From assembly GCA_034509925.1 (NCBI GenBank), contig CM067537.1, positions 3,199,501-3,263,500 of the forward strand: a DNA stretch of 64,000 nt, read 5' to 3'. The notes under the pieces are model-generated. The model did not search any database, had not been told where the DNA came from, and worked only from the letters and a program-made list of their open reading frames with translations. Source of the DNA: Hirudinaria manillensis. Its lineage: Eukaryota; Annelida; Clitellata; Hirudinida; Hirudinidae. Made by a program: the position numbers and the translations under genes. This document shows, piece after piece, positions 1-64,000 of this stretch (the stretch's first letter is position 1; the number at the start of each line of letters is the position of its first letter).

Positions 1-1097
1 CAGCTCACCATATGGTTATTATTAATTGAGATAATTGAGATAACAACTCAGTAATGGTTATTATTAATTGAGATAATGTATAACTGAAGATAGCAATACC
101 TCTGAATGGAGATGTCTGCTACAAAGTGGAGGACCAGAATTAACATTGAGAACTGAAACACAGCATTGGATGTTGTTTGGACACTTGGCCGTGCAGTACG
201 TGTAAAGCTGCTGGTCTATGCTGTACATTATGTCTGTCAAAGTCGACCAAGGTCTTAATTAAAAGTATTAATTAATTTATTTATTTATTAATTAATAAAT
301 CAGTCGGACAATGAAAATGAAAAAAAAAAGATTAGCTATAAAAATGTATTTACCTTATAAAAATGAATTTATAACTGAAAGAAATGATTGATTGATTGAT
401 GGACAAAAGTCTGAAGAAATTACGTCTACTGCAGTGATTCGTATAAGGAAGGGAAGGACGTAAACAAGGAACATCTTCAGCATCCTTGTGCAGACATGTC
501 CTCAAGCTCGCGCTCGAGCGATTATGCGACGTATGCCTGGAAGATTTAATAAAATTAATAAAATCAATTTAAAGAAAAAGAAAAAAAATCAAGAGCAATA
601 AAAAAATATTAACAAACTTAAACTAAAATTAACAGGCCCAATCAGATATAATAAAAAGTGCACCAGTTTAGTTCAACATTTGTTGCACTGATTGATCCTC
701 TGAATGCACAATCAACCAGGAGTTGTTATGCATCTTTTGTTCATACTTGACCATCACAAAGTTTAAGTAAATGCACTAAGTAAATGAGTGACCCTAAGCT
801 TTGAAGTTCATGCTTATGGTGTCAGCTAAATTTTCATATCACTATTACACGTTTACTATCACATTATCACTTAGGTATCAGTTTCTAGCATATATGCAAA
901 TCAATCTATGACCAATAGCTAATAAATCTAGTCATAAATATTACATCATGAAGTGCAACTCTTAATGAAGTTGTATGTGGATTATTCTTTAAAGTCAATA
1001 GTTAATGAATCTAGTGTTTTAATAATAGGTTATTATCACTAATCTTATTAACGAATTAGTAACGACGACAGCGCCACTGCAAACTGATCTTCTCAAC
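1..1097. other. AT-rich sequence without a recognised gene
   Basis: AT-rich DNA with short tetranucleotide runs (TTTA around 275-300, GATT around 385-400). I see no coding exon, RNA gene or transposon end. On the minus strand this is the 3' flank of the neighbouring gene; ATTAAA, a possible weak polyadenylation signal, occurs within about 80 bases of its stop. Confidence 0.5.
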
Positions 1098-3505
1098 TCA
1101 CAGATTCTTCAAGACCCGTCTCAAGGCATCCGAGCTTCCTGCGACTTCTAAGTCCGCGTCGAGACCTACGTCAGAATCGACAGGTGCCTTTTTGGGTGGG
1201 TGGACTTGCGACGAAGGATTGTTGTCATCCTGATCGACGATTGTTTTGAAGACCCGAAGACCTTTTCTGAGGGAACGAAGTCGTTTCATCTCCCGTTTCA
1301 CGAGGAGTTGGTATTTCGCTCGTCTGATTCTCGAAGATGCGAGCGCACGATGATGCGTGTCACTAGAGTCGATGCTCTTCAGGGAACTAATTTATTATAA
1401 CATAAAATATAAAAATAACATGTATAAATGTGATAGATATATAGATAATAAAAGTTAGTATAAATTAAGCAACAGTTTCTAAAAATATTTAAAAAATAGA
1501 AGAACAGTCATTGTCTCCTTAAATGAATTTGAAATTCAAAAAGTAAGAAGTAGTTAAACTTTACTTAAATATACCGACATATTGTTTATTGCATATTATA
1601 ATTCTCATTTAAATTACTATAATATATCCACACAGTAAATATCTTAACCAAATATTCCAACTGATGAATGAACCGATGCTACCTGATAAAACCATTGCAA
1701 AATAAACATTGAAATCCCACCAAAAACCTTGCAAGTGACACGGATGAGTCATGAGAACAAATGTCTACAAATCGTTGGCCAGATATAGAACGAAACATGT
1801 CCTAATCAATGAACGTATGAAAATGAAAAATGGCTCCCTGGGGCTCCACTTACGAGGGATCTTCCTCCCCGATCGTTTCAGCAGCGGTCAGGTTCCACAA
1901 CCTCCTGTGAAAAGGCGGAATGTTTGCTTCGTCCGAACTGCTCTCCAAAACTTCAAAGGAAGTGGTGAAGGAGGTGAAATGAAGCACAAAACCAGAACAT
2001 TGAACCAGTATACTTAAGCGTATAGGGTCAATTTGGCTTGCTCAATTACTTAAATTATATTACATAATTATAAACAATAAGACACCAAAGTGAAGCATAT
2101 TAAATGAGTTGCTACTAATAACCATACCCACATTATTTAATTGATGTTTATAAGATTATAAGTGCTTATAAGACCCAAAATAGCCTGCTTAATAGTGCAT
2201 ATGTATATTAATATAAATTAACAAAATATCGCAATAACAAAATAATAATAAATATAAAATGGTCCCAAAGAATTTCTAAAGATTAAAGAAATAATATTCA
2301 CCAGAATAAGATGATATGTCTTCCTTTCTCTCGTGAGGTATTCGGGCAAGATCGAGGTTGGACAGGAGGGACTTGCCGACGGCAGGCCTTCCGATTCTAC
2401 ATCGGTCGTGCGGCAGTCCGGACTGCCCTTTTCTCAGTTCTGATTTGATGCCGTGAAGCTGTTTTGATGACAAACCTTTCTTGACAGTAGAGCTGTCAGT
2501 TCCTGCCAGATGTACCATTTTCTGATGCAGGCTATTCTTCTTAAAAGTTACAGATTTGTGGACTGAGATTTCTGATTTCGTCGTCAATGCAAAACCAGTC
2601 GTGGCTGGAGAATTTGTCAGAAGTTCTCCATTAGAAATGGTGACATGAGAAGAGGAAGGCATGGACTGATGCCTCGAGGATTTCAAAGCACTGGAATTCC
2701 TGTTTATGGATGAAACTCTCAGTTTCTCAAGAGAAGGGTCAGACCGAATGAGTGCCCTGCTGCCAGAAACTCCGACTTTGTTGGCATCGGTACCGACAGT
2801 TGCAGACACGGTCGAGGTAGAAGTCGGTGTTGGAAGATTGGAAGAACTAGTCGACTTCTGAGAGAGATCTGAGGCAGGGCGGACTGATATTACCCTCTGG
2901 AAGGATTTCGGAACCCCTTGCGGCATGCACTCGACCATTTCTCTACTCAATTTCAATTTCGTCGGCGTAGTAAGGAAAGTCACAGGGTTAGCATTCGAAG
3001 TCATGACCTGATTCTGGGGAAGTGCAGAGAAATTATCTAAGCCTAAATGTCCCTGAAGAAGATCATTGATCTTGAGGGAAGAACTGACACTGGACTGAAT
3101 TTGTTGTTGCTGTTGTTGAAGGAGACATAAAAAGAGTTGTCTGGCATTTGATTTGTTTAGGCAAAGGGCAAGTCCTGAAGGTCTGCCATTGGTTTGCAGT
3201 TTGTCTGAATTCAATGAAGATAATGAAGGAACTGCCAGTGGTGGTGAGAGAATGTGCTGAAGATTTGGAGGTAAGGTCATGATAGGCAGAGCAGTGGTAG
3301 TAATGCTGGTGGCATTGGTGACTGATTTCATTGGCTGAACAAATTTTTGATCAGAAGATGGGATTCCTCCTCTTTTGGGGATACCTTGAGAGGCTGAGGT
3401 GAAGGAGTTCAGTCTTGATGGAAGGAGAAGCAGGTTTGTTGGAGTAGTTGCTTCTTTTGAATGAATGGAGGAATTCATGTTGCAATGTCGCATGACATTC
3501 CTCAA
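1098..3505 (-). CDS. Three-exon gene for a Ser-rich protein, family not recognised
   Basis: Three minus-strand exons join with matching phases: 3505-2302 (acceptor probably just upstream, near 3518), 1950-1854 and 1386-1098. The donors read G|GTGAAT and TC|GTAAGT, and the acceptors end GAAG and TTAG. The assembled product is about 529 residues. The first 400 are Ser/Thr/Pro-rich with a short poly-Gln run (7 Q), typical of a disordered nuclear regulator. The last two exons encode an acidic SSSDE stretch followed by a Lys/Arg-rich, probably helical segment (RRAKYQLLVKREMKRLRSLR). The first in-frame ATG is at 3493; with an in-frame stop just upstream near 3530, the real start may lie in an upstream exon I cannot identify. 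I do not recognise the family; a chromatin- or transcription-associated role is only a guess from composition. The gene is divergent from OSGEPL1, with about 1.4 kb between them. Confidence 0.7.
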
Positions 3506-3518
3506 ATAAGACTGAGTT

Positions 3519-4915
3519 GAAGTTTATGTCTGCCTTAAAAGAAATAATATTTTTACATTATGTTATTATATGGAACAAAGAAAGTTTGATAGTGTTTAGC
3601 ACAGAGGGTCCTTCAAGCAAGGTTCAATATGTGCCATGACCCAGCTTGTAACATTGCAGAACCTCTCTGGGAGATGGTAAATCTACAAATGGTCCAAACA
3701 TACTTGATTATAGCCCAAGATAAATGCACTTACTAACACTACAACTAATGAATGAATAGAATTAAATTATGGAATTTGATACTGTTCACTTTATTTTTTA
3801 CATCATTGTCAAAAAATAATCTGCAAATTGTTTAACCAAAAAAACAATAAACCCCAAATAATAGCATCGCATCAGTTTTATTTAGGCAATATCCTCTGCC
3901 AGCAAAAACCTTAAGCCATCTTAAGCATTTTCTGAGGTTTTACATTAATTTTTGCTTGCAGAGCCTGATCCCTAAAATTCTTTGGTGATTTTGAAGAATA
4001 AATAGTACTTATGTAATTGTTGGACTGTAATTTGGCACTTGAATAAATATAAAAAGAATTCTTAAGCTGCTACATCTCACTAACTAGCAATAGACAAACC
4101 TTCAGATAAGTCAATTCCAGTAATCCAAATACTTCCTTAACAAGCCATAAGAACTGAAATTCACTAAAATACCCTCAAACAGAAATGAAAAAAGAAACAA
4201 CGCATTGAAAATATAAGGTGAGGTAACTAAATTCCTTCCGGCAATTACTTCCATATAGAGTTAAATTATCTTTATTAACAAGCCAAAAAGCCCAACGGGA
4301 TAGTATACTACAGAGCTGTCCTATTTCTTCATTATTTAAAAGAAGCAGAAGCTTCTGCAATATTTTGTAATTCAAAAGACTGCTTTTTGAAAAAAGGAAT
4401 GAAATGAAATTATATTCTTGTCACAAGAGCGTCGGCCGAACCGAGCAGACCGATAATCGCAAAACAAATATCAAATCAGGAATGTATTTGACTTTAAATA
4501 AATAAAATTATAATAGTTCCTTGACCATTCACTTTCCCATAATTTAAGGAATTGCTCACGAATAGTATCCTGATTGTACCACGTATTTTGGAAAGGTTTT
4601 TAAATAGATTTTTAAGATCTAAACTGACCGAAGTCTTTGCAAAAAAATCGTTTGGTGCAGTTTAAGCTACATACTTTAGCTTATAATCAATTTCTTAATT
4701 TATTGAAAAATTGATTACATTAACCACAACAGAATATTGACCTTGTCCTCTTTCAACTTTATTTTTAATAAAAATAAGCAAATTTTAATTCAAATCTAAA
4801 TCTAAAAAATAAAAAAATAGGTGAAAAGTTGCTGTGAAGACGTTAATGTTGTCACCTTAATATCGATTATTATTTAAATCGTGGTTCAGTAAGAAGGTGG
4901 GCTAGTGTAGACGCA
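3519..4915. other. Divergent intergenic region before OSGEPL1
   Basis: AT-rich DNA between two divergently transcribed genes. It presumably holds both promoters and any 5' exon of the leftward gene. No clear TATA box, repeat or confident exon is visible. A minus-strand open stretch at 4175-4375 has a fair acceptor in front of it but no convincing donor. Confidence 0.4.
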
Positions 4916-7900
4916 ATGATTTATAATTGTTGTAAGTTTTTGTGCAATCCGAGGAATTTGCATTTCTTGTCTAAGAGACTTTTAGCTAGAAAAATACTTG
5001 GAATTGAAACTAGTTGTGACGATACCGGAGTTGCTATCATCACCGAGGATGGCACTCTGTTAGCCAATCAACTGAATTCACAATCGGACATCCATGTACA
5101 GTAAGGCATTGATTAGTTTAATAATTACTTGTAAGTTTGTTTCAAAGGAACTTTAAGGTTTTCAAATTGTGCGAAATTTGTTTTAAGAGCAGGAGGTATC
5201 AACCCTCCCTTTGCCAGGGATTTGCACAGGCTAAACATGGATGATGTTGTTAAAAATGCTTTAAATGAGGCAAATCTTGGTTTGGAAGTAAGTTGTACAT
5301 ATTTCTTGGTTAGACTACATTCAGTAATAAATAACAATGATTATCTATGTGATGATGAAATAGCAATTGAAGTGTGCATTTGATAGGCTTTGGTTGTCAG
5401 AGTTTTAAGTGTGGCATTTTGAAAAATAATAACTTCAAATTTTTAAATTTAATGTCTCAAAAATCTTGATTGTGTTTCAATTAGGACATCGATGTGCTGG
5501 CAACTACTGTCAAACCTGGTCTGGCAGCTTGTCTTGAATTTGGCTTGAATTATTCCCAACAGCTGATAACAGAGTACAAGTCAGTGACCCTTGACCTGAT
5601 TTTTAGTTATTTAAAAGTTGAATTCTTTGATTGTCATTAGGAAACCATGCAATTACTGCTATGATATTTATTATGATTATTAATTGGTCTCCACATTCTT
5701 AATTTTTTAACCCTCTTTGTCTTTTATTCACATTATTTCATTTTATTGTATTCGGTTGTGTCTGTGTTACGGTGCATTATAGTGCCTTAACATCCTAGGA
5801 TTTAGGATAACAAAGGGACTTTAAATATTTGCTGAATTGAATTATATATTTGTAATTGGAATTTAAGTAAGTGATCTTTAATTTAAATTCCTGCCTGCAA
5901 ATTGTTGTTTCAAGAATATATTTTGTTGAAACCTTTGTTAAGTTACTTTATAATCAATAGAATTACATTTTCATTGATCTATCTTTCATTAATCATGCAT
6001 TGTATATGAATGTGCTTTTTAAATAATCTTTACGAAGGATGCCATTCGTACCAATTCACCACATGGAAGCTCACGCTTTGATGCCAAGATACGAGTTTGA
6101 GTAAGAATTTCGTTAATTATTATTTAATTATTCGTTAATTATTTAAATAAATAATTGCTTATTCATAAAAAGTTTAAAAATGCCATGAACATGTTAAAAG
6201 GCATGAACCAAAATTGTACTCATATAAGAGGATTAGTTAATAGTACACTTTGTACTAGAAATATGTATCAGTTGCTACTGCAATAAACATCCTGGCATCC
6301 ATCCTGATGATAGTAGTAGTAGTGGTATATTCATTAAGTTAATTTGATATTTTATGTACTTTCAGCATTAAAACCTTTGTTTTTAATATTTTATAATTTT
6401 TGCAAAGAAAAATTTATATTTTATTTTTATTATTTTTTATATATTTTGTAATAAAATTTTTATTTTTATGTAAACATGTCACATTGCCTCGGTAAATTTT
6501 TAAAGCCGAATGCCAACTATTTCGTCTTGCACTCGGTTCACTCGTTGAAAATTCTTTACGACGATGAAAATAAAAAGTAAAAAATAAATAAACAAATAAA
6601 TAAACAAAAAGATGATATTACCTCAAGTGTGCCATTTCCATACCTGGTGCTGTTGATAAGCGGTGGAAACTGTTTGCTGGCAGTTGCTAGGCAACCGAAC
6701 GACTTCCTTCTTCTCGGGAAGGGTCTCGATGACGCTCCTGGTGAAGCCTTCGATAAGGTAGATGATGTTATTTTTTTAAATTTATATTTAATAATTAAAA
6801 TGCTCGAATTATTAATATTGATTATGACATTAATGATGGATAATGTTATCCATTAAATCATGCACCTCATTTATCAGCCAAATATTTATTTGGATGATAA
6901 TGATAACAGGATGGTGTTACATTCCAGTATTTTATGGGACCAAATTTTTTATATTTCCTGGAATATATTTTCCTTTATATTTTAATAAACATGGTTTATT
7001 AACGATTCAAATCAAACTCAATTTTAAAAAATTTTTGTGGACAAATCTTTAATATTAAAGTATGAAAAAGTATTCAAATCGAGTGTCTTGCCTCGGTCGT
7101 ATGTTTTATTTATTGCTTGCAAAGTTCAAAGTCGTCTGCATTCCGTCCAGGTCGCCAGGAGACTTCGACTGAAGGACCACCCCGAATGTAAAGGTTTGAG
7201 TGGTGGGAGGTCCATCGAGAAGATGGCGGAGTCCGGAAATCCCGAGGCCTTTCCGCACTTTCACGTCATGCCCGGAATTCCCGACTGCAACTTCAGCTTT
7301 GCCGGGATCAAGGCCTGGGCAATGAAAACCATCACAATGGAAGAAACAAAGCAAGGTCTTTTAATTTGTTGTTTTTATTTGTTTGTTTGTTTGTTTGTTT
7401 GTTTGTTTGTTTGTTTGTCTGTCTGGTTCTGCTTGTCTGTTAGTGAATGTGATTTGACAAATGGTTAGCAGAGTGTGGTCATCATGTGTGGTGCTCATTA
7501 GTTCAAAACTTTATAGACTCTGCTTTATAATATTTTTAAATTGCAAGTATAAATTAATAATAGTGAGACAATATTTATTAATAATAATATATTTAGTTAT
7601 ATATAAATTTAGTATTAATTGGTGAGACTAACAGTAACTCATTATAAATGCTAGACGCGTGATCCTCATATACATCTTCCAATTCTCCGCAGTTAGGCCT
7701 TCCAATCGGAACCGGGCACATTAACAATTTGGCAGACTTTTGCGCCACTTTCCAGTATGTGGTGTTCCTTCACGTCGCCAAGAGACTGCAGAGGGCTCTG
7801 CTTTTCTGCGAAATGAAAAACTTGTTGCCAACTTCCGACGGAGTCCCGAACAATTTGGTGAGTTTGTGCCGAAGGAGTTTTTCTGTAGCCAGGGGGCAAC

Positions 7901-9984
7901 GTTATCGATGTTTTATGATCACTCACTATTTGTGATCTTTGTTATTTTTAAGGGATGTTAAAAGTAAAGTCAAGTGCATTTTTTAAATTTTAACTGAATG
8001 CCAGTCACCGGCTGAATTATCTGTTTTGTTATTTTGCTGTTTTACTTTATCCAAAGTCATTAAGTTAGCCTGTTGCTGGTAAAATTTGGAATTCTAGGAA
8101 TATTCATTAAAATGTGCACAACTGTCTGGTAATTGTAGGTTATATCAGGAGGAGTGGCAAGCAACTTGTTTGTCAGGAAGCTGATGTCAGCCGTTTGCAG
8201 TCGTTTCAACTGTAATGTCATTTGTCCTCCCGTTCACCTGTGCACAGATAATGGACTTATGATAGCATGGTAAGCTTGAACTCGTTATATAATTATAATT
8301 ATGGCTTTGTACCTGGTCGATCATCTACACTGCAGCTTTTGAAATTTTTGGATATTGTTACTAATGCAATTGACCGAGGCTCAGAAATAGATGTGGTCTA
8401 CACAGATTTGGAAAAAGCATTTGACAAAATTCCACATGGAAAACTTTTGTTCAAGCTAAAGAGATACGGAGTCCACACGGGGCTGATTCAGTGGATAAAA
8501 AATTACTTGACGCAGAGATCGTTCAGAGTAGTGGTGAATGGAGTCCTCTCAGAAAAATATCCGATTACTAGCGGAGTGCCACAGGGAAGTGTCCTTGGTC
8601 CGGTCCTCTTCATCATTTATATAAATGATATATACGAGGTCTGCAACAATATGCTTTTGTTTGCTGACGACGCCAAATTGTACAGAACGTTGACCCCAGA
8701 TGATGGCCAGTTGTTGCAACATGATCTTGGCAGGGTCATGAGATGGTACAATGAATGGGGACTGAAGGTTAACTACGATAAATGCAGTTGTATGAAATTT
8801 GGCACAAAAAAAGAGGACCACGAATACACCATAATGGACACAGATGGAGCCACTTATCCAATTCCTAACGTGGACAAGATTTCAGATCTAGGCATTATAT
8901 TGGATGCAAACCTTAACTTCAGGGAGCACGTCCTGCAGAAGGTCAACAGGGCTAACCAGATGCTAGGAATCATTTACAGAAACTTCAAACATCTGTCAGA
9001 AAATGTTTTGGTCCTAGTTTACAAAGCCTTGGTGAGGCCTCACTTGGAGTATGCGATACAGGTTTGGAGTCCACACAGAAAAGGCCAAATAGATACTTTA
9101 GAAAGGGTGCAACACCGGTTCACCCTAATGTGCAAAACTTGCAGGAATTTAGTTTATGAAGAGAGATTGAAAAAACTGGGGCTGCCATCGCTGGTATTTA
9201 GAAGAAAAAGGGCCGATTTGATCTTACTATTTAATATCATCAAAGGATCTGCACAGAATGCATGGGGCCCTATACTCATGCCATGTCCAGATGAGAGGAC
9301 AAGAGGTCACGACTGGAAGCTGGCAACAGGAGTGGCACATAAAGACTTGAGAAAATTTTACTTTAGCAACAGAGTCGTAGAGAGTTGGAATAAGCTTCCT
9401 CAGGAAGTTATTGAAGCAAAGAATATTGAAATATTCAAAATTTTACTAGATGACCACTTCGGAGATTGTAAATATTTAATTTGTTAGAGAGCGATGAACA
9501 TAGTTTGTTAGTTTTTTGTTGAAAGTTTTATGTTTTTGTTCAGGCGAGGGGTTCGCCCGTGCCTTATATAATAATAATAATAATATATTTTGTTATATAA
9601 TATATCTTATAATAACTTATTAATTTAATAAAAAATTTATTATATATATATATATATATCTTGTAATATTATATCATATATTTTGTTATATCTTATAATA
9701 TTTTATAGTGATGTATATTATAATTATTATAGATGCTTATCTTGAATTTTCTTATAACTTCAAGATAAACATCTTTTAAATGCCATCGTACTTTTGGATC
9801 AAGCAGAAGTGAAAAATGTTCAAATTCGTTTATTTTTTATTTTCCAAGGAATGCAGTCGAGTTGTTACGAATTAATGAAGGCATCGTAAAAGATCCATTC
9901 TCCGTAAAAATCACGCCAAAGTTTGTACTCAACATCTTGCATTCAAGAGAATTTTCATTTGCCAAATTAAGCATTATTTATTAA
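4916..9984 (+). CDS. OSGEPL1: tRNA N6-threonylcarbamoyladenosine synthase, mitochondrial (Kae1/TsaD/Qri7 family)
   Basis: Nine exons join in frame to 401 residues (human OSGEPL1 is about 414): 4916-5100, 5188-5287, 5485-5579, 6038-6100, 6628-6757, 7151-7355, 7697-7857, 8139-8269 and 9849-9984. All introns are GT-AG. The family transfers threonylcarbamoyl to A37 of ANN-decoding tRNAs; OSGEPL1 acts in mitochondria. The N-terminus (about 28 residues, several Lys/Arg, no acidic residue) fits a targeting peptide. Family motifs follow in order: [10 protein letters not shown], the metal-binding [43 protein letters not shown] and [10 protein letters not shown]. Exon 7 needs the second of two close acceptors (CAGTTAG) to stay in frame. 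The last intron, 8270-9848, holds a LINE fragment in the same orientation, and the reading frame is unaffected. All family motifs are present, so I expect a functional gene. Confidence 0.93.
7378..7424. repeat. (TTTG)n microsatellite in OSGEPL1 intron 6
   Basis: About ten uninterrupted TTTG units followed by TCTG variants, just after the donor of exon 6. It is intronic and pyrimidine-biased on one strand; no function is implied. Confidence 0.9.
8294..9591 (+). mobile_element. 5'-truncated CR1/Jockey-type LINE, reverse transcriptase ORF open to its stop
   Basis: The fragment lies in the last OSGEPL1 intron. Its frame is open from the insertion edge to the stop at 9485-9487, about 395 residues. 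The reverse transcriptase is missing its first motifs but keeps [21 protein letters not shown] and the catalytic FADDAKLY (coded near 8660-8685), followed by the family's C-terminal region ([18 protein letters not shown]). After the stop comes a short GC-richer 3' UTR and an (ATA)n tail. GTTATATAAT at 8284-8293 recurs at 9592-9601 and is a plausible 10-bp target-site duplication, though the AT-rich setting weakens this. The undisturbed frame argues for a recent insertion. The apparent ATG at 8267 belongs to OSGEPL1 exon 8, not to the LINE. Confidence 0.88.
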
Positions 9985-11525
9985 CCGTCTTGTTTTGTTA
10001 ACTTTAAAAATAATTAATTAAATTAGCTAAATCAATTTATTTACATTTATTTACGAACTTCAGGTGTCCCTTTGGTACAGATTTAACATCCAGTGTCAGA
10101 GAATCTACCATCAAGCTTTCTAAGATGAAATTATTGTCTCAAATTTAATACACAATTTTACTTATTAAATGAATATTATGAGTTATCAGCTGCCATATTA
10201 GCATCTGATTAAGATCTGGAAACTACCACAGCTGGTCCAAATTTCATTTGGCAGCCTATCAATATCCTCAACATATCCACATGTTGAAGTTCCACAGGAA
10301 GGTTGAATTTTAGTCTCCTTGTGGAATAGAGAGATGAAATTTTCTACTTGCCCAGCCCAATAACTCACACGATAGGCCCGTCTGGTGTGGCTTCTGCATT
10401 TAACTTTCTTTCTGCCCACCTATTAAGTATGCAGTCCGTGCAATGCAAATAGTCCGCCCCTTCTAAAATCTTAAAATTCACGTTGGCGGGTCGATTATCG
10501 TTTAAGAATAATCGTTATTGTTGAGGGAGCGTTGTATCGATTGTTACTGAAGCTAAAATGGCTCTCTCTGACAGACCTAAAGTTTAGCCCGCTAGTGCTC
10601 TTTATTGTTATGATTGTAAACATTATTCCTGGTAGTAGGTGAAACATTTTGGTTTCCTTTGATTCCTATCGTCGTAGAATTTGGCACAGTGCAAGCGGCA
10701 ACAGTTATAACATCGTATACTTTCACAGTTATAATAATGATATGCTAATAAATGTCCTTTTTAATTCAACTTTCGTCGACTTGGCCCGCTCATGTGCATG
10801 GCTCCACCCTGGCCGAGCCGCGCAACCAGTGACGTGTTAAGAGGAGCTACGCTCAGTGCCACACATTCCCATCCATAGGGGTTGAATTTTGGAGGCGGGA
10901 GGAAAAGATTTAAAATTTAATCTGGAATTTTATACCAACACGAGTTTTTAATTTTACGTCCTGTGAGGCCACTGCATGCAACTTTCTGTTGTAGGACCAC
11001 AAATAATATACTCGTACAGAGAGGAGACCAGATAAATTAATATCTTTAGCTCAAAAGACAATTGTCTCCCCGTGCCATGACGTGAAGTTACTGACATAAT
11101 TGCTGCAGTTAACAAAGACGCCTCGTTGGGAGATCGATGGGGCAATCTTCTGTGAAACAAAATGGAATTTTGTTGAGAGTCGCTATTCGATCATTCGTTG
11201 TTGGTCCGTGGGGCGTGGATTGTCAATGACTGAGAGTCGTGTGCATTCTTGCATGTCGTTGGGAGTAGGATTAAGGAACTGGAACAGGTTCACCTGTTTC
11301 TCGACTTCACTGTGACCATGACAAACGATGCGCGAAGACAACAATGCGAAGAGGCTATTAAATGTCGCAAAAGGCAAAAGGAGTCTTCTACAAAACAGAT
11401 TTTAGAATTCTATAGTCTTTTTAAAGCAGAAATTTAAGAAAATATTATTTTTGCGAAGGAAATTCTGGAGAGAAAAGTTTTCGAAAGCTTTAAATTTGAA
11501 AAAATTCCTTGATAATTTAGGAAAA
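9985..11525. other. Intergenic region between OSGEPL1 and the lectin-like gene
   Basis: No confident gene. A minus-strand open stretch at 10419-10198 is Cys-containing (six Cys in 73 codons) and is preceded by an AG that could be an acceptor. I cannot place it in a family or find partner exons. A GC-richer patch near 10780-10900 has no recognisable ends. Confidence 0.4.
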
Positions 11526-13480
11526 ATGAATTCTTGTCGCATGATAGTGATCTTAAGTGTTGCCATATTCTGGTACGATTTTACAGCGGGCGTGGAGTGC
11601 TTCAGAGCTTTCAAATCTTGTAGCGATCCATCACAAAATCTCTGCGCTTCTAAAAACTCCCCATTCCTGATGACTCCAGGGATAGAATTTCAGGTCCTCT
11701 ACAGAGAGTTGAATCTGGTCGATAATAACGAAGGTTCCTGCTTCGGCGAACGCGTCTTAACACTCTGTTCTTGGATTTGCACTGGAAATGCTTCGTGCGT
11801 TGGGTTCAACTTTTTTTATTCGAGAGATTACCAAGATGGCGCCAATCTCTCGCAATACTGCCAATTATTCTCGGATTTTCCAAAGGATTACCATTATTCT
11901 AACAACTGCTCCTTCTTCACGGTAATTAATTTTAATAATACAGGCTGATCAATATTCAGTGTTATTCAGATAAAATTATATTGCAAGTTAATGCCATATT
12001 ATGCATCGGCATTGCCACGGGTAGAAAGCGGCCCGCCAGTCTGCCTTCAAGAGATTGGGAATTGCCCGGTGGACAATTTTAGCCGGGGGCAGGGGCCGCA
12101 GCCGGCCCTGGAGTCACTACAAGTGACTGAGATTTGTTACGTAATGCCGAGAAAAAAGAAGGATCATCATCAACCGCATGATGTAAAAGATAGGCCTTCT
12201 ACCACCTGAAATTTTCCCTCCCAAATTCGAGCAATTTAAAACCCCGGCTATGCCGCCGATATTGTACTGTTCGGATTCTCGTTATAGTTTTCTTGTTTAT
12301 TTACGTTGATATTTAACAATAATTTATTAACAGACGTCGGCAAATGAGAGCGGCTGTTACACCTTTCGTTAGTAATTTGGTTACAATTGTGATCAATGAA
12401 TAACTCATAAAGTATTAAATTAATTACAAGTAATTAAGGTTTCAGTTAATTAATAAATTCCATTTCATTTGATAAAACTTCAAACCAACAGATACGGACG
12501 ATTTTCAAGGGCATTATAATTGCAATTATTATAAAATCTAATATTACTACATCGGCAGTAAAAATTCAAATTTACCAATTTTAGCGATAAAAGAATGGAT
12601 CTTGATCCAACAGAGGATCAATGATTCCACTATTTTCAATCAAAACTGGATTGCTTTCAAGAACGGATTTGGAGATCGATTTGCAAACTTTTGGCTCGGT
12701 TTACAGAAAGTTTATGAATTGACGAGAGGAGTTTCGTACAGCATTAGGTTTGAGGGACTGACTCAAAACGGGTTGGTTAATAATCGACAATTGACAGAAT
12801 AAAGTGAATAAATTGCCAACCTATAATTCCAAGCTAGCTTTTATTTGTCTTCTTTTAATCTGAATTCTCTAAAATATTGGAGCCTCTTACATTTAAGGCA
12901 TAATTTAATACCAAACTGAAAATTGTCATCTTTTTAACCAAAGAGGGCTTTTAAGAAAGGAAGTTTGCAAGAGCAAGTTGGCTCAGAGCAATTCTTCGAG
13001 TTTCAGAGCGGCAATTCTGTAGCCAGCCTGCACTGCCCTCTGGGAATGATGTCGAAAATCGCTTCTGCAGCAATGCACAGGATGCGCTACATAAACGAAC
13101 GACATTGACACGGTATTCTTTGGTGTTGCAGATTGTTTTTTGTGGACGAATATTCGTCATTCATCATTAACGACGAAGGAAGTGGATACTCGATATTCGC
13201 GAGCGGATACGTGGGAAACAATACCAACTTCATGGACTTTGCAGTCGGCGGACTCTTAACAGCCAAATGCAACGCAGCCAAGTTTTCAACTTTTGATATC
13301 GACAACGACCTGAATATCCTGGAAAACTGTGCCATGACCCATTCTGGTGGCTGGTGGTACCACAGCAAGTGCGATACCACCAATTTCAACGGATTATACT
13401 CGAAATTCTTTAATGTTCTCACTCGCTCTCAAACCGTTCAGCCGCTGAAAAGCTCCAGAATTTTTGTGAAGGAGAATTAA
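11526..13480 (+). CDS. Secreted PAN/apple-like and fibrinogen-related domain protein, probably lectin-like
   Basis: Exon 1 (11526-11921, donor ACG|GTAATT) starts with a signal peptide: MNSCR, a hydrophobic core and a likely cleavage near GVEC, about residue 25. I chose the ATG at 11526 because the upstream in-frame ATG (11451) would bury this signal. The remainder has PAN/apple-like Cys spacing, including CVGFNFF and a later CQLF. A later exon (about 12585 or 12559 to 12771) encodes fibrinogen-domain sequence around ILIQQR and NFWLGLQKVYELT. It joins in phase to 13132-13480, which carries FSTFDIDNDLN (the calcium-site region), NCA, GGWWYHSKC and NFNGLYS. The phase of exon 1 does not fit either acceptor of the middle exon, and the first third of the fibrinogen domain is not visible. 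A further exon or another donor is therefore missing from this model. Such proteins often bind glycans in invertebrate immunity or adhesion. Confidence 0.75.
11990..12260. other. GC-rich island inside the lectin-like gene, origin unclear
   Basis: A GC-rich block within an AT-rich intron, with a self-complementary core around 12090-12115 (GGCCGCAGCCGGCC). Its composition differs sharply from the flanks, which suggests an inserted element, but I see no terminal repeats, tRNA-like boxes or coding sequence. Confidence 0.35.
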
Positions 13481-13486
13481 CGGACG

Positions 13487-13492
13487 AATAAA
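13487..13492 (+). terminator. AATAAA polyadenylation signal of the lectin-like gene
   Basis: A canonical AATAAA only seven bases after the stop codon at 13478-13480. The short spacing predicts a very short 3' UTR. Confidence 0.55.
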
Positions 13493-16400
13493 TGAATGAA
13501 GATTTATTTCGAGATTTGACAGGATGCAATCGTGTTAACATTATTTCGTCAGTCTACATTTTTAAGCAGTTTCGTTAAGCTTTTGCATATTATCAAGAAC
13601 GTAATTCGTTGAAATATAAACTTAAGACCAGGGAAAAACAAGCGTATCTTGTTTCTTTAAAAATCACAGCAGCACAAGTTTAGTTACAACTTAGGTTGTG
13701 CGAAGAAATAGCTTAATTTTATGTTTCAATCTCCGACATTTTCGTTGGCAAGATTCAAATTTAGAAAATGTTTACGTTCTGGACAACAATGCTAAACGTT
13801 TAAAAAAAAGAAAGATACAATAAATTCAATAAAATGGCTTTAATAATTTTATAATCTTATGTGATAGCCTTTTAAACATTTGTAAATAAATTAAGAAAAT
13901 CTGTACAAATATTGTATTTGTTGTTATTGTACTTTTACTATTTGCTTATAATGACACCATAAATTGACCGTGATTTGCTCACACGAGCTTTATGAGTTTT
14001 GTCACATGACGTATTGTCATTTAAACAAATAAATTGTCAAGAACAATAAATAATCTCAACAGGATGCAATAAAAAACAATTTATTTTTAAATCCTGACCC
14101 ATCGAAAACGACGAATCCGAGGGCTTTTGTACCGACTTGAGTTTGGTCTCAATGCTTTCTTTATTGAATTCGTCGGCTCCTCAGAATTTCTCCAGAGTTT
14201 TCCCGGTTTTAAGCGGCCCATAAATTATAATAATTCCAATTTATGCATGGAACATCACATCCCTCTAAGGACACTTTTCCAAATAGGAGAAAAAATGAAC
14301 GCATCCACAGAGAGCTTCTGTGAAGTTCTTCAGTTTTTTTTTTCTGGATGCATTTCCATTCCTTCCACGAACGGAATGAAAGGCAAAGTCCCACGTAACC
14401 TTCTGGAATTCCGCCCCACATTTTATGGACGTTGGATGTGTTTCAATCACCGAAAAGCTATTGAGCATTTCTAAAGGTGGATATTCTAGAGCAGTTTGGC
14501 AGAGGGGGAAGGACCGTGAAAAATGTATTTAAATATTCAATTTAAAAGTTAATTCTATCTTTTCTAAAGCTATCGTTGCATAAGTAGTGAGCGAAAACAT
14601 TAATTAAGCATTTCAGAAATCTTCTCGTGAAACAATTTGACACAAAAAACGTGAATAAATGTCCTTGGATGAAGAAAACGAAGCGAGACATGCGGACGTA
14701 ACTTAATTCTTGGCAAGCAAATTTTATTTTGCCTTTGACGAGGTGAGTCATCCGTGTTGTGTTAAACTTGAAGCAACTTTTGTTTATTTTATGCCGCCAA
14801 TAAAACTACAAATTTTTGCCAGAAATTTTAGTTGTCATAATTAAACTTGACTGAAATAAGAGCAGAATAAATGTCTGATTTAATAAATAAAGAAGTATTC
14901 GTGAAACACGTTTGAAAAACATGTCGGATGAAAATCTACTCAATTTTAAGACGATCCGTTGAAGTTCAATTGCTAAGGATAATGGATGAAAGCTGAAAGT
15001 TTGCATAACCTCTGGAATACAGTGCGTGAAAGATAGCCGATGTTCAGTCAAGTTGAAAAATTTAAGCTTCAGGTATAAAAACGCGCTTGGAAAAAGTTCG
15101 TAAGTTTTTAAAATTCTTGGCGACTTCCTAGCAGAAGGAAAATAATTATTAAGAATAAAACGAAATAAAAAAAATTTATATTTTAAATTTGCGCGAACTC
15201 CATTAGATTATTAAACGAACGAGATAAAACTGAAAACATCCGATTGAACTTCTTATGGCGTCGTCTCGTACGGCAGACGATGGACGCAGATAAATGCAGC
15301 GTTCGTGCATATTGCTTGTTAGTGTGGACTCGACTGGATTAACATTTCAAGTATGATGGGGATGTCAAGTACATACATAAAAATATGATATAAATGCTGT
15401 GAAATATTTGGCCTTCTAGACAGCCAACGCAGAAACACGGAGAACTGCGAAAGGTTTTGATCGATTGCGGAAAGTCCTAGTAGCGATTATCAAATAGAAC
15501 GGCTCTGTAACGATCTGTAAAATTCCACTGTTTGGATTGAGAATGAGAAAGAGATGAAAGGAGACTAAAGGGATTGAAAATCTCAAAGCACTCTTAGAGG
15601 GAAGTGGTGCTTGACAGACTTCATTGATTTGGAGTGTCGTTTGCTATGACGACAGAAAGCAAACATCAAGATGGAAAAAGGGAGGTAGCAGGTGCTTTTT
15701 TGTTCGTTTTTTTTTCTCCAGAAAACGCTGTTCATGATGAAATGATTTCTCATTCGATTCGTGAGTAAAGGTCGCCATATTTGCACGAAAGTCCGACGCT
15801 ACATCGAAGCGACTCTAAAATCGTCTCAGCGAATACAAATTTAATCCGATTGTCCTGTAAAAACGATGAAACTAGTCAAAACGAAAGTAAAATTTAAGTC
15901 CATAACTGCAGCGCATCTGGCTCTACTATTTGCCAACGGTATACAATGCGCTGAGATTAAAAGGGGAGCTTTTTATGAAATGCTGAGAATTGCTAGAGAG
16001 TTTGTAAGTATCGATTGTGGCGGTGGCCACGTTTTGTTTTACAAGGTATGAAGGGTTTTTAGGTTCAATTTGGGGTTGTTTGGCCCTTGGAACGCGCGTG
16101 CAAAAGGAACCCTGACGTACTTTGGATAGAAGGAACATGAAAATAACTCACAAATAGTTAAGATCTACAGTGAAAGTGTGCTCGAATAACGAAAGAATAA
16201 TAATGAATTTGATAATGAATTTTAAATCAAACCTCTTAAACACATTGTCGATCGTCATTGGTCTGAAATAATCTTAACTCAATCGAGATGAGGATAGGGA
16301 GATGATAATGTTACGCGCAATGTTAACAAGGTGTCCAAAGTTTGACGTTAGCTACGTGAAGTTTGGTGATTGGGAAGATATGCAGAGAGAGGAAGGAAGA

Positions 16401-18365
16401 GAGAGAGAGAGCGAGAGAGAGAGAGAGCGGGACAAAACATACTTCGAAGGTGTGGAAATAACATCTGCCAATTCAAACGGGACACAATAACAATGCCGAG
16501 CTCTTTGATACTAAATCGTCCGGTATCCATGCCCGGCCTTCGTACTCCAGCAGCTTCCATGACGGCCTCATTAACAGCTCCACCGGCTATCGAATGTCGC
16601 AAGGATTTGGGGTACGACGACCACAGAGATGACGAATAGGTAGAGGGGACGTCCGGTTGTTTGGCGAACCGATCCGGAGGGTCTGGGTTCGTTGGAGTTC
16701 GGTTTGCACGGGAATATCTTTTTGTTCTCCTGACCGTATCCATCGCCTGCAAAGGAAATGAAAGACATGACCGAAAGAGGAAAGTAAAAGATGGACGTAT
16801 GATGTTTCTTTTATTTCAGTTGGTCCTACTCATGACAATGTAAAAACTACGTCGCGTGATGTTTGGCAATTCCTCTGAGGATGCCTAACGTTCCCGGACC
16901 GCTACTGATGCAGTGAAAGTGTTCCGTGTAAGCCAACAACAATGGACTCGACCTCCAACGTTTCTTTTAAAAAGCGGTTTTTGCAATGGTTAGCAGTGCA
17001 AAGGATTATATGACGCTTTGTAAATGCCTAATCTTTTATTTTAGATCCGACTGCTTTGTAAAGCATTGAAGGCTGCTTTGGAGGATAAATAGAAACAAAT
17101 CGCTTTGCACTATTTTCTCGCAGATTTTTAAAGATAAAATGATTTTTCAGATACCCTTCGCGATGAACGTAATTCTTATATTGTGTTGTGATTGATTGAA
17201 CAATGCTTTTTTGGGTGCTCTCGTGAGGCCCAAGGGTGAGACATCTCGCGATGGCATCACTGATTAGTGTCCCGTTGTTGAAGCGACATCTTTAATCGCT
17301 TAGCTAAGAATCGGACCGTTTAATAAGCAACAATAGCAGCAACAAACATGTGCTTTTCAGAACTTTAATTTGCTTTTTTTCTCTCGCAACAAATGCCAAG
17401 GAATTTAACAATGGGAGTTTAACTCTTTCTTAAGCCGAAAGAGTTATTAGTAAAGTATAGTTTTTTTTACTGCTTATTATTGACATTTAACTATTTTTAA
17501 TACTTGTTACCAGACGGTTGTTGTTGTTGTTATTATCAGTTTCGTTATCGTTATTTCGACTTCATCAAAGCCTCTTATTTCGCAAATCTAATGTGATGAC
17601 AAAAACACGAACAAGGCATTTATTGTCTCCATAGATTCTTACGTGCGGTCGTACTTCTGTTGAAACGTTTTCCATTTGTTCAAATTCTAGTAAGTGATTC
17701 TTAAAATTAGAAATGCTTTGCACCTTCATCGATTTAATTGGGCGTGGGAGGTTAAATATATTGTTATAACAAGGTTTTCATTGTGAAACACAGACTAAAG
17801 ATAGAAACATCAATAAATTGATTCGTTTTTCCTTAGAAATTTTTGATGCTACTAGAATGCAAATGTACTTCGTGTACCAAATGTACTACTTGTTAACCAT
17901 TTGCATAATGCTTCCACGTCGGGGAGCAACTCGGGTTAGAGTGGGGTATGCGATGAACGATGATGCGATCGGGAAGTGCATCGACTTCCGGGTACAGATA
18001 AGACAATGGATCGGCTAAATACAAATTCGTTTACAAACTACAATCAATTTTAAAGTTGTTTTCGTATGAGCCTAGTTCAATTATCATCCTTAAATTTGTG
18101 TGGAATTCACGTTATGTAACTTTCAAAAATTTCGATCTGCCTTTTGCCTAAGCAAGGTATGGTGCTCGGCAAAGCTAACTGGTCTACTAATTAAGGATTA
18201 TTTCTCTGAAGTTATTCCATGCTTCTCAGTTTAGTAATTGTTAAGTTATGTCGTGAATAAATGAAATTATCAAGAAATTGCATTCTCTCGCTAGATAACC
18301 AATTTAGTCCTTAGTAAGACTTGTAGACTTAAATATTTCGAATCGGAAAAAGTTAATCTTAAATT
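13493..18365. other. Gene-poor interval
   Basis: No gene is recognised. An ORF at 15866-16051 begins MKLVKTKVKFK, has a weak hydrophobic stretch and ends at a usable donor (ACAAG|GTATGA), so it could be a first coding exon; no partner exon is visible. The open frames at 14127-14474 and 16348-16752 (minus) show no domain or codon pattern that supports coding. Confidence 0.4.
16386..16433. repeat. (GA)n-rich simple repeat
   Basis: A purine-only run of GA dinucleotides with small interruptions. It explains the Arg/Glu-rich and Ser/Leu-rich open frames on both strands here, which are not genes. Confidence 0.85.
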
Positions 18366-20582
18366 CTAATTTAAATTAAAAAAAAATTTCCTATCCAGAA
18401 ATCTTTTCCCTTTCAAGATGAACGGCAAAAATCGAAGTAAAAAATAAATAAAATACAGCAAAAAGACATTACTGAGCAGGTTTGGCAAATAGGTATTCCA
18501 GAAGGCGCATTCTCTTATCCGTGGACCTTTTCCTACTGCTCTCCATTTGTTCGAACTGTCCAAATATTTTGTGTTCAGTTCCAAATATTCCTGGTGGCTT
18601 ATACTGTGCAGAGGCCATTCGTCGAGCGATACGGCACCGGGGCTTGTGTTCGGATTCCTTTAAAAATACAGTCACTGCATAGGTTAGAAGATTTGACGGA
18701 TCAAGAGTTTAGGGTAGGTATATGTTAAAAGCTGTAAAAACGCTAACTTAAATCCCTAATAACTCTTCTGTAAAAGTATTTGAATAGCATATATTGTAAA
18801 GTCACATTTTCTTCCATAAACCATTTAGAGAGAAATCCACGTAAGACCGACACGTTTAAAATGTCATAGTCGTACCGAAGCATGCGATGAGTATCTGAAT
18901 TACATTAATTTATTTTAATATACTCACCCAGTCTTGGCAAAATTGCTCCAGTAAAGAATTATTTTCTTGCTCAACTCCTGCTCCTCGTAGGTGTAATTGT
19001 TCTTCCACTTGGTGACTTCACTGAACATGAAGAGGATCTCATCACCGTGGAGGACACCCATCCACTCGGGCCAGAAATGATTCTTTATACGTTGGGTGAA
19101 ATAGTAAGAGTAGACGTCTTGACCGGCAGACGAGTAAGCGCGAGCAAAGGTATTGAGAGGGCAAATGAACTGACTGTCAGATACGGCCATGTCCAGAGCG
19201 TAAATGTTCTTGTCCTCATCATCCAAATCAGACCAGGGTGTGTATTGAAACTTGACGGCCTCCAATCCTCGCTCAGGCATGTTGATTGGATATTGAGGAT
19301 AGTAGAAGAACAATTTCGTGAGACTAGACGTATAGTCGTCACGGGTCATTGATTTCCAGGTCAGGTTGAATTGGGAGTCGAGCTCGTACATGAGGAAGAA
19401 GGACGCCTCGTTAGCATTGCTTCCGATTAGGATGGGACACTTTTTAAATTCCCTTCTCTCCAACAACTTGATCGGATCATCTGGGACAAAGACACCGTCC
19501 ACCACCGGTATGAAGGGGAACTGCATGATGTTCCTCGTCACCCACTGGTATTCCACTATGGCTTTGGCCGTCACGGACTTCATGCAATTCATCGCCTGAG
19601 GGATGTCTGGTATCTCGCCCTCCTTGGTCACTGCACATCCGAGCAGTTTAACGAATTCAGTGCCTCTATTTTGTGCCTCGAGCATAGGAATGACAGCCCA
19701 GGGCATGTTTGCCGTTCCACTTTGCATGATCGCCCTGTGGAATTTGTCGTGACTCAGAGGTGACAGAAGATGTAGACTGACGCTGACTGCCCCTGCACTT
19801 TCTCCGAAAATCGTTATGTTGTCAGGATCTCCTCCAAAGAAAGCTATGTTGTTTCTGATCCACTCGAGGCTCATTAGCTGATCGTAAAGGCCGACATTAG
19901 GAGGTGTCAGAGGGTCTTTCAGAGTTAAGAATCCCAGCGCTCCCAATCTGTAGTTGATGGTGACGACTATCGTGTCGCTCGTCACTGCCAGATACTTGCC
20001 GTCGTAAACATCCAGGTAGGAGCTGCCGCTATAGAAGCCACCTCCGTATATCCACACCATGACGGCCATTTTGTTCGAGCGAGAGTATATCTTATTGCTG
20101 GAGGAAGTTGTCGATTGGACAGATTTCGGAACGTAGACGTTGAGATACAGGCAATCCTCGCTCGGAGGCGTCAGAGGATTCCACATATTTGAGCCCCTGA
20201 ATTCATTTCCAAAGTACGTGTCGTTGAGCTGCCAGCAAGGGTTCGGCGATTTAGTGGCATTGTAGACGTAATTCCATCTTTCTGGAGGCTGCGGTAAAGC
20301 AAAGCGCAGGTGACCGACCGGTGGTTTGGCAAATGGGATCCCCATGAACACGTCCACGGTTCTGGAGAGAGAAGGAAGGAAGTGCTTGAGACCTTTGACT
20401 CTGCCGTAGTTGGTGAAGACGATGGGACCGGAATTCCTCATGGAATCCGTGGAGGCTCTTATCGGGCGACTGTAGCAGTTGGCGACCGCAAAGGAAATGA
20501 AAAGAATGTGGAGGATGGGCAGTTTGGACGACATCGTGTTAAAATAACGGCGCAAAGTGGAAGGGAGGACCCGCTGAAACAT
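18366..20582 (-). CDS. Cholinesterase-type carboxylesterase (acetylcholinesterase-like)
   Basis: Two exons, 20582-18928 and 18657-18366, join in phase (GG|GAATCC, giving TG-NPN). This is the conserved last-intron position of acetylcholinesterases. The product is about 648 residues. A signal peptide lies in the first 36 residues; Met17 is an alternative start placed better before it. Visible family features: oxyanion-hole region GGGFYSG (180-186), nucleophile Ser262 in FGESAG, Glu392 in NEASFF, His512 in GVLHGDE, and the choline-site Trp134 in NMWNP. The disulphide cysteines are present as pairs (116/144, 316/333, 474/602). The family hydrolyses choline esters at synapses or serves broader esterase roles. 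After LPNLLSN, where most enzymes begin a tail exon, the frame continues into a very hydrophobic stretch of about 20 residues. A donor-like A|GTAATG lies exactly there, so this end may be retained intron rather than a real tail. Confidence 0.92.
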
Positions 20583-20606
20583 CTTTATCGTCTGCCGGCA
20601 GCTTGA

Positions 20607-23600
20607 AGTGCATTGTTCGACCTGATTAAGGAAATTAACGAAATGCTTGATTAGATGTTTTGTAGTTGGTTATCCATTTATAATAATTCTATTCGAATGA
20701 AACATTTTATTGCCGTGAAATAAGTGCTAAGTGTTTGAATAGATAGTAGTGATGTTATTTCGATTAATTGCAACTTGAAAGTTGTTTGAGTTTTTAAATT
20801 TTTAAATTTGGATTTTAATACTCTGAGAATGCCGCGTCCTTTTGAATAAAATTGCAGGATCATTCGTACAAATGTCAATGAAAACGTTTTCCTTTAACTT
20901 AGAGTATTTAATGGTCCGAATTTAATTATTTACACAAAAATAATTTTTTCAAATTTTGCGAAATTTTCATTAAAGACACTCAATTCATTTAAAATAAGAT
21001 AGATTATTAAATTCGAGAAGAATTATGCATAATTTGCAAACAATTACGAAAAAAAAAAGAATTTATGGATTCTCGCATGAACTTTCAAATATGATTTTGC
21101 ACAACCTACCCATAGAATAACCTTTTATGAAATCGAAAAGGTTTAGAACAAATTGCTTTCCACAATTTAATTTTCAAGTACAATGGCAGGCATTAAAGTG
21201 CATTTCAGCAGATTAAAGTCTTATTTAATAACCCCTCATAAATGAAATAGGAAATTTTTCAAAAATATCTTTTTTCCATCAAATCTCTCCAAGGAATAAT
21301 TTAAAAAAAAAAGACGAAGAAAGTCCCTCTAAAGAAAAGATTAGAATTTCAAACAAAAAGAGTCCCTATTTTCTGGCTTCTTGAATGATAATGTTTTCCT
21401 TCCTTTCTATTCATTTCAACGAGTTTTTCACACTAGAAATAAAATTAATAAATATATTTTTAAGGTAGAAATGGGACCGGAATATAAATGACTTATTTTT
21501 AGCAAAAAAATTCATTTAAATTCCATCTTAGAATTTCAAAATGCAAGACTTCTGTGTCATAAAACATGCCGAGTATCGACTAGGTGTTTGTTTGTCATAC
21601 TTGAAGAAATTGCTGTCCGGTCCGTGTTTTTTATTCTCACAATACTCTCGCTTTCTGAATAGCAATAATTATGATAATTTTGCCAAATATTCTCGACAAA
21701 CACCGTCAATTTGGAGATCGTCAGTTTGTCATTTGTCAAGTTTGACCCTCAAAATGACAATATTTAGTTTGGCAACTATGAAAGTTATTTTGCTGGGGAT
21801 TTTCTGCTATTTGCCGAGCTATTTCAAGAAAATCTGTAAAAAGATTATTTCTGTGAAATTTAAGAAAACTTTAAATAAAATACGCCTTTAGACATTAAAG
21901 CGAATTATTTCGATAAAATAATATTATTGTAACCTGATAAGGGATTCTCAATCGCGATGTTCGTTATCGAATGTTTTTGAACATTTTAAAATGGATCTTT
22001 TTTGAAAAGAAATAATTTGATTACATTTAGTTCTTCAAATTGTTTGCAATAGAATTTTCCGCTAAGCACTTTTTGATTTCAACGGACCATTTCCTATTAA
22101 TTATATTTACATTGATCTTTTAAATTCTCGAAAGTCATTAGACGTTGTGACCGTCTGCCTGTCTTTGAACATTTCCGAACACGTGCTCGTACAAAACTGG
22201 AAAAGTAATTAATAAATATAAATAGTTGTAAAATTTAATCAAATAATTGATGATTCATAAAATTATAAATAATTTGTAAAATTCGAAACTAAATGTTCAT
22301 AATAATTTTAGGACCAATTAAGTAAAGGAGGTCATAATTACAGATGTTATTGATTTTGTCGTAATTTGCCGTAAAATATTCACCGCATTATGTTAATGTG
22401 TGATTGTGATAAGTTTGTTAAGTCGGTAAGTTATAACATTTCGTTTTTTTACTATATATCTTTACAACATCACAAATACCGCCTTCAACGATACACATAA
22501 ATGTATTAATTCCTATCACTAACTCAATCTTATCTTCACCAATAGACAATTTGTCTCTGGAATATGACTTATAACCGGAACTTTGAAATACTTTTGAGGA
22601 AATAAAGTAAAACTCTTCACAAAATCCAAAGTAAGCCGAAACTTAATGTACAAGCTGATATAATTTTAATCAGATAATGCTTTTGTTCTACAGCAGTGAT
22701 GCTATCAAATTTAGGCTTTGAATATGAATAAATATGGCGTTCCACTTGTCGGTCAGTCGTGGGAACAGGTTATTGAAAGCCATATTTCTTGCCATTTCTT
22801 TGTTTTATCTCAATGATAAATGTGTTATACATTCAAGTCTCGCTACTATGCCACCCGTCAGGACCGAGCAAAAATGGCATAATAGCGAGAGTGGCATAGT
22901 AGCGAGATTCGACTATATTTGTAACTTCTCGCAAAACACTTATATAATTGCTCAGAATATTGTGTCCTTTTTCGAGTGCTTTTCGTTTCTAACATTTGAG
23001 GTCAAGGAAATGATTACTGAAGACATTTTTATCATTTATTGATTAAAGAAGACATTTATCTTCAATTATTGAAACAACTTTCAATTGAATTTAATTGCGT
23101 TTCAGTACTCAAGGAACTCTGAATATGGTCTCGCTGGTCTCGCTATCATCCAAATCAAGGTCACAATAAAAGCGCTTGTAACAATTATAATAATTATAAC
23201 TGTTCTTATAACAATTGTTAATTATAACAATTATAATTGTTCTCCTATAATTAACCGTCCAATATTGCCATCCAATATTCCTGAATTACTTTATGCGATT
23301 TTGCACTTTTTCTTTCTGCTTCTTTCACTCCAGAAACCGACTTCGCTCCGAACATACAAGCAAAAACAGACTGAAAATTTCCCTCCATAATGGGAATAGA
23401 ATCCGTACAGAGACCAGTACTGGATAGATTGGTAAGTGTTGACCATCAGACCAACAAAGGAAGGTTGGAATCCAGAATCATTCGCATGGGACTATGAATT
23501 GAAAAAGTGAGTTCCTCTCCTCTTTGGATACGGATGATCCTGCGATGCTTATTTGTTCCGTAATCGCGTGTCGATTGTCACTTTAATTCCAATGGCAGTG

Positions 23601-23982
23601 ACCTCTGCAATAACGCTGGATGTCGATACATCTCAGCTTCTGATTCTATTTTTACGCGCAAATTTTGGGCTATTATTCCGGAAATAAATAACAGAATAAA
23701 TAAAAAAAAATTGTTCCAAAATAGAAGTTACATTTCAGTTATGAAATTTCTAATCTCAGATATTTTCCCCAATTTGTCTCTTCAATTTCCGTCCATTTCC
23801 GATCCTCGATAAGCTTAAATGGAATTGATAATGTTGTTATCATCATGTCAAAAGTTAATCTCTCTTTCTTTTATCTCGTTTAGGAAACATTTAAGAACGC
23901 TTTCAAATGTTTATCTTGCAAATGTTAATTTAATTCAAGTTATAGCGGCATAAAAATATGTCTATTTGCCACAAAAATACTC
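20607..23982. other. Upstream flank of the cholinesterase gene, no gene seen
   Basis: AT-rich DNA with short open frames lacking domains or splice context. It presumably contains the cholinesterase promoter and 5' UTR; no clear TATA box stands out. A cluster of (TTATAATTG)-like palindromes lies at about 23175-23245, and a short inverted-repeat element at 22828-22917. Confidence 0.4.
22828..22917. mobile_element. Short inverted-repeat element (MITE-like), TA at both ends
   Basis: TCTCGCTACTATGCCAC at 22838-22854 is perfectly inverted as 22891-22907, with a third, one-base-variant arm at 22875-22890. TA dinucleotides flank both sides. This is the shape of a tiny non-autonomous DNA transposon of the Tc1/mariner-pogo kind, but the family cannot be assigned from a single copy. 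Confidence 0.5.

Positions 23983-24028
<46 letters not shown>
23983..24028. repeat. (ATT)n microsatellite
   Basis: Uninterrupted TTA/ATT repeat, about 15 units. It is the first of a series of the same motif through to about 27.3 kb. Confidence 0.95.
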
Positions 24029-24030
<2 letters not shown>

Positions 24031-24827
24031 TCGTGTATTCTGCCTTCTATGACTCTTGGGTTTGTATATCATGAAATGTTTCGAATTTGCGTTTTCCTTT
24101 GACACGGGATTATTAACAAAATTGGGACCTTTCTTTGTGGACCATTAATATTGATGCCTCTCAGTCTTTAGACATTTGTCATGTGATTTTTTTTTATTAT
24201 TTTGTGTATTTATGATTGAAAATTTGTCTCAAATGATTTATATTTCGAACCTGTCCGCAGCTCGCAAGAAATTCCAAAGGGGGCGTGGCTCGCCAATCCT
24301 ACTGGGGCTAAGCTTGGGACATACATTTATTACTCTGTAATTATGTAATTTAAATAATTATAAATTTAATACATATAATTATAATTACTCCGTAATTATT
24401 TCTTTCTGATACATGTTTTCATGTTGCAGACAGAAGAATAATTATTTAAGTTCTGCTCATAAACTGTTTCAAACAATACTTGTTGAAACAATGTTTAATA
24501 ACAATTATATATACTCTTATAAGTGTTTTAAAGTAGGTATTCAAACGAAAGATGCATTTATAGCCAAAAAACGATCATATAAACGTAATATAAATAATTT
24601 GTCAGCACAACACAAAAAGGTTATTCATGGAGATGAGTTGATTGACTAAACTCTTGTTGCGGAAACTTATTATTATTATTATTATTTACTTAAACTCCAC
24701 AATTATTTATTAATTTTGGCGCATCTTTTATCAAACAGTTGAAATCAGTGCACGCAACTTTGGTTCAGGGACATTGTAAAGTGACTTTTTGTCCCTGTAG
24801 CTCATGCGCATGGCGATTATAAATGAT

Positions 24828-24833
24828 ATATTA

Positions 24834-24901
<68 letters not shown>

Positions 24902-24918
24902 GTTATTACTATTATTAA
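24828..24918. repeat. (ATT)n microsatellite
   Basis: About 28 ATT units with single GTT/ACT interruptions at the ends. The poly-Asn frame read on the minus strand is an artefact of the repeat. Confidence 0.95.
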
Positions 24919-25133
24919 GTCTTTTTGTCAATAAAACATTTTTCTGGGTGCATCAAAGATTGAATTCTAAATGCTAAATTGTAATAAAGATAATTTTAAT
25001 GATTTATTTATTAAAATAAATTTTTTAAAATTTATTTATTAAAATAATTACAATAACGAGTTTGTCTTCAATTGTGTCTCTCAGTCTGTGCTCGGATCTT
25101 ATTAAAGACTTATTATCTTTCTGTTATGGTATT

Positions 25134-25437
25134 GATGCTGGAAACTCCTCCTCGGAGCTTTCCGACAGGGATCCTCAGAGAAGGTCCCCCATCTTCGAAC
25201 GTTTCGGCCCTTTGAAACCCCTGACGTTCTCCGGGGGTGGGCCGCATCCGGTGATCAGCCGGATGTCCCTGTCGGTTTCCATGTGCGGACTCAAAAGCTT
25301 AGGCTTTGGAAGGCTCTCATTGGCCTCTTTATGCCATCACGTGCCAGACTGGAGCGACTACTGAAAGCTCTCGTTGGCTTCTTTCGTCGCTGCACTCAGT
25401 CGCTGAAGCGACGCCACCTGGCCCCTACAAGGTGGCT
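25134..25437. mobile_element. 304-bp insertion flanked by an 18-bp direct repeat, contains a dispersed repeat
   Basis: TCTTTCTGTTATGGTATT occurs at 25116-25133 and again at 25438-25455, exactly bounding a GC-richer segment; this looks like a target-site duplication. Inside, 25162-25275 begins CCGACAGGGA and ends TCCCTGTCGG (terminal inverted repeats) and is homologous to 35209-35324 on the other strand. The second half contains two diverged copies of a motif of about 50 bp (around 25308-25360 and 25360-25412). There is no poly-A tail or coding domain. Both a SINE-like and a DNA-element origin remain possible. Confidence 0.55.
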
Positions 25438-25582
25438 TCTTTCTGTTATGGTATTATATTATATTACGTTACATGATATTATACTATATTACAGTAATAC
25501 TATTACACTCACAGGATCATAACATGTTTCAGCTACAAATCTAATTTAAATTATTGAATTATTAAATTAGTTAATATTACAA

Positions 25583-25699
<117 letters not shown>

Positions 25700-25905
25700 A
25701 TAGCGATAATAAAGCGTTGCATGCGACAACAGTACAATAAAAAATACAACAAGGAGACATTTTCCTTTATTGATTAAAAAAATTGTAATCCCGCAAACCC
25801 CAGCGTAAAGAGGTCCCGCTGTTGTCCTGGAAAAAGTAATTGGAGAGGGACTTTCCTCCTTTCCTGGAAGAATTAGCAATCATCTCATTGTTCGGCACCA
25901 CTTCA

Positions 25906-26172
<267 letters not shown>

Positions 26173-26513
26173 CGACAATTGATGCGTTGTGACATCATCA
26201 CGAGATCTGTTATGGTAATAGTCGTTTCAGAGTGTTTGCTATTCTTTCGACTAAACGATCAGAATGAGCGATAATGCGCTTGATGATGACGACGATTGAC
26301 GTTTAACAATCCCACGTGGCGCCATCTTTTCTAAAGCAGTTCATCTTATTTGGTACCGTTGATTGTAAACCGATTTTAATCGTGAAAGTGAAATATATGA
26401 AAAAATATTTTAATAAATGTTTTAAAAATAAATATTTAAAACTGCCCAAAGAACATTGTAGCATTATAATATTAGACCAGCGAAAGAAAAAAATTCGATT
26501 AGAGGCCTTAGTA

Positions 26514-26600
26514 ATGATGATGATGATGATAGTGATAATAATAATAATAATAATGATAATAATAATAACAATAATAATAATAGTAATAATAATAATAATG

Positions 26601-26650
<50 letters not shown>

Positions 26651-26690
26651 TTTATGATGATGATGACGACGACGACGATGATAATAACAC
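26514..26690. repeat. Compound (GAT)n-(AAT)n-(GAC/GAT)n repeat
   Basis: GAT units, then AAT with scattered GAT, then GAT/GAC. The poly-Ile frame on the plus strand is a by-product. Confidence 0.92.
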
Positions 26691-26864
26691 TAACACTGCC
26701 GGCGTCAATAATTCAGTTCGCATTTCCTCTACCGAGAAGTTTTGAAAAGACGTTGAGTGCATTTAAATGATTCAGAAATAATTATTTTAATTCTGAGACT
26801 TTCGGTGTTCGGAGGAATTCATTTTTGGTCTGAACAGTTTTGACCAGCGTGATTACAATCGGAA

Positions 26865-27000
26865 TTGTCGTTGTCGTCATCATCATCATCATCGTCATCA
26901 TCATCGTCATCATCATCATCATCGTCATCGTCGTCGTCATAGCGATCGTCATCATCACAATCATCGTCACCAATACTACGATCATTATCATCACTATTAA
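26865..27000. repeat. (CAT/CGT)n trinucleotide repeat
   Basis: Imperfect CAT, CGT and CAC units. On the minus strand it reads as poly-Asp, which is not evidence for a gene. Confidence 0.9.
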
Positions 27001-27159
27001 TAATCAGCATCACCGCCCTCGTTATATTTATTACTCTCTCCTCCCTCTTTCTTTCCGATAAATTATTTGTTTATTTATTTATTTATTCATTCCATCTGAA
27101 CTTTCGTATCATTATTTCCACATCCCCACGATGTGTTGTTAATATTTATTGAAGTTATT

Positions 27160-27166
27160 ATTACTA

Positions 27167-27205
<39 letters not shown>

Positions 27206-27221
27206 GTTATTATTATTATTA

Positions 27222-27283
<62 letters not shown>

Positions 27284-27284
27284 A
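27160..27284. repeat. (ATT)n microsatellite
   Basis: About 40 ATT units with a few GTT interruptions. Confidence 0.95.
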
Positions 27285-27424
27285 TGCAATAAACAGACAA
27301 CATTACAGTCGTAATTCTTGTCGTTACGTGGTGAGGAGATGATGGGGTCATCGTGAGGATTTTTTTTGTTTCTTTCTGATTTATTAACTCCATTTCTACG
27401 AGGGACTTCCTGCCGACTTTCGAC

Positions 27425-28172
27425 TTTCGCTTTGGGCCTTCTCCTCCTCGTCGTCGTCATCGTCATTAATATCGCTATCGTCATCATCACCATTATATGA
27501 TTTCATATGTCGTTATCTTCTCCATAATCATCGTCGTCGTTATCACCATAAGGATCATCATCATCATCACAGCTGGAGATTAATTCCAGATAGTAGTATC
27601 GTGTAGAGCCACCCGTCTGAAGTGGTATTGCATCGGAAAGAACTGTTCCTTCTCAGTTGTCCTGCAACCGAATTGCAGTCTTTTGAAATATGAACGACTA
27701 GATGGAGACTGAGATTACAAAACGAGCATCGAACGAAAGACCCCTGGGTCCACTCTGCAGACGACGAGGAGAGGCAGGGAGACGACAATAAAAGAGCAAA
27801 TATGAGACCCCATGCTTTATTGACAACTTTCGAACCTCAATGTGTACACTTCTTAGACTGGTGCACTGCGAAATCACAACCACGTCCACCGACACCACAA
27901 CCGCCGAACGCATTTACAGACATCATCGCTATCATGCCGTGGCCCTCATTTCCAGCATCATCATCGTCGTCGTCTTCATCTTCATCGAAAACAACAACAA
28001 CAACAACAACAAACGCTCTCTCAACTTCCAGGCACCGTGAATCATCCCTAACACTTCCATGAAACAAGGAAGGATGGAAAGAGTATTTCGTGTTCGCGTG
28101 ATGATGACGACGACGACGATGATGAAGATGATGACGAAGATGACGACGATGATGACGACGAAGATGTACACA
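27425..28172. other. Imperfect CAT/CGT/GAT trinucleotide-rich interval
   Basis: Patches of CAT/CGT repeat (27440-27560, 27955-27990), a short (CAA)n (27990-28012) and GAT/GAC repeat (28098-28170) alternate with complex sequence. The open frames here follow the repeat periodicity and carry no domain; I see no gene. Confidence 0.6.
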
Positions 28173-31100
28173 CTTCCAAACAACCCAGTTAGTTCAATCT
28201 GTTAAGTGGAAAGCAATTAATTCTGACTTAATTCCACGGTTCCAATCAATCTCGGATTAATGTGCTTTAAAAGAAAACATTATTATTCGGAATTTATGGG
28301 AAATCATTCAATTCTAATAAAAGTACAGCACAGAAACATGCGAAAATAAGCAGTGAATTGATTTATTCATTCATTTGGTTAACCAGCCAGTCAGTTAGTG
28401 AATTAGTCAGTCAGTCAGTTAATAATTATTAACTATTGCATCTGTCTCGGAATGAAATCGCTCGAGACAGCAAAACAAAGTCCAAGGAGACAAGGCAGAT
28501 GGCACTTTAGTCAACGCTGACAAAATATGATCGACGAGACGACAGAACAGGAAAAAAAGGTAACAAAAGAAAAACAAAAACAAAAAAAAAACAAAAGAAA
28601 AATTGGGAGAAAAGAAAACATACTTGCACGTAGCGAGGCTGACGATGACGTATGAGAATGAATGAAGACGATGGCGACGACGACGACGATGATGATGAGG
28701 ACGATGACGACTACGACGATGGTGATGACGACGATGATGACATTGATGGGTAGAAAGGAGCTATGTCGATGACAAGCTTGTTAATAACGACTCAGTCTCC
28801 GACAGTAAATCTAATAGCAGCGCCCACAGCCGGCTACACTGACGGCGCGTAGCGGAAAATTCGATTTGAAAAGGAACAGTCGTTCGTTCGATAGATGGCG
28901 CCTGATGTCGACGCTGCACGGATGGACGCCTCGACCTCTTCCAGCGCTACCCTTCGGCTTGAGTAACGGCGCCTAATTTCCAATCGATGGATGTTTAATA
29001 GCGCTATTGTTTAAATACCTCTGAATGATGATGATGATGATCATCATCGTCGTCGTCGTCATCGTCGTTATGTCGCTGTTGTCGTTGAAGTTGACATTGT
29101 TATCATGACATGCATTTCTCCTTGTTGTCATAACGAATGAAGATGATTTCATGTGCGATGACATTTCACCAGTTAATTCACGATGTGAGGACAATCAAAT
29201 ATTTGTCGTCTTAGAATATTTGTCAAATAATAATAATAATAATAATAAAAAAGATAATAATAATAATATTAATAACAATAATGATAAATCAATGGTTTTC
29301 CTAATATTATTACATTAAGTTCAGAAATATTTTTAAACATTTAAAATGATCCTCACATCTAACATAGTCACACGAAAGAATTATCATCCTCTGAAGCATC
29401 AACAATTCACATGAATAACCATACGAAGCGTAATAAAAATATTTTAAATTATATTAAAAATAATTTTAATTTTAATAAAAATAATTTAAATTATATTAAA
29501 AATAATTTGAAATTTTAATAAAATACAAATTCGCCATGAAATTGTGGAGGCAATTATTTGAGATACATAATGTGGTCGAATGGTAAAAGGAATTTCTGAT
29601 GGCATTTTGTTTACTTCATGAATATTTATTCTCGTGAAATCGATGATGAGCTGACGCGAGGGGAAGGAGAGAATATTTATTTTTAATTTCCAAAAGTAAA
29701 TTTAGACGGAAATTAGAAATTAATTGAACGTTATTAAATTATTAAAATATTATTTTCATTTTCCTAGACTTTTATCTAAACATTAATATTTGATTAATAT
29801 TAAATATAATGAATATTTACGCAAGTCTGGCATTTCGCAAATGTTAAAAAGTCACAATCGTTTAAAAGTTACAAATCCCTTGCTCCGGTGAAAGCCAAAC
29901 AACACGAGCAGGGGTTTCAACTCACGAAATCCATCTTAAGAGCTTCTTTCGGGAAAATTAATTTCCACGCTCGGAAAGATGGATGCCTCTCCTGAGAGGA
30001 TTTACACTTCGCACTACCATGTCGGATTTTTTTTTTTTTGTAAGAACTTTTCCGCTTGGATGAACACGTTTTTGGTACTGACCATTCATTGGGATTAATG
30101 ATTTTGTCGTAAAAAAGTGCTAAATTTAATTCTAAGTTTCGCTAAATTATATTTTGTAATATTTTGTAGGTTTATCTCAAACGTTTTGTGAAAACCACGT
30201 CATTGTGTCTGATTATAATTATATAATAATAATAATAATAGTAGTAATAATAATAATAATAATAACAATAATAATAATAATAATAATATAAATAATGTAT
30301 AAAGAAAATATTAGAAATATTATAAGAGTAACATAAGGAATTATTATACGTACCACTAGAAGTACTATATACATATGTTATATTATAATACCTCACATAT
30401 TCTTCGATACAATTCCAACAAATTAATTTCCTAAAATACATCTTTCACGAGTAATTCCTGGAAGAGCAAGAGAAAATTGAAAGCAATAATAATAAACGGA
30501 GTGAAGGAGAATGAATGAATGAAGTCTTGGGTAGGCCTCATCAGAGGACATCCTTGAAAATATTGATCAACATTTTTTGCGATGTGTCTGTAGGGGATTA
30601 TTTTACAGCCATTATCAAACTCTAATACCATTTCTTTCATCTTCCGTTCTTCCATTTTTTCGGAAATCGTTTATTATTATTTTTTAAATAATAAATAATT
30701 TTAAATAATATGAACATCATTTAGGTTATGCCATTTGGTACAAAAAAAGATACTCATTCGCTAACGAATGCCGTGTTCACGTAAGTGCACAGATTCACGT
30801 ATATAAGTTATATTTTATAAATAATAAAATAAATTTTATCAATATTTTATAATTTATTATATCCATGTTTGTCGATTTACCAATAGTTCAGTAAAGGACG
30901 ATAATGAGAATTCAAATTTCAAATTATGTCGACCATACTTATTTATTCTTAAGCTCGATTTCAGCTATCATCTTCCTCCATTATGCACTTTAAATTGCAG
31001 TCTGGAAAAATATTCTTAAACTCCAAAACAAAAATTATAATAAAATAAAATAAAAATAAAATAAAAAATGTTTCGAACGCCTGGAAATAAAATGCGTAAG

Positions 31101-33280
31101 GAAAACTCGGTATTTGAGAGAATGATGGAGGCCTGGAGATTGTATTGATAGTGGATCAAGCCCTGGATTCCCATGCAGAAGCAGGAGTGCATAGATAAAA
31201 CAGCGCGCATCGATCCGGCAAAGATTCTAAAATTCCAGGCACGCATGGGAACATGTCCCCCTCTACTAATTATCGCCTGCCTCGACATTTTTCTGATGCA
31301 ATCTCTGAATGCAATTTTTGACGCCGCGTCCCGGGAATCCCCAGGATTAACACGCAAGGGTTTTTCTTCTTCTTCTTTAAAAAATCCCCACAAGAAACTG
31401 AAGAAAAAAAAACCGAAAGCGAAACCAAACTAAGCGGTTGGTATTGAACGGTTATGAGTGACTATAGACGTTGGTCTGAATGTGGACCACTCTAGGAAAC
31501 TAGGTCAGAGTAGGGTAAGGATCGATGGGGTAGGGTGATGCAAGACAGGGTAAATGATTCATTGACTTGGAGAGGTTTGAACATTTTCTAGAGATTGTTA
31601 TTGATGTCCAACCCTGGGATTCAGATAACATCTTGATGGAAATTCTTAGTCATCTTCTGAGAAAATTCAATTTTTTTTTGTGAAAACCCTCTCCCGTTGA
31701 GTTTCGGTTTTTTTTCCTGGGGAGGAGAACATTGTATAATATTTTATAATATTTTGTTGCAATATGTTTAATAATTTGTTGCAATGTTTATAATATTTTG
31801 TTGCAATATTTGTGTAATATTCTGTCCGCAGCATGTATAATATTTTGTTTTGAAAGTATATATTTTGTACTTAATTTGTTATGCAACAAAATATTTATTG
31901 TATGTTTACTATTTTTACTTAAAATATCAGTGCATTCATATATTTAAATATTTATATCATTAATATATATATATTAATATATATCAAAAGAATCGACCGA
32001 GTAAACAGTTCTAATCCACAACAACAATATTAACAATATAAATATTATTATTATTATTATTAATTTGTAAATTGGCAGAATAACCAGACACTTACACGAG
32101 AATCTCACAAACACCTCTACCAGAAGTTTATTAAATTTTTAAACAAAGGACACCTCGGGCTTGCCTGGGGCCTTTCACCCGGCTGAAGCAGTACATCAGG
32201 TTGCACTTAAAGGATTCTTTCTAAGGCCTAGCAGCTATCTTAACAGTAGCCATCTGGTAAACACCAACGTAAACTAACCACGTATTCTCTCACAGTCAGC
32301 TCATTTCAATTGTTTCTCTAACCGGAAAAAAATCTAAACAGAGGTTTGCATCAACAGCGTGGCATCTTCAAGGTCAAAGTTCGAAGTTTGTTTGCGATTG
32401 AAATGGATATGAAGGTGATCGTCGATGGACCTGATTAATTACAAAGAGTGCATCACATCCGTCATGATTTGAAGTGTCAAATGCCAGAGGGATTTAAAAG
32501 GACGAATTTCAAACAATTGGACACTTCGTGACGTCTGATTGATCCTATCATCGTCGTTGTCGTCATCGCAGCCATCTTCATTATCATCATCATCATCATC
32601 ATCACACTAGTGTCGAAATCGAAACATCCCTGGCCAATGTACCTCAGATGGAAAACCCAATATGGTGAAATATTTCAAAATTGTGTTTTCTAAGAATATG
32701 CTTATATCAAGCAGTTATCTTGTTTTAAGCAGATTTACAAGTAAACGAAACTACAAGAATCACTAAAAGGAAGCAAACGATAATTTAAGAACAAGCTTTG
32801 ATTGCTTTGATTGACCTCCTTTAAGATGTGTCCAGAAAAGGATTTTATGGGGGCCAGAGAAGCTATCTCACTCTCAGTTGTGGACTAAGATCACGAAAAC
32901 GTGATTCAGTGATGATAGTATTTCAAACGCAAACCAAGCGATGGAAAGACTTGTGAATAACACGGGATCCTCTTGGTTTGTTTTGTTTCAAATTCCAAAT
33001 GCCTGTGACGGCAGGCAATTTAGACATCGTTTAAAGACAAATTAAGATCATTATGAAATGAAACCAGCATTTAATTAGTTCGAAATACTTTCCCAAATCA
33101 AACTAAAAAAAATATAAAAGATATTCTAAAAAAACTGCAAATTCAGAGCATCTCTGAATAGTTTTTCCCACAAGGTTTGGCAAATTTTAGGATTCTGTTG
33201 AGAGCTTGCAGAGCTAGTCATAGTGATATGAATAATTATCATGATTTGAACTGAACAACGCAATAACAATATTAATTATA
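28173..33280. other. Gene-free AT-rich interval with scattered trinucleotide tracts
   Basis: GAT/GAC tracts at about 28660-28745 and 29020-29075, AAT tracts at 29228-29290 and 30218-30290, and an AATATTTTGT-like degenerate tandem motif around 31735-31870. No exon set, RNA gene or transposon open frame could be supported. Confidence 0.45.
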
Positions 33281-33415
33281 TAATATAATATAATATAATA
33301 TAATATAATATAATATAATATAATATAATATAATATAATATAATATAATATAATATAATATAATATAATATAATATAATATAATATAATATAATATAATA
33401 TAATATAATATAATA
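33281..33415. repeat. (ATATA)n pentanucleotide satellite tract
   Basis: About 26 near-perfect TAATA units, followed to about 33720 by AT-only degenerate sequence with strong self-complementarity. Confidence 0.95.
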
Positions 33416-34077
33416 ATAATATAATTATTATTAAATAATTAATTAAATAAAATAATAATAAAATAATAATTATTATATTGATAATATATTAATAATAATA
33501 TTAACAATAATATTATATAATTATATTATATTAATTATTATATAATATTAATTATTATTATATTATATTAATTATTATATAATATTAATTATTATATAAT
33601 ATTAATTATTATATAATATTAATATTAATAATAATAAAAAAGTATATTAATAATAATATTATATTATATTATTATCACAGTTATAATTATATTATATCAT
33701 GTTATATTATATTATAATTATAATTAAATATTAAATTTTAATTAAGACGATTATTAAATGTTAATAGTAATAAAATTGATATAGCAATTACCCGGCGCGA
33801 TAAATATTTACATAAAAATATCCACATTACGTACTTGAGTACTATTCACGCGCATAATATTCGCATTTAGATAAAATATTTTCAAAAGTCGAGGCAATTG
33901 ATTGAAAAGTCATAAACGACCGTTGTAGCAGACGATAAACTTTATTCCGCGCCGGATTCATTCCTAGACGCTCATTCGTTCTCAGCAATGGAAACGTTAA
34001 GTTCCTTCATGAAACTGGCAAATATTGCTTGCTTTTGAATGGCCCAAACGCAGGTTCCAGACCAAGCATCGACCTTG

Positions 34078-34332
34078 ATTGATGGACTGATTGGTGAACT
34101 TGTTAGTGGACTGATTGATATACCGATTGATGATATGGTTGGGGGACTGATTGATGGGCTTGTTAGTGGACTGATTTATACACTGATTGATGGACTGATT
34201 GATGAACTGATTGATGGACTGATTGATACATCGATTGATGGTATGGTTGATGGACCGACTTATGGATGGATTGGTTGATGGACCGGTTGATGCACCGATT
34301 GATGGTATGGTTGATGAACTGATTGATGGACA
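34078..34332. repeat. Minisatellite of 12-bp units (GATTGATGGACT type)
   Basis: Repeats of GATTGATGGACT and close variants in a 12-bp register, on a GATTGATG background. Both strands read open (Ile-Asn-Gln-Ser repeats on minus, Leu-Ile-Asp-Gly on plus), as expected for a 12-bp period without stops. I do not take either frame as a gene. Confidence 0.85.
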
Positions 34333-35208
34333 GGTTTGTTTGAGTGATATTTGGTTAATTGAATGATTGCTGATTGATGTTTCATTTTCCAACTTCTTAC
34401 GCGCGTAAACCCGCTTTGACTTAAACACGCTGCCCGAATATCGTTCGGAACGTTCTTAATTAAAATTTAACGTAATTTAATGTAGTATTAAGGTACAAAT
34501 CGTAATTATAATATAAAATTTCTTGTTGCTAAAAGTGAAATTTAAGTGAAACTCTGATAATGATAATGATGATGATGAAGCTAGGAGATGATGACGACGA
34601 AGATGACGATGGTGATAGTGCTGGTGGTGATGGTGATGATAAGAGTAAAGGACGACTTCAAGGAAATAAAACAGGGTGCCATCTGAGACACTCCCTTAGG
34701 ACCTAGCGACTTTGATGGAGGTCTTGAACATGGGCTAGTTATTATTATGATGATGGTGGTGAGGACGATGGTGATGATGATGGTGTTGGTGGTGATGATA
34801 ATGATGGTGATGATGATGATGGCAATGACGGGAAATAAATGACGAATATTATGACGATCGTAGTCGCAAACTCATTTTGTTTCTGAAGTACGATAAGAGT
34901 CAACAACAGAGGAATCGTGGTGCTGCCTGCTTTTGGAATGATTGCAACAATTCTCCACTTCCAATGTTTCTTCTCCATTTATCTCCAAATGAAGCAGAAG
35001 TTAGACAAAACAAAACCATCTCTGAGCACCGAAAACTTTTTAATGTCGCTTACTTAAATTGCCTTTTTTGTTATTATTTTTATTATTATTATTATTATTA
35101 TTGTTGTAGAAAGTTATTATTATTATTATTAATTTCAAATTTGCAACCTGCAAAATTATGCAATATTAATTTTATTGTTATTATATTACTAATAATATAT
35201 TAATATTA
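34333..35208. other. Interval with GAT-rich tracts, no gene seen
   Basis: GAT/GGT trinucleotide tracts at about 34555-34645 and 34744-34830, and an ATT tract at 35081-35135. No coding exon is supported. Confidence 0.5.
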
Positions 35209-35324
35209 CCGACAGGAACACCCGCTTGATCATCGGGTGCGGCCGGCGCGACCCAGCCCTGGGAGATCATCAGAGGTTACAAGGGCCGAAGCATTTGTAG
35301 ATGATCTCTGAGGATTCCTGTCGG
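35209..35324 (-). repeat. Second copy of the CCGACAGG-ended dispersed repeat
   Basis: Read on the minus strand it aligns along its length with 25162-25275. It has the same CCGACAGG start, the shared blocks ATCCTCAGAGA and TTCGGCCCTT, and the same CCTGTCGG end. The copies differ at many positions, so the family is not young. Unlike the first copy, it lacks the 3' half and the 18-bp flanking repeat. Confidence 0.65.
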
Positions 35325-38300
35325 AGCTTAATAAGAGTATTATTGTTTTTCTGTTAACAAATTATTACTTAATTATTAATAATTAATCACGATTGAGAAC
35401 CGCTGCGGATAACATTTTCTCTAGTGTTAGAAAATTGATCGAATGATGCACAATTTATCTTTTTATAATTTGTAATCGAATCGATATTATAACAATACGA
35501 AGCATCGAATGTTCCATCGTTGAGGTTTTGGAGAAACATCTTTTTACAAAGTTTTCTTCAGCTTTAATCTGGGCCAGTTAGGGCCAGTAGAGATTATGAA
35601 CATTCAAATGTCTGGACTTTTGAGTATAAGAGGCCGACTCTAATACTACTATTGCTGTTATTGTTGTTATTAGTGCTACCACATCAATCATTTTGTAGTC
35701 GCTATTCTTATATCATGATATGATTTATTTTTAAATTATCCCCTACATCTGGATATTATGGCAGCTCAGACAACTCAGATATATTGTATACTATTTGTAA
35801 AGTGTCACATTATATAGCTAGTAATGGCTAATAAAATTGTCAGGAAAACTTAAGTGGTCGAATGAAATGAGAAAAGTGAATAATTCATCATTTCTAGATA
35901 TTCATCCTTAAAAGGAGGGTCTTACAGAATACAATATCGATAATAATTTTTAAATCTTTCATTTTTATTGCGTCCCGGACAGTTGATCATAGGTTACTTT
36001 TTAAGTCCAATCTTGTTCTGTCAAACACAATGCCAAGTTTTTGTTGAAGAAATGAAAAGAAAAATATCTTGTTTACCAGTTATTAAGTGAGTATCGTAAG
36101 TTGAAAGACAGAAGACTTTTTGTTTTGACGAAACAGGACATAATTCCAAGTAATTGGCGATTATATTCAAACATGAATGTAACAAACAAACAAGTAAGCC
36201 CAGTCAAAAAAACATCTTTGACACTCGAAATGATAATATTTGAAAATATCATTCAATTACTTGTTATAGTAAAATAAAAAGAATTATTAATAATTTATAA
36301 TAATAAAATAATAAACTAAAAAACAATTTGAAGTCAAGTTCAGAGTAATAGCTGATAATAGTCGTCGTATACTTTCCGAATCTACCATCCATCCATCCAT
36401 CGGTTCATGCCGACCCTTTTGCTACCCAGCCATCCCCTGCAACCCAATCAATCAAGTGACCACCCAATCAATCATCTCTCGTTCATCCACCCACTCTGTT
36501 TGCTCACTCATCCTTCGCCCTGTCATGTTTATTAAAACTCCAATATCGACGCGGACTTCCTGCCAACAACTGCCGAGCAGAAAGCAATCAATTCCTGAAA
36601 ATGACTGACAGTCAAGATGACTCCCCCAAGTATTTGAACCCGAATGGCATCTTCAACTTTTCAACAAGAAAAGGTCAAAAACATAAAAAATAAAACATCA
36701 ATTATAAGTGTATCGTGTTTATAGAATGCTAGGCTCTGAAATAATTTCGAAGAAACGTATTGGCGCATTAAAGGTGAGTCGAAGTAAAATCTTTTTGAAT
36801 TTTTGAACACTTTCGAGCAAAAAATAAAAACAATTGAGATTTTAGAAAACACGTTAACGTCTATTAATTTATATTTATTGAGCTATTTGTTAAATTATCT
36901 TTGTTGTTGTGTTGTCAAGACTGTTCGGACACATTCGGAGATAACGTTTGGATTAGTTTCAATTCTATGAATTTTACTCGTTTTAATTTTAATTTATTTA
37001 ACATAAATATTTGTTTAAGTTTAACGGCATTTGTTTTCTTTAAAGAATTTCATATTTGACGAAATAGTGCACATTTATTTCTTAAACAGAAAGTTATTGC
37101 AACCAACCATAGGTTGAGTTCCATCTGGAGGTTCTGCAAAACTACTTGTAAAGTTTCGGACTCTGTTCAATGTTCAACGTTTGTAATTGAAATCTTCTGC
37201 TTGATTTGGACAAGGTTTTATTTTTCAAACAATCCTTTTGAAAAAGCGTTTTGAATGGTTTCCTTCAACTTTCATGGACGATATTACGATCTTTAAGGTT
37301 CTATGGAGTTCTAACGTGTTCTAATTAATGTAATGCTTTTAAAAGAAAAGCAATAATAATAAGATTATTACATTTACAATTACATTCGGGCTCGAAGAAT
37401 TCGAAATAAAAATCAGTTTTAATTTAAAATTCACTCGTCGCAAGCCATTTATATCTCTGCCTGCTCCCCAACACAAAAGTCTGCATCACAACATTCAACA
37501 ACCTCCTCTCCCACATATATCAGCATCTCTCCTTAGCGTTTTCGTTATCTTCCATGTAGTGATGATAGTGATTGCGGTGATGATAAGTAATTTTTATTAT
37601 TTCCCTGGTTATGAGAATAAGAAGATAAATGCGGTTAAAAGCGGCAAAAATACAAAATAAAAATAAACATGGGCGTAGACAATTTGATTTTAAATGCTGC
37701 TTCTTGTATTAACTATTTAACAAATTATAAATATGACTACGTAGAATGTATTATGTATAATATATAATATAAATAATTCAAAAGGTCGGAAACATGCATT
37801 GACCTAATTGGATATTAGTTTCTATATTTTATTTACGATTCTAATATAATTTAAAATTAACTTAGATGCTATAGCTTATAAGCTAATTATTATAGTTATT
37901 ATATTAAAATTAACCTCCAATAATCGGACAAGATGCAGGCACTTTCGTAATCAAGAAATGAAACCGAGGTCCGGGTTAAAGCGCCAACTGGCGATGTTTG
38001 CTGTTTGGAAGAAAAGGTCATAGGTCAGGAAGAATTCCCCATTCCAGGTTTTTTCCCCTCCAAATCATTAATCATTTCGCTTCCAGGCATGTGTATCGAC
38101 ATAAGAAACGAATAAACATCTTCGAATCTAAATATAGAATCCTCGTTCCAACACGCCCTCCTTAAACGTTAGAGAATTTCATCGCCCGTACTGAAACTGA
38201 AACCGCATTTAGAATGAAAAAATTCCAGAACGAAACTGTTTGTTTACTTAGAGGATTTATTTGGTTGATTTAAATAATCTCTTTGATCATCAGTTCAGGT

Positions 38301-38712
38301 ACAACTCGGATTTTGTTCGAAGCTCTTGGTTAATTCCAGTTCACTTGACCTTATGATTTATAATATTTATGGTACCAGTTCACGTAATATAATATGTATT
38401 ATATCATAATATTTATCATATAACAATATAATTTCAATTTCGCGTACATAACTTTATAATTTATAATTGCGTTTCACTAAGTAACGAATCAATAACTTTC
38501 AAAGTTAAGTGAAAGGCAATAGGGAGGTGTTTGTTTTTAATTTCGGTCTGGCGCAATGCAGTGAGTGGCTGCTCTTATTTTTTTGTTTAAAAACTCTCGT
38601 GCGTCACTAGGGTTGCTATATTTAGCAGTGGAAAACTTACGTCAGCAGTGGAAGGTGAACTAGTTTGAAAGTAAACCTGGAATCGAAAAGATCATTTCCA
38701 TGTCCCATCGCA
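35325..38712. other. AT-rich interval without a recognised gene
   Basis: Nothing beyond simple sequence: CCAT/CAATCAAT short repeats near 36385-36475 and TTATAA-rich palindromes near 38370-38470. No exon or RNA gene is supported. Confidence 0.45.
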
Positions 38713-38919
38713 ATGAACGGTGCTGTTTACCTCGTGATTCTTCTACTGAAAGTACTTGTACTTCTTAATGTACAAATGGTGCACCGTCCAATGGGAATGA
38801 GTAGCAAAAAAAGTTTTACTAGAGATAACCATGATGCAAAACATTCTCCTAGCATCATCTGGCTTCAAATGCACGATATTAAATTAACTTCGAAGTTAGA
38901 TTCAAACTGGCAACCTTAA
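38713..38919 (+). CDS. Possible small secreted peptide, weakly supported
   Basis: A 68-codon ORF whose ATG is followed by a convincing hydrophobic signal-like core (VYLVILLLKVLVLLNV), then a polar tail without cysteines or dibasic processing sites. The upstream in-frame TTG at 38665 has no special context. No homologue is recognised and no splice partner is visible; chance cannot be excluded. Confidence 0.22.
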   Translation: MNGAVYLVILLLKVLVLLNVQMVHRPMGMSSKKSFTRDNHDAKHSPSIIWLQMHDIKLTSKLDSNWQP

Positions 38920-38954
38920 ATAAACCAATAAATAATTGATTAATGACGTACAAA

Positions 38955-39025
38955 TGCGTTGGTCACATGGGTAACATTACTGCAAGAACAGCAATAGTCA
39001 TGAGTCGAGTTCGAGACTCGCCTTA
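38955..39025 (+). repeat. tRNA-like sequence, possible SINE head
   Basis: GTTCGAGAC at 39009-39017 fits an RNA polymerase III B box within a T-arm with four of five stem pairs. A D-arm-like TTGGTCACATGGG lies about 45 bases upstream. No matching acceptor stem is present, so this is not a working tRNA; a tRNA-derived SINE remnant is more likely. Confidence 0.3.
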
Positions 39026-39395
39026 AACATCTTAGATAGAAGAACATAGAAGTGGTGGCCAATTAAGAAATGCCAACCTCATGTATCAGCCATTCCAAAG
39101 ATCAGCTAAATATTGTTGGATCCCTGGATCCAGATAATTGAAGAATAATTAAAATTATATTGCTGATTAATTAATTTAGTAATTAATTAATTTATTGGCA
39201 ATATAATTTGATAATTAATTAATTAAAAAATTAATTAACGTTCAGGGTACTATTCAGAGTCTTTGGTTATGAATCTCGACAAATAGAGTTATCTCGAAAA
39301 GCAGAGCGAGAGTAAGAGAAACAGCAGATTCCAAGACTTAGACAATTAGGCATTGTACATCTTAATTGTTTGCTTGATTAGTTGAAAAGTGAAGG

Positions 39396-40247
39396 ATGCC
39401 GCGGTACTTGGATGAATTGTACGTGCCTCGATTGAGACGAGAATTGAGATATCGAGGCCTGGATTGGAAAGGCACGAAAGTTGAGATACGAGAGCGACTT
39501 GGGGCATGGCTGACAGAGAATGGCCATGACCCGGAAGAATACGAATTCGAGTCTGAATTTACTGAGTTTCTGAGAAAGTGCACAGAGGAGTGGAGAGAGT
39601 GCATTAGGGGCGATTTGGAAAACACAGCGGTTCCATGTCAGGATGTCTCGTTGGTTTCGGGTAAAAACTCTACTGAGAAGAGTTCTGATGGTTCTTTTGA
39701 GGAGAACAGATTGGTGATTCCATCTTCTGAGCAACTAGGAGTGGAACTCTGCAAAAATGTTCCCAACGAAGAACAAATCATATACGTTGATCCAGACAAA
39801 GTTTCTGGCAGCATTGAGATGGAGTCATTCGAAGACACATCCGACCACAGTGAATGCCTGTCTCCAGAAACTCTGTGTGTGATGGCGGACTCAGAGGACT
39901 TGCCATTGGAGCGCATGGAGTTACCAGATCGGGTCGAGTCGTCAGCAGGGCCCAGAGAAATCAAGGAGGTGTTAGTCGAACAAGTGGAGCCTTCGGAGGA
40001 GCACATGGGTTTGCCGGTGGATCCTGTGGAGTTGTTGATGCAGCCCGAGAAGTTACTGATGAGGCACGTGGAGTTGCCGGTGGAGCGCACGGAGTTTGTA
40101 CTGAAGCGGGTGGACTCTTCCGAGGAGCCCGTACCTTCAACTTTCGCAAACTTCGGTGCGGCCGTACGATACATTTTGCAACATGGCAAGGAAAGGTACA
40201 GAGTGCTGTGTTGTTTCGCTAGAGAGGTAACTGTCGTCGACGACTAA
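39396..40247 (+). CDS. SAP-domain protein with a chimeric C-terminus from the repeat array
   Basis: A 283-codon single-exon ORF. Residues 10-45 form a clear SAP motif (LRRELRYRGLDWKGTKVEIR), a small helix-turn-helix that binds AT-rich DNA. The middle is acidic and Ser-rich. Residues 175-247 contain degenerate short repeats around VELP, VEPSEE and MELP. The last 36 residues or so (from about 40136) are encoded by DNA homologous, on the opposite strand, to the first codons and promoter region of the ALYREF-like repeat unit. The natural C-terminus may therefore have been replaced when the array formed. SAP domains occur in nuclear chromatin and RNA proteins and also at the N-terminus of some retrotransposon gag-like proteins; no protease, RT or zinc knuckle is nearby. 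The start is the first ATG after upstream stops. Confidence 0.65.
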   Translation: MPRYLDELYVPRLRRELRYRGLDWKGTKVEIRERLGAWLTENGHDPEEYEFESEFTEFLRKCTEEWRECIRGDLENTAVPCQDVSLVSGKNSTEKSSDGSFEENRLVIPSSEQLGVELCKNVPNEEQIIYVDPDKVSGSIEMESFEDTSDHSECLSPETLCVMADSEDLPLERMELPDRVESSAGPREIKEVLVEQVEPSEEHMGLPVDPVELLMQPEKLLMRHVELPVERTEFVLKRVDSSEEPVPSTFANFGAAVRYILQHGKERYRVLCCFAREVTVVDD

Positions 40248-40376
40248 ACATTTTGGCAAAGAGATGCTTGATATATAATTTTTTTTCCTATTAATTTTAT
40301 CTGCGAGTATTAAAAAATATTTAAAATGAATTATGTTATTGAATAAATGATTAACACGGCATATTTTTTGCGAGTT
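40134..40376 (-). pseudogene. Left-edge partial unit A: first codons and promoter only
   Basis: Matches the repeat from about codon 13 of the ALYREF-like ORF back through its start (ATG at 40174), 5' UTR, 12-bp palindrome (about 40227-40238) and TATA-like element. The rest of the coding body is absent and is replaced by the antisense of the SAP ORF. It differs from array units at many positions, for example CATGGCAAGG in the leader. Confidence 0.8.
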
Positions 40377-40610
40377 TTTATTAGAGATCGTTTGTAAAGT
40401 TTCTTGTCGATTAACATTGGCCCACTGGCTTATTTTCGCACATGTATTGGTCGATTTCCATGTCGATGCTGGATATATAATTATTTTTCTATTAATTTTT
40501 TCTGCGAGTATTAAAAAAAAATTTTTTTCCCCCATTCCTTTACGTATTAAAAAATATTTAAAAATTATTTATGCTGCTGAATAATTGATTAACACGATAT
40601 ATATTTTTTT
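40377..40610 (-). pseudogene. Left-edge partial unit B with the coding body deleted
   Basis: Contains the polyadenylation signal region and the last codons of the ORF, then jumps at about 40466 from inside codon 176 or so to the TATA region of the same unit type. About 620 bases are missing. The breakpoints share only a GA dinucleotide, suggesting end joining rather than unequal crossing over between units. Confidence 0.8.
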
Positions 40611-40651
40611 GCGAGTTTTTATTAGATATTGTTTGTAAAGTTTCTTGTCGA

Positions 40652-41224
40652 TTAACATTGGCCCACCGGCTTCTTTTCGCACATGTATTGGTCGATTTCC
40701 ATGTCGAGCTGGTCTTTCGTGGGCTTGCTGACTTCCGTTTTCTGCTGTTTTTGCTGCTTCTTGAAGACTCTCGATTTTCTAGTCTTGGGTGGCTGGCGAA
40801 AGGTCTTGTCCGTACGGTCGAACGTTTGTCTTTCCCGCTGCTTGGGCAATGTCTCTGTCCTGTCAGAGACGAACTTCAACCTCATTGGTCTTCCGTCGAG
40901 CGTCATCGCGTTGAACCTTTTCATTGCGCTCGTGGCATCGTTGTGTCTGCAGAAGACGATCTCCCCAGTTCCAGTGCTGGTGCCGTCCTCCTTGTAATAG
41001 ACTGCGGCTTTCCTGACGGCACCGACCGTGCCGAAAAGACATTCGAGATCCTTTCCGGTCACGTTGTAGCGCAGGTTGTCGATGAGAATCCTGCACTTAC
41101 CGTCGTTCGCAAAGGATTTTTTCTCGATGATTTTCCTCCCGTCCATGGCTGGCCTCCTCTTGTCTCTCTTGACAAACGAGTTAGCTTCAACTTTCGTTAA
41201 CTTCGGTGCGGCCGTAGGATACAT
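40652..41224 (-). CDS. ALYREF-like RRM protein, unit 1 (190 aa)
   Basis: The left-most complete unit and the most divergent. It lacks nine bases near the end (no Glu-Pro-Val before GQC) and has Ile instead of Val in RNP1 (GEIVF). The frame is intact. Position and divergence suggest it escapes homogenisation. Confidence 0.88.
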   Translation of the reverse strand: MYPTAAPKLTKVEANSFVKRDKRRPAMDGRKIIEKKSFANDGKCRILIDNLRYNVTGKDLECLFGTVGAVRKAAVYYKEDGTSTGTGEIVFCRHNDATSAMKRFNAMTLDGRPMRLKFVSDRTETLPKQRERQTFDRTDKTFRQPPKTRKSRVFKKQQKQQKTEVSKPTKDQLDMEIDQYMCEKKPVGQC

Positions 41225-41508
41225 TTTGTAACTTGGAAGAACTATGGAAACGTACAGAGTGCTGTGTTGTTTTGCTAGAGAGGTAACTGTCGTCGACGAC
41301 TAAACGTTTTGGCAAAAATGATGCTGGATATATAATTATTTTTCTATTAATTTTTTCTGCTAGTATTAAAAAAAAAATTTTTTTCCCCCCATTCCTTTAC
41401 GTATTAAAAAATATTTAAAAATTATTTATGCTGCTGAATAATTGATTAACACGATATATATTTTTTTGCGAGTTTTTATTAGAGATTGTTTGTAAAGTTT
41501 CTTGTCGA

Positions 41509-42090
41509 TTAACATTGGCCCACTGGCTCGACCGGCTTCTTTTCGCACATGTATTGGTCGATTTCCATGTCGAGCTGGTCTTTCGTGGGCTTGCTGACTT
41601 CCGTTTTCTGCTGTTTTTGCTGCTTCTTGAAGACTCTCGATTTTCTAGTCTTGGGCGGCTGGCGAAAGGTCTTGTCCGTACGGTCGAACGTTTGTCTTTC
41701 CCGCTGCTTGGGCAATGTCTCTGTCCTGTCAGAGACGAACTTCAACCTCATTGGTCTTCCGTCGAGCGTCATCGCGTTGAACCTTTTCATTGCGCTCGTG
41801 GCATCGTTGTGTCTGCAGAAGACGACCTCCCCAGTTCCAGTGCTGGTGCCGTCCTCCTTGTAATAGACTGCGGCTTTCCTGACGGCACCGACCGTGCCGA
41901 AAAGACATTCGAGATCCTTTCCGGTCACGTTGTAGCGCAGGTTGTCGATGAGAATCCTGCACTTACCGTCGTTCGCAAAGGATTTTTTCTCGATGATTTT
42001 CCTCCCGTCCATGGCTGGCCTCTTCTTGTCTCTCTTGACAAACGAGTTAGCTTCAACTTTCGTAAACTTCGGTGCGGCCGTAGGACACAT
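41509..42090 (-). CDS. ALYREF-like RRM protein, unit 2
   Basis: Begins MCPTAAPKF rather than the majority MYPTAAPKL, and has a private Arg-to-Lys change (DKKRP). It shares the Cys2/Phe9 start with units 3 and 4, marking a local sub-family. Confidence 0.88.
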   Translation of the reverse strand: MCPTAAPKFTKVEANSFVKRDKKRPAMDGRKIIEKKSFANDGKCRILIDNLRYNVTGKDLECLFGTVGAVRKAAVYYKEDGTSTGTGEVVFCRHNDATSAMKRFNAMTLDGRPMRLKFVSDRTETLPKQRERQTFDRTDKTFRQPPKTRKSRVFKKQQKQQKTEVSKPTKDQLDMEIDQYMCEKKPVEPVGQC

Positions 42091-42374
42091 TTTGTAACTT
42101 GGAAGAACTATGGAAACGTACAGAGTGCTGTGTTGTTTTGCTAGAGAGGTAACTGTCGTCGACGACTAAACGTCTTGGCAAAAAAGATGCTGGATATATA
42201 ATTATTTTTCTATTAATTTTTTCTGCTAGTATTAAAAAAAAAATTTTTTTCCCCCCATTCCTTTACGTATTAAAAAATATTAAAAAATTATTTATGCTAC
42301 TGAATAATTGATTAACACGATATATATTTTTTTGCGAGTTTTTATTAGAGATTGTTTGTAAAGTTTCTTGTCGA

Positions 42375-42956
42375 TTAACATTGGCCCACTGGCTCGACCG
42401 GCTTCTTTTCGCACATGTATTGGTCGATTTCCATGTCGAGCTGGTCTTTCGTGGGCTTGCTGACTTCCGTTTTCTGCTGTTTTTGCTGCTTCTTGAAGAC
42501 TCTCGATTTTCTAGTCTTGGGCGGCTGGCGAAAGGTCTTGTCCGTACGGTCGAACGTTTGTCTTTCCCGCTGCTTGGGCAATGTCTCTGTCCTGTCAGAG
42601 ACGAACTTCAACCTCATTGGTCTTCCGTCGAGCGTCATCGCGTTGAACCTTTTCATTGCGCTCGTGGCATCGTTGTGTCTGCAGAAGACGACCTCCCCAG
42701 TTCCAGTGCTGGTGCCGTCCTCCTTGTAATAGACTGCGGCTTTCCTGACGGCACCGACCGTGCCGAAAAGACATTCGAGATCCTTTCCGGTCACGTTGTA
42801 GCGCAGGTTGTCGATGAGAATCCTGCACTTACCGTCGTTCGCAAAGGATTTTTTCTCGATGATTTTCCTCCCGTCCATGGCTGGCCTCCTCTTGTCTCTC
42901 TTGACAAACGAGTTAGCTTCAACTTTCGTAAACTTCGGTGCGGCCGTAGGACACAT
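42375..42956 (-). CDS. ALYREF-like RRM protein, unit 3
   Basis: Cys2/Phe9 sub-family; otherwise as the majority protein. Confidence 0.88.
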   Translation of the reverse strand: MCPTAAPKFTKVEANSFVKRDKRRPAMDGRKIIEKKSFANDGKCRILIDNLRYNVTGKDLECLFGTVGAVRKAAVYYKEDGTSTGTGEVVFCRHNDATSAMKRFNAMTLDGRPMRLKFVSDRTETLPKQRERQTFDRTDKTFRQPPKTRKSRVFKKQQKQQKTEVSKPTKDQLDMEIDQYMCEKKPVEPVGQC

Positions 42957-43250
42957 TTTGTAACTTGGAAGAACTATGGAAACGTACAGAGTGCTGTGTT
43001 GTTTTGCTAGAGAGGTAACTGTCGTCGACGACTAAACGTCTTGGCAAAAAAGATGCTGGATATATAATTATTTTTCTATTAATTTTTTCTGCTAGTATTA
43101 AAAAAAAAATTTTTTTCCCCCCATTCCTTTACGTATTAAAAAATATTAAAAAATATTAAAAAATTATTTATGCTACTGAATAATTGATTAACACGATATA
43201 TATTTTTTTGCGAGTTTTTATTAGAGATTGTTTGTAAAGTTTCTTGTCGA

Positions 43251-43832
43251 TTAACATTGGCCCACTGGCTCGACCGGCTTCTTTTCGCACATGTATTGGT
43301 CGATTTCCATGTCGAGCTGGTCTTTCGTGGGCTTGCTGACTTCCGTTTTCTGCTGTTTTTGCTGCTTCTTGAAGACTCTCGATTTTCTAGTCTTGGGCGG
43401 CTGGCGAAAGGTCTTGTCCGTACGGTCGAACGTTTGTCTTTCCCGCTGCTTGGGCAATGTCTCTGTCCTGTCAGAGACGAACTTCAACCTCATTGGTCTT
43501 CCGTCGAGCGTCATCGCGTTGAACCTTTTCATTGCGCTCGTGGCATCGTTGTGTCTGCAGAAGACGACCTCCCCAGTTCCAGTGCTGGTGCCGTCCTCCT
43601 TGTAATAGACTGCGGCTTTCCTGACGGCACCGACCGTGCCGAAAAGACATTCGAGATCCTTTCCGGTCACGTTGTAGCGCAGGTTGTCGATGAGAATCCT
43701 GCACTTACCGTCGTTCGCAAAGGATTTTTTCTCGATGATTTTCCTCCCGTCCATGGCTGGCCTCCTCTTGTCTCTCTTGACAAACGAGTTAGCTTCAACT
43801 TTCGTAAACTTCGGTGCGGCCGTAGGACACAT
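43251..43832 (-). CDS. ALYREF-like RRM protein, unit 4
   Basis: Protein identical to unit 3. The spacer to its left carries an extra TAAAAAATAT motif, making a longer unit. Confidence 0.88.
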   Translation of the reverse strand: MCPTAAPKFTKVEANSFVKRDKRRPAMDGRKIIEKKSFANDGKCRILIDNLRYNVTGKDLECLFGTVGAVRKAAVYYKEDGTSTGTGEVVFCRHNDATSAMKRFNAMTLDGRPMRLKFVSDRTETLPKQRERQTFDRTDKTFRQPPKTRKSRVFKKQQKQQKTEVSKPTKDQLDMEIDQYMCEKKPVEPVGQC

Positions 43833-44125
43833 TTTGTAACTTGGAAGAACTATGGAAACGTACAGAGTGCTGTGTTGTTTTGCTAGAGAGGTAACTGTCG
43901 TCGACGACTAAACGTTTTGGCAAAAATGATGCTGGATATATAATTATTTTTCTATTAATTTTTTCTGCTAGTATTAAAAAAAAATTTTTTTTCCCCCATT
44001 CCTTTACGTATTAAAAAATATTAAAAAATATTTAAAAATTATTTATGCTGCTGAATAATTGATTAACACGATATATATTTTTTTGCGAGTTTTTATTAGA
44101 GATTGTTTGTAAAGTTTCTTGTCGA

Positions 44126-44707
44126 TTAACATTGGCCCACTGGCTCGACCGGCTTCTTTTCGCACATGTATTGGTCGATTTCCATGTCGAGCTGGTCTTT
44201 CGTGGGCTTGCTGACTTCCGTTTTCTGCTGTTTTTGCTGCTTCTTGAAGACTCTCGATTTTCTAGTCTTGGGCGGCTGGCGAAAGGTCTTGTCCGTACGG
44301 TCGAACGTTTGTCTTTCCCGCTGCTTGGGCAATGTCTCTGTCCTGTCAGAGACGAACTTCAACCTCATTGGTCTTCCGTCGAGCGTCATCGCGTTGAACC
44401 TTTTCATTGCGCTCGTGGCATCGTTGTGTCTGCAGAAGACGACCTCCCCAGTTCCAGTGCTGGTGCCGTCCTCCTTGTAATAGACTGCGGCTTTCCTGAC
44501 GGCACCGACCGTGCCGAAAAGACATTCGAGATCCTTTCCGGTCACGTTGTAGCGCAGGTTGTCGATGAGAATCCTGCACTTACCGTCGTTCGCAAAGGAT
44601 TTTTTCTCGATGATTTTCCTCCCGTCCATGGCTGGCCTCCTCTTGTCTCTCTTGACAAACGAGTTAGCTTCAACTTTCGTTAACTTCGGTGCGGCCGTAG
44701 GATACAT
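44126..44707 (-). CDS. ALYREF-like RRM protein, unit 5 (majority form)
   Basis: First unit of the majority Tyr2/Leu9 protein, which units 6, 8-14, 17, 19 and 20 share exactly. Confidence 0.88.
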   Translation of the reverse strand: MYPTAAPKLTKVEANSFVKRDKRRPAMDGRKIIEKKSFANDGKCRILIDNLRYNVTGKDLECLFGTVGAVRKAAVYYKEDGTSTGTGEVVFCRHNDATSAMKRFNAMTLDGRPMRLKFVSDRTETLPKQRERQTFDRTDKTFRQPPKTRKSRVFKKQQKQQKTEVSKPTKDQLDMEIDQYMCEKKPVEPVGQC

Positions 44708-45000
44708 TTTGTAACTTGGAAGAACTATGGAAACGTACAGAGTGCTGTGTTGTTTTGCTAGAGAGGTAACTGTCGTCGACGACTAAACGTTTTGGCAAAA
44801 AAGATGCTGGATATATAATTATTTTTCTATTAATTTTTTCTGCTAGTATTAAAAAAAAATTTTTTTTCCCCCATTCCTTTACGTATTAAAAAATATTAAA
44901 AAATATTTAAAAATTATTTATGCTGCTGAATAATTGATTAACACGATATATATTTTTTTGCGAGTTTTTATTAGAGATTGTTTGTAAAGTTTCTTGTCGA

Positions 45001-45582
45001 TTAACATTGGCCCACTGGCTCGACCGGCTTCTTTTCGCACATGTATTGGTCGATTTCCATGTCGAGCTGGTCTTTCGTGGGCTTGCTGACTTCCGTTTTC
45101 TGCTGTTTTTGCTGCTTCTTGAAGACTCTCGATTTTCTAGTCTTGGGCGGCTGGCGAAAGGTCTTGTCCGTACGGTCGAACGTTTGTCTTTCCCGCTGCT
45201 TGGGCAATGTCTCTGTCCTGTCAGAGACGAACTTCAACCTCATTGGTCTTCCGTCGAGCGTCATCGCGTTGAACCTTTTCATTGCGCTCGTGGCATCGTT
45301 GTGTCTGCAGAAGACGACCTCCCCAGTTCCAGTGCTGGTGCCGTCCTCCTTGTAATAGACTGCGGCTTTCCTGACGGCACCGACCGTGCCGAAAAGACAT
45401 TCGAGATCCTTTCCGGTCACGTTGTAGCGCAGGTTGTCGATGAGAATCCTGCACTTACCGTCGTTCGCAAAGGATTTTTTCTCGATGATTTTCCTCCCGT
45501 CCATGGCTGGCCTCCTCTTGTCTCTCTTGACAAACGAGTTAGCTTCAACTTTCGTTAACTTCGGTGCGGCCGTAGGATACAT
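45001..45582 (-). CDS. ALYREF-like RRM protein, unit 6
   Basis: Majority protein. Confidence 0.88.
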   Translation of the reverse strand: MYPTAAPKLTKVEANSFVKRDKRRPAMDGRKIIEKKSFANDGKCRILIDNLRYNVTGKDLECLFGTVGAVRKAAVYYKEDGTSTGTGEVVFCRHNDATSAMKRFNAMTLDGRPMRLKFVSDRTETLPKQRERQTFDRTDKTFRQPPKTRKSRVFKKQQKQQKTEVSKPTKDQLDMEIDQYMCEKKPVEPVGQC

Positions 45583-45866
45583 TTTGTAACTTGGAAGAAC
45601 TATGGAAACGTACAGAGTGCTGTGTTGTTTTGCTAGAGAGGTAACTGTCGTCGACGACTAAACGTTTTGGCAAAAAAGATGCTGGATATATAATTATTTT
45701 TCTATTAATTTTTTCTGCTAGTATTAAAAAAAAAATTTTTTTCCCCCCATTCCTTTACGTATTAAAAAATATTAAAAAATTATTTATGCTACTGAATAAT
45801 TGATTAACACGATATATATTTTTTTGCGAGTTTTTATTAGAGATTGTTTGTAAAGTTTCTTGTCGA

Positions 45867-46505
45867 TTAACATTGGCCCACTGGCTCGACCGGCTTCTTT
45901 TCGCACATGTATTGGTCGATTTCCATGTCGAGCTGGTCTTTCGTGGGCTTGCTGACTTCCGTTTTCTGCTGTTTTTGCTGCTTCTTGAAGACTCTCGATT
46001 TTCTAGTCTTGGGCGGCTGGCGAAAGGTCTTGTCCGTACGGTCGAACGTTTGTCTTTCCCGCTGCTTGTGCGGCTGGCGAAAGGTCTTGTCCGTACGGTC
46101 GAACGTTTGTCTTTCCCGCTGCTTGGGCAATGTCTCTGTCCTGTCAGAGACGAACTTCAACCTCATTGGTCTTCCGTCGAGCGTCATCGCGTTGAACCTT
46201 TTCATTGCGCTCGTGGCATCGTTGTGTCTGCAGAAGACGACCTCCCCAGTTCCAGTGCTGGTGCCGTCCTCCTTGTAATAGACTGCGGCTTTCCTGACGG
46301 CACCGACCGTGCCGAAAAGACATTCGAGATCCTTTCCGGTCACGTTGTAGCGCAGGTTGTCGATGAGAATCCTGCACTTACCGTCGTTCGCAAAGGATTT
46401 TTTCTCGATGATTTTCCTCCCGTCCATGGCTGGCCTCCTCTTGTCTCTCTTGACAAACGAGTTAGCTTCAACTTTCGTTAACTTCGGTGCGGCCGTAGGA
46501 TACAT
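45867..46505 (-). CDS. ALYREF-like RRM protein, unit 7 (212 aa, internal duplication)
   Basis: Has a 57-bp tandem duplication (about 46015-46130) that adds 19 residues in frame and repeats the QRERQTFDRTDKTFRQP linker between RRM and C-terminal motif. One base at the junction changes Pro to His. The RRM and C-terminal motif are untouched, so function is probably kept. Confidence 0.88.
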   Translation of the reverse strand: MYPTAAPKLTKVEANSFVKRDKRRPAMDGRKIIEKKSFANDGKCRILIDNLRYNVTGKDLECLFGTVGAVRKAAVYYKEDGTSTGTGEVVFCRHNDATSAMKRFNAMTLDGRPMRLKFVSDRTETLPKQRERQTFDRTDKTFRQPHKQRERQTFDRTDKTFRQPPKTRKSRVFKKQQKQQKTEVSKPTKDQLDMEIDQYMCEKKPVEPVGQC

Positions 46506-46766
46506 TTTGTAACTTGGAAGAACTATGGAAACGTACAGAGTGCTGTGTTGTTTTGCTAGAGAGGTAACTGTCGTCGACGACTAAACGTTTTGGCAAAAAA
46601 GATGCTGGATATATAATTATTTTTCTATTAATTTTTTCTGCTAGTATTAAAAAAAAAATTTTTTTTTCCCCCATTCCTTTACGTATTAAAAAATATTAAA
46701 AAATATTTAAAAATTATTTATGCTGCTGAATAATTGATTAACACGATATATATTTTTTTGCGAGTT

Positions 46767-46772
46767 TTTATT
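46767..46772 (-). terminator. AATAAA polyadenylation signal of unit 8, present in every complete unit
   Basis: AATAAA on the minus strand about 30 bases after the TAA stop (46803-46801). The same sequence lies at the same distance in each unit, so each can end its own transcript. Confidence 0.7.
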
Positions 46773-46800
46773 AGAGATTGTTTGTAAAGTTTCTTGTCGA

Positions 46801-47382
46801 TTAACATTGGCCCACTGGCTCGACCGGCTTCTTTTCGCACATGTATTGGTCGATTTCCATGTCGAGCTGGTCTTTCGTGGGCTTGCTGACTTCCGTTTTC
46901 TGCTGTTTTTGCTGCTTCTTGAAGACTCTCGATTTTCTAGTCTTGGGCGGCTGGCGAAAGGTCTTGTCCGTACGGTCGAACGTTTGTCTTTCCCGCTGCT
47001 TGGGCAATGTCTCTGTCCTGTCAGAGACGAACTTCAACCTCATTGGTCTTCCGTCGAGCGTCATCGCGTTGAACCTTTTCATTGCGCTCGTGGCATCGTT
47101 GTGTCTGCAGAAGACGACCTCCCCAGTTCCAGTGCTGGTGCCGTCCTCCTTGTAATAGACTGCGGCTTTCCTGACGGCACCGACCGTGCCGAAAAGACAT
47201 TCGAGATCCTTTCCGGTCACGTTGTAGCGCAGGTTGTCGATGAGAATCCTGCACTTACCGTCGTTCGCAAAGGATTTTTTCTCGATGATTTTCCTCCCGT
47301 CCATGGCTGGCCTCCTCTTGTCTCTCTTGACAAACGAGTTAGCTTCAACTTTCGTTAACTTCGGTGCGGCCGTAGGATACAT
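46801..47382 (-). CDS. ALYREF-like RNA-export adaptor, unit 8 (reference description)
   Basis: 193 residues, no intron. One RRM spans residues 44-121: RNP2 is ILIDNL (46-51) and the divergent RNP1 is GTGEVVFC (85-92). The segments RKAAVYYKEDGTS and LDGRPMRLKFVSD match the RRM of ALYREF/THOC4 (TREX complex, nuclear mRNA export) closely in pattern and order. A basic Gln/Lys linker follows, then DQLDMEIDQYM (171-181), matching the C-terminal helix by which ALYREF-family proteins bind the helicase UAP56/DDX39B. The N-terminal 43 residues lack the second, N-terminal UAP56-binding helix and the Arg/Gly-rich region of ordinary ALYREF (about 250 residues), so this is a short form. The ATG is preceded by a TATA-like element at about -105, and the stop is followed by AATAAA. 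Absence of introns suggests an origin as a retrocopy (inference). Confidence 0.9.
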   Translation of the reverse strand: MYPTAAPKLTKVEANSFVKRDKRRPAMDGRKIIEKKSFANDGKCRILIDNLRYNVTGKDLECLFGTVGAVRKAAVYYKEDGTSTGTGEVVFCRHNDATSAMKRFNAMTLDGRPMRLKFVSDRTETLPKQRERQTFDRTDKTFRQPPKTRKSRVFKKQQKQQKTEVSKPTKDQLDMEIDQYMCEKKPVEPVGQC

Positions 47383-47446
47383 TTTGTAACTTGGAAGAAC
47401 TATGGAAACGTACAGAGTGCTGTGTTGTTTTGCTAGAGAGGTAACT

Positions 47447-47458
47447 GTCGTCGACGAC
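47447..47458. promoter_or_regulatory. 12-bp perfect palindrome in the leader or promoter of unit 8, conserved in all units
   Basis: GTCGTCGACGAC is its own reverse complement. It lies about 65-76 bases before the ATG, 25-40 bases downstream of the TATA-like element, near the predicted transcription start. It survives in partial unit A and in the first scrambled unit. A dimeric DNA-binding factor or a core-promoter element would fit; this is inference. Confidence 0.45.
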
Positions 47459-47484
47459 TAAACGTTTTGGCAAAAAAGATGCTG

Positions 47485-47496
47485 GATATATAATTA
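47485..47496 (-). promoter_or_regulatory. TATA-like element of unit 8, present in every unit
   Basis: AATTATATATCC on the minus strand about 105 bases upstream of the ATG. It is the best core-promoter candidate in the unit and is unchanged across the array. Confidence 0.5.
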
Positions 47497-47676
47497 TTTT
47501 TCTATTAATTTTTTCTGCTAGTATTAAAAAAAAAATTTTTTTTCCCCCATTCCTTTACGTATTAAAAAATATTAAAAAATATTTAAAAATTATTTATGCT
47601 GCTGAATAATTGATTAACACGATATATATTTTTTTGCGAGTTTTTATTAGAGATTGTTTGTAAAGTTTCTTGTCGA

Positions 47677-48258
47677 TTAACATTGGCCCACTGGCTCGAC
47701 CGGCTTCTTTTCGCACATGTATTGGTCGATTTCCATGTCGAGCTGGTCTTTCGTGGGCTTGCTGACTTCCGTTTTCTGCTGTTTTTGCTGCTTCTTGAAG
47801 ACTCTCGATTTTCTAGTCTTGGGCGGCTGGCGAAAGGTCTTGTCCGTACGGTCGAACGTTTGTCTTTCCCGCTGCTTGGGCAATGTCTCTGTCCTGTCAG
47901 AGACGAACTTCAACCTCATTGGTCTTCCGTCGAGCGTCATCGCGTTGAACCTTTTCATTGCGCTCGTGGCATCGTTGTGTCTGCAGAAGACGACCTCCCC
48001 AGTTCCAGTGCTGGTGCCGTCCTCCTTGTAATAGACTGCGGCTTTCCTGACGGCACCGACCGTGCCGAAAAGACATTCGAGATCCTTTCCGGTCACGTTG
48101 TAGCGCAGGTTGTCGATGAGAATCCTGCACTTACCGTCGTTCGCAAAGGATTTTTTCTCGATGATTTTCCTCCCGTCCATGGCTGGCCTCCTCTTGTCTC
48201 TCTTGACAAACGAGTTAGCTTCAACTTTCGTTAACTTCGGTGCGGCCGTAGGATACAT
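47677..48258 (-). CDS. ALYREF-like RRM protein, unit 9
   Basis: Majority protein. Confidence 0.88.
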   Translation of the reverse strand: MYPTAAPKLTKVEANSFVKRDKRRPAMDGRKIIEKKSFANDGKCRILIDNLRYNVTGKDLECLFGTVGAVRKAAVYYKEDGTSTGTGEVVFCRHNDATSAMKRFNAMTLDGRPMRLKFVSDRTETLPKQRERQTFDRTDKTFRQPPKTRKSRVFKKQQKQQKTEVSKPTKDQLDMEIDQYMCEKKPVEPVGQC

Positions 48259-48542
48259 TTTGTAACTTGGAAGAACTATGGAAACGTACAGAGTGCTGTG
48301 TTGTTTTGCTAGAGAGGTAACTGTCGTCGACGACTAAACGTTTTGGCAAAAAAGATGCTGGATATATAATTATTTTTCTATTAATTTTTTCTGCTAGTAT
48401 TAAAAAAAAAATTTTTTTTCTCCCATTCCTTTACGTATTAAAAAATATTTAAAAATTATTTATGCTGCTGAATAATTGATTAACACGATATATTTTTTTT
48501 TGCGAGTTTTTATTAGAGATTGTTTGTAAAGTTTCTTGTCGA

Positions 48543-49124
48543 TTAACATTGGCCCACTGGCTCGACCGGCTTCTTTTCGCACATGTATTGGTCGATTTCC
48601 ATGTCGAGCTGGTCTTTCGTGGGCTTGCTGACTTCCGTTTTCTGCTGTTTTTGCTGCTTCTTGAAGACTCTCGATTTTCTAGTCTTGGGCGGCTGGCGAA
48701 AGGTCTTGTCCGTACGGTCGAACGTTTGTCTTTCCCGCTGCTTGGGCAATGTCTCTGTCCTGTCAGAGACGAACTTCAACCTCATTGGTCTTCCGTCGAG
48801 CGTCATCGCGTTGAACCTTTTCATTGCGCTCGTGGCATCGTTGTGTCTGCAGAAGACGACCTCCCCAGTTCCAGTGCTGGTGCCGTCCTCCTTGTAATAG
48901 ACTGCGGCTTTCCTGACGGCACCGACCGTGCCGAAAAGACATTCGAGATCCTTTCCGGTCACGTTGTAGCGCAGGTTGTCGATGAGAATCCTGCACTTAC
49001 CGTCGTTCGCAAAGGATTTTTTCTCGATGATTTTCCTCCCGTCCATGGCTGGCCTCCTCTTGTCTCTCTTGACAAACGAGTTAGCTTCAACTTTCGTTAA
49101 CTTCGGTGCGGCCGTAGGATACAT
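48543..49124 (-). CDS. ALYREF-like RRM protein, unit 10
   Basis: Majority protein; short-spacer class to its left. Confidence 0.88.
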   Translation of the reverse strand: MYPTAAPKLTKVEANSFVKRDKRRPAMDGRKIIEKKSFANDGKCRILIDNLRYNVTGKDLECLFGTVGAVRKAAVYYKEDGTSTGTGEVVFCRHNDATSAMKRFNAMTLDGRPMRLKFVSDRTETLPKQRERQTFDRTDKTFRQPPKTRKSRVFKKQQKQQKTEVSKPTKDQLDMEIDQYMCEKKPVEPVGQC

Positions 49125-49407
49125 TTTGTAACTTGGAAGAACTATGGAAACGTACAGAGTGCTGTGTTGTTTTGCTAGAGAGGTAACTGTCGTCGACGAC
49201 TAAACGTTTTGGCAAAAAAGATGCTGGATATATAATTATTTTTCTATTAATTTTTTCCTCTAGTATTAAAAAAAATTTTTTTTCCCCCCATTCCTTTACG
49301 TATTAAAAAATATTTAAAAATTATTTATGCTGCTGAATAATTGATTAACACGATATATATTTTTTTGCGAGTTTTTATTAGAGATTGTTTGTAAAGTTTC
49401 TTGTCGA

Positions 49408-49989
49408 TTAACATTGGCCCACTGGCTCGACCGGCTTCTTTTCGCACATGTATTGGTCGATTTCCATGTCGAGCTGGTCTTTCGTGGGCTTGCTGACTTC
49501 CGTTTTCTGCTGTTTTTGCTGCTTCTTGAAGACTCTCGATTTTCTAGTCTTGGGCGGCTGGCGAAAGGTCTTGTCCGTACGGTCGAACGTTTGTCTTTCC
49601 CGCTGCTTGGGCAATGTCTCTGTCCTGTCAGAGACGAACTTCAACCTCATTGGTCTTCCGTCGAGCGTCATCGCGTTGAACCTTTTCATTGCGCTCGTGG
49701 CATCGTTGTGTCTGCAGAAGACGACCTCCCCAGTTCCAGTGCTGGTGCCGTCCTCCTTGTAATAGACTGCGGCTTTCCTGACGGCACCGACCGTGCCGAA
49801 AAGACATTCGAGATCCTTTCCGGTCACGTTGTAGCGCAGGTTGTCGATGAGAATCCTGCACTTACCGTCGTTCGCAAAGGATTTTTTCTCGATGATTTTC
49901 CTCCCGTCCATGGCTGGCCTCCTCTTGTCTCTCTTGACAAACGAGTTAGCTTCAACTTTCGTTAACTTCGGTGCGGCCGTAGGATACAT
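49408..49989 (-). CDS. ALYREF-like RRM protein, unit 11
   Basis: Majority protein; the spacer to its left has a private CTCTAG variant. Confidence 0.88.
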   Translation of the reverse strand: MYPTAAPKLTKVEANSFVKRDKRRPAMDGRKIIEKKSFANDGKCRILIDNLRYNVTGKDLECLFGTVGAVRKAAVYYKEDGTSTGTGEVVFCRHNDATSAMKRFNAMTLDGRPMRLKFVSDRTETLPKQRERQTFDRTDKTFRQPPKTRKSRVFKKQQKQQKTEVSKPTKDQLDMEIDQYMCEKKPVEPVGQC

Positions 49990-50285
49990 TTTGTAACTTG
50001 GAAGAACTATGGAAACGTACAGAGTGCTGTGTTGTTTTGCTAGAGAGGTAACTGTCGTCGACGACTAAACGTTTTGGCAAAAAAGATGCTGGATATATAA
50101 TTATTTTTCTATTAATTTTTTCTGCTAGTATTAAAAAAAAATTTTTTTTTTTCCCCCATTCCTTTACGTATTAAAAAATATTAAAAAATATTTAAAAATT
50201 ATTTATGCTGCTGAATAATTGATTAACACGATATATATTTTTTTGCGAGTTTTTATTAGAGATTGTTTGTAAAGTTTCTTGTCGA

Positions 50286-50867
50286 TTAACATTGGCCCAC
50301 TGGCTCGACCGGCTTCTTTTCGCACATGTATTGGTCGATTTCCATGTCGAGCTGGTCTTTCGTGGGCTTGCTGACTTCCGTTTTCTGCTGTTTTTGCTGC
50401 TTCTTGAAGACTCTCGATTTTCTAGTCTTGGGCGGCTGGCGAAAGGTCTTGTCCGTACGGTCGAACGTTTGTCTTTCCCGCTGCTTGGGCAATGTCTCTG
50501 TCCTGTCAGAGACGAACTTCAACCTCATTGGTCTTCCGTCGAGCGTCATCGCGTTGAACCTTTTCATTGCGCTCGTGGCATCGTTGTGTCTGCAGAAGAC
50601 GACCTCCCCAGTTCCAGTGCTGGTGCCGTCCTCCTTGTAATAGACTGCGGCTTTCCTGACGGCACCGACCGTGCCGAAAAGACATTCGAGATCCTTTCCG
50701 GTCACGTTGTAGCGCAGGTTGTCGATGAGAATCCTGCACTTACCGTCGTTCGCAAAGGATTTTTTCTCGATGATTTTCCTCCCGTCCATGGCTGGCCTCC
50801 TCTTGTCTCTCTTGACAAACGAGTTAGCTTCAACTTTCGTTAACTTCGGTGCGGCCGTAGGATACAT
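50286..50867 (-). CDS. ALYREF-like RRM protein, unit 12
   Basis: Majority protein; long-spacer class (878 bp to its left neighbour). Confidence 0.88.
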   Translation of the reverse strand: MYPTAAPKLTKVEANSFVKRDKRRPAMDGRKIIEKKSFANDGKCRILIDNLRYNVTGKDLECLFGTVGAVRKAAVYYKEDGTSTGTGEVVFCRHNDATSAMKRFNAMTLDGRPMRLKFVSDRTETLPKQRERQTFDRTDKTFRQPPKTRKSRVFKKQQKQQKTEVSKPTKDQLDMEIDQYMCEKKPVEPVGQC

Positions 50868-51151
50868 TTTGTAACTTGGAAGAACTATGGAAACGTACAG
50901 AGTGCTGTGTTGTTTTGCTAGAGAGGTAACTGTCGTCGACGACTAAACGTTTTGGCAAAAAAGATGCTGGATATATAATTATTTTTCTATTAATTTTTTC
51001 TGCTAGTATTAAAAAAAAAATTTTTTTTCCCCCATTCCTTTACGTATTAAAAAATATTTAAAAATTATTTATGCTGCTGAATAATTGATTAACACGATAT
51101 ATATTTTTTTGCGAGTTTTTATTAGAGATTGTTTGTAAAGTTTCTTGTCGA

Positions 51152-51733
51152 TTAACATTGGCCCACTGGCTCGACCGGCTTCTTTTCGCACATGTATTGG
51201 TCGATTTCCATGTCGAGCTGGTCTTTCGTGGGCTTGCTGACTTCCGTTTTCTGCTGTTTTTGCTGCTTCTTGAAGACTCTCGATTTTCTAGTCTTGGGCG
51301 GCTGGCGAAAGGTCTTGTCCGTACGGTCGAACGTTTGTCTTTCCCGCTGCTTGGGCAATGTCTCTGTCCTGTCAGAGACGAACTTCAACCTCATTGGTCT
51401 TCCGTCGAGCGTCATCGCGTTGAACCTTTTCATTGCGCTCGTGGCATCGTTGTGTCTGCAGAAGACGACCTCCCCAGTTCCAGTGCTGGTGCCGTCCTCC
51501 TTGTAATAGACTGCGGCTTTCCTGACGGCACCGACCGTGCCGAAAAGACATTCGAGATCCTTTCCGGTCACGTTGTAGCGCAGGTTGTCGATGAGAATCC
51601 TGCACTTACCGTCGTTCGCAAAGGATTTTTTCTCGATGATTTTCCTCCCGTCCATGGCTGGCCTCCTCTTGTCTCTCTTGACAAACGAGTTAGCTTCAAC
51701 TTTCGTTAACTTCGGTGCGGCCGTAGGATACAT
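51152..51733 (-). CDS. ALYREF-like RRM protein, unit 13
   Basis: Majority protein. Confidence 0.88.
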   Translation of the reverse strand: MYPTAAPKLTKVEANSFVKRDKRRPAMDGRKIIEKKSFANDGKCRILIDNLRYNVTGKDLECLFGTVGAVRKAAVYYKEDGTSTGTGEVVFCRHNDATSAMKRFNAMTLDGRPMRLKFVSDRTETLPKQRERQTFDRTDKTFRQPPKTRKSRVFKKQQKQQKTEVSKPTKDQLDMEIDQYMCEKKPVEPVGQC

Positions 51734-52028
51734 TTTGTAACTTGGAAGAACTATGGAAACGTACAGAGTGCTGTGTTGTTTTGCTAGAGAGGTAACTGTC
51801 GTCGACGACTAAACGTTTTGGCAAAAAAGATGCTGGATATATAATTATTTTTCTATTAATTTTTTCTGCTAGTATTAAAAAAAAAATTTTTTTTTCCCCC
51901 ATTCCTTTACGTATTAAAAAATATTAAAAAATATTTAAAAATTATTTATGCTGCTGAATAATTGATTAACACGATATATATTTTTTTGCGAGTTTTTATT
52001 AGAGATTGTTTGTAAAGTTTCTTGTCGA

Positions 52029-52610
52029 TTAACATTGGCCCACTGGCTCGACCGGCTTCTTTTCGCACATGTATTGGTCGATTTCCATGTCGAGCTGGTC
52101 TTTCGTGGGCTTGCTGACTTCCGTTTTCTGCTGTTTTTGCTGCTTCTTGAAGACTCTCGATTTTCTAGTCTTGGGCGGCTGGCGAAAGGTCTTGTCCGTA
52201 CGGTCGAACGTTTGTCTTTCCCGCTGCTTGGGCAATGTCTCTGTCCTGTCAGAGACGAACTTCAACCTCATTGGTCTTCCGTCGAGCGTCATCGCGTTGA
52301 ACCTTTTCATTGCGCTCGTGGCATCGTTGTGTCTGCAGAAGACGACCTCCCCAGTTCCAGTGCTGGTGCCGTCCTCCTTGTAATAGACTGCGGCTTTCCT
52401 GACGGCACCGACCGTGCCGAAAAGACATTCGAGATCCTTTCCGGTCACGTTGTAGCGCAGGTTGTCGATGAGAATCCTGCACTTACCGTCGTTCGCAAAG
52501 GATTTTTTCTCGATGATTTTCCTCCCGTCCATGGCTGGCCTCCTCTTGTCTCTCTTGACAAACGAGTTAGCTTCAACTTTCGTTAACTTCGGTGCGGCCG
52601 TAGGATACAT
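52029..52610 (-). CDS. ALYREF-like RRM protein, unit 14
   Basis: Majority protein; the last clean unit before the scrambled block. Confidence 0.88.
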   Translation of the reverse strand: MYPTAAPKLTKVEANSFVKRDKRRPAMDGRKIIEKKSFANDGKCRILIDNLRYNVTGKDLECLFGTVGAVRKAAVYYKEDGTSTGTGEVVFCRHNDATSAMKRFNAMTLDGRPMRLKFVSDRTETLPKQRERQTFDRTDKTFRQPPKTRKSRVFKKQQKQQKTEVSKPTKDQLDMEIDQYMCEKKPVEPVGQC

Positions 52611-52871
52611 TTTGTAACTTGGAAGAACTATGGAAACGTACAGAGTGCTGTGTTGTTTTGCTAGAGAGGTAACTGTCGTCGACGACTAAACGTTTTGGCA
52701 AAAAAGATGCTGGATATATAATTATTTTTCTATTAATTTTTTCTGCTAGTATTAAAAAAAAAATTTTTTTTCCCCCATTCCTTTACGTATTAAAAAATAT
52801 TTAAAAATTATTTATGCTGCTGAATAATTGATTAACACGATATATATTTTTTTGCGAGTTTTTATTAGAGA

Positions 52872-54800
52872 CTAGCGGTGCCCGGCCACGCGTTGCTGTG
52901 GCTCAATTTCATTAATATTAAAAGAAAGAAATTTAGCACATGTTTGCTAAGATGTTTATTTTACAATTTCACAATGTTTGAGGGTTAGTTGTTCCGTTCT
53001 GACTTCCGTTTCTGCTCAGTTTGCCGTTTCTTAGAAAACTCTCGATTTTCTATTCTTGCCCATGGCGAGAAGCAATCCGTGCTTAGGTCTAAACCATGCA
53101 GTTCTAAAGATTGTCGATGAGTTTTTGTTTATTGTGATTGCAAAGGCCAATCGAACTGGGAATTGTAAATCTCTGTCAAATTGACGAACTTCATATCATA
53201 AGAATGCTAGAAATGAGCGTCATCGCGTGAACCTTTTCATTGCGCTCGTGGATCATCGTTCTTCTGCAGAAGACGACTGCTCAGTTCCAGTGCAAGCCGG
53301 TGCCGTCCTCCAAAGACTGCGGCTTTCTGAAATTTCGCAACATGGACCATGCCGACTAAAAGACATTGGCGAGATCCTGACAGATCGACGTTGTATTCAA
53401 AAATTGTCGATGAGATTTATCCTGCACTTCATCTGCTTCGCACAACATTTTTTCTCGATGATTTTCCTCGCTTTTAATATGGATTGCCTCTTGTCTCTCT
53501 TGATCAAACGAGTTGTTCTTGGCTCTGTTAGCTCGTTCACTCAGCCCGTAGGATACATGGTTTGTAACTTGGAAGTACTTTTTCAACGTAGATGCTGTGT
53601 GTTTTGCTAGAGAGGTAACTGTCGTCGACGACTAAACGTTTGATGCAACGAAAGATCCTGAGGATCAGATCAATTATTTTTCGAATTAATGTTTTTCTGC
53701 AGAACATTTTATTTTCTCCCATTCCTTGGTCTCTGATGTTTTCGAAACATGATATCTGTGAATAGGTTAATAACACGATATATATTTTTTGCGAGTTTTC
53801 AAACTAGAGATTGTTTGTAAAGTTTCTTGTCGATTAACAAATTTATTGAGACCACGCTCGCCTTTTAAACAACTTTCGCACATGTGAGAACCAAGAATTG
53901 GTCGCAATTCTAATTTCGCAATCGGCCTTGGCATATTTGGATTGCTGACAAAACGTTATTTTACCTGTTTTTCACTGCTTCTTGATCAGTTTTATTGATT
54001 TTCTAGTCTTGGGCGGCTGGCGAAAGATGAATCTTGTCCGTACGGCGATACGTTTGTCTTTCCCGCGCTTAAAACAATGTCTATCCTGTCAGAGACGAAC
54101 TTTCAACCTCAATTGGTTAAGAACTTTCAGAGCGTCATCAGTTGAAACAAACACAAACTTACATATGCGCTCGTAAAAATACGCTTGTGTTGCAGAAGAC
54201 GACCTCCCAGTTCCAGGGCTGGTGCCGAATCCTCCTTGTAAATTTAGACTGCGGCTTTCAGAGAACGTTCATTGAAACAAACACAAACTTACATCCTTTT
54301 CCGGTCACGTTATAAAGACAGGTTGTCGATGAGAAAAAATTTCGGCCGTCGTTCGCAAAGGTTTTTTTTCTCGATGATTGCTTACACTTATGGCTGGCCT
54401 CCTCTTAATCTCTATATAACCGTTTCAACGAGGAAGCAAAAGGAATTTCGTTAATGCTTCGGACCAATGTTATTCGATTGATACAGAACATTTTGTTGGA
54501 AGAACTTTTGGAAATTATATTAAATTATTGAATTTGATGTTTTGCTAGAGAGGTTTAAATAAATCGTAAAGAATGAAATAACAAATTAAACGTTTTGGCA
54601 AAAAAGATGCTGGATATATGGCAATTATTTTCTAAAAAGGGTATTTTTTACACGATATAGTTCTGTGGCATATATATGAAACCTATAAAAACACTCCCCC
54701 CTGATCGAGTACGTATGTTGTGTCAAATATTTCAAAGCAATTATTTATGCTGCTGAGATAATTAGCATGTTAACAAACGCATATATATTTTTTTATTATA
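52872..54800 (-). pseudogene. Two scrambled, non-coding repeat units
   Basis: Identity to the array breaks abruptly after TATTAGAGA. First come about 120 foreign bases beginning CTAGCGGTGCCCGGCCACGCG, then two successive degraded units in array order (about 52996-53790 and 53810-54640). Short exact stretches alternate with small insertions and deletions every 10-30 bases, and no frame survives. A 23-base insert occurs identically at 54142-54164 and 54272-54294. Either old decayed units escaped homogenisation, or this is poorly corrected sequence bridging the array in the assembly. Confidence 0.75.
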
Positions 54801-54823
54801 GAGATTGTTTGTAAAGTTTCTTG

Positions 54824-55408
54824 TCAATTAACATTGGCCCACTGGCTCGACCGGCTTCTTTCGCACATGTATTGGTCGATTTCCATGTCGAGCTGGTCTT
54901 TCGTGGGCTTGCTGACTTCCGTTTTCTGCTGTTTTTGCTGCTTCTTGAAGACTCTCGATTTTCTAGTCTTGGGCGGCTGGCGAAAGGTCTTGTCCGTACG
55001 GTCGAACGTTTGTCTTTCCCGCTGCTTGGGCAATGTCTCTGTCCTGTCAGAGACGAACTTCAACCTCATTGGTCTTCCGTCGAGCGTCATCGCGTTGAAC
55101 CTTTTCATTGCGCTCGTGGCATCGTTGTGTCTGCAGAAGACGACCTCCCCAGTTCCAGTGCTGGTGCCGTCCTCCTTGTAATAGACTGCGGCTTTCCTGA
55201 CGGCACCGACCGTGCCGAAAAGACATTCGAGATCCTTTCCGGTCACGTTGTAGCGCAGGTTGTCGATGAGAATCCTGCACTTACCGTCGTTCGCAAAGGA
55301 TTTTTTCTCGATGATTTTCCTCCCGTCCATGGCTGGCCTCCTCTTGTCTCTCTTGACAAACGAGTTAGCTTCAACTTTCGTTAACTTCGGTGCGGCCGTA
55401 GGATACAT
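54824..55408 (-). pseudogene. ALYREF-like unit 15, C-terminal frameshift
   Basis: One T is missing at about 54859 (CTTCTTTCGC instead of CTTCTTTTCGC), shifting the frame after YMCE and replacing the last residues. The RRM and C-terminal UAP56-like helix are kept. The defect lies next to the scrambled block and may be a sequence error. Confidence 0.75.
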
Positions 55409-55702
55409 TTTGTAACTTGGAAGAACTATGGAAACGTACAGAGTGCTGTGTTGTTTTGCTAGAGAGGTAACTGTCGTCGACGACTAAACGTTTTGGCAAA
55501 AAAGATGCTGGATATATAATTATTTTTCTATTAATTTTTTCTGCTAGTATTAAAAAAAAATTTTTTTTCCCCCCATTCCTTTACGTATTAAAAAATATTA
55601 AAATATATTTAAAAATTATTTATGCTGCTGAATAATTGATTAACACGATATATATTTTTTTGCGAGTTTTTATTAGAGATTGTTTGTAAAGTTTCTTGTC
55701 GA

Positions 55703-56284
55703 TTAACATTGGCCCACTGGCTCGACCGGCTTCTTTTCGCACATGTATTGGTCGATTTCCATGTCGAGCTGGTCTTTCGTGGGCTTGCTGACTTCCGTTT
55801 TCTGCTGTTTTTGCTGCTTCTTGAAGACTCTCGATTTTCTAGTCTTGGGCGGCTGGCGAAAGGTCTTGTCCGTACGGTCGAACGTTTGTCTTTCCCGCTG
55901 CTTGGGCAATGTCTCTGTCCTGTCAGAGACGAACTTCAACCTCATTGGTCTTCCGTCGAGCGTCATCGCGTTGAACCTTTTCATTGCGCTCGTGGCATCG
56001 TTGTGTCTGCAGAAGACGACCTCCCCAGTTCCAGTGCTGGTGCCGTCCTCCTTGTAATAGACTGCGGCTTTCCTGACGGCACCGACCGTGCCGAAAAGAC
56101 ATTCGAGATCCTTTCCGGTCACGTTGTAGCGCAGGTTGTCGATGAGAATCCTGCACTTACCGTCGTTCGCAAAGGATTTTTTCTCGATGATTTTCCTCCC
56201 GTCCATGGCTGGCCTCCTCTTGTCTCTCTTGACAAACGAGTTAGTTTCAACTTTCGTTAACTTCGGTGCGGCCGTAGGATACAT
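55703..56284 (-). CDS. ALYREF-like RRM protein, unit 16
   Basis: Private Ala14-to-Thr change (KVETN); otherwise the majority protein. Confidence 0.88.
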   Translation of the reverse strand: MYPTAAPKLTKVETNSFVKRDKRRPAMDGRKIIEKKSFANDGKCRILIDNLRYNVTGKDLECLFGTVGAVRKAAVYYKEDGTSTGTGEVVFCRHNDATSAMKRFNAMTLDGRPMRLKFVSDRTETLPKQRERQTFDRTDKTFRQPPKTRKSRVFKKQQKQQKTEVSKPTKDQLDMEIDQYMCEKKPVEPVGQC

Positions 56285-56579
56285 TTTGTAACTTGGAAGA
56301 ACTATGGAAACGTACAGAGTGCTGTGTTGTTTTGCTAGAGAGGTAACTGTCGTCGACGACTAAACGTTTTGGCAAAAAAGATGCTGGATATATAATTATT
56401 TTTCTATTAATTTTTTCTGCTAGTATTAAAAATAAATTTTTTTTTTCCCCCATTCCTTTACGTATTAAAAAATATTAAAAAATATTTAAAAATTATTTAT
56501 GCTGCTGAATAATTGATTAACACGATATATATTTTTTTGCGAGTTTTTATTAGAGATTGTTTGTAAAGTTTCTTGTCGA

Positions 56580-57161
56580 TTAACATTGGCCCACTGGCTC
56601 GACCGGCTTCTTTTCGCACATGTATTGGTCGATTTCCATGTCGAGCTGGTCTTTCGTGGGCTTGCTGACTTCCGTTTTCTGCTGTTTTTGCTGCTTCTTG
56701 AAGACTCTCGATTTTCTAGTCTTGGGCGGCTGGCGAAAGGTCTTGTCCGTACGGTCGAACGTTTGTCTTTCCCGCTGCTTGGGCAATGTCTCTGTCCTGT
56801 CAGAGACGAACTTCAACCTCATTGGTCTTCCGTCGAGCGTCATCGCGTTGAACCTTTTCATTGCGCTCGTGGCATCGTTGTGTCTGCAGAAGACGACCTC
56901 CCCAGTTCCAGTGCTGGTGCCGTCCTCCTTGTAATAGACTGCGGCTTTCCTGACGGCACCGACCGTGCCGAAAAGACATTCGAGATCCTTTCCGGTCACG
57001 TTGTAGCGCAGGTTGTCGATGAGAATCCTGCACTTACCGTCGTTCGCAAAGGATTTTTTCTCGATGATTTTCCTCCCGTCCATGGCTGGCCTCCTCTTGT
57101 CTCTCTTGACAAACGAGTTAGCTTCAACTTTCGTTAACTTCGGTGCGGCCGTAGGATACAT
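56580..57161 (-). CDS. ALYREF-like RRM protein, unit 17
   Basis: Majority protein. Confidence 0.88.
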   Translation of the reverse strand: MYPTAAPKLTKVEANSFVKRDKRRPAMDGRKIIEKKSFANDGKCRILIDNLRYNVTGKDLECLFGTVGAVRKAAVYYKEDGTSTGTGEVVFCRHNDATSAMKRFNAMTLDGRPMRLKFVSDRTETLPKQRERQTFDRTDKTFRQPPKTRKSRVFKKQQKQQKTEVSKPTKDQLDMEIDQYMCEKKPVEPVGQC

Positions 57162-57456
57162 TTTGTAACTTGGAAGAACTATGGAAACGTACAGAGTGCT
57201 GTGTTGTTTTGCTAGAGAGGTAACTGTCGTCGACGACTAAACGTTTTGGCAAAAAAGATGCTGGATATATAATTATTTTTCTATTAATTTTTTCTGCTAG
57301 TATTAAAAAAAAAATTTTTTTTTCCCCCATTCCTTTACGTATTAAAAAATATTAAAAAATATTTAAAAATTATTTATGCTGCTGAATAATTGATTAACAC
57401 GATATATATTTTTTTGCGAGTTTTTATTAGAGATTGTTTGTAAAGTTTCTTGTCGA

Positions 57457-58039
57457 TTAACATTGGCCCACTGGCTCGACCGGCTTCTTTTCGCACATGT
57501 ATTGGTCGATTTCCATGTCGAGCTGGTCTTTCGTGGGCTTGCTGACTTCCGTTTTCTGCTGTTTTTGCTGCTTCTTGAAGACTCTCGATTTTCTAGTCTT
57601 GGGCGGCTGGCGAAAGGTCTTGTCCGTACGGTCGAACGTTTGTCTTTCCCGCTGCTTGGGCAATGTCTCTGTCCTGTCAGAGACGAACTTCAACCTCATT
57701 GGTCTTCCGTCGAGCGTCATCGCGTTGAACCTTTTCATTGCGCTCGTGGCATCGTTGTGTCTGCAGAAGACGACCTCCCCAGTTCCAGTGCTGGTGCCGT
57801 CCTCCTTGTAATAGACTGCGGCTTTCCTGACGGCACCGACCGTGCCGAAAAGACATTCGAGATCCTTTCCGGTCACGTTGTAGCGCAGGTTGTCGATGAG
57901 AATCCTGCACTTACCGTCGTTCGCAAAGGATTTTTTTCTCGATGATTTTCCTCCCGTCCATGGCTGGCCTCCTCTTGTCTCTCTTGACAAACGAGTTAGC
58001 TTCAACTTTCGTTAACTTCGGTGCGGCCGTAGGATACAT
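57457..58039 (-). pseudogene. ALYREF-like unit 18, frameshift near the N-terminus
   Basis: An extra T in a homopolymer (about 57930-57937, seven T instead of six) shifts the frame between the normal ATG at 58039 and the RRM. An alternative ATG at 58005 is in frame with the RRM and gives 182 residues with a different N-terminus. A homopolymer error in the sequence is equally possible. Confidence 0.75.
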
Positions 58040-58325
58040 TTTGTAACTTGGAAGAACTATGGAAACGTACAGAGTGCTGTGTTGTTTTGCTAGAGAGGTA
58101 ACTGTCGTCGACGACTAAACGTTTTGGCAAAAAAGATGCTGGATATATAATTATTTTTCTATTAATTTTTTCTGCTAGTATTAAAAAAAAAATTTTTTTA
58201 TTTATCCCATTCCTTTACGTATTAAAAAATATTTAAAAATTATTTATGCTGCTGAATAATTGATTAACACGATATATTTTTTTTGCGAGTTTTTATTAGA
58301 GATTGTTTGTAAAGTTTCTTGTCGA

Positions 58326-58907
58326 TTAACATTGGCCCACTGGCTCGACCGGCTTCTTTTCGCACATGTATTGGTCGATTTCCATGTCGAGCTGGTCTTT
58401 CGTGGGCTTGCTGACTTCCGTTTTCTGCTGTTTTTGCTGCTTCTTGAAGACTCTCGATTTTCTAGTCTTGGGCGGCTGGCGAAAGGTCTTGTCCGTACGG
58501 TCGAACGTTTGTCTTTCCCGCTGCTTGGGCAATGTCTCTGTCCTGTCAGAGACGAACTTCAACCTCATTGGTCTTCCGTCGAGCGTCATCGCGTTGAACC
58601 TTTTCATTGCGCTCGTGGCATCGTTGTGTCTGCAGAAGACGACCTCCCCAGTTCCAGTGCTGGTGCCGTCCTCCTTGTAATAGACTGCGGCTTTCCTGAC
58701 GGCACCGACCGTGCCGAAAAGACATTCGAGATCCTTTCCGGTCACGTTGTAGCGCAGGTTGTCGATGAGAATCCTGCACTTACCGTCGTTCGCAAAGGAT
58801 TTTTTCTCGATGATTTTCCTCCCGTCCATGGCTGGCCTCCTCTTGTCTCTTTTGACAAACGAGTTAGCTTCAACTTTCGTTAACTTCGGTGCGGCCGTAG
58901 GATACAT
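58326..58907 (-). CDS. ALYREF-like RRM protein, unit 19
   Basis: Majority protein with one silent Lys codon change near 58850. Confidence 0.88.
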   Translation of the reverse strand: MYPTAAPKLTKVEANSFVKRDKRRPAMDGRKIIEKKSFANDGKCRILIDNLRYNVTGKDLECLFGTVGAVRKAAVYYKEDGTSTGTGEVVFCRHNDATSAMKRFNAMTLDGRPMRLKFVSDRTETLPKQRERQTFDRTDKTFRQPPKTRKSRVFKKQQKQQKTEVSKPTKDQLDMEIDQYMCEKKPVEPVGQC

Positions 58908-59202
58908 TTTGTAACTTGGAAGAACTATGGAAACGTACAGAGTGCTGTGTTGTTTTGCTAGAGAGGTAACTGTCGTCGACGACTAAACGTTTTGGCAAAA
59001 AAGATGCTGGATATATAATTATTTTTCTATTAATTTTTTCTGCTAGTATTAAAAAAAAAAATTTTTTTTTCCCCCATTCCTTTACGTATTAAAAATATTA
59101 AAAAATATTTAAAAATTATTTATGCTGCTGAATAATTGATTAACACGATATATATTTTTTTGCGAGTTTTTATTAGAGATTGTTTGTAAAGTTTCTTGTC
59201 GA

Positions 59203-59784
59203 TTAACATTGGCCCACTGGCTCGACCGGCTTCTTTTCGCACATGTATTGGTCGATTTCCATGTCGAGCTGGTCTTTCGTGGGCTTGCTGACTTCCGTTT
59301 TCTGCTGTTTTTGCTGCTTCTTGAAGACTCTCGATTTTCTAGTCTTGGGCGGCTGGCGAAAGGTCTTGTCCGTACGGTCGAACGTTTGTCTTTCCCGCTG
59401 CTTGGGCAATGTCTCTGTCCTGTCAGAGACGAACTTCAACCTCATTGGTCTTCCGTCGAGCGTCATCGCGTTGAACCTTTTCATTGCGCTCGTGGCATCG
59501 TTGTGTCTGCAGAAGACGACCTCCCCAGTTCCAGTGCTGGTGCCGTCCTCCTTGTAATAGACTGCGGCTTTCCTGACGGCACCGACCGTGCCGAAAAGAC
59601 ATTCGAGATCCTTTCCGGTCACGTTGTAGCGCAGGTTGTCGATGAGAATCCTGCACTTACCGTCGTTCGCAAAGGATTTTTTCTCGATGATTTTCCTCCC
59701 GTCCATGGCTGGCCTCCTCTTGTCTCTCTTGACAAACGAGTTAGCTTCAACTTTCGTTAACTTCGGTGCGGCCGTAGGATACAT
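59203..59784 (-). CDS. ALYREF-like RRM protein, unit 20
   Basis: Majority protein. Confidence 0.88.
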   Translation of the reverse strand: MYPTAAPKLTKVEANSFVKRDKRRPAMDGRKIIEKKSFANDGKCRILIDNLRYNVTGKDLECLFGTVGAVRKAAVYYKEDGTSTGTGEVVFCRHNDATSAMKRFNAMTLDGRPMRLKFVSDRTETLPKQRERQTFDRTDKTFRQPPKTRKSRVFKKQQKQQKTEVSKPTKDQLDMEIDQYMCEKKPVEPVGQC

Positions 59785-59985
59785 TTTGTAACTTGGAAGA
59801 ACTATGGAAACGTACAGAGTGCTGTGTTGTTTTGCTAGAGAGGTAACTGTCGTCGACGACTAAACGTTTTGGCAAAAAAGATGCTGGATATATAATTATT
59901 TTTCTATTAATTTTTTCTGCTAGTATTAAAAAAAAATTTTTTTTCCCCCCATTCCTTTACGTATTAAAAAATATTTAAAAATTAT

Positions 59986-60651
59986 TTATGCTGCTGAATA
60001 ATTGATTAACACGATATATATTTTTTTGCGAGTTTTTATTAGAGATTGTTTGTAAAGTTTCTTGTCGATTAACATTGGGCCCACTGGCTCGACCGGCTTC
60101 TTTTCGCACATGTATTGGTCGATTTCCATGTCGAGCTGGTCTTTCGTGGGCTTGCTGACTTCCGTTTTCTGCTGTTTTTGCTGCTTCTTGAAGACTCTCG
60201 ATTTTCTAGTCTTGGGCGGCTGGCGAAAGGTCTTGTCCGTACGGTCGAACGTTTGTCTTTCCCGCTGCTTGGGCAATGTCTCTGTCCTGTCAGAGACGAA
60301 CTTCAACCTCATTGGTCTTCCGTCGAGCGTCATCGCGTTGAACCTTTTCATTGCGCTCGTGGCATCGTTGTGTCTGCAGAAGACGACCTCCCCAGTTCCA
60401 GTGCTGGTGCCGTCCTCCTTGTAATAGACTGCGGCTTTCCTGACGGCACCGACCGTGCCGAAAAGACATTCGAGATCCTTTCCGGTCACGTTGTAGCGCA
60501 GGTTGTCGATGAGAATCCTGCACTTACCGTCGTTCGCAAAGGATTTTTTCTCGATGATTTTCCTCCCGTCCATGGCTGGCCTCCTCTTGTCTCTCTTGAC
60601 AAACGAGTTAGCTTCAACTTTCGTTAACTTCGGTGCGGCCGTAGGATACAT
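59986..60651 (-). pseudogene. ALYREF-like unit 21, frameshift at the last codons (221 aa)
   Basis: An extra G in TTGGGCCC (about 60076-60081) shifts the frame after EPVG, so reading runs through the normal stop into the 3' UTR for about 30 more residues. The RRM and C-terminal helix are unaffected, so the protein could still work. Confidence 0.78.
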
Positions 60652-60936
60652 TTTGTAACTTGGAAGAACTATGGAAACGTACAGAGTGCTGTGTTGTTTT
60701 GCTAGAGAGGTAACTGTCGTCGACGACTAAACGTTTTGGCAAAAAAGATGCTGGATATATAATTATTTTTCTATTAATTTTTTCTGCTAGTATTAAAAAA
60801 ATTTTTTTTATTTCTCCCATTCCTTTACGTATTAAAAAATATTTAAAAATTATTTATGCTGCTGAATAGTTGATTAACACGATATATATTTTTTTGCGAG
60901 TTTTTATTAGAGATTGTTTGTAAAGTTTCTTGTCGA

Positions 60937-61518
60937 TTAACATTGGCCCACTGGCTCGACCGGCTTCTTTTCGCACATGTATTGGTCGATTTCCATGTCG
61001 AGCTGGTCTTTCGTGGGCTTGCTGACTTCCGTTTTCTGCTGTTTTTGCTGCTTCTTGAAGACTCTCGATTTTCTAGTCTTGGGCGGCTGGCGAAAGGTCT
61101 TGTCCGTACGGTCGAACGTTTGTCTTTCCCGCTGCTTGGGCAATGTCTCTGTCCTGTCAGAGACGAACTTCAACCTCATTGGTCTTCCGTCGAGCGTCAT
61201 CGCGTTGAACCTTTTCATTGCGCTCGTGGCATCGTTGTGTCTGCAGAAGACGACCTCCCCAGTTCCAGTGCTGGTACCGTCCTCCTTGTAATAGACTGTG
61301 GCTTTCCTGACGGCACCGACCGTGCCGAAAAGACATTCGAGATCCTTTCCGGTCACGTTGTAGCGCAGGTTGTCGATGAGAATCCTGCACTTACCGTCGT
61401 TCGCAAAGGATTTTTTCTCGATGATTTTCCTCCCGTCCATGGCTGGCCTCCTCTTGTCTCTCTTGACAAACGAGTTAGCTTCAACTTTCGTTAACTTCGG
61501 TGCGGCCGTAGGATACAT
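60937..61518 (-). CDS. ALYREF-like RRM protein, unit 22
   Basis: Ala74-to-Thr in the RRM (RKATVYY) plus a silent GGT codon; both are shared with unit 23. Confidence 0.88.
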   Translation of the reverse strand: MYPTAAPKLTKVEANSFVKRDKRRPAMDGRKIIEKKSFANDGKCRILIDNLRYNVTGKDLECLFGTVGAVRKATVYYKEDGTSTGTGEVVFCRHNDATSAMKRFNAMTLDGRPMRLKFVSDRTETLPKQRERQTFDRTDKTFRQPPKTRKSRVFKKQQKQQKTEVSKPTKDQLDMEIDQYMCEKKPVEPVGQC

Positions 61519-61803
61519 TTTGTAACTTGGAAGAACTATGGAAACGTACAGAGTGCTGTGTTGTTTTGCTAGAGAGGTAACTGTCGTCGACGACTAAACG
61601 TTTTGGCAAAAAAGATGCTGGATATATAATTATTTTTCTATTAATTTTTTTCTGCTATTATTAAAAAAAAAATTTTTTTCCCCCCATTCCTTTACGTATT
61701 AAAAAATATTTAAAAATTATTTATGCTGCTGAATAATTGATTAACACGATATATATTTTTTTGCGAGTTTTTATTAGAGATTGTTTGTAAAGTTTCTTGT
61801 CGA

Positions 61804-62385
61804 TTAACATTGGCCCACTGGCTCGACCGGCTTCTTTTCGCACATGTATTGGTCGATTTCCATGTCGAGCTGGTCTTTCGTGGGCTTGCTGACTTCCGTT
61901 TTCTGCTGTTTTTGCTGCTTCTTGAAGACTCTCGATTTTCTAGTCTTGGGCGGCTGGCGAAAGGTCTTGTCCGTACGGTCGAACGTTTGTCTTTCCCGCT
62001 GCTTGGGCAATGTCTCTGTCCTGTCAGAGACGAACTTCAACCTCATTGGTCTTCCGTCGAGCGTCATCGCGTTGAACCTTTTCATTGCGCTCGTGGCATC
62101 GTTGTGTCTGCAGAAGACGACCTCCCCAGTTCCAGTGCTGGTACCGTCCTCCTTGTAATAGACTGTGGCTTTCCTGACGGCACCGACCGTGCCGAAAAGA
62201 CATTCGAGATCCTTTCCGGTCACGTTGTAGCGCAGGTTGTCGATGAGAATCCTGCACTTACCGTCGTTCGCAAAGGATTTTTTCTCGATGATTTTCCTCC
62301 CGTCCATGGCTGGCCTCCTCTTGTCTCTCTTGACAAACGAGTTAGCTTCAACTTTCGTTAACTTCGGTGCGGCCGTAGGATACAT
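61804..62385 (-). CDS. ALYREF-like RRM protein, unit 23
   Basis: Same Thr74 variant as unit 22, so one was probably copied from the other. The spacer carries CTATTATT instead of CTAGTATT, as do its neighbours to the right. Confidence 0.88.
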   Translation of the reverse strand: MYPTAAPKLTKVEANSFVKRDKRRPAMDGRKIIEKKSFANDGKCRILIDNLRYNVTGKDLECLFGTVGAVRKATVYYKEDGTSTGTGEVVFCRHNDATSAMKRFNAMTLDGRPMRLKFVSDRTETLPKQRERQTFDRTDKTFRQPPKTRKSRVFKKQQKQQKTEVSKPTKDQLDMEIDQYMCEKKPVEPVGQC

Positions 62386-62669
62386 TTTGTAACTTGGAAG
62401 AACTATGGAAACGTACAGAGTGCTGTGTTGTTTTGCTAGAGAGGTAACTGTCGTCGACGACTAAACGTTTTGGCAAAAAAGATGCTGGATATATAATTAT
62501 TTTTCTATTAATTTTTTTCTGCTATTATTAAAAAAAAATTTTTTTCCCCCCATTCCTTTACGTATTAAAAAATATTTAAAAATTATTTATGCTGCTGAAT
62601 AATTGATTAACACGATATATATTTTTTTGCGAGTTTTTATTAGAGATTGTTTGTAAAGTTTCTTGTCGA

Positions 62670-63251
62670 TTAACATTGGCCCACTGGCTCGACCGGCTTC
62701 TTTTCGCACATGTATTGGTCGATTTCCATGTCGAGCTGGTCTTTCGTGGGCTTGCTGACTTCCGTTTTCTGCTGTTTTTGCTGCTTCTTGAAGACTCTCG
62801 ATTTTCTAGTCTTGGGCGGCTGGCGAAAGGTCTTGTCCGTACGGTCGAACGTTTGTCTTTCCCGCTGCTTGGGCAATGTCTCTGTCCTGTCAGAGACGAA
62901 CTTCAACCTCATTGGTCTTCCGTCGAGCGTCATCGCGTTGAACCTTTTCATTGCGCTCGTGGCATCGTTGTGTCTGCAGAAGACGACCTCCCCAGTTCCA
63001 GTGCTGGTGCCGTCCTCCTTGTAATAGACTGCGGCTTTCCTGACGGCACCGACCGTGCCGAAAAGACATTCGAGATCCTTTCCGGTCACGTTGTAGCGCA
63101 GGTTGTCGATGAGAATCCTGCACTTACCGTCGTTCGCAAAGGATTTTTTCTCGATGATTTTCCTCCCGACCATGGCTGGCCTCCTCTTGTCTCTCTTGAC
63201 AAACGAGTTAGCTTCAACTTTCGTTAACTTCGGTGCGGCCGTAGGATACAT
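62670..63251 (-). CDS. ALYREF-like RRM protein, unit 24
   Basis: Private Asp28-to-Val change (AMVGRK) in the N-terminal tail; otherwise the majority protein. Confidence 0.88.
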   Translation of the reverse strand: MYPTAAPKLTKVEANSFVKRDKRRPAMVGRKIIEKKSFANDGKCRILIDNLRYNVTGKDLECLFGTVGAVRKAAVYYKEDGTSTGTGEVVFCRHNDATSAMKRFNAMTLDGRPMRLKFVSDRTETLPKQRERQTFDRTDKTFRQPPKTRKSRVFKKQQKQQKTEVSKPTKDQLDMEIDQYMCEKKPVEPVGQC

Positions 63252-63534
63252 TTTGTAACTTGGAAGAACTATGGAAACGTACAGAGTGCTGTGTTGTTTT
63301 GCTAGAGAGGTAACTGTCGTCGACGACTAAACGTTTTGGCAAAAAAGATGCTGGATATATAATTATTTTTCTATTAATTTTTTCTGCTATTATTAAAAAA
63401 AAAAATTTTTACACACCATTCCTTTACGTATTAAAAAATATTTAAAAATTATTTATGCTGCTGAATAATTGATTAACACGATATATATTTTTTGCGAGTT
63501 TTTATTAGAGATTGTTTGTAAAGTTTCTTGTCGA

Positions 63535-64000
63535 TTAACATTGGCCCACTGGCTCGACCGGCTTCTTTTCGCACATGTATTGGTCGATTTCCATGTCGAG
63601 CTGGTCTTTCGTGGGCTTGCTGACTTCCGTTTTCTGCTGTTTTTGCTGCTTCTTGAAGACTCTCGATTTTCTAGTCTTGGGCGGCTGGCGAAAGGTCTTG
63701 TCCGTACGGTCGAACGTTTGTCTTTCCCGCTGCTTGGGCAATGTCTCTGTCCTGTCAGAGACGAACTTCAACCTCATTGGTCTTCCGTCGAGCGTCATCG
63801 CGTTGAACCTTTTCATTGCGCTCGTGGCATCGTTGTGTCTGCAGAAGACGACCTCCCCAGTTCCAGTGCTGGTACCGTCCTCCTTGTAATAGACTGCGGC
63901 TTTCCTGACGGCACCGACCGTGCCGAAAAGACATTCGAGATCCTTTCCGGTCACGTTGTAGCGCAGGTTGTCGATGAGAATCCTGCACTTACCGTCGTTC
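63535..64000 (-). CDS. ALYREF-like RRM protein, unit 25, cut by the window end
   Basis: The C-terminal 155 or so codons are present, ending at the normal stop. The frame is open at the window edge, so the start lies beyond 64000. It shares the silent GGT codon of units 22 and 23 but not their Thr74. Confidence 0.88.
   Translation of the reverse strand, partial: NDGKCRILIDNLRYNVTGKDLECLFGTVGAVRKAAVYYKEDGTSTGTGEVVFCRHNDATSAMKRFNAMTLDGRPMRLKFVSDRTETLPKQRERQTFDRTDKTFRQPPKTRKSRVFKKQQKQQKTEVSKPTKDQLDMEIDQYMCEKKPVEPVGQC

What the first reader, a model, noticed from the sequence alone, without database searches (positions are those of the whole stretch)
40134..64000. A coding satellite: at least 25 near-identical tandem ALYREF-like genes
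An mRNA-export adaptor gene is amplified head to tail with a period of about 870 bp, with 21 intact frames inside the window and more beyond it. The interior units are almost identical in protein and nearly so in spacer. ALYREF is normally present in one or a few dispersed copies, and tandem arrays of this kind are known mainly for rRNA, 5S, histone and snRNA genes. It could meet a need for high dosage, act as satellite DNA that happens to code, or be a selfish amplification.
Basis: partly seen in the sequence, partly recalled or inferred. Interest (0 to 1): 0.92.

Follow-up and report, generated by a model that had tools for sequence, protein, structure and literature searches.

The report
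Leech array of ALYREF-like genes
A leech chromosome carries a long head-to-tail row of almost identical, intron-free copies of a gene related to an mRNA-export factor, and a second repeated RNA-binding gene cluster on another chromosome shares its unusual upstream sequence, so the repeats look more like working genes than like junk, although their activity is untested.

Summary
The window lies in a leech genome (Hirudinaria manillensis by assembly statistics). Its minus strand holds 24 complete units of about 866-876 bp, 21 with an intact frame; the array runs 17 kb further, to 44 complete units, 37 intact. Each unit is a compact intron-free gene: upstream element, 193-codon frame, AATAAA. The protein has an ALYREF-type RRM and a C-terminal UAP56-binding-type motif, but lacks the N-terminal one, RG repeats, WxHD and the EJC arginine finger. 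ALYREF-type genes with split frames and the N-terminal motif lie elsewhere, so this looks like a retrogene-derived side family, not amplified ALYREF itself. A 15-base upstream pattern occurs 62 times in 148 Mb: 43 in this array, 14 in a second tandem array (C5, poly-RRM genes), 1 before another family member. The public protein set holds multi-member relatives of both proteins. dN/dS against the closest dispersed copy is 0.29; among array copies it is indistinguishable from 1. Best reading: a coding macrosatellite kept alike by concerted evolution, supplying in bulk an EJC-blind, UAP56-binding RNA-binding protein. Expression is untested. Closest known case: the primate ELOA3 retrogene array.

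The parts
39396..40247 (+). ORF with a weak SAP-domain match; residues 1-247 belong to a dispersed mobile-element-like ORF, the tail (about 40137-40247) runs antisense through a fragment of an array unit. Left boundary of the array, not part of the gene unit
   Evidence: (below Pfam's cut-off)
40132..40616 (-). Degenerate and rearranged fragments of array units (pieces 83-98% identical), left edge
   Evidence: blastn
40617..52859 (-). Units U01-U14, 14 of 14 with intact frames (U01 190 aa, U07 212 aa with the in-frame 57-bp duplication, the other 12 of 193 aa)
42340..43215 (-). Unit U03, used as the reference unit
42375..42956 (-). Coding sequence of U03: 193-aa ALYREF-like protein P0001, RRM about residues 45-120, C-terminal UAP56-binding-type motif LDMEIDQY
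43045..43059 (-). Upstream element CCAGCATCTTTTTTG of U03; in the array consensus it lies 102 bases before the ATG. Pattern nearly private to this gene family and the C5 array
42341..42346 (-). AATAAA polyadenylation signal of U03, about 30 bases after the stop codon; AATAAA found at the 3' end of 44 of 44 units
45832..46765 (-). Unit U07 with the in-frame 57-bp duplication (212 aa)
52860..54790 (-). Decayed block: remains of two old units, 72-77% identical, frames with many stops, one copy of the upstream element still intact (54599-54613)
54791..63499 (-). Units U15-U24; frame intact in 7 of 10 (U15, U18 and U21 carry one-base homopolymer frameshifts)
63500..64000 (-). Part of U25 that lies in the window; the array continues to C12:3280747 (L008, L009), units U25-U44 plus a truncated unit

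Best explanation
A coding macrosatellite. An ALYREF-type transcript was once reverse-transcribed into an intron-free gene (inferred: the members read here are single open frames, while the RRM of the canonical genes is split over separate frames). That ancestor founded a family, most of whose members still show one upstream element. One member, on C12, became a tandem array, 44 complete units in this assembly; each unit carries its own upstream region, frame and polyadenylation signal, and unequal exchange and gene conversion keep the units alike. The protein keeps an ALYREF-type RRM, a strongly basic surround and a C-terminal UAP56-binding-type motif, but has lost the parts by which ALYREF contacts the exon junction complex (WxHD, arginine finger) and its N-terminal UAP56 motif and RG repeats. 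The most likely role is an RNA-binding adaptor or mRNP-packaging protein, made in large amounts, that can engage UAP56 on RNA without needing splicing marks, expressed together with the poly-RRM proteins of the second array (C5) through the shared element, probably in germ line or early embryo. Shown: anatomy, copy number in the assembly, lost and kept motifs, near-private shared element, multi-member relatives in the public protein set, long-term constraint. Inferred: retro-origin, binding properties, co-expression, tissue, dosage purpose.
For: 44 complete units, 37 intact. RRM_1 and FoP_duplication by Pfam; ALYREF structures at ranks 1, 2, 5 and 7, 42-43% identity. Motif audit: C-terminal LDMEIDQY present, compare LDEQLDNY and LDAQLDAY in the C6 and C3 genes; no SLDDI, no RG, no Trp, Thr where human ALYREF has Arg144 (Arg kept in the C6, C3 and C5 genes; roles of these parts from passages of PMC7614608). 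Upstream pattern YCAGYATCTTTTTWG: 62 hits genome-wide against 3 for the reversed control; 43 in this array (42 of 44 units and 1 in the decayed block), 14 in the C5 array, 1 before C11c; near the 4 remaining hits no family frame was found in about 1.85 kb downstream. Public protein set: P0003 (63% identical, 17 member sequences, 1 contig listed) and poly-RRM P0009 (63%, 5 members, 1 contig listed). Array versus C2 copy dN/dS 0.29, pS/pN contrast p=2e-9; array branch alone about 0.53, p=0.047. Neighbouring units slightly more alike than random (p 0.02-0.03 at lag 1).
Against: No expression data. Among array copies substitutions show no purifying selection (3 synonymous, 10 nonsynonymous, pN/pS 0.87, p=0.74). 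7 of 44 copies are frameshifted and of the 9 indel events seen in frames only 2 keep the frame, although all seven frameshifts are one-base homopolymer changes that could be sequencing errors. The protein may not bind UAP56 or RNA at all. C11 relatives lack the C-terminal motif, so UAP56 binding is not the family's common denominator. The upstream element is weak in C2 and C11b and absent at that place in C9. The RRM-only tree does not resolve whether the C5 poly-RRM genes descend from ALYREF, and their best solved-structure match is nucleolin. In the PDB list for the array protein the first row is a PABP, by the sum of its four RRMs, ahead of ALYREF.
Confidence: 0.52

Rival explanations
1. 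Passive coding satellite: one or a few copies matter, the rest were amplified by replication and exchange errors and persist because homogenisation keeps re-copying an intact frame. No dosage role.
For: pN/pS among copies 0.87, not different from 1, and 7 of 44 frames broken; the density of substitution variants in the frame (13 in 582 bases) is not significantly lower than in the upstream/5' UTR part (5 in 129; p=0.35).
Against: Few variable sites, so the test is weak. The public protein set has a 17-member cluster of the related protein; two arrays share a nearly private upstream element; 37 of 44 frames are intact while the one old block is decayed throughout.
Confidence: 0.25
2. Selfish or conflict array of the Stellate type: copies are amplified by drive and held silent by small RNAs from homologous sequence.
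For: Tandem near-identical coding units derived from a conserved regulator are also the anatomy of Stellate (passages of PMC7874207); the nearest multi-member relative is only 63% identical; loss of several functional parts of ALYREF would suit a poison version.
Against: No suppressor locus was looked for, and no small-RNA data were at hand; long-term constraint, dN/dS 0.29; multi-member relatives of both proteins in the public set argue for long persistence.
Confidence: 0.12
3. The units matter as RNA or DNA (piRNA source, structural satellite) and the reading frame is incidental.
For: Satellite-like organisation; no Rfam family matched in 38000-64000, which neither supports nor excludes it.
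Against: RRM match, dN/dS 0.29 against C2, frame kept in 37 of 44 units, AATAAA at the 3' end of 44 of 44.
Confidence: 0.07
4. Assembly artefact: a short array inflated by mis-assembly.
For: Array of 41 kb is longer than usual single HiFi reads (recalled); the right end stops abruptly inside a unit.
Against: No N in the 94 kb around it; units carry individual variants; the matching published assembly used PacBio HiFi and had contig N50 9.58 Mb (passages); a 17-member cluster of the related protein in the public set.
Confidence: 0.04

Closest known systems
ELOA3 gene cluster of primates (PMC10664989; abstract and passages seen)
   Same: Tandem array of intronless retrogenes made from a general gene-expression factor; concerted evolution with lineage-specific homogenised versions; most frames intact (93% there, 37 of 44 here); degraded copies at the edges; multi-exon parent kept elsewhere.
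   Different: Here the source is ALYREF and the animal a leech; the unit is under 0.9 kb, whereas the ELOA3 unit also holds four mobile-element pieces; the seven frameshifted copies lie inside the array, not at its edge; a second array on another chromosome shares the upstream element; expression and function are shown for ELOA3, not here; concerted evolution is shown there, only suggested here.
ALYREF/REF family (human ALYREF; leech ALYREF-type genes on C6, C3, C5)
   Same: RRM sequence and predicted fold, basic tail, C-terminal UAP56-binding-type motif.
   Different: No N-terminal UAP56 motif, no RG repeats, no WxHD, Thr in place of the EJC arginine finger, single open frame.
Stellate array of Drosophila (PMC7874207; abstract and passages seen)
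   Same: Tandem protein-coding repeats derived from a conserved regulator gene.
   Different: Stellate is tied to a Y-linked suppressor and piRNA silencing; nothing of the kind has been shown or tested here.
USP17/RS447 and other human coding macrosatellites (PMC2874809 and PMC3018141; search listing with start of abstract only)
   Same: Gene family inside a tandemly repeated sequence.
   Different: Unrelated genes; other unit sizes (recalled, not checked).

Membership tests
ALYREF/REF mRNA-export adaptor | ALYREF-type RRM | tested here: met
   Pfam RRM_1 E=1.8e-11; ALYREF chains at ranks 1, 2, 5 and 7 of the Foldseek list; ALYREF/THO subunit 4 follows one PABP row in the PDB sequence list. 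The RRM tree only sets two PABP rows apart from all others and is unrooted, so it adds little
ALYREF/REF mRNA-export adaptor | C-terminal UAP56-binding motif | tested here: met
   LDMEIDQY in the array protein, compared with LDEQLDNY (C6) and LDAQLDAY (C3); resemblance only, binding not tested
ALYREF/REF mRNA-export adaptor | N-terminal UAP56-binding motif (SLDDII) and RG-rich RNA-binding regions | tested here: not met
   0 SLDDI and 0 RG in the array protein; SLDDII present in the C6, C3 and C5 genes, RG-rich stretches in those of C6 and C3
ALYREF/REF mRNA-export adaptor | WxHD and Arg144 contacts with the exon junction complex | tested here: not met
   no Trp in the protein, Thr at the Arg144 position (contacts from passages of PMC7614608)
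ALYREF/REF mRNA-export adaptor | binds UAP56, NXF1 and RNA and promotes export | not testable with these tools
   needs biochemistry
Tandem retrogene macrosatellite (ELOA3 type) | near-identical head-to-tail coding units | tested here: met
   44 units, mean pairwise substitution divergence 0.64%
Tandem retrogene macrosatellite (ELOA3 type) | intronless units, intron-containing parent elsewhere | tested here: met
   one open frame per intact unit; in the C6 and C3 genes the RRM lies on separate frames, read as exons. Exon borders were not confirmed by transcripts, and which of the three genes is the parent is unknown
Tandem retrogene macrosatellite (ELOA3 type) | concerted evolution between species | tested here: inconclusive
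   P0003 stands for 17 sequences clustered at 90% identity but is 63% identical to this array; independent amplification not excluded, its place relative to the array and C2 is unresolved
Tandem retrogene macrosatellite (ELOA3 type) | transcribed and translated copies | not testable with these tools
   no RNA or protein data on hand
Stellate-type conflict array | homologous suppressor locus making piRNAs | not tested
   no small-RNA data

The most novel reading that the evidence does not exclude
Leeches run a dedicated bulk mRNP system: two unlinked coding satellites, one of single-RRM ALYREF-like genes with a UAP56 hook and one of poly-RRM genes (the one frame read in full holds 12 RRMs that are 95-100% identical), are switched on together by one private promoter element, and package or export transcripts independently of splicing marks at a stage that needs huge amounts, such as oogenesis or the early embryo.
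Probability: 0.25. Interest if true: 0.85.

Novelty: new variant of a known kind. Interest (0 to 1): 0.66.

Why it matters
The best described tandem array of retrogenes for a gene-expression factor that I found is ELOA3 of primates. A leech array of ALYREF-like genes, with a second RNA-binding array that carries the same upstream element and multi-member relatives in the public protein set, would show that general RNA factors can be turned into high-copy arrays in an unrelated animal. It also offers a natural separation of ALYREF functions: RRM and a UAP56-type motif kept, exon-junction contacts lost. And the nearly private upstream element makes co-regulation of two coding satellites directly testable with leech RNA-seq.

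Tried and rejected
Assembly artefact: rejected as main explanation (no gaps, unit variants, HiFi-based published assembly, 17-member cluster in the public protein set), but exact copy number stays open.

Amplification of the canonical ALYREF gene: rejected, ALYREF-type genes with the missing motifs lie elsewhere.

SAP-domain ORF beside the array as a TREX partner (SARNP/THO1 idea, recalled): rejected, it is part of a dispersed mobile-element-like ORF with at least 219 matches in the genome (the tool says such counts are lower bounds).

Upstream element as a general leech core-promoter motif: rejected for the exact pattern (62 hits in 148 Mb, 58 of them at the array, the C5 array or C11c). A looser form was not counted genome-wide. 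Whether it is an initiator, a 3' splice site or a binding site is undecided. A TATA box: TATATATC occurs in 44 of 44 units, but the first occurrence lies 236 bases before the ATG, near the polyadenylation signal of the neighbour unit, and a second lies directly before the element (sequence); neither was tested as a promoter.

Non-coding RNA: no Rfam match at gathering score in 38000-64000.

Higher-order pattern of units: only a weak effect of neighbourhood (permutation p below 0.05 at lags 1-4 and 10, above at lags 5-9). One search printed far too many columns because of a mistake in my column filter; its lag figures are superseded.

Literature: leech + ALYREF gave 1 paper, unrelated; ALYREF + tandem array + gene copies gave 0; Hirudinaria manillensis + tandem + gene copies gave 2, whose titles concern hirudins/decorsins and comparative leech genomes. 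Searches returned 720, 5,000, 1,422 and 31 papers, of which 15, 15, 10 and 12 were listed; nothing on this array was among the listed rows.

Corrections made on checking: the C5 flank was cut 11 bases short of the ATG, so the distance printed there (86) is 97.
Full report
Where it is. The window is C12:3199501-3263500 of a 148.4-Mb, 23-contig genome. A partial Pfam Hirudin match (C4, 33.9 bits, over the cut-off of 25, with a stop in the frame; 0 of 14 control genomes) points to a leech; TTAGGG repeats near both ends of C1 and at inner places are compatible but not diagnostic. Contig sizes (C1 14,755,599 and C12 9,582,500; C6 11,463,318) fit the figures printed for the Hirudinaria manillensis assembly built from PacBio HiFi reads (longest scaffold 14.76 Mb, scaffold N50 11.46 Mb, contig N50 9.58 Mb; passages of PMC10671345). 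The totals differ slightly (148.43 Mb here, 148.59 Mb printed). The species is therefore inferred, not given.

The array. blastn with one unit finds complete minus-strand units back to back from 40617 to 80861 on the joined sequence (window plus 30 kb of the same contig), with a decayed block at 52860-54790 and a last unit cut after 386 bases. That is 44 complete units, 24 of them wholly in the window. Frames: 37 of 44 intact, 21 of 24 in the window. The seven broken ones (U15, U18, U21, U28, U37, U38, U42) each differ by one base in a homopolymer, and no two share the change, so sequencing error is possible; they lie inside the array. Two further indels in frames keep the frame (57-bp duplication in U07, 9-bp deletion in U01). 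Mean pairwise substitution divergence is 0.64%, range 0 to 1.6%. Substitution variants by region: 21 in the 120 bases of AT-rich linker (partly an effect of aligning homopolymers), 5 in the 129 bases of the upstream/5' UTR part, 13 in the 582 bases of the frame, 5 in the 35 bases after the stop; the linker contrast with the frame is significant (p=2e-9), the upstream one is not (p=0.35). Units close together are a little more alike than random pairs (permutation p 0.02-0.03 at lag 1, below 0.05 at lags 2-4 and 10, not at 5-9), as expected from unequal exchange.

The unit as a gene. On the minus strand each unit has the upstream region, a 193-codon frame starting at unit position 250, and AATAAA at the 3' end in 44 of 44 units. 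The transcription start is unknown. No Rfam family reaches its gathering score in 38000-64000.

The protein. Consensus 193 aa, pI 9.9, charge about +17.6. Pfam: RRM_1 (1.8e-11) and FoP_duplication (2e-8). In the PDB sequence list a PABP comes first through the sum of its RRMs, then ALYREF/THO complex subunit 4 and ALY rows. The AlphaFold2 model is confident only in the RRM (block means 82-91 over residues 41-120), with a C-terminal helix at 170-182 of low confidence (about 62; overall pLDDT 66.8, 7 sequences in the alignment); Foldseek puts ALYREF RRMs at ranks 1, 2, 5 and 7. The motif audit finds the C-terminal UAP56-type motif LDMEIDQY, no SLDDI, no RG, no Trp (hence no WxHD) and Thr at the Arg144 position. 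Passages of PMC7614608 describe these parts in human ALYREF: UBMs bind UAP56; WxHD and the RRM with Arg144 contact the exon junction complex.

Family in the genome. A human ALYREF piece finds two places, on C6 and C3, with 67 and 62% identity over part of the RRM, and another on C5. Frames there show SLDDII at the N terminus in all three, Arg at the Arg144 position in all three, RG-rich stretches on C6 and C3, C-terminal motifs LDEQLDNY and LDAQLDAY on C6 and C3, and an RRM divided over separate frames, which I read as exons. Intron-free relatives: C2 (61% identical to the array), C11a and C11b (93% to each other), C11c, C9, and a possibly split or decayed copy at C12:3334277-3334660. Two searches of the public protein set gave 6 relatives from unnamed sources. 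Five pair with dispersed members here or fall near them: P0005 with C11a/b (70 and 68%), P0006 with C11c (69%), P0007 and P0008 with C9 (79 and 81%), P0004 nearest to C2 (56%); P0005 and P0006 are both listed with a contig of 95,870 bases, as C11a and C11c are neighbours here. P0003 (64% to the array, 62% to C2) stands for 17 member sequences with 1 contig of 3.58 Mb listed.

The second array. The P0001 search also listed dozens of RRM hits at C5:5591754-5629721 in frames of 438-1599 aa; by their frame lengths and spacing I count 14 frames (a capped list). One frame was read in full: 12 RRMs, 95-100% identical to one another over 76 residues (L058). A relative in the public set, P0009 (63%, 690 aa, 5 member sequences, 1 contig of 3.43 Mb listed), has 5 RRMs 97-100% identical to each other but only 83-84% identical to the second RRM of the L058 frame. 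So repeats are alike within each genome and differ between them, the mark of concerted evolution or of separate amplification. Its descent from ALYREF is not clear: the best PDB match of one RRM is nucleolin, ALY comes at E 7e-4, and in the RRM tree the position is unresolved.

The shared element. Aligning 5' flanks showed YCAGYATCTTTTTTGC-like sequence 97-118 bases before the ATG in the array, C11a, C11c and the C5 gene (each better than all 500 mononucleotide shuffles of its flank; the array by construction, since the pattern was taken from it), a weaker form at the same place in C2 and C11b (p 0.10 and 0.12) and none there in C9 (C5 distance corrected). The exact pattern YCAGYATCTTTTTWG has 62 hits in the genome, the reversed control 3: 43 in the C12 array (42 of 44 units and one in the decayed block), 14 on C5, 1 before C11c, 4 elsewhere. 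None of those 4 shows a family frame in about 1.85 kb downstream (best tblastn E 0.44). The pattern was chosen after seeing the array and C5 flanks, so its presence there is by construction; what is informative is that almost no other place has it and that the 14 C5 hits each lie 140-171 bases before the first listed RRM of the 14 frames. Since the two proteins differ far more than the element does, common control is the simplest reading; common descent of the flank alone is the alternative.

Selection. Array consensus against C2: dS 0.84, dN 0.245, ratio 0.29 (Fisher on proportions p=2e-9). With C11a as outgroup, the array branch has 14 synonymous and 30 nonsynonymous assigned changes (ratio about 0.53, p=0.047), the C2 branch 17 and 25 (0.36, p=0.001); the outgroup is near saturation and sites where it differs from both were dropped, so these are rough. 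Within the array 3 synonymous and 10 nonsynonymous variants give 0.87, not different from 1. So the family was constrained over the long run; recent variation among copies shows no constraint, which is what weak selection on each of many redundant copies, or none, would give. The decayed block (two units with many stops, 72-77% identical) shows what unselected units turn into.

Left edge. P0002 (39396-40247) has a SAP match below Pfam's cut-off. Residues 1-247 match a dispersed ORF with 219 matches, many of 385 aa at the same score: a mobile element by its spread, broken off where it meets an array fragment.

Explanation. The best-supported account is a functional coding macrosatellite: retro-origin, tandem amplification, homogenisation, each unit a complete gene from upstream element to poly(A) signal, product an RNA-binding protein that could hook UAP56 without the exon junction complex, co-controlled with a second array. 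Expression, tissue and biochemistry are inference. The passive-satellite rival is real, because recent variation is unconstrained.

Known relatives. ELOA3 (abstract and passages of PMC10664989) is close as a genomic object: tandem intronless retrogenes, concerted evolution, 93% intact frames, edge decay, modest purifying selection. Stellate (abstract and passages of PMC7874207) is the conflict-type comparison. Hence 'new variant of a known kind': the kind (retrogene arrays) is known; ALYREF as the source, the second array with the shared element, and the poly-RRM partner did not come up in the rows listed by the searches, most of which were capped lists.

Noticed in passing
C5:5591754-5629721 (L058 holds 5602300-5607300): Second coding satellite: 14 tandem frames of 438-1599 aa by the listed hits, the one read in full made of 12 RRMs 95-100% identical, each frame preceded by the same upstream element as the window's array; a relative with 5 member sequences in the public protein set.
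   Followed up: partly
window 39396-40247 and genome-wide: SAP-like ORF with at least 219 matches in the genome, many 385-aa copies of the same score: an apparently young mobile element family; its SAP match is below Pfam's cut-off.
   Followed up: partly
C6:7816623-7830599: Five or six further tandem RRM frames of 292-348 aa, a possible third RNA-binding cluster.
   Followed up: no
C4:444051-445511, 525880-533462, 623165-642739: Clusters of RRM frames of about 520-675 aa, perhaps PABP-like copies (guess).
   Followed up: no
C11:3131908-3133869 and C11:2633266: Two divergent intron-free family members side by side and a 93% identical copy of one of them half a megabase away, all three without the C-terminal UAP56-type motif.
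   Followed up: partly
window 18924-20582: Single-frame carboxylesterase-family ORF of 552 aa (COesterase, 4e-147).
   Followed up: no
window 8267-9487: Reverse transcriptase ORF (RVT_1), probably of a non-LTR element.
   Followed up: no
C12:3334277-3334660 (L045): Another ALYREF-like piece about 54 kb beyond the array on the same strand, 41% identical, with a stop in the match: relic or intron-split copy.
   Followed up: partly
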